From: Promethearchaeota archaeon
GTDB taxonomy: Archaea > Asgardarchaeota > Lokiarchaeia > Sigynarchaeales > SOKP01
Length of the DNA stretch: 20,705 nt
Assembly (NCBI GenBank): GCA_030605085.1
Contig: JAUWBH010000110.1
Span: 1-20,705 of the forward strand
Direction: 5' to 3'
A program made the translations under genes and the position numbers. The notes under the pieces are model-generated. The model was given only the letters and a program-made list of their open reading frames with translations. It had not been told where the DNA came from and made no database searches. How positions within the stretch are numbered: the stretch's first letter is position 1; each line of letters begins with the position of its first letter. Shown here in pieces: positions 1-20,705 of this stretch.

Positions 1-57
1 ACCTTGCAACGCAATTTATTTAAGACCTTGGATTTGAGGCAATTTACTGAAAAATAA
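1..57 (+). CDS. Possible C-terminal end of a gene entering from the left
   Basis: The first frame is open from base 1 to a TAA at 55-57 and encodes 18 residues ending in LRQFTEK. The composition is plausible for a protein tail, but the stretch is too short to identify and could be chance. No other signal supports it. Confidence 0.25.
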   Translation, partial: TLQRNLFKTLDLRQFTEK

Positions 58-215
58 GATTTGTGTAGTAACAAAAAAATAAGATTCTTTAATTAGAAGC
101 CATGAGATCTTATTATAAAAAATAACTTTGAAAGTCAAGTAATAATAATTTTTTTACTTTATTACTTTATTTACTTTGTTTAAATAACTTATCTTAAAAT
201 TATATGGTTTTGGTC

Positions 216-839
216 TTAAATTTTTTTAGATAATTTTTCTTCCATAAGTTCTTTTCCGTACAATTTAGCTAGAGCAAATAATTCTGGACTTGAGAACTGA
301 AATTTAAAAAGAAAATCGCTAAAAATTTTATTGTAAAAATGTAAAAGATCTTCGTTTTTATTTTGAATTTCATAACAATATATTACATCTAGTTGTTTTG
401 CCTTTTCAACTACATTATCTCTACTTATCCTAAGATCTTTAGAAGAAAATCCTCCGAAGATTTTTACTATATCAACAGTCGCAAGAATGGATAATCCTTT
501 AAATTGAAAATAATCAATAAATTCTTCGTATTTATTTTTATCATACTCATTTATCGATTCTAAATCGTATAAATTTAATACAAGCATTATTACATCCAGG
601 TTTTTAATGTTTTTATGGTTGTAAACGATTTGATCGAGATTATCGGCTAAAAAACCTCTTATTTTAATAGGAATTTGCTCAAAAACAATAAAAAACTCAA
701 ATTGTCTTTTAGTATTTTCTTTATCATTAGGAGGATTACTCTCAATAGCTAGGTTGTTTAAATATTCTATAAATATTTCCTTTCCAGAGTTTTTTGAACC
801 AACAAGCCCGAAATACAAGCTATAGCTAATTCTTTTCAA
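216..839 (-). CDS. Degenerate small-GTPase-like protein
   Basis: This is a 207-residue protein with the size and opening of a Ras/Arf-type GTPase. An N-terminal hydrophobic strand (YSLYFGLVG) runs into a P-loop-like GSKNSGKE at residues 14-21. The residue after GK is Glu, where GTPases have Ser or Thr to hold Mg2+. No clear DxxG or WDxAGQ switch II is visible. The NKxD position seems to be replaced by ATVDIV, so nucleotide binding is probably weak or lost. The C-terminal third is helical. Asgard genomes carry large families of such GTPases, including divergent ones, so a scaffold or regulatory role is possible but not shown. It is divergent from the transporter gene that starts at 902, with about 60 bases between the starts. 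ATG start. Confidence 0.6.
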   Translation of the reverse strand: MKRISYSLYFGLVGSKNSGKEIFIEYLNNLAIESNPPNDKENTKRQFEFFIVFEQIPIKIRGFLADNLDQIVYNHKNIKNLDVIMLVLNLYDLESINEYDKNKYEEFIDYFQFKGLSILATVDIVKIFGGFSSKDLRISRDNVVEKAKQLDVIYCYEIQNKNEDLLHFYNKIFSDFLFKFQFSSPELFALAKLYGKELMEEKLSKKI

Positions 840-901
840 GAGTTTTCTTTTTTAAAAATGTTAATTTATTATAATTAATTAAATCTTTTTAATATAAAAT
901 T

Positions 902-1882
902 TTGATTAAATTTTTGATGAGAGTTTTTCAGAAAACATACAAAATTGGAATAACGTTTTATTTTCTATTATTAATTTTGATGGTTATCATTTGGAGTGTT
1001 TCTTTCGTTATTGTTGATATTGCTGTGGAATATATTCCGCCACTATCTCTTGCTTTATATCGATTCATTGTTGCTTCTGCTTCCTTTTTGATAATAGATA
1101 TTTATTTTAAATTAAATAAGAAGAAAAAACATAAAAATAGTCAGATAAAAAACGATTTACAAAAATTTTCACATAAAGAATTGTTCTTAATCTTAATAGC
1201 AAGTTTTACTGGTGTATCCCTCTTCTTTTTTGCCCAATATAACGCAATACAATTAATTGGACCATCGTTACCAGCACTGTTCGTCTGTTTATTAGCACCT
1301 ATTCTTATTGCGATATTTTCGCTTCTCTTTTTTAAAGAAAAATTAACTAAACTTAAGATATTAGGTTTTGTAATAGCTACAGTCGGAAGTTTCTTGTTAA
1401 TTACAGGTGGAGATATAACAACGCTCACACCAGATAATCCGAATTTTTTTGGATACTTACTTGGAATAGCACAACCTCTATTATGGGCAATTTATACAAT
1501 TATAATTAAAAAAATATCAAAAACAGAAAAAAAATCCGATCTTCAGATCCTTAAATACATCTCCTACTTAGGAACAATTGAATTATTTTTATTTGTATTG
1601 TTGAATAACGAGTTATTAATTTTTATTGAGAATTTTTTTAATATCCTAATATTTTTAGCGGCTTTATATCTGGGTGTTGGATGTTATGTTGTCGGCTATT
1701 TTATTTGGCAGCGTTCTCAAAAAGAGCTCAGTTCTTCTAAAGTCGCGTCTTTTTTGTATGTAGAACCGTTTTTAACCCTATTCTTTTCCTTTCTTCTTCA
1801 AAGAAGCGAAACGATTGTTTTATGGAACATTATTGGTGGAATTATTGTTTTAATCGCTGTTATCATCATAATTTATAAATAA
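902..1882 (+). CDS. EamA/DMT-family membrane transporter
   Basis: This 326-residue integral membrane protein has about ten hydrophobic segments in two similar halves, as in the drug/metabolite transporter (EamA) family. The first half holds the typical IIWSVSFVIVDIAVEYIPP and LSLALYRFIVA stretch. The second half begins near LLGIAQPLLWAIYTIIIKK. The end of each half carries the usual substituted-aromatic pattern (LFFFAQYNAIQLIGPSLPAL; FLYVEPFLTLFFSFLL). Such proteins export or import small metabolites, but the substrate cannot be told from sequence. The frame opens at a TTG at 902; an ATG at 917 (MRVFQKTYK) is an equally good start. No strong Shine-Dalgarno is visible. Confidence 0.85.
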   Translation: MIKFLMRVFQKTYKIGITFYFLLLILMVIIWSVSFVIVDIAVEYIPPLSLALYRFIVASASFLIIDIYFKLNKKKKHKNSQIKNDLQKFSHKELFLILIASFTGVSLFFFAQYNAIQLIGPSLPALFVCLLAPILIAIFSLLFFKEKLTKLKILGFVIATVGSFLLITGGDITTLTPDNPNFFGYLLGIAQPLLWAIYTIIIKKISKTEKKSDLQILKYISYLGTIELFLFVLLNNELLIFIENFFNILIFLAALYLGVGCYVVGYFIWQRSQKELSSSKVASFLYVEPFLTLFFSFLLQRSETIVLWNIIGGIIVLIAVIIIIYK

Positions 1883-1987
1883 AAAAATAAGAAACGCTAT
1901 CTTTCTTGATACTTAAGGTTCTTAATTGATGTTAAGTTTATTTCAATGTTTATGAATCTCATTTGCAGATGCCGCAAATTTAAAAAA

Positions 1988-2302
1988 TTATTTAAAGTAC
2001 TTTTTAGATTGCTTAATTTCAGCAATAATCTCCTCTTTAGATTGATCTGGAGGATGTATATTTTCTCTTTGAACATATTCCATTATTTCATATAGAGATA
2101 CATTTGCTTGTGAAGCCGCTTCTTGTAAGCTAACAATACCCTTTTGATATAATTCTGTCATCTGTTTTATTTCATACTCTTTCAGTTTTTGTAATATGAA
2201 TTTCCTTACAAGAGCAGAACGATCAATCTTTTCTTTTTTGGCAATCTTATCTAATTTTTCAGCATCCTCATCATCTATTCTCGTCCTTATGGTTTTACTC
2301 AT
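1988..2302 (-). CDS. Ribbon-helix-helix antitoxin-like protein (UPF0175-like)
   Basis: I place the start at the ATG at 2302, not the upstream in-frame ATG at 2317, because a good Shine-Dalgarno (AAGGAG, then six A) precedes it and the protein then begins MSKTIRTRIDDEDAEKL. Residues 1-45 match an RHH DNA-binding fold: a beta strand followed by two helices, with KIDRSALVRKFI. Residues 50-80 (ELYQKGIVSLQEAASQANVS) resemble the second helical part of UPF0175 antitoxins, which pairs with PIN-domain toxins. Its start overlaps the stop of the PIN gene by 8 bases, so the two are translationally coupled, with the toxin first. The likely role is to neutralise the toxin and autoregulate the operon. Confidence 0.7.
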   Translation of the reverse strand: MSKTIRTRIDDEDAEKLDKIAKKEKIDRSALVRKFILQKLKEYEIKQMTELYQKGIVSLQEAASQANVSLYEIMEYVQRENIHPPDQSKEEIIAEIKQSKKYFK

Positions 2303-2799
2303 TTTTTTCTCCTTCATTTGAGATTAATTCTAAAAATACTGAGACTCTATTAGCAGATGTGCCATTAACACCCTTAAGTTCATTAAGTATGTTGATAAAT
2401 TTCTTTTTGTCGATAATTTTTTTCAATAATTGGTTATAAAAGAATGTATCTAATTCCATGAAAGGAATTTTCAAGCTTTTAAATTTTTTATTTGCACGGA
2501 TATCTGAGCTGATGCAAATCCCCTCTTTTTTCGCTAAAATATAGCAGCTGGTTTCGCTAGGATCTCTGAACTTGGATAAATCTGATGATATATCTATAGG
2601 AATTATAGGGATTTGGTTCTTTTCGAGAAAATTCTTAGCATTATAAGCATCTGGGTATTTATTTTCTATATCTTTCTCAATGACTTCATTATATACACTC
2701 TTACCAATGACTATATCATCATCAATTAATTTGATAAATTCTTGTGATAACCCTGTTTTAACTGTATATCAGTGCGTTTGCATCTAATATAAGTCTCAT
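2295..2799 (-). pseudogene. PIN-domain toxin-like gene with a one-nucleotide frameshift near its start
   Basis: The gene starts at an ATG at 2799 and reads MRLILDANALIYS, a classic PIN opening with the first catalytic Asp, then hits TAA at 2760-2758. The next frame continues from there as KTGLSQEFIKLIDDDIVIG to the stop at 2295 without further interruption. It includes YNEVIEKD, a DPSE..CYILAKKEG stretch and a late acidic motif, CISSDIRANKK. The whole would be a ~168-residue Mg2+-dependent RNase of VapC type. Changing frame at AGT-TAA-AA by +1 restores it. This may be a sequencing error in an A run, a real loss of the toxin, or programmed +1 shifting at a slow stop codon. The coupled antitoxin gene is intact. 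Confidence 0.65.
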
Positions 2800-2888
2800 A
2801 TATAAATTATATACAAATGATTATATTAAAATTTGTGTTGTATACAATAATTTAATTTTAAATCAAATCAAATCGAGTCAAATCTCTT

Positions 2889-3011
2889 TTAGATAAATTG
2901 TTTAAAACAATCGCAACAAGGAATTCCGAGAGTTATTTTATTAATGTATTTATTATCAAAATACTGCGATTTGTCTAATAACTTTAACAAGTTCTCTTTA
3001 AGTCTTATTTT
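2889..3011 (-). other. Short open frame with a CCxC cysteine cluster and no standard start
   Basis: A frame of 40 codons ends at TAA 2891-2889 with GIPCCDCFKQFI. It has no ATG or GTG, only a TTG at codon 8, and it begins beside a long A run on this strand (3019-3031). The composition looks coding and the CCDC cluster could bind metal, but it may be a gene remnant. The rest of 2800-3056 shows only AT-rich sequence. Confidence 0.25.
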
Positions 3012-3056
3012 ATTTGGAAAAAAAAAAAAATAAAAAATTAAAATGTGTTTTTCAAC

Positions 3057-3650
3057 TTAATTCTGTTTAAACTTATCATATAATTTCCTAATTAACGCTC
3101 TAAAAGCGTCAGTTACGCCCTCTCCTGTTAAAGCACTCGTTAAATAGTATCCATCAAAATCATGCTTTTTCTTAAGTATATCTACATTAACATTCGATGT
3201 AGGTTTGTCTTTGTTATTTAGTAATTCTTTATCGATCAGATCAATTTTGTTACCAAATAAGACTATTGGAATCTTTTTTACATTTTTTGTAATATCTTTA
3301 TACCACATACTGATATTTTCAAAACTCTCTTCACCGAGTTTATTATCTTCATGAGAAAACACAATTATCGCAGCTTTGCTTCCCTTATAGAAACTTTGGC
3401 GTAGTTTTTTAAATGTATCTTGTCCTGCAATATCCCACATAAACAATTCACAAGGTACTCCATCTATTTCTTCTGTAAATTTAGTAAATTGTGCGCCTAA
3501 GGTCATTATATAATCCTTATTAAACTCCCCTTTTGTGAATCGTTGAATGAGGCTTGTTATTGGCGTTTACTGCAAATGGCGGTAAACTTTACCTACAGCC
3601 CCATCACCGACAACTGTGATTTTGAAAACGAATCCTGCGCTCATCCTCAT
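3057..3650 (-). CDS. Ras/Rab-like small GTPase, frame interrupted by a 30-nt insertion in the P-loop
   Basis: The N-terminal part (ATG at 3650 or, with AGGTG five bases ahead, 3644) reads FKITVVGDGAVGK. After 30 extra bases with an in-frame TAA, the frame resumes as TSLIQRFTKGEFNKDYIMTL. Joined, this is a perfect G1 motif GDGAVGKTS. The remainder has TLGAQFTKF (switch I region), WDIAGQDTF (G3), GNKIDLID (G4) and TSALTGEG (G5), giving a joined protein of 187 residues, the usual size. It would hydrolyse GTP and act as a molecular switch in the Asgard GTPase network. The 149-residue frame starting at the internal Met (3506) lacks the P-loop and is unlikely to be a working product. It lies just downstream of the 1578-residue coiled-coil gene on the same strand. 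Confidence 0.85.
3558..3587 (-). other. 30-nt hairpin insertion in the GTPase P-loop
   Basis: This segment lies between the codons for Gly-Lys and Thr-Ser of the P-loop. On the coding strand it starts GTTTACCGC, has a 5-base loop CATTT, and continues GCAGTAAAC. That is a 9-position stem with one C-A mismatch, starting exactly at the 5' junction and leaving a 7-base 3' tail. Translation would give seven codons including TAA. The boundary is certain to within one base. That it is an insertion follows from the GTPase family motif. Confidence 0.8.
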
Positions 3651-3694
3651 CACCTATGATAATAACTTAATTTTTTCAATTGAATTTTAATTAA

Positions 3695-3702
3695 TTTATA
3701 AA
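3695..3702 (-). promoter_or_regulatory. Probable TATA box of the small GTPase gene
   Basis: TTTATAAA lies about 45 bases upstream of the GTPase start, which would put initiation about 20 bases before the ATG. Location and composition fit an archaeal TATA element, but the surroundings are AT-rich, so this is tentative. Confidence 0.35.
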
Positions 3703-3744
3703 CATTCAAATAATGTTTTACGATTTTTAATAATTATTTTAAAA

Positions 3745-3756
3745 GTCAATATTGAC
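3745..3756. promoter_or_regulatory. 12-bp perfect palindrome upstream of the GTPase gene
   Basis: GTCAATATTGAC is a perfect palindrome, 95-105 bases upstream of the GTPase start and about 75 bases after the stop of the coiled-coil gene. It could be an operator for a dimeric regulator. It recalls the GTCAATAAAA arm of the inverted repeat at 16170-16198, sharing GTCAAT. Function is unproven. Confidence 0.3.
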
Positions 3757-3829
3757 ATTATATTTAATTACTTAAAAGTAAAAATAAAAATAAAATGTAA
3801 GATTTTTGTTTTAAAATTTTTTTTAAAGC

Positions 3830-6800
3830 TCAATTTTCATTGATTCTGTCCAATTTCTCTTTCACTTTTACACCAATACTAGCAAGTTTAGTAATCATCT
3901 TGCTATCGCCTTTTATAGCGTTCAGATTAACATTTTCGCGATTAGACTTGATGCTTTCCTCTAGCATCTTTATAAGTTCCAATATTATTGCCAATACATC
4001 TTCTATCTTTTTCCTCTTAAGAGATTTTTTTGCTTCTTTCGCCAATCTCTTTCTAAGAGCACTTTCTTCCTTACGTGCCCTTCTCGCCTCTTTTGCCAAC
4101 CTCTTTCTACGTGCTTTTTCCTCTCTACGTGCCCTTCTCGCCTCTTTTGCCAACTTCTTTCTACGCGCTTTTTCCTCTCTATATGCTTGTTTAGCCGCTC
4201 GTGCCTCAGCTTTCTTTCTTGCTTTTCTTTCCCTAATCTCTTTCTTTATGTCTTTGATAATACCAAAATACTTGTCTACTAAATCGTTTCTGTTAATGAA
4301 ATTAGCAATCCTTATGATTTTCCAGCAATCGCTAATAGCTTTTTTAAATTTCTCGTTTTCTCGGTTAATTCTAACGTTTTCCTTTAGATTCGCGATTTGT
4401 TCCATTATATCTTCGTATTTCTCTTCCACCTTTTTCCATTTAAGAAGTTTTTTCAATTTTTTCGCCAATCTCTTTAGAAGTGCTTTTTCTTCTTTACGCT
4501 CTCTCTTCTTCTCTTTTGCTAATCTCTTTAGAAGTGCTTTTTCCTCTTTGCGCTCTCTCTTCTTTTCTTTTGCTAATCTCTTTAGAAGTGCTTTTTCCTC
4601 TTTAAGAGCCTTTTTTGTAGCTCGCGCTTCAGCTTTTTCTCTTGCCTTTGCCTCTTTACGAGCCTTTTTAGCATCTCTTTTCATTTGATTTCTACGAGCT
4701 TTTCTTTCTTTAATCTCCTGTTTAATCTCCATAATAACTCCATAGTATTTTTCTAACAAATCTTTTTCATTGATTAAATAGGCAAGTTTTATAATATTCC
4801 AGCAGTCCTTTGTTGCAGCTTTAAACTCTTCGTTCTCGCGATTAGTCCTAACGCTTTTCTCTAATCTTGATAAGTGTTCCATTATTAACGCGCGTTTCTC
4901 TTCTGCTCTTTTCGTTTTTAGAAGCATTTTCAGTTCCTTCGCTAGCATCTTGTTGCGGGCTATTTCTTCCTTACGAGCTATTATCGCCTCTCTTGCTAAT
5001 CGTTTTTGACGTGCTTTTTCTTCCTTACGAGCTCTTTTCGCCTCTCTTGCTAATTGTTTTTTAAGTGCTTTTTCTTCCTTTCGAGCTATTTTCGCCTCTT
5101 TTGCCAATCTCTTTTTGCGTGCTATTTCTTCTTTAAGTGCCTTTTTAGCAGCCTCCGCCTCTGCTTTTTCTCGTGCTTTTTCTTCTTTACGAGCTTCTTT
5201 AGCTTCTCTTTTCAATTGTTTTTGACGGGCTTTTGTTTCCTTCGTCTCCTGCTTAATCTCTTTAATAATAGCATAATATTTTTCTACTAAATCTCTTTCG
5301 CCAATCAGATAAGCAAGTCTAATAATTCTCCAACACTCTCTAATAGCAGTTCTAAATTTATTATTTTCGCGATTTTTCTTTACGCTGTTCTCTAATTCCG
5401 CTATTTGCTCTACTATAATTCCGCGTTTCTCATCAGAAATTTCCATTTTGCGAGCTTTTCTCTCTTCTTTTGCCAACCGCTTTTGAAGTGCTTTTTCTTC
5501 CTTACGAGCTCTTTTCGACTCTCTTGCTAATTGTTTCTTAAGTGCTATTTCTTCTTTAAGCGCTTGTTCCGCTTCTCTTGCCAACCTCTTTCTATGTGCT
5601 TTTTCCTCTTTACGAGCTTTTTTAGCTTCTTGTGCATCTGCTTTCTTTTTAGCTTTTCGGTCTTTAATTTCTTTCTTAGTTTCTTTAATAATATCGAAAT
5701 ATTTTTCTGCTATATCATTTTCGTTGACATAATAAGCAAATCTGACAATATTCCAACAATCACCTATAACAGCTTTAAAATCTTCATTTTCGCGATTCGA
5801 TTTGACAGTTTCTTCCAACCACGCGATTTGTTCCATTATTATATTGTACATTACTTCCGTTTTTTTCTCTTTTAAAGCAGCTGTAGCTTTTTTAGCTATT
5901 AATTTTTTAACTGCTTTCTCTGCTTTAAGAACTCTTTCCTCTTCTATAGTTCTTGCTTTTTCGAACTCTTCTTTTGCTTTGATCGCTTTTCTCTCCCTTT
6001 TTGCTAATTGCTTGTAAAGTGCTATTTCCTCTTTACGTGCCTTTTTTGCTTCTTTTGCCAACCGCTTTTTAAGTGCTATTTCCTCTTTGAGAGCTTTTCT
6101 CGCCGCTCGTACTTCTTCTTTTTCTCGAGCTTTTTCCTCTTTAGTTTTTGCCTTTTCTAGCGCTTTTCTTTCCCTTAGCTCTTTTTTCGTCTCTTTTAAA
6201 ACACCAAAATATTTTTCTACTAAATCCTTTTCGTTAAGAAAATAAGCAAGCCTGAATATTTTCCAGCAATCCCTTATAACTTCTTTCAATTCGTCGTTTT
6301 CACGATGGATATTAACATCTTCCTCTAATTTTGCTAGTTGTTCAAGTAATAAAGCTCGTTTCTCTTCCGCTATTTCCATTTTAAGAGCTTTTCTCTCTAT
6401 CCTTGCCAATTTCTTTTTAAGTGTTTCTTCTTCCTTACGAGCTTTTTCAGCTGCTCTCGCTTCTTCCTTTTCTCGCACTTTTTTCTCTTTTTGCGCTATT
6501 TTCGCAGCTCTCGCTTCTTCTTTTTTGCGAACTTTTCGGTCTTTAATTTCTTTTTTAATGTCCTGAATAACACCAAAATATTTATCAACCAAATCCTTTT
6601 CGTTGATAAAATAACCTAAACTGATGATCTCCCAGTAATCGCTAATAGCTTCTCTAAAATTTTCTTTTTCTCGGTTTAATCTAACGCTTTCTTCTAATTT
6701 CGCTACTTGCTCCATTATTTCTTCTCGTTTCATTTCCACTTTTTTCCTTTTTCGAGCTTTTTTCGCTTCCCGTGCTTTTACTTTTTCTTCTGCTATTTGC

Positions 6801-8566
6801 TTATTAAGAGCTTCTTTCGCTTCTAAAGCTTCTCGCTTTTTAAGTGCTTTTCCCTCTCTCTTAGTTTCTCGCGCTTTTAATTTATCTTCCGCTTTTTGCC
6901 TCTTAAGTGCTATTTTCGCTTCAAAAGCCTTTCGCCTTTTAAGTGCTTTTCCATCTTTTTTCGCTTCCCGAGCTTTGACCTTATCTTCTGCTTTTTGCTT
7001 CTTAAGTGCTATTTTCGCTTCCCGTGTTTTTATTTTACTTTCAGCCTTTTGCTTCTTAAGATCTTCTTTCGCTTCCAATGCTTCCTTCTTTGTAAGTGCT
7101 TTTCCATCTTTTTTAGCTTCCCGAGCTTTAACCTTATCTTCCGCTTTTTGCTTCTTAAGTGCTATTTTCGCTTCACGTGTTCTTACTTTATCTTCAGCTT
7201 TTTGTTTCTTAAGAGATATCTTTGCTTCCCTTGTTTTTACTTTATCTTCAGCTTTTTGTTTCTTAAGAGCTATCTTTGCTTCCCGTGCTTTTAGTTTTAC
7301 TTCTTGTTCGTCTTCCTTAAGAGTCATTTCCGCTTCTAATGCTTCTTTCTTTTTAAGTGCTTTTGCTCTTTTTAGTGCTCTTTTACCGGTTAACGCCTGG
7401 GCTTTTTTATCTGCTTCTTGCTGCTTAAGAGCTTCCTTCGCTTCTAAAGCTTCTTGCTTCTTTAGTTCTTTTTCCTTTATTCTTGCTTCCCGTGCTTTCA
7501 TTTTATCTTCCGCCTTTTTCTTCTTAAGATCTTCTTTTGCTTTTAAAGCTTCTGCCTTTTCTTGAGCTCTTTTTGCTTGTAATGCCTTTTCTTTCTCTAA
7601 ACCTTTTAATATCTCTTCTGTTTTTTGCTTTTCTAACGCTTTTTTCGCTTCTAAAGCTTTTAATTTCTCTTCTGTTTTCTTCTCTTTTAGATCTTTTTTC
7701 TCTTTTTTAGAGACTGCTTTTTCAATCATTTTTTGTGCTTCTAGAATCCTTTTCTCTTCTTCTGTTATTTCTTTTTCATGGATTCTTTTCGCTTCTAATG
7801 CCCTTTGTTCTTCCAAAGCTTTTTCTCTTTCTAAAGCTCTTTTCTCTTTAAGTGCTTCTTTCTCTGCTAAAGATAATTCATTTTCACGAGCCCTTCTTTC
7901 TTCGATTTCTTTTTTAATATCTTCTAAGAGCCCACTATATTTCTTGACTAAATCTTTTCTTCTGATTTGACCTGCAATTTTAGTTATTTTTTCGCTGTCA
8001 TCTATAATCGACTTTAAATCGTTATATTTACGATTTATTTTAATTTTATCTTCTAATTTTTCTATTTGTTCCATTCCCTTACCGTATTTCTTTTGGGCAC
8101 TTAAAATTTCTTTTTTAGCATCGCTTAATATCTGATCAAAATACTCATCTTTCTTTTTTTGAACAATCGGTTTCATTTCGTCGATTTTCGAGATTGCCTC
8201 TTCGAATTTAAGATTTAATCTAAGTCTAGAACTCTCTGCTAACGCATCTTCAATCTTCTCTACCGTCGCCTCATCTAATCTCTCCTCCGTAAAGAAGAAT
8301 TTGTAATCATAACGCTTTTGAACACCACCAATTACATCGCAACTACTGACAATAATATTCTTGTAAGAATTACGCCAAGAGCTTAGCTCTTCCGAAAATC
8401 CCGCAGTCTTGATTCTTTTTGTAGAATTAATCCTTTCCACATTTATTACCGTTTGTATTTTAAAGACTTTTTCAAAATGTTTCAAGAGAAACTCTTTAAT
8501 TTCTTCTTCTCTACCCTTAAATTTCTTCTTGTATTTTGAAAAAACATCTTCAATCTGCTGACTCAT
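3830..8566 (-). CDS. 1578-residue helical repeat / coiled-coil protein
   Basis: The protein is extremely rich in Lys, Ala, Glu, Arg and Leu. Residues 1-160 form a less biased domain (VFKIQTVINVERI, SSCDVIGGVQKRYDYKFFF). A ~55-residue helical unit then occurs eight times, beginning near residues 164, 617, 740, 909, 1050, 1228, 1387 and 1525. Its consensus is MEQIAxLEESVxxNRENExF, then DCWxIIRLAYxINEKDLVEK, then YFGxIKEIKKEI. The last copy is degraded. Between units run 60-400 residues of repeated ALEAKKALKKQKAEDKVKAR-type sequence, as expected for long single alpha helices or coiled coils. There are no membrane segments or signal peptide. A cytosolic spacer or scaffold is likely, perhaps cytoskeletal. 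The unit may be a small helical hairpin that binds a partner. I do not recognise a named family. ATG start at 8566. Confidence 0.85.
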   Translation of the reverse strand: MSQQIEDVFSKYKKKFKGREEEIKEFLLKHFEKVFKIQTVINVERINSTKRIKTAGFSEELSSWRNSYKNIIVSSCDVIGGVQKRYDYKFFFTEERLDEATVEKIEDALAESSRLRLNLKFEEAISKIDEMKPIVQKKKDEYFDQILSDAKKEILSAQKKYGKGMEQIEKLEDKIKINRKYNDLKSIIDDSEKITKIAGQIRRKDLVKKYSGLLEDIKKEIEERRARENELSLAEKEALKEKRALEREKALEEQRALEAKRIHEKEITEEEKRILEAQKMIEKAVSKKEKKDLKEKKTEEKLKALEAKKALEKQKTEEILKGLEKEKALQAKRAQEKAEALKAKEDLKKKKAEDKMKAREARIKEKELKKQEALEAKEALKQQEADKKAQALTGKRALKRAKALKKKEALEAEMTLKEDEQEVKLKAREAKIALKKQKAEDKVKTREAKISLKKQKAEDKVRTREAKIALKKQKAEDKVKAREAKKDGKALTKKEALEAKEDLKKQKAESKIKTREAKIALKKQKAEDKVKAREAKKDGKALKRRKAFEAKIALKRQKAEDKLKARETKREGKALKKREALEAKEALNKQIAEEKVKAREAKKARKRKKVEMKREEIMEQVAKLEESVRLNREKENFREAISDYWEIISLGYFINEKDLVDKYFGVIQDIKKEIKDRKVRKKEEARAAKIAQKEKKVREKEEARAAEKARKEEETLKKKLARIERKALKMEIAEEKRALLLEQLAKLEEDVNIHRENDELKEVIRDCWKIFRLAYFLNEKDLVEKYFGVLKETKKELRERKALEKAKTKEEKAREKEEVRAARKALKEEIALKKRLAKEAKKARKEEIALYKQLAKRERKAIKAKEEFEKARTIEEERVLKAEKAVKKLIAKKATAALKEKKTEVMYNIIMEQIAWLEETVKSNRENEDFKAVIGDCWNIVRFAYYVNENDIAEKYFDIIKETKKEIKDRKAKKKADAQEAKKARKEEKAHRKRLAREAEQALKEEIALKKQLARESKRARKEEKALQKRLAKEERKARKMEISDEKRGIIVEQIAELENSVKKNRENNKFRTAIRECWRIIRLAYLIGERDLVEKYYAIIKEIKQETKETKARQKQLKREAKEARKEEKAREKAEAEAAKKALKEEIARKKRLAKEAKIARKEEKALKKQLAREAKRARKEEKARQKRLAREAIIARKEEIARNKMLAKELKMLLKTKRAEEKRALIMEHLSRLEKSVRTNRENEEFKAATKDCWNIIKLAYLINEKDLLEKYYGVIMEIKQEIKERKARRNQMKRDAKKARKEAKAREKAEARATKKALKEEKALLKRLAKEKKRERKEEKALLKRLAKEKKRERKEEKALLKRLAKKLKKLLKWKKVEEKYEDIMEQIANLKENVRINRENEKFKKAISDCWKIIRIANFINRNDLVDKYFGIIKDIKKEIRERKARKKAEARAAKQAYREEKARRKKLAKEARRARREEKARRKRLAKEARRARKEESALRKRLAKEAKKSLKRKKIEDVLAIILELIKMLEESIKSNRENVNLNAIKGDSKMITKLASIGVKVKEKLDRINEN
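4467..4603 (-). repeat. 54-nt tandem repeat, about 2.5 copies, inside the coiled-coil gene
   Basis: Units at 4467-4520 and 4521-4574, with a partial third to 4603, are nearly identical in DNA and encode RKEEKALLKRLAKEKKRE. The near-identity shows recent expansion of the charged helix by unequal recombination or slippage. Confidence 0.85.
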
Positions 8567-8749
8567 AATTATGACACAAATATCTGTTTTTATATATAAT
8601 TATCCCTTTTTTGTATAAGTAATAACAGTATTATATTTTTATAATTACCCAAAAACAAGATGCAATTAATTAATATAACTTCTAGGATTTTGAAGCATAA
8701 ATAAAATGTCACACTGAAATAGAAAAAATGTTTTATAACAATAATTTGT

Positions 8750-9084
8750 TTATCCAAATACAGGTAGAAAATTGATTCCTTCTCCACCTAAAAGAATATA
8801 GAAACCATAGGTTATCGCAAATAAGGCGCCGATGATATTAATTGTTCTAAACAAACTTTTATGATTTGATTTTAATTTAGGCATTTTCAATATGCTCCCT
8901 AATAAAAGCATTCCAACCATTACACATAAGGAAAAAATTATTAGCCCTATACCCAATTATTCCAGAGATAAGATTTTTTTCATCCAATTAGGCATGATAA
9001 ATCCTATGTAATATAATAAACTTGACACCATTAGTATTACTTTTATAATAACTAAAGTTATCGGAGTTAATTCAATCAGCGCAT
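8750..9084 (-). pseudogene. Small multi-spanning membrane protein, broken by a frameshift and a stop
   Basis: From an ATG at 9084 the frame stops at once (ATG CGC TGA). The neighbouring frame reads LIELTPITLVIIKVILMVSS and then LLYYIGFIMPNWMKKILSLE up to TAA at 8959-8957. The same frame continues directly after the stop from a TTG: LGIGLIIFSLCVMVGMLLLG, then a loop, then TINIIGALFAITYGFYILLG to the stop at 8750. Joined, it would be a ~110-residue protein with about three membrane helices. The C-terminal 68 residues alone could be translated from the TTG at 8956. I do not recognise the family. Either the gene is decaying, or there are two tiny genes, or there are sequence errors. Confidence 0.45.
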
Positions 9085-9285
9085 CTCAACAGTCCGTATT
9101 TTATTAAAAGCAATAAAGTACTTTTTCTAATAAGTATTCATTATATTTTTTCGGATTTATCTATTAAAACAAAGAATTTTAAATTAGGTATTATTTTAAA
9201 TAATTAATAACTTAGACAAAATTTATACCCATAAATAGTTCTACAGCATAATTCATCAAAGTATAATTATAAGGGGTTAAGAGCA

Positions 9286-9486
9286 ATGCAAAATAGTTAT
9301 AAAATTTCAATACCTAAAGATTTATACGAAAAACTAGAAAAATTATCTGAATTATTAAAGATATCAATTCAAGAAATTGTGCAACTCGCAATTAAAGAAT
9401 TGTTTGATTTGATTAAAAACGATTCTGAAATTTTTCTTGAAAGATTAGGGATCATAAAAAACCTGAAAGAAATAGTAAAGACTTAA
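9286..9486 (+). CDS. Small RHH-like protein
   Basis: A 66-residue protein opens NSYKISIPKDLYEKLEKLSE and continues ISIQEIVQLAIKELFDLIKN. A short strand followed by two helices is the ribbon-helix-helix pattern of CopG/Arc-type DNA-binding dimers. Its Shine-Dalgarno-like AAGGGG lies 9 bases before the ATG. The tail (FLERLGIIKNLKEIVKT) is helical and may contact a partner. No toxin gene is next to it. It is probably a transcription regulator, or an orphan antitoxin. Confidence 0.6.
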   Translation: MQNSYKISIPKDLYEKLEKLSELLKISIQEIVQLAIKELFDLIKNDSEIFLERLGIIKNLKEIVKT

Positions 9487-9538
9487 TATTAAATAAATCT
9501 ATATTTATTTTTCTTGTTTTATTGATGCAATTAAAGAT

Positions 9539-9865
9539 TTAGAGATTCAATGCTTGCGTTAAAATTCTTCTTTTTCTTGTATTTTTGTGTATCACCTGAG
9601 AAATGAATTTTTCTATATCGACTTTTTTTTGTGTCATAATTTTATAGATTTTTAGGCGAGTTGAACTATGCTCCTCTAAAATTCCCGTTTTTTCGAGATA
9701 TTTTAGCGATCTCCATATGAAATTTATTTTAGAATGATTAGAAGAATGTATATTATTAATTTGTCTAATTTTTTTTGTGGTAACTATGTTAATGTTCTTC
9801 TCTATCATTTTATTGATAGCTTCAAGAACCTCTTTCAAATTTTCTACAAAAAAATCCAAATTCAA
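9539..9865 (-). CDS. Probable winged-helix-like regulator, 108 residues
   Basis: The start ATG at 9865 follows AAGGGATATTGA, a good ribosome site. Residues 40-85 (INNIHSSNHSKINFIWRSLK, YLEKTGILEEH, RLKIYKIM) resemble a winged helix: a recognition helix, then a 'leucine-rich end of helix, Gly, beta hairpin' pattern. The N-terminal 35 residues form a helix (NLKEVLEAINKMIEKNINIV). It is basic overall. A small archaeal transcription regulator is the best guess. I know no close family. It is convergent with the RHH-like gene on its left. Confidence 0.5.
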   Translation of the reverse strand: MNLDFFVENLKEVLEAINKMIEKNINIVTTKKIRQINNIHSSNHSKINFIWRSLKYLEKTGILEEHSSTRLKIYKIMTQKKVDIEKFISQVIHKNTRKRRILTQALNL

Positions 9866-9954
9866 TATCCCTTATTAAATAATAATTTTAATCTGACAAT
9901 ATAACACTAAATAACATAATTTCACTTTTTCTTTCATATATTTCGTCCAAATTT

Positions 9955-10245
9955 TTAATGAGAATTATCGTGAATTGCTTCTGGAATTAATATAATAAGA
10001 TTACTTCCTTTAGAATAATCTCCTTTTATTCTATCTTCAACCCAAATTTTACCATTATATGATTTAATTATTTTTTTTACAAGAGTTAATCCAAAACCCA
10101 TACCCTTAGAATTATTTTCTTTTTTATACTTTTCTTGAAAAATATATTTTTTTCTCGATTCTGTTATACCTATTTCGATACTAATTTGAATTACGTTAAA
10201 ATTATATATAAATGTTGTTGTGTTTTTTTTTTTTTTTTTTAGCAA
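9955..10245 (-). pseudogene. Remnant of a histidine-kinase ATPase domain
   Basis: The C-terminal half carries the G2/G3 end of a GHKL ATPase domain: NSKGMGFGLTLVKKIIKSYN, then GKIWVEDRIKGDYSKGS and a last strand NLIILIPEA. The part before it is reduced to SIEIGITESRKKYIF, where an intact kinase has a DNGIGI G1 box. No N box, dimerisation His or sensor domain precedes it. The frame opens at a TTG in an 18-base A run, with AGGAGGA at 10270-10276 upstream but no normal start. It is therefore a decayed fragment of a two-component kinase, not an active one. Decay is by deletion rather than by a hairpin insertion. Confidence 0.65.
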
Positions 10246-10410
10246 AATAGCTAAATTTCTTAATTATTAATCCTCCTATTCAATACAAGAAAAAGATATT
10301 TATAAATTGTTGATTGTGCAATCAGTTTTTATTTAACAAACATATATTTATATTTATAATTAACTTTTATATCATAGTTTATCGGATTTAACAAACTCAA
10401 GAATTAAGAA

Positions 10411-10425
10411 CATTTCACTGAAATG
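10411..10425. promoter_or_regulatory. 15-bp palindrome upstream of the first RHH paralog
   Basis: CATTTCACTGAAATG has perfect 7-bp arms around a central C, about 95 bases before the RHH start. It is a candidate operator for the RHH dimer, which often autoregulates. The rest of 10246-10520 is AT-rich with no gene. Confidence 0.35.
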
Positions 10426-10520
10426 TAAAAGAACACAAGATTTTACACATATGTCACTTGATTAACAAACATTTAATATTCATTCTTAAAAATAAATAAA
10501 TACATACATTATTAAATATC

Positions 10521-10691
10521 ATGGTAAGATATAGAACTATAAGAGTTCCCGATGATTTAGTTGAGACAATTGTAAGTTTTATAGAAAAACATAAAGAATT
10601 AGGCTATAGGTCTCATTCTGAATTTATAATAGATGCTTCGAGACGACGAATTGAAGAATTAATAAATAATAAATTATTTGATCACTCTTAA
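10521..10691 (+). CDS. RHH (CopG-like) DNA-binding protein, paralog 1
   Basis: A 56-residue protein begins MVRYRTIRVPDDLVETIVSF and continues KELGYRSHSEFIIDASRRRI. The pattern is an RHH strand (RYRTIRVP), helix A (DDLVETIVSFIEKH), a turn GYRSHSEF and helix B (IIDASRRRIEEL), as in archaeal CopG regulators. About two thirds of the residues match the gene at 10946. Upstream bases also match, including TCTTAAAAnTAAATAAATA just before the start, so the duplication included the promoter. No Shine-Dalgarno is visible, so it may be leaderless. It is probably an autoregulated transcription factor or antitoxin without a visible toxin. Confidence 0.75.
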   Translation: MVRYRTIRVPDDLVETIVSFIEKHKELGYRSHSEFIIDASRRRIEELINNKLFDHS

Positions 10692-10736
10692 ATAATGTTA
10701 TATCTTATTAGTCTTCTCTATTTGAACAAAAGATTT

Positions 10737-10802
10737 AAGCATTAGTTTTATAAGCATTAGTTTCATAAACATTAGTTTCATAAACATTAGTTTTATAAGC
10801 AT
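10737..10802 (+). repeat. 15-nt tandem repeat, 4.4 copies
   Basis: The unit AAGCATTAGTTTTAT and variants (AArCATTAGTTTyAT) start at 10737, 10752, 10767 and 10782, with a partial copy at 10797. It sits between the two RHH paralogs. It could be an iteron-like binding array or simple slippage; a 15-bp period is near one and a half helical turns. Confidence 0.85.
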
Positions 10803-10945
10803 ATAAGATTTTTACTTATGTGTATATATTTAATATAACTATCTTAATACGGCAATGAAAACTTCAATAAACTGAATTTATGTCATTAATGTAACAAGCA
10901 TGTTTTATTAACTCTTAAAACTAAATAAATATTAATAAATGTATA

Positions 10946-11113
10946 ATGGCAAATTATAGAACAGTAAGAATTCCAGAAGATTTAGTTGAAACGGTTTTGA
11001 AAATTATAGATGAACGTAAAGAATTAGGATACAGATCTCACTCTGAATTCATTATAGACGCTATTAGAAGAAGGGTAGAAGAATTAATTAAAGATACTTT
11101 AAAATTAAAATAA
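10946..11113 (+). CDS. RHH (CopG-like) DNA-binding protein, paralog 2
   Basis: A 55-residue protein begins MANYRTVRIPEDLVETVLKI and continues KELGYRSHSEFIIDAIRRRV. It has the same strand-helix-turn-helix layout as paralog 1, with GYRSHSEFIIDA identical in both. Differences are mostly in helix A and the C-terminus (EELIKDTLKLK). The start is set by the aligned starts of both copies. The upstream ATGTCA and TCTTAAAA-TAAATAAATA blocks are shared. The pair likely arose by tandem duplication and could form homo- and heterodimers; that is inference. Confidence 0.75.
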   Translation: MANYRTVRIPEDLVETVLKIIDERKELGYRSHSEFIIDAIRRRVEELIKDTLKLK

Positions 11114-11183
11114 TTTTTTGTAAATTCAATCTATTTAACTTTTATTTTAGCTTTAAAATAAAAGGATTTTTTTGAAAGCTTTT

Positions 11184-13019
11184 TTAATAAAGTTTCTGCT
11201 TCCAAGATTCTATTGCCTCAAATATCTTTACCTTGTCGTCCTCATCTAGGAGGTTATATTTTGTTTTATATATGCTTACCCAAGTTCCTATATTATGCAA
11301 AGTAACGCAAAAACCAATTTTTTCTAAAATCAAATCAGCTATTTTTTGTAATTCTTGGCTAAATTTATCTCCTTTAAGATTATTTAATTTTTGAATTAAA
11401 CTGTTAAACGCATCGTCTAATTTCATTCCAATTCCATCGCCTTCTTTTGGGTGGAATTTCGACACAAAACTTATTTGAGAGGTTTTTATTTCAGCAATTT
11501 CTTTTGGCTCTGTAACTCTTTCTGGTTCTATTACTTCAGGTTTCTTGATTTCTTCAGGTTTGGCAACTGCCCAACTTGTATCAAGGATAGGTGTCAAAAT
11601 ATCAATTATATGTTTGAAATTACTTCCAAGGCCTATACTATCATCCAAAACTCCTTTTGAATCAGGGTTTTCAACATTAATTACTATATGGTCGTTATCT
11701 CCTTTCAAGGCAATTAAATTCTCGTTGTGAAGTGTTCTAAATTCAAAATTAGGTATTTTTTTGAGACTTTTAACTATATTATCTTCGGGCGAATTAGAAG
11801 AAGCGATTTTTATTCTTAAGCCCGAAGGAATGTTTTGAAACTGCTCAATCTTCAAATAATTTTCCATCTTAGGGACGATAAACATAATTTCTTGTTTAGA
11901 ATTAATGATTATATTTACAATTTCTTCAAGCAATTTAGGCTTACTATTGATGAGCCAGATATTATCTATTTTCGTTTTTTCAGAAGAACTAATTGAATCG
12001 AAATATCCTTGTCTTAAACCTTCTATGCTTTTACCCAATTCTGAAACTTGAGAAATTGAATTTTGAAAAATCTCGTTTAAATTGTCTAAAATTAATTTTT
12101 CTAAACTATTCCAATTATTCAGAAGATTATCTTTATTATTTTTGATAATATCTTGAATTTTGTTCATTCTCGCATTTAAATTATTTATCAGATTCTCTTG
12201 GAATTGCGTAGTATCGTCAATTAAATTATTCATTGATTCTATAACATTCTTATTTATAAAATCTTCGAGTATTTGGCTTAGTGGTTCTTGAATTTTTTTG
12301 AATTCTAGATCAATTAATACTCCTATTGTAGAGACAAATTCCTGCACCATCGATTGAAAATCTGTGCTAAACGAATCTTCAATAACTTCGTATACTTTTT
12401 CAAAATCTTTTTTCTGTTCTAAACCTTTTATTCCAACGATTATTTTTTCTTTAGTTGATTTTAAGATTGTAATTAAATTACTAAATTGCGTTTGAGTAAT
12501 ACTTCTTACATTTTCGTAGAGATCGCTTATAAATTGTTTTATTCTAGATAATTCTTCTTTCAGATTAGATAATATTTTATGACCGTCCTTGAATTTTACC
12601 ATTTCTTCTATTTTTTGTTTTTGAGAGATAATTTCATCGGATAATTCTTTTTCTATCTCTTGAAATTGATTAAATGTAGAATCTAGTTCCAAAGTATCGT
12701 TTTTAAAAAGCTGATATAAAGAATTGACCACTAATCCTTGAATCGATGAGATATTTGTAATATTTGAATGCAGGTTTAAAATAGGTCCGAAAGGGGGTAT
12801 GGCTGTATAATGCGTAAGAATTTCTGGTTTTTGAGGTGTGATTTGAACTAATAATTGGGCGTTAGCAAGCTCGTTAATGATGTTTTTAAAATTATCTGGA
12901 CTTAAATTAGGTACGAAAGAATATAATTCATTATAAGTTAAAAATGACTTACCAAGGCATTCATTATATAATTTAATAGCCTCATGTGATAGGCTAAGTT
13001 GCTTTAAAATTTCTTCCAT
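11184..13019 (-). CDS. TrmB-like coiled-coil protein, 611 residues
   Basis: Residues 1-75 look like a TrmB-type winged helix (LSLSHEAIKLYNECLGKSFL, then helices ending in NIINELANAQLLVQI). Residues 110-340 are long amphipathic coiled coils. Residues ~355-470 resemble the PLD-like/TrmB sensor domain (DNIWLINSKPKLLEEIVNII, QEIMFIVPKM, GLRIKIASS, FEFRTLHNENLIALKGDND). A Pro/Glu linker (EEIKKPEVIEPERVTEPKE) leads to a ~95-residue C-terminal helical domain (GIGMKLDDAFNSLIQKLNNL to ESWKQKLY). No catalytic HKD is visible. A DNA-binding regulator or a structural protein that senses a ligand is possible. It is much longer than ordinary TrmB regulators (~350 residues). ATG start. Confidence 0.65.
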   Translation of the reverse strand: MEEILKQLSLSHEAIKLYNECLGKSFLTYNELYSFVPNLSPDNFKNIINELANAQLLVQITPQKPEILTHYTAIPPFGPILNLHSNITNISSIQGLVVNSLYQLFKNDTLELDSTFNQFQEIEKELSDEIISQKQKIEEMVKFKDGHKILSNLKEELSRIKQFISDLYENVRSITQTQFSNLITILKSTKEKIIVGIKGLEQKKDFEKVYEVIEDSFSTDFQSMVQEFVSTIGVLIDLEFKKIQEPLSQILEDFINKNVIESMNNLIDDTTQFQENLINNLNARMNKIQDIIKNNKDNLLNNWNSLEKLILDNLNEIFQNSISQVSELGKSIEGLRQGYFDSISSSEKTKIDNIWLINSKPKLLEEIVNIIINSKQEIMFIVPKMENYLKIEQFQNIPSGLRIKIASSNSPEDNIVKSLKKIPNFEFRTLHNENLIALKGDNDHIVINVENPDSKGVLDDSIGLGSNFKHIIDILTPILDTSWAVAKPEEIKKPEVIEPERVTEPKEIAEIKTSQISFVSKFHPKEGDGIGMKLDDAFNSLIQKLNNLKGDKFSQELQKIADLILEKIGFCVTLHNIGTWVSIYKTKYNLLDEDDKVKIFEAIESWKQKLY

Positions 13020-13254
13020 TATTGACTCATTTCTCTTATTTATTTTTACTTTCTTTTGAAAAATCCTAATATTCTATATGAAAAAAGTTGTTTTTTAACT
13101 TTTGTAGTTCCAATTTTTTAGTCGATAACAGAACGAAAAATAAAGATATTTAATAGGAAATTTTTATAATATTTTTAAAATACATAAATATTTTTGAACT
13201 ACAATTTAAAATTAATAAAATAACTAAATACTGCTCGATATGAGGTGAAATATT

Positions 13255-13743
13255 TTGCCAGCAAGGTATTATAAAAAAGGAAAGAAAACTCACGCAAAAG
13301 GAGAACGATTTACGCAAGATAATGTGGGTAAGGAGAAAGAACGATTTTTAGTGAGTGTAGATTTAATGTCTTTGAAAACGCTAAAAGATTACGACTCTCT
13401 TGGCAGAGTAGGAGAATTTTACTTTAAGGTGGATGGCGCGAAGACATTTAAAGCAAGATTTCCAAATAAGGGTGTTATTAAATTAAGGAAGAATCAAGCT
13501 TTTACTTCAAAAGCAGACATGACATTATGGAGTGAGTTTAAGACCGTAAGAACCGGTAAAGAAAACATACTTCCCTTAAAGATTTTATTGCGAGAACAAG
13601 ACCACCTCAAAAAAGACTCTACTATTGCTGAACTAGAATTAGAGATAGATTTACCAATGAAAACCAAATATGTAATTATACAAGACGACAAAGAAAATAC
13701 AAAAGCTAAGCTTCGAATTCAAGCAACAAGAACACGATATTAG
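13255..13743 (+). CDS. Unknown beta-strand-rich protein, 162 residues
   Basis: A strong Shine-Dalgarno (GAGGTGA, 13242-13248) sits six bases before a TTG start. The first 25 residues are basic (ARYYKKGKKTHAKGERFTQD). The rest alternates short strands: RFLVSVDLMSLKTL, GEFYFKVDGAKTFKARFP, KGVIKLRKNQAFT, ADMTLWSEFK, LPLKILLREQD, IAELELEIDL, TKYVIIQDD, KAKLRIQATRTRY. About eight strands suggest a C2-like or immunoglobulin-like sandwich; the Asp-containing loops (REQDHLKKD) could bind Ca2+. This fold guess is weak and I know no named family. It is transcribed divergently from the TrmB-like gene with 235 bases between, and a T run follows the stop. Confidence 0.6.
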   Translation: MPARYYKKGKKTHAKGERFTQDNVGKEKERFLVSVDLMSLKTLKDYDSLGRVGEFYFKVDGAKTFKARFPNKGVIKLRKNQAFTSKADMTLWSEFKTVRTGKENILPLKILLREQDHLKKDSTIAELELEIDLPMKTKYVIIQDDKENTKAKLRIQATRTRY

Positions 13744-13755
13744 AAATAAGAATTA

Positions 13756-13763
13756 TTTTTTTT
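13756..13763 (+). terminator. T-run terminator after the 162-residue gene
   Basis: Eight T follow the stop by 12 bases, with further T-rich stretches to about 13795. This fits archaeal T-tract termination without a hairpin. Confidence 0.4.
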
Positions 13764-13892
13764 CTTTAAATTTTATTTTAATCTTTTAATTTTTAGATTT
13801 AAACAATCTTCTATTATCTGTTAGTTGCTAATTTTGCTATAATTACCACTAATCAAAAAGTAAAAGAGATTTAAGAAAATTTATTTTCTACA

Positions 13893-14150
13893 TTATTTCT
13901 TATTCTTATCGTCCTCAAATTTGAAAGATTCAAATAATTCCAGATTTAATTTTTTTGCTAAATCGAACCCCGTATCAAAGAACAGTTTTATAGATTTATA
14001 AAAAAGATCGCTTAACAAATTATCTACATTTGAATCTTCATTTAATTCCGAAAACATCTTTTTCGCATCATTTTTTTGCTCTTCCACTTTTCTTTTTAAT
14101 TCTGGGAGCTCTTCCAAATCTGGACTCTGATTATTTTCTATAAAATTCAC
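13893..14150 (-). CDS. Small acidic/helical protein downstream of the acyltransferase
   Basis: An 85-residue charged protein with two predicted helices (LEELPELKRKVEEQKNDAKK and LLSDLFYKSIKLFFDTGFDL) and a charged tail EDDKNKK. The first codon is taken as GTG at 14150, but it overlaps the ribosome-site-like GAGGTG, so the true start could be a few codons later. It follows the acyltransferase stop by 26 bases and is probably co-transcribed. The amphipathic helix around KSIKLFFDTGFDLAKKL could lie on a membrane surface. I do not recognise the family. Confidence 0.5.
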   Translation of the reverse strand: MNFIENNQSPDLEELPELKRKVEEQKNDAKKMFSELNEDSNVDNLLSDLFYKSIKLFFDTGFDLAKKLNLELFESFKFEDDKNKK

Positions 14151-14176
14151 CTCTCTTTTTTCTAATTTAAATTCAT

Positions 14177-14878
14177 TTATAATTCTTCTTCAATTTCAGG
14201 TCTTTTTCTAAGAGTATCAATAATATTAATTAAGTCTGCTGCAAGCTCGTATCTCTGCGGTCGATATTTGTCTCGATTCAACTTTTTATCAATCTTAAGT
14301 GGATTTCCAACTTTAACTCTAAAACCGCTTATAGGAATTAAATCGAACAACTTTGTTTTTTCAGTGTATACCGCCAACGGAACAATTGGGGCTTGTCCCG
14401 CGATGGCAAATTTGATTATTCCCGCCATCGATTTTACTTGAATTTCATGGTCAAAACGCGCCTCTGGAGTCATTCCTACAAGGTCGCCTTTTTTATTTAA
14501 TATTTCAAAAATCTTATCTATCGGCTCGGTGTCTTCCTTGCTCTCGGTTCCACGAATCATCCCCAGACTTTTAAGGAGTGGTCCCGCAATTTGATGCTTC
14601 ATGATTTTTGGATGGAGCATGAAATGTATTTTTCTCCCCGTTAACTGGCTTATAATAGCCATATCTAAGAAAACATTCTTGCTAATCGTTGTTAGAATTG
14701 CTTTTCCTCTAAGAGGGATGTTTTCAGCTCCTTCTATTTTCAAATCAGTAAACATTTTTAACGCCGCTCCACTAATTCCTTTAACGCTCATATATAAAAG
14801 ATCTCCCATAAGCTCTTTTTTACTCAATCTGGGTTTCTCTTCTTCTTCCTCTTCTAAAACAGGTGTACTTTCAACCAT
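14177..14878 (-). CDS. PlsC-like acyltransferase with an altered catalytic motif
   Basis: The 233-residue protein has the layout of 1-acyl-glycerol-3-phosphate acyltransferases: LKIEGAENIPLRGKAILTT leading to motif I, then a GxxR-type region (KSLGMIRGTES), motif III GMTPEARFD (the family has FPEGTRS), and motif IV APIVPLAVY. Motif I should be NHxxxxD, but here it is SKNVFLD, with Lys where the catalytic His should be. The protein may therefore be inactive, use different chemistry, or serve as a binding protein. There is no transmembrane anchor. The N-terminus is acidic (EEEEEEKPRLSKKE). The start ATG has GGAGGT eight bases ahead. The promoter region is a near-identical copy of the one before the activase gene, so the two may be co-regulated in acyl-chain metabolism. 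Confidence 0.75.
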   Translation of the reverse strand: MVESTPVLEEEEEEKPRLSKKELMGDLLYMSVKGISGAALKMFTDLKIEGAENIPLRGKAILTTISKNVFLDMAIISQLTGRKIHFMLHPKIMKHQIAGPLLKSLGMIRGTESKEDTEPIDKIFEILNKKGDLVGMTPEARFDHEIQVKSMAGIIKFAIAGQAPIVPLAVYTEKTKLFDLIPISGFRVKVGNPLKIDKKLNRDKYRPQRYELAADLINIIDTLRKRPEIEEEL

Positions 14879-14932
14879 TTTTTTATACCTCCAATTATAT
14901 TTTATAATTTGTAAATAAATTCGTTTACTTTC

Positions 14933-15043
14933 GAGGTTTTTTATATATTAGCTCTATAATTTTATCTTAATTATATTCTCTAAATAAAGCGGATTTATAT
15001 AAAAAGATCTTCAATAAAACAACATTCTCAAAAGTATGAAATT
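14933..15043 (-). repeat. 111-bp direct repeat, copy A (promoter of the acyltransferase)
   Basis: It matches 18999-19109 at 108 of 111 positions without gaps. Both copies lie immediately upstream of a gene on the minus strand (acyltransferase here, activase there). It contains TTTATATAAA at 14994-15003, a good archaeal TATA element. The transcript would start within the repeat and carry a shared leader. Confidence 0.9.
14994..15003 (-). promoter_or_regulatory. TATA element in repeat copy A
   Basis: TTTATATAAA, preceded on the minus strand by GATCTT, lies ~116 bases before the acyltransferase ATG. The same element at the same offset occurs in copy B. Its conservation in a duplicated promoter makes it more credible than other AT-rich matches. 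Confidence 0.55.
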
Positions 15044-15116
15044 AGTATTTTTTGTATTTGTTGCTTATAAAGAGTTTCAGATAGAGAATAAAAAAAAGAA
15101 AGAAAAATTTTCTTGG

Positions 15117-15323
15117 TCAATTATTTAGTTTCTTAAGATTAATACCAATTTCGTTGGTAATAATTTGCCTTTCCTCTTCTGTTATATTTAGACTATATCT
15201 CTCTCTAGTGATTTTAGTCCAAAGATAATGCAAAAATCTACCCTGTTTTTCGTTTAATCTCGGAAACTCTGTAAATAATTCTCCGTATTTCGCATCGGGG
15301 TGGTGGTTTAAAAAAGAAAGCAT
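15117..15323 (-). CDS. Unknown small helical protein, 68 residues
   Basis: A 68-residue protein opens MLSFLNHHPDAKYGELFTEF and continues with helices (LNEKQGRFLHYLWTKITRER; TEEERQIITNEIGINLKKL). The mix of helices and conserved-looking aromatic residues suggests a real small DNA- or protein-binding domain, but I cannot name it. It starts at an ATG only 15 bases from the start of the divergent gene at 15339, so both would need overlapping promoters, or be leaderless, if both starts are right. Confidence 0.5.
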   Translation of the reverse strand: MLSFLNHHPDAKYGELFTEFPRLNEKQGRFLHYLWTKITRERYSLNITEEERQIITNEIGINLKKLNN

Positions 15324-15338
15324 TTATACTGAGATATT

Positions 15339-15695
15339 TTGATATACGAAAAAGTATTGGAAGATAAAAAATATCTAAATTTAGCTATCTATGGCGTTTG
15401 GCGTTCTAAAGAGCCAGACTTAACATTAATATTAACTATTTTAAAAAATGATAGAAACCTATTTGAACTGGACAAGAATAATGTTATTATATATGTCAAC
15501 GGAGACGAAAAGAAAATAATTCCTTATTTCAAAAAAATTATTAAATTATATTTCAGAGAGTTTGTTCAAAAAACTCTCAAGGAAGTTGTCTATTTAACTA
15601 GTGGTAAATATCCTATATCTGAAAAAGAATTCATTAATAAATATTCTTATATTATAGAAGGAATTAATAAAGAAATGACGAAGAAATTGAGATAA
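15339..15695 (+). CDS. Unknown protein, 118 residues
   Basis: It opens at TTG (MIYEKVLEDKKYLNLAIYGV) with no clear ribosome site. It has strands (LTLILTILKN, NNVIIYVNGDEK) followed by basic helices (IIPYFKKIIKLYFREFVQKT; EFINKYSYIIEGINKEMTKK). The composition is AT-driven, with many Lys, Ile and Asn. I do not recognise a family and see no catalytic motif. It is transcribed divergently from the 68-residue gene. It could be a roadblock-like or regulatory domain, but nothing in the sequence decides that. Confidence 0.5.
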   Translation: MIYEKVLEDKKYLNLAIYGVWRSKEPDLTLILTILKNDRNLFELDKNNVIIYVNGDEKKIIPYFKKIIKLYFREFVQKTLKEVVYLTSGKYPISEKEFINKYSYIIEGINKEMTKKLR

Positions 15696-15867
15696 AATGG
15701 TTTGATTCAAAAAATCCACTTTCGTACAATTTTTCACAAAAAAAATTAAAGATTAAATCTCTAAATTGAAAATCAATTGATTAAATAACATTGCCATTGA
15801 GAATTCTAAGACATCATTTATATTTAATTAAGTCTGAATCTGAAATTTTTAAATTTTAAGAAAAAGT

Positions 15868-16148
15868 TTACCCGAATTCAGCGCGTTTCCCGTGATGAGC
15901 AAAATACGCTTTCTCAGCTGCTGCAAGTATAGCTGCTCGATCGATTGGAGTATATCCCAGTCCGAGAAGCGATTTTATATCACATCGATTTGCTATATCG
16001 CAACAATGCAGAATATATTCAAATAGGTATTTAAGATATTCTGGTTTAAATTTTTTGTCTTTTAATTTCTGTATCTCCTTTTCTATCTCAGGAGTCTTTT
16101 CAAGAATTGAACTAAGTTCTTTTTCTGTTATTTTGATAATAAAAACAT
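15868..16148 (-). CDS. Unknown ~93-residue helical protein with a one-base shift just after its ATG
   Basis: A long open frame from 16140 down to TAA 15870-15868 reads IIKITEKELSSILEKTPEIE, then YLKYLFEYILHCCDIANRCD, then GLGYTPIDRAAILAAAEKAY and FAHHGKRAEFG. It has clear coding character but no start codon of its own. An ATG at 16148 lies one base out of frame, separated by a run of five T. Six T would give MFFIIKITEK. The cause may be a homopolymer sequencing error, slippage, or a start at ATT. The protein is all-helical with three Cys (HCCDIANRC). No family is recognised. It is divergent from the LRR gene. Confidence 0.6.
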
Positions 16149-16169
16149 TTTTAAGTCTAAAATGTTAGT

Positions 16170-16198
16170 TTTTATTGACAAAAAATTTGTCAATAAAA
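16170..16198. promoter_or_regulatory. 29-bp perfect inverted repeat between divergent genes
   Basis: TTTTATTGACAAA and its exact reverse complement flank an AAA centre. It sits in the 96-base gap between the 15868 gene and the LRR gene. It could be an operator for a dimeric regulator, or an RNA hairpin. Its size is close to the ~30-nt hairpin insertions elsewhere in the window. Confidence 0.6.
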
Positions 16199-16212
16199 CG
16201 CGCTTAGGCGCG
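16199..16212 (+). promoter_or_regulatory. GC-rich hairpin upstream of the LRR gene
   Basis: CGCGC-TTAG-GCGCG is a perfect 5-bp stem with a 4-base loop, directly abutting the larger inverted repeat. It stands out in AT-rich surroundings. It lies 33 bases before the LRR start, in the likely 5' leader, followed by an A run. Confidence 0.5.
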
Positions 16213-16244
16213 AAAAAGGAAACAAATAAGAGGATAAGTAAACG

Positions 16245-17234
16245 ATGAGCAAAAAAATCAAGTTAAAGCCGAAAGAAGCTAAGGTTTTAGAGGAATTGGA
16301 AAAAATAATTGGCAAGCCTATTCCACAGGTGGATGAAATTTATTTGAACACATTCGGAGTTAAAGCCGATGGCGATAATGTCGTAGGAATAGGACTATAT
16401 AATTGCGGGTTAACGACTCTCCCAGAGTCAATAGGCGATCTTAAATCGCTTGAAACACTATTGTTAAAGACAAATCAGTTAACGACTCTCCCAGAGTCAA
16501 TAACCAAGCTAGAATCACTTGACTACCTAAATTTGGATGAGAATAAGTTATCGACTCTCTCAGAGTCAATATCGAACCTTAAATCACTCACATACCTTAA
16601 TTTGAATAGTAATAAGTTATCGACTCTCCCAGAGTCGATAGGGAACCTCTCCTCGCTCAAAGAACTAGATTTAAGATGGAATCAGTTATCGACTCTCCCA
16701 GAGTCCATAGGAAACCTTACATCGCTCCAAGACCTAAATTTAAAGAGTAACAAGTTATCGACTCTCCCAGAGTCAATATCGAACCTTAAATCACTCACAT
16801 ACCTTAATTTGAATAATAATAAGTTATCGACTCTCCCAGAGTCGATAGGGAACCTCTCCTCACTCAAAGAACTAGATTTAACGAATAATGAGTTAACGAC
16901 TCTCCCAGAGTCAATAGGCAATCTTAAATCTCTCCAAACACTATGGGTAAATAAAAATCAATTATCGACTCTCCCAGAGTCCATAGTAAACCTTAAATCG
17001 CTTACATACCTAGGTTTGGGTGGTAATAAGTTTACGACTTTCCCAGAGTCAATAGGAAACCTTTCCTCGCTCGAAGACTTATATTTATATGAGAATCAGT
17101 TAACGACTCTCCCAGAGTCGATAGCTACTATAACTTCATTAAATTATTTAAACATCGAAAATAATCCATTGGATTCAAAAGCTAAATCCGTGGTAAAGCA
17201 ATTGAAAAAGAATGGAGTTAATATTTATACATGA
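16245..17234 (+). CDS. Leucine-rich-repeat protein, 11 repeats
   Basis: The 329-residue protein has an N-terminal cap of about 45 residues ([20 protein letters not shown]), then 11 tandem 23-residue LRRs of the form [20 protein letters not shown], then a cap ([20 protein letters not shown]). This is the plant/small-GTPase-associated 'PS-type' or ROCO-like LRR found in Asgard and other genomes. It forms a solenoid for protein binding. There is no signal peptide or membrane segment, so it is probably cytosolic; partners could be small GTPases. Repeats 3-4 and 6-7 are almost identical, showing internal duplication. AGAGGAT lies about 10 bases before the ATG. The LPES codons are nearly invariant at DNA level (see the repeat entry). 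Confidence 0.9.
16414..17119 (+). repeat. Eleven copies of a 16-nt palindromic core at 69-nt spacing in the LRR gene
   Basis: CGACTCTCCCAGAGTC occurs at 16414, 16483 and onward every 69 bases to 17104. Nine copies are identical and two differ by one base. It is an inverted repeat (GACTCT-CCC-AGAGTC), extended to 8 bp where the flanks are TCGA. It encodes the TLPES part of each repeat. Neighbouring codons vary between repeats, while this core hardly does. Confidence 0.9.
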
Positions 17235-17356
17235 AATTTATCTTCTCCTTGATTTTTTTCTAAAGTTAGAAAGTACATAAAATTTCAAGGAAACCTTAAT
17301 TAGTTTTAGAACTTATGGTAGAATACCTTTGAAAAAAATAAATTAAAAGGTGTTAA

Positions 17357-17663
17357 ATGAAAATGCAAATTGAATTTGTACACAATTTATTAGATGAAGT
17401 AAGGCACTTGTGTGCCGAAGAAGGGCTTGCCCCTTCCACCACCTTAAAAAAAATCCGTTATTTGGAAAAATTTTTTTAAGGGGATACAGGATGTTTCCGT
17501 AAGGGAAATTACTGAATGGATCAATTCTTATGGGAGCGAACGAACGGGCAGAATGTTAGGACCTCACGGTAAGAATAATTATGTTATTGCCATATCGATC
17601 GACGACGACAACGAAGTAAATATGTCATATTTAGATTTTTTGAAATTTGCTGCATTCTATTAA
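17357..17663 (+). pseudogene. Unknown ~101-residue protein with a one-base shift at a T run
   Basis: The ATG at 17357 follows AAGGTG by four bases. The frame reads MKMQIEFVHNLLDEVRHLCA, then EEGLAPSTTLKKIRYLEKFF, and stops at TAA after seven T. One T fewer gives EKFFKGIQDVSVREITEWIN and then GRMLGPHGKNNYVIAISIDD up to TAA at 17661-17663. The two halves clearly belong together. A homopolymer error is the simplest reading. Slippage by RNA polymerase or ribosome at A5T7 is an alternative, and recent loss is another. Domain unknown. The 17401-17440 stretch is unusually GC-rich with two small hairpins (GGCAC/GTGCC; GAAGGG/CCCTTC). Confidence 0.55.
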
Positions 17664-17711
17664 TAAATCATAATATAGATTTTGCTTTGAATTTAGTTCA
17701 ATTGAGAATAT

Positions 17712-17915
17712 TTAAAGGGAAATGATGAACTTATTTACTTCTTCCATTCGTTTCTCGTAATATTCTTTAAGGTCTTTCTCAGAAACAAACGACGGAATAA
17801 CCTTTTCCGAATATATATCGAATAATGTGGATAGTTTTGTTCTAAATTTTAATGTGTCGTAAAATTCTTTACCTAAATCAAAAATTTCACTTAATTTTTT
17901 CAAAAATTCGGACAC
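17712..17915 (-). CDS. Small protein coupled to the activase gene, 67 residues
   Basis: I take the GTG at 17915 as start. It lies two bases after the activase stop and has GGAGGT (17925-17930) nine bases ahead, inside the end of the activase gene, so translation is coupled. The protein begins VSEFLKKLSEIFDLGKEFYD and ends YYEKRMEEVNKFIISL, all helical and charged. An ATG 18 bases further upstream would overlap the activase end and is less likely. The family is unknown. Its position suggests a role with the acyl-CoA dehydratase activase. Confidence 0.6.
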   Translation of the reverse strand: MSEFLKKLSEIFDLGKEFYDTLKFRTKLSTLFDIYSEKVIPSFVSEKDLKEYYEKRMEEVNKFIISL

Positions 17916-17917
17916 TT

Positions 17918-18971
17918 TTAAAATACCTCCCATTTACCACATCGACTTCCCCAGCGGGCTATTACCTTGTTTCCTTCTTCAGGCATGCGTACCTGAATTA
18001 TCTCACAGTTGTTAGGGCAATCACCACATGAAAAAGCAGATGTTACAAACTCAATTTCAGATACTTCAAGACCCCTGAACAAGGTTTCAGTTTCGTGATT
18101 AATGTAATGATCTCGCACGAGAATAGCCATCCCAAGCGCTCCCATTAAAACATTGTGATTTGGTACAACAATCTTGTAGCCGAGATGCCGTTCAAAGGCT
18201 TGCACAATACCTTTATTGAACGAAACTCCACCTTGGAACACTATAGGTTCTTCCAAATCCTTTCCCTTCGAAAGATTATTTAAATAATTCCTAACTAACG
18301 AATCACACAGTCCAGCAATTATATCCTCACGGGAATAACCCGCATTTTGTTTATGAATCATGTCTGATTCGGCAAATACAGTACATCTTCCCGCAATGGA
18401 TACAGGATTCGTAGATTTTATCGCATAGTCTCCAAAGTCTTCAATTGGAATACCAAGTCTCGAAGCTTGATGATCAAGGAAGGAACCCGTTCCTGCCGCG
18501 CAGACTGAATTCATCGCAAAGTCAACTATGATTCCATCTCTGAGAAGAATTATTTTCGAATCTTGACCTCCAATTTCTAAAATAGTTCTTACATCAGGAT
18601 ATTCAGATTGTGCCCCTACTGCATGGGCAATTATTTCAGTTTTCGCAAGGTCTCCTCCAACCACTGCCTTGGTTAAATATCTTGCAGATCCCGTGGTGCC
18701 GCAAGCGCGTATCGCAAAATCTTTTAAATCCTTGTTTGCATTTATTTTTTCCCTCAATTCTGACATTCCTTCCTTGACAGAATCAATAGGAGAGCCCTCG
18801 TTTCTCAAAAACACCGATGTGAGAACATTACCATCCATATCCATAAAAACGAATTTTAGACTGACTAATCCAACTGATCTAATTGATTCAATTGTCTGAT
18901 CCTACATCGATGCCCAAAAAAGCGTCCTTTTTGTTATCGCTTTTTAAAACTTTATCTTTAACTTGTACCAT
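17918..18971 (-). CDS. 2-hydroxyacyl-CoA dehydratase activase (ATPase), interrupted by a 31-nt insertion
   Basis: From the ATG at 18971 the frame reads 25 residues to FLGIDVGS. After 31 extra bases it resumes VSLKFVFMDMDGNVLTSVFL to the stop at 17918; joined length is 340 residues. It is an actin-fold ATPase of the HgdC/BcrAD-type activase family. Visible motifs are phosphate-1 GIDVGSVSLK, RACGTTGSAR, ILEIGGQDSK, NSVCAAGTGSFLDHQ and SIAGRCTVFAESDMIH (Cys ligands for the [4Fe-4S] shared by the dimer), plus FQGGVSFN. A C-terminal Cys-rich end (CGDCPNNCEI, WGSRCGKW) is typical of the longer archaeal versions. It would inject electrons into a 2-hydroxyacyl-CoA dehydratase at the cost of ATP. GC content is higher than in the neighbours. 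The promoter is in repeat copy B. Confidence 0.9.
18866..18896 (-). other. 31-nt insertion in the activase phosphate-binding loop
   Basis: It lies between the codons for GIDVGS and VSLK. The length of 31 is set by family spacing GIDVGS-x-x-x-K; an alternative 22-nt reading, bounded by a direct repeat GATCAG, leaves three extra residues. It shifts the frame and brings TGA and TAG. On the coding strand CAATTG (18894-18889) pairs with CAGTTG (18876-18871) around a 12-base loop, followed by a 5-base tail. The inner part includes the palindrome AATTGAATCAATT. Confidence 0.75.
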
Positions 18972-18998
18972 ACTTAAATAATCCCTTTATCTTGTTTG

Positions 18999-19109
18999 GA
19001 GGTTTTTAATATATTAGCTCTATAATTTTATCTTAATTATATTCTCTAAATAAAGTGGATTTATATAAAAAGATCTTCAAAAAAACAACATTCTCAAAAG
19101 TATGAAATT
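18999..19109 (-). repeat. 111-bp direct repeat, copy B (promoter of the activase)
   Basis: This is the partner of 14933-15043, with three substitutions and no gaps. It ends 28 bases before the activase ATG. The TATA element TTTATATAAA is at 19060-19069, about 90 bases before the start. It could have been copied to place both genes under one control. Confidence 0.9.
19060..19069 (-). promoter_or_regulatory. TATA element in repeat copy B
   Basis: TTTATATAAA is conserved with copy A. It is the likely TATA box of the activase operon, giving a leader of roughly 60 bases. Confidence 0.55.
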
Positions 19110-19229
19110 TATATCTTCACATTTGATAATTACTTTCTTTATTAATTGATGGTTAAAGTGATCTTCTAACCACTCGTTAATCTCTGCCTCAATTCTGTAT
19201 TTTCTAATAAGATATAAGTAAATAAAAAC
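19077..19229 (-). other. Possible gene fragment running into repeat copy B
   Basis: An open frame without ATG, GTG or TTG start reads YLIRKYRIEAEINEWLEDHF and then NHQLIKKVIIKCEDINFILL, ending at TGA inside the repeat. The first part has coding character; the last ~10 residues are encoded by the repeat. It may be a gene truncated when the repeat arrived, or chance. Confidence 0.25.
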
Positions 19230-19828
19230 TAGTCTAAAAGTGTCTTTATTTCATCAAAGGTAATTTCTAAAATATCATCATCTTCGGATCTAAAGATATG
19301 TTTCAATATGCTAATTGTAATTTTAATATCTTCGGCAAAAATGATTGTTTTTAATACTTCAAGATTAAATTTTTTATGAATTTTTTCCCAGATAACAAAA
19401 TAATCGCTATGTCCTGATTCAACATAATCAATACCACATAATTCACATAAGACTTTTTCTAAATAATGTATTAAACCCTCGCTTAACCATTTTCTTATTG
19501 AAATCTTCCCCTTTGTAATAGATTTAGAATGGAGTATTTCTGCTAACAATAGACTAAAATCAAACTTAGCTTCATTTTTTATATAAATTTTTTCATCTTT
19601 CCACTTAAACAATCCTGGAATAATTTCACATAGAAATTTATAACGTTCTTTAGTGAATTCAATGTCTTGATAACTCTCTGAACTTAACTTATAATTATCT
19701 TTGATACATTTATAAAATTCATAATTATTAACATAAAGAATAGGTGTATCACTAACATCTAAATTTAAATGTTCTCTAATACAAGTAAGAACTCTATTCT
19801 TAGATTGTTTATAATAAGATTCAGTCAT
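19229..19828 (-). CDS. Unknown protein with a degenerate metallopeptidase-like motif, 199 residues
   Basis: The middle carries LLLAEILHSKSITKGK followed 8 residues later by WLSEGLIHYLEKVLCELCG. This resembles the gluzincin arrangement HExxH...WLxEG..xY of M1-type peptidases. Here the first His of HExxH is Ala (AEILH), while the second His, the downstream Glu (SEGL) and the Tyr remain. If the relation is real, zinc binding is compromised and the protein would be a pseudo-enzyme. The N-terminal third is mixed alpha/beta (TPILYVNNYEFYKCIKDNYK); the C-terminus is helical and acidic. Cys residues (LCELCGID) could bind metal. It lies 22 bases after the 77-residue gene, in the same operon. ATG start with no strong ribosome site. 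Confidence 0.55.
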   Translation of the reverse strand: MTESYYKQSKNRVLTCIREHLNLDVSDTPILYVNNYEFYKCIKDNYKLSSESYQDIEFTKERYKFLCEIIPGLFKWKDEKIYIKNEAKFDFSLLLAEILHSKSITKGKISIRKWLSEGLIHYLEKVLCELCGIDYVESGHSDYFVIWEKIHKKFNLEVLKTIIFAEDIKITISILKHIFRSEDDDILEITFDEIKTLLD

Positions 19829-19850
19829 CTTAAGAGGCCCTAAAGAGATA

Positions 19851-20084
19851 TTATAATGATCTTAAAATGCTGACTAGTTTATCTGGGCAATTTTTCTTTA
19901 TGAACTCTTTATTATCCTTTAAAAATTTATCAAATTTAACTAAAAGTTCAATTTTCTTTTCATGTGTGCTGGTATCTTGTAAAATTTCAGAAAATTTTGA
20001 GAGTTCCTTGACTATATTCTCTCTTTTAGATTCTAATTCTTCTTCTTTTTCTTTATTATCTTCAATAGAAGATTCAATTTTCAT
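19851..20084 (-). CDS. Small charged coiled-coil protein, 77 residues
   Basis: It begins MKIESSIEDNKEKEEELESK and continues ENIVKELSKFSEILQDTSTH and KFLKDNKEFIKKNCPDKLVS. The first 45 residues are a strongly charged helix; the rest is a short helical segment ending ILRSL. No family is recognised. It precedes the 199-residue gene by 22 bases and is probably co-transcribed, so the two products may interact. The 20085-20270 stretch upstream is AT-rich without a gene. Confidence 0.5.
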   Translation of the reverse strand: MKIESSIEDNKEKEEELESKRENIVKELSKFSEILQDTSTHEKKIELLVKFDKFLKDNKEFIKKNCPDKLVSILRSL

Positions 20085-20270
20085 AATTAATCACAATTAA
20101 GATTTAATTCTAATATATAAAAAATAATTCAAAAATTTGTATTTTATTCTTTTAAAAAAAATTTTAAATTAGAATCAAAAAAGTATCTATAACTAATTAA
20201 TCTGAATCAATGCATTATATATATGAATACATTACTCCAATCAAGGTGAGAATAAATTAATAAATTATAA

Positions 20271-20705
20271 TTATTTTGATTCAATTAAATTTAGGCATTC
20301 TTTACCAAAATTATTTACCGTATAATTGTATAAGTCCTTTTTAATAGTCTCTACTGAGAGTTGTCTATCTTTAATTTCTTTGTCCCGTCTTGCTTGTATA
20401 AGGTCTAAAAAAGCTTCGAGACGCGTTCGAAATCCCGCCTCTGCTGCTTGCTCATCAAATGAGAAGAAAATCACGGGCAAATCATATTTCCTTTTGAGAG
20501 CATTATTAATAATCGTTCGGGCAGTGACCTCAGGCATGCACGTAAACGGATAGCTATGACAAAACCCCTGAAGATTTCTCTTAGCCGCATCAATATATTC
20601 CCCTATGACCCAGATGCATTTGATGATGCGTTTGAAATAGACGCATCATTCTCCGCCTATGTCCATAGGGATCCAGGGGCGTGCGAGGTGCTCAAGCCAC
20701 TTCCG
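20271..20705 (-). CDS. 2-hydroxyacyl-CoA dehydratase-type subunit, C-terminal part, interrupted by a 30-nt insertion
   Basis: The gene enters from beyond the right edge. It reads RKWLEHLARPWIPMDIGGE (20705-20649), then a 30-base insertion with TGA, then CIWVIGEYIDAAKRNLQGFC and HSYPFTCMPEVTARTIINNA. It continues LPVIFFSFDEQAAEAGFRTR and LEAFLDLIQARR to the stop at 20271. The PFTCMPE and FDEQ..AG..TRLEAF motifs are typical of the COG3580/COG3581-type dehydratase/activase-associated proteins, where the Cys binds a [4Fe-4S] cluster. The family spacing GE-xxxx-IG-(17)-PFTCMP is restored exactly when the insertion is removed. The ATG at 20537 is the Met of CMPE, not a true start. It likely works with the activase downstream. 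GC is far higher than in the rest of the window. Confidence 0.8.
20619..20648 (-). other. 30-nt hairpin insertion in the dehydratase subunit
   Basis: On the coding strand it starts TGATGCGT, has a 9-base loop, and closes with ACGCATCA. This is a perfect 8-bp stem (20648-20641 with 20631-20624) starting exactly at the 5' junction, followed by a 5-base tail TCAAA. An AATG direct repeat makes the exact boundary ambiguous by four bases. It brings an in-frame TGA directly after GGE. Confidence 0.8.

What the first reader, a model, noticed from the sequence alone, without database searches (positions are those of the whole stretch)
3558..20648. Three ~30-nt hairpin interruptions inside conserved motifs: a possible family of micro-introns, bypass elements or mini mobile elements
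Seen: segments of 30, 31 and 30 nt (3558-3587, 18866-18896, 20619-20648) split three unrelated genes that are otherwise intact. Each brings stops or shifts the frame; each can fold into a hairpin; in two, the stem starts exactly at the 5' junction; each leaves a 5-7 base 3' tail. The bases before the junctions are GGTAAA, GGATCA and GGAGAA (GG...A in all). The sites are the most conserved points of each protein (P-loop GK|T, actin-fold GIDVGS|, GGE|xxxxIG), as is usual for inteins and mobile introns. Known parallels are archaeal introns cut at bulge-helix-bulge motifs, the 50-nt ribosomal hop in T4 gene 60, and the 'byp' hairpins of Magnusiomyces mitochondria. None of these is known to me in Asgard archaea at this length. 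Inference: one shared mechanism removes or skips them, or one element type inserted recently.
Basis: partly seen in the sequence, partly recalled or inferred. Interest (0 to 1): 0.93.

Follow-up and report, generated by a model that had tools for sequence, protein, structure and literature searches.

The report
Tiny introns in Lokiarchaeal protein genes
Several ordinary protein genes of Lokiarchaea, close relatives of eukaryotes, are broken by hairpins of about 30 bases that look like tRNA-type introns which the cell must cut out of the messenger RNA, a kind of splicing so far reported for very few archaeal protein genes.

Summary
In detail: three frame-breaking hairpin inserts (30, 31, 30 nt) lie in a Ras-type GTPase, an activase and a dehydratase-like gene. 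Other Lokiarchaeota genomes show that they belong to a family: 25 inserts at 17 gene sites, all 29-32 nt (21 supported by protein homology, 4 by structure scan), in ArgG (7 genomes, one site), actin, gyrase B, Elp3, CdhD, TldD and others. They fit archaeal bulge-helix-bulge (BHB) introns. In the 21, all four central pairs form in 18 (mirrored geometry 3) and the best of 36 registers lies where homology puts the junction in 20; without the eight first noticed through the scan: 10 of 13 (mirror 2), 12 of 13. Introns in tRNA-Pro genes of this group have the same geometry (7 of 8; mirror 0) and nearly the same length. ArgG introns show compensatory changes, downstream exons are under purifying selection, and endonuclease genes are present. 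Bypass, inteins and assembly error fit worse. Splicing is inferred, not shown. The one confirmed archaeal mRNA intron named in the passages I read is cbf5. Window segment 3 is a weak BHB; its counterpart at the same site in another genome is perfect.

The parts
3559..3588 (-). BHB intron 1 (30 nt) in a Ras-family GTPase gene; in the BHB register it splits the Lys codon of the P-loop GKT (phase 2)
   Evidence: homology; BHB AGGT-AA^A-GTTTAC..GTAAAC-GCCA-AT^A, central 3 of 4 pairs, score 32, P=0.0002; mirrored score 26, P=0.0007; minimum-energy fold close to it
3589..3644 (-). exon 1 of the GTPase gene (ATG at 3644)
   Evidence: reading; spliced peptide
3057..3558 (-). exon 2 of the GTPase gene
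   Evidence: Pfam Ras match on 3057-3506
18865..18895 (-). BHB intron 2 (31 nt) in a BcrA/BadF-type activase gene, GIDVGS|VSLK (phase 1)
   Evidence: homology; GATC-AG^A-CAATTG..CAGTTG-GATT-AG^T, central 4 of 4, score 26, P=0.0008; mirror 11; fold
18896..18971 (-). exon 1 of the activase gene (ATG at 18971)
   Evidence: this stretch is uninterrupted in 51 of 53 related loci looked at
17918..18864 (-). exon 2 of the activase gene
   Evidence: Pfam BcrAD_BadFG on 17918-18844; 88% identical to L001
20619..20648 (-). intron 3 (30 nt) in a dehydratase-like gene, GGE|CIWVIGE; BHB with a weak central helix
   Evidence: 55 continuous homologous frames span the site; inner stem 7 bp, central helix only 2 of 4 pairs, score 26, mirror 24; the same site in G003 (L022/L023) has a perfect BHB
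20649..20705 (-). exon 1 of the dehydratase-like gene (runs off the window)
20271..20618 (-). exon 2 of the dehydratase-like gene

Best explanation
The segments are miniature bulge-helix-bulge introns in messenger RNA. In the transcript the end of exon 1 pairs with the 3' end of the intron (central helix, 4 bp), a 3-nt bulge lies on each strand beside it, and the intron closes in a hairpin. The archaeal tRNA-splicing endonuclease (EndA, here probably an alpha-beta type) would cut each bulge after its second base, and an RNA ligase (RtcB expected) would join the exons, restoring the reading frame. Shown by computation: existence, length class, geometry, junction register, compensatory change, purifying selection downstream, matching tRNA introns and EndA genes. 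Inferred: cutting, ligation, and translation of the joined mRNA.
For: 1) 21 homology-supported inserts: the best BHB of 36 registers falls in the homology-allowed junction in 20; central helix 4/4 in 18 against 3 for a mirrored geometry; at least 3 pairs in 20 against 6. ArgG of G001/G002 and the POR-type gene were first noticed through the BHB scan; without ArgG and POR: 12 of 13, 10 against 2, 12 against 4. 2) ArgG: insert at the same site in 7 of the 22 regions read; on six aligned introns 95.4% of 108 pair cells form (slid versions 20-60%), 3 pairs with changes on both sides. 3) Positive control: 8 of 9 tRNA-Pro genes found in loci of this group carry an insert (28-30 nt, one 37); central helix 4/4 in 7 of 8, mirror 0 of 8. 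4) Domain models run across the joined site in 9 of 10 spliced proteins (GyrB only by NCBIfam; in the tenth the domain starts at the junction). 5) dN/dS of exon 2 is 0.03-0.15 in the 6 usable of 18 comparisons. 6) EndA matches in 8 of 8 genomes, two paralogs in 6; one resembles 3p1z_B and keeps GPG-EH, the other has no His there. RtcB in 9 of 12. 7) Four further genes were first seen through the BHB scan and then recognised as Elp3, MoxR, GyrB and flavin reductase.
Against: No RNA data: splicing is not observed. Window intron 3 has only 2 of 4 central pairs, and its minimum-energy fold shows an internal loop there. The G005 activase insert scores weakly (P=0.088, best register outside the allowed set), and the G006 ArgG insert has no inner stem beside the central helix. 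Strong hairpins also score under the mirrored geometry (5 of 21 with P<=0.0015); mainly the central-helix count separates the two. A BHB motif scan alone is uninformative: 100447 canonical against 99685 mirrored motifs, 3736 against 3736 frame-restoring, 71 against 59 with coding signal on both sides. RtcB was not found in G001, G005 and G011. The covariation rests on six related sequences, one outer pair fails in five of six, and further pair types do not exceed shuffles (457 of 500). One of the eight tRNA-Pro inserts (L229) fits the mirrored geometry better. Profile models also bridge the unspliced insert, so they name the gene rather than prove the joint.
Confidence: 0.92

Rival explanations
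1. Translational bypass elements: the ribosome hops over the hairpin, as in T4 gene 60 or the yeast mitochondrial byps.
For: Length, hairpin and 3' tail resemble byps as recalled; in most inserts, including two of seven ArgG genes, a codon-boundary register is also compatible with homology. Reviews of bypassing, PMC8211752 and PMC5009743, were seen only in search listings.
Against: In five of seven ArgG genes the allowed registers are phases 1 and 2 only: the Asp codon of SGGLDTS is split. Take-off and landing triplets do not match fully in the cases I compared by eye (GAA/CTT in G003; GAT/AAT in G002 and G005). Bypass does not predict a 4-bp exon-intron helix between 3-nt bulges, nor the same elements in tRNA genes, which are not translated.
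Confidence: 0.04
2. Recent insertions of a small mobile hairpin element that inactivate genes (pseudogenes).
For: Presence varies even between sister genomes (G001 and G002); the ArgG tree needs 5 changes.
Against: No shared sequence seen between sites; same-site inserts in diverged species keep the fold with compensatory changes; downstream exons under purifying selection in the usable comparisons; affected genes include ArgG, gyrase B and actin.
Confidence: 0.02
3. Assembly or sequencing artefacts.
For: The named sources are metagenome-assembled genomes.
Against: Same-site inserts recur in separate MAGs (L002 AMARA_1S and L056 BC1; seven ArgG genes), several with different letters and the same fold; G010, with contigs up to 1.28 Mb, also has two by the scan.
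Confidence: 0.01
4. BHB-like structures cut by EndA for regulation or mRNA turnover rather than productive splicing.
For: [quoted passage not shown]
Against: Removal of the homology-derived length at the BHB cuts restores the reading frame in the 21 cases, with junctions in three phases.
Confidence: 0.01

Closest known systems
cbf5 pre-mRNA introns of Crenarchaeota (Yokobori 2009, PMC2738675, passages read; Watanabe 2002 seen only as cited there)
   Same: BHB introns in a protein-coding mRNA, cut between second and third bulge residue, small (36 bp in two Staphylothermus), boundary after the first letter of an Asp codon; the ArgG, G002/G005 activase and G002 aldolase introns here can also be placed after the first letter of an Asp codon; linked there to a hetero-oligomeric EndA.
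   Different: There one gene in crenarchaeal orders, with an 'unconventional BHB' in most cases; here many unrelated genes in Lokiarchaeota, length held to 29-32 nt, mostly a complete central helix.
tRNA BHB introns of Asgard archaea (PMC11291895, passages: 92-95% of tRNA genes of three Atabey-/Freyarchaeia genomes have introns)
   Same: Same kind of element; the tRNA-Pro introns found here are of nearly the same length as the mRNA ones.
   Different: Those are in tRNA; here in mRNA.
[quoted passage not shown]
   Same: EndA sites in an mRNA.
   Different: Untranslated region, not inside a coding frame.
Yeast mitochondrial byps and T4 gene 60 (recalled; listings only)
   Same: Short hairpin segments interrupting conserved genes.
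   Different: Bypassed by the ribosome; no BHB and no tRNA counterparts (recalled); codon boundary not kept in five of seven ArgG genes here.

Membership tests
Archaeal BHB (EndA) intron | 4-bp central helix between exon 1 end and intron 3' end | tested here: met
   4/4 in 18 of 21, at least 3/4 in 20 of 21 (mirror 3 and 6). Window: 3/4, 4/4 and 2/4, so not met for window segment 3
Archaeal BHB (EndA) intron | two 3-nt bulges cut after the second base; joined product in frame at the conserved site | tested here: met
   best BHB register homology-allowed in 20 of 21, G005 activase not; domain models cross the joined site in 9 of 10
Archaeal BHB (EndA) intron | flanking outer and inner helices of at least 2 bp | tested here: inconclusive
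   inner stem extent at least 4 in 20 of 21 (G006 ArgG 0); outer extent only 1 in W intron 2, G005 activase, G002 aldolase and G001 actin; extents tolerate mismatches
Archaeal BHB (EndA) intron | structure kept by compensatory change | tested here: met
   ArgG: 3 of 18 pairs with double change, 95.4% of cells paired; few and related sequences
Archaeal BHB (EndA) intron | splicing endonuclease in the organism | tested here: met
   PF01974 in 8 of 8 related genomes; the window's own genome is not held
Archaeal BHB (EndA) intron | RtcB ligase in the organism | tested here: inconclusive
   9 of 12 genomes (G028 only a fragment); not found in G001, G005, G011; incomplete MAGs possible
Archaeal BHB (EndA) intron | cleavage and ligation in vivo | not testable with these tools
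   needs RNA
Translational bypass element (byp, gene 60) | gap begins after a whole codon | tested here: not met
   five of seven ArgG genes allow only phases 1 and 2; G028 and G006 ArgG and most other inserts allow a codon boundary too
Translational bypass element (byp, gene 60) | matching take-off and landing codons (recalled) | tested here: not met
   by eye: GAA/CTT (G003), GAT/AAT (G002, G005), AAA/ATA (window 1); no full match, not every insert compared
Intein | in-frame protein domain | tested here: not met
   29-32 nt; stops or frame shift

The most novel reading that the evidence does not exclude
Lokiarchaeota run routine mRNA splicing of tens of protein genes per genome, including actin, Ras-type GTPases, gyrase and core metabolism, with the tRNA-splicing machinery and a standard ~30-nt BHB mini-intron that is gained and lost quickly between sister species: an intron-rich, spliceosome-free archaeal lineage among the relatives of eukaryotes.
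Probability: 0.8. Interest if true: 0.95.

Novelty: new variant of a known kind. Interest (0 to 1): 0.88.

Why it matters
[quoted passage not shown] If these inserts are spliced, mRNA introns are common in an Asgard lineage, gene calls there are systematically broken (actin, ArgG and Ras GTPase genes look like pseudogenes), and the gain, loss and cost of introns without a spliceosome can be studied in close relatives of eukaryotes.

Tried and rejected
Bypass: my first idea, because the triplet before each insert resembled the last triplet of the insert; given up when G003 showed no match and most ArgG genes split a codon. Known RNA families: Rfam gathering scan of the window gave 0 matches. 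Motif-only scan: canonical and mirrored counts are equal genome-wide, and with coding potential on both sides 71 against 59 (scores of 28 or more: 9 against 4) and 120 against 108. Many of the listed candidates look intergenic and I did not count them. Only Elp3, MoxR, GyrB and flavin reductase, with recognisable proteins across the joint, were added from the scans, so that part of the catalogue was picked by eye. In the loci fetched later: 11 canonical against 13 mirrored, of which two were new and taken. From the homology scans I left out, also by eye, gaps between neighbouring genes, repeats and antisense shadows. A first register test had a window-length fault and is replaced. dN/dS: of 18 comparisons, 7 had saturated dS, 4 no close homolog, 1 was its own duplicate; 6 were used, one of them with dS 2.5. 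G011 Ras with two stops shows isolated stops and no insert. Outside the class none of 15 strong ArgG matches had stops; I claim nothing beyond Lokiarchaeota. I did not build a covariance model; of families I searched across genomes only Ras (one genus, list cut), actin (83 genomes, list cut) and ArgG for inserts.
Full report
What was claimed. Three ~30-nt hairpin segments interrupt three genes of the window. All three are there. Two genes match Ras-family GTPases and BcrA/BadF activases in Pfam; the third is homologous to the frame beside the activase in related loci and is called dehydratase-like here from memory of such operons. The closest relatives of the activase are Lokiarchaeota MAGs, 88% and 87% identical. 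No whole genome is held for the window.

Relatives. I looked at the activase start in 53 of the 79 fetched loci: 51 are uninterrupted and two, L002 (AMARA_1S) and L056 (BC1), carry a 29-nt hairpin insert at GI|DVGS, 12 nt from the window's site in the BHB registers. These two inserts share position and length and differ by a compensatory pair in the stem (by eye). A scan that compares open frames with all loci, and asks for frame-breaking extra DNA, found more. At the window's third site G003 (ABR02) carries a quite different 30-nt sequence with its stem on the same axis. Further inserts lie in a DeoC-type aldolase, a Ras GTPase, another P-loop GTPase, TldD and CdhD of G002 and an unnamed gene of G004, and in ArgG, a POR-type subunit and actin.

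Geometry. By hand the inserts fit the archaeal BHB motif: a 4-nt helix between two 3-nt bulges (PMC7714728, PMC6379350; passages), cut between the second and third bulge residue (PMC2738675, passage). I tested this on the 21 homology-supported inserts. For each I took the registers that the protein alignments allow and scored the BHB there. The best of 36 registers lies in the allowed set in 20 of 21. All four central pairs form in 18, at least three in 20. With the bulges on the wrong side of the helix (same footprint) the figures are 3 and 6. Against random positions 19 of 21 have P<=0.0015, the others 0.008 (G006 ArgG) and 0.088 (G005 activase); the mirrored geometry reaches P<=0.0015 in 5. 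The 21 are not independent: they lie at 13 sites, and seven are ArgG. Nor is the choice wholly blind: ArgG of G001/G002 and the POR gene were first noticed in the BHB scans, which prompted the ArgG search. Without ArgG and POR the figures are 12 of 13 registers, 10 complete helices (mirror 2), 12 with three pairs or more (mirror 4). The junctions fall in all three codon phases.

Weak members. Window segment 3 pairs only 2 of 4 central positions, and its minimum-energy fold has an internal loop there; its partner in G003 at the same site scores highest of all. A relaxed motif, or an intron in decay, is possible for segment 3. Window segment 1 pairs 3 of 4. G006 ArgG lacks an inner stem beside the central helix.

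ArgG. A family search of 83 genomes of the class gave 30 strong ArgG matches, six with stops and about 30 nt too long; reading 22 of the 30 showed a seventh, in G006. All seven sit at YSGGL|DTS. Six align without gaps: 18 pairs, 95.4% of cells paired, three pairs and five cells changed on both sides (3 and 0 of 500 shuffles as high), slid versions 20-60% paired; the number of further pair types does not exceed shuffles, and one outer pair fails in five of six. The tool warns that related sequences can exceed shuffles. On a tree the intron needs five gains or losses. Across 227 genomes of the phylum there were 45 strong matches; the 15 outside the class had no stops.

Positive control. ARAGORN of 21 tRNAs in the fetched loci as intron-bearing (several type labels are doubtful). 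Nine tRNA-Pro genes were found by a seed pattern; eight have an insert of 28-30 nt (one 37) at several positions. The central helix is complete in 7 of 8, and in 0 of 8 in the mirrored geometry; L229 is the misfit. So the handedness I used, partly recalled, is right for this group. Four of these eight genomes (G001, G006, G010, G078) are among those with mRNA introns here.

Function kept. Domain models cross the joined site in nine of ten spliced proteins, though such models can also bridge the unspliced insert. Exon 2 evolves with dN/dS 0.03-0.15 in six usable comparisons of 18; in the window's genes dS is saturated, with dN 0.08 for the activase and 0.3 for the other two. Unspliced, these parts would not be made.

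Machinery. EndA-type matches are in 8 of 8 genomes, two paralogs in six. I read seven copies of one paralog and five of the other. The first resembles the chain 3p1z_B and keeps the GPG-EH stretch; in the second the position of the 1a79 His aligns to Ser, as expected for a structural subunit (role of the His recalled). That points to an alpha-beta enzyme, the type that PMC7714728 says accepts a broader range of BHB motifs. RtcB is in 9 of 12 genomes, not in G001, G005, G011.

Frequency. In about 0.54 Mb of G002 I hold nine introns (seven with homology, Elp3 and MoxR by scan), in 0.82 Mb of G001 three, in about 0.42 Mb of G010 two. Scaled, G002 would have some tens. This is rough, since for most genes no homolog was in hand.

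Known or new. BHB introns are known in tRNA, rRNA and cbf5 mRNA; PMC2738675 also mentions putative, unconfirmed ones in other archaeal genes, and PMC7714728 BHB sites in a 5' UTR. Seven searches of an open-access library without bioRxiv and with few subscription papers listed nothing on mRNA BHB introns in Asgard archaea; four of the lists were cut at 20 of 26, 61, 39 and 29 papers, and I read passages and one methods section, not whole papers. The kind is known; many-gene, fixed-size mRNA introns in Lokiarchaeota appear to be a new variant.

Noticed in passing
L173, L223-L225, L228-L231 (tRNA-Pro genes on the loci that hold ArgG): Eight of nine tRNA-Pro genes carry inserts of 28-37 nt at several positions in the gene; ARAGORN gives several of them other amino-acid labels.
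   Followed up: partly
window 3830-8566 (-): A 1578-residue protein made largely of Lys/Glu/Ala/Arg-rich repeats, probably coiled coil.
   Followed up: no
window 16245-17234 (+): Leucine-rich-repeat protein with very similar repeats.
   Followed up: no
G010:C10:653495-654577 and G011:C285:10679-11170: An actin-family match and a Ras gene, each with two in-frame stops and no clear excess length: decay, error or recoding (the actin one was not read).
   Followed up: partly
G001 actin (L174) and G002: The best G002 actin match is full length without stops, while G001 has the intron; the G002 activase, TldD, CdhD, aldolase and P-loop introns are absent from G001 frames: fast gain or loss between sisters.
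   Followed up: partly
5' bulges of the 21 homology-supported introns: AG^A is the 5' bulge in 12 of 21, 6 of these being ArgG; several junctions can be placed after the first letter of an Asp codon, as reported for cbf5.
   Followed up: no
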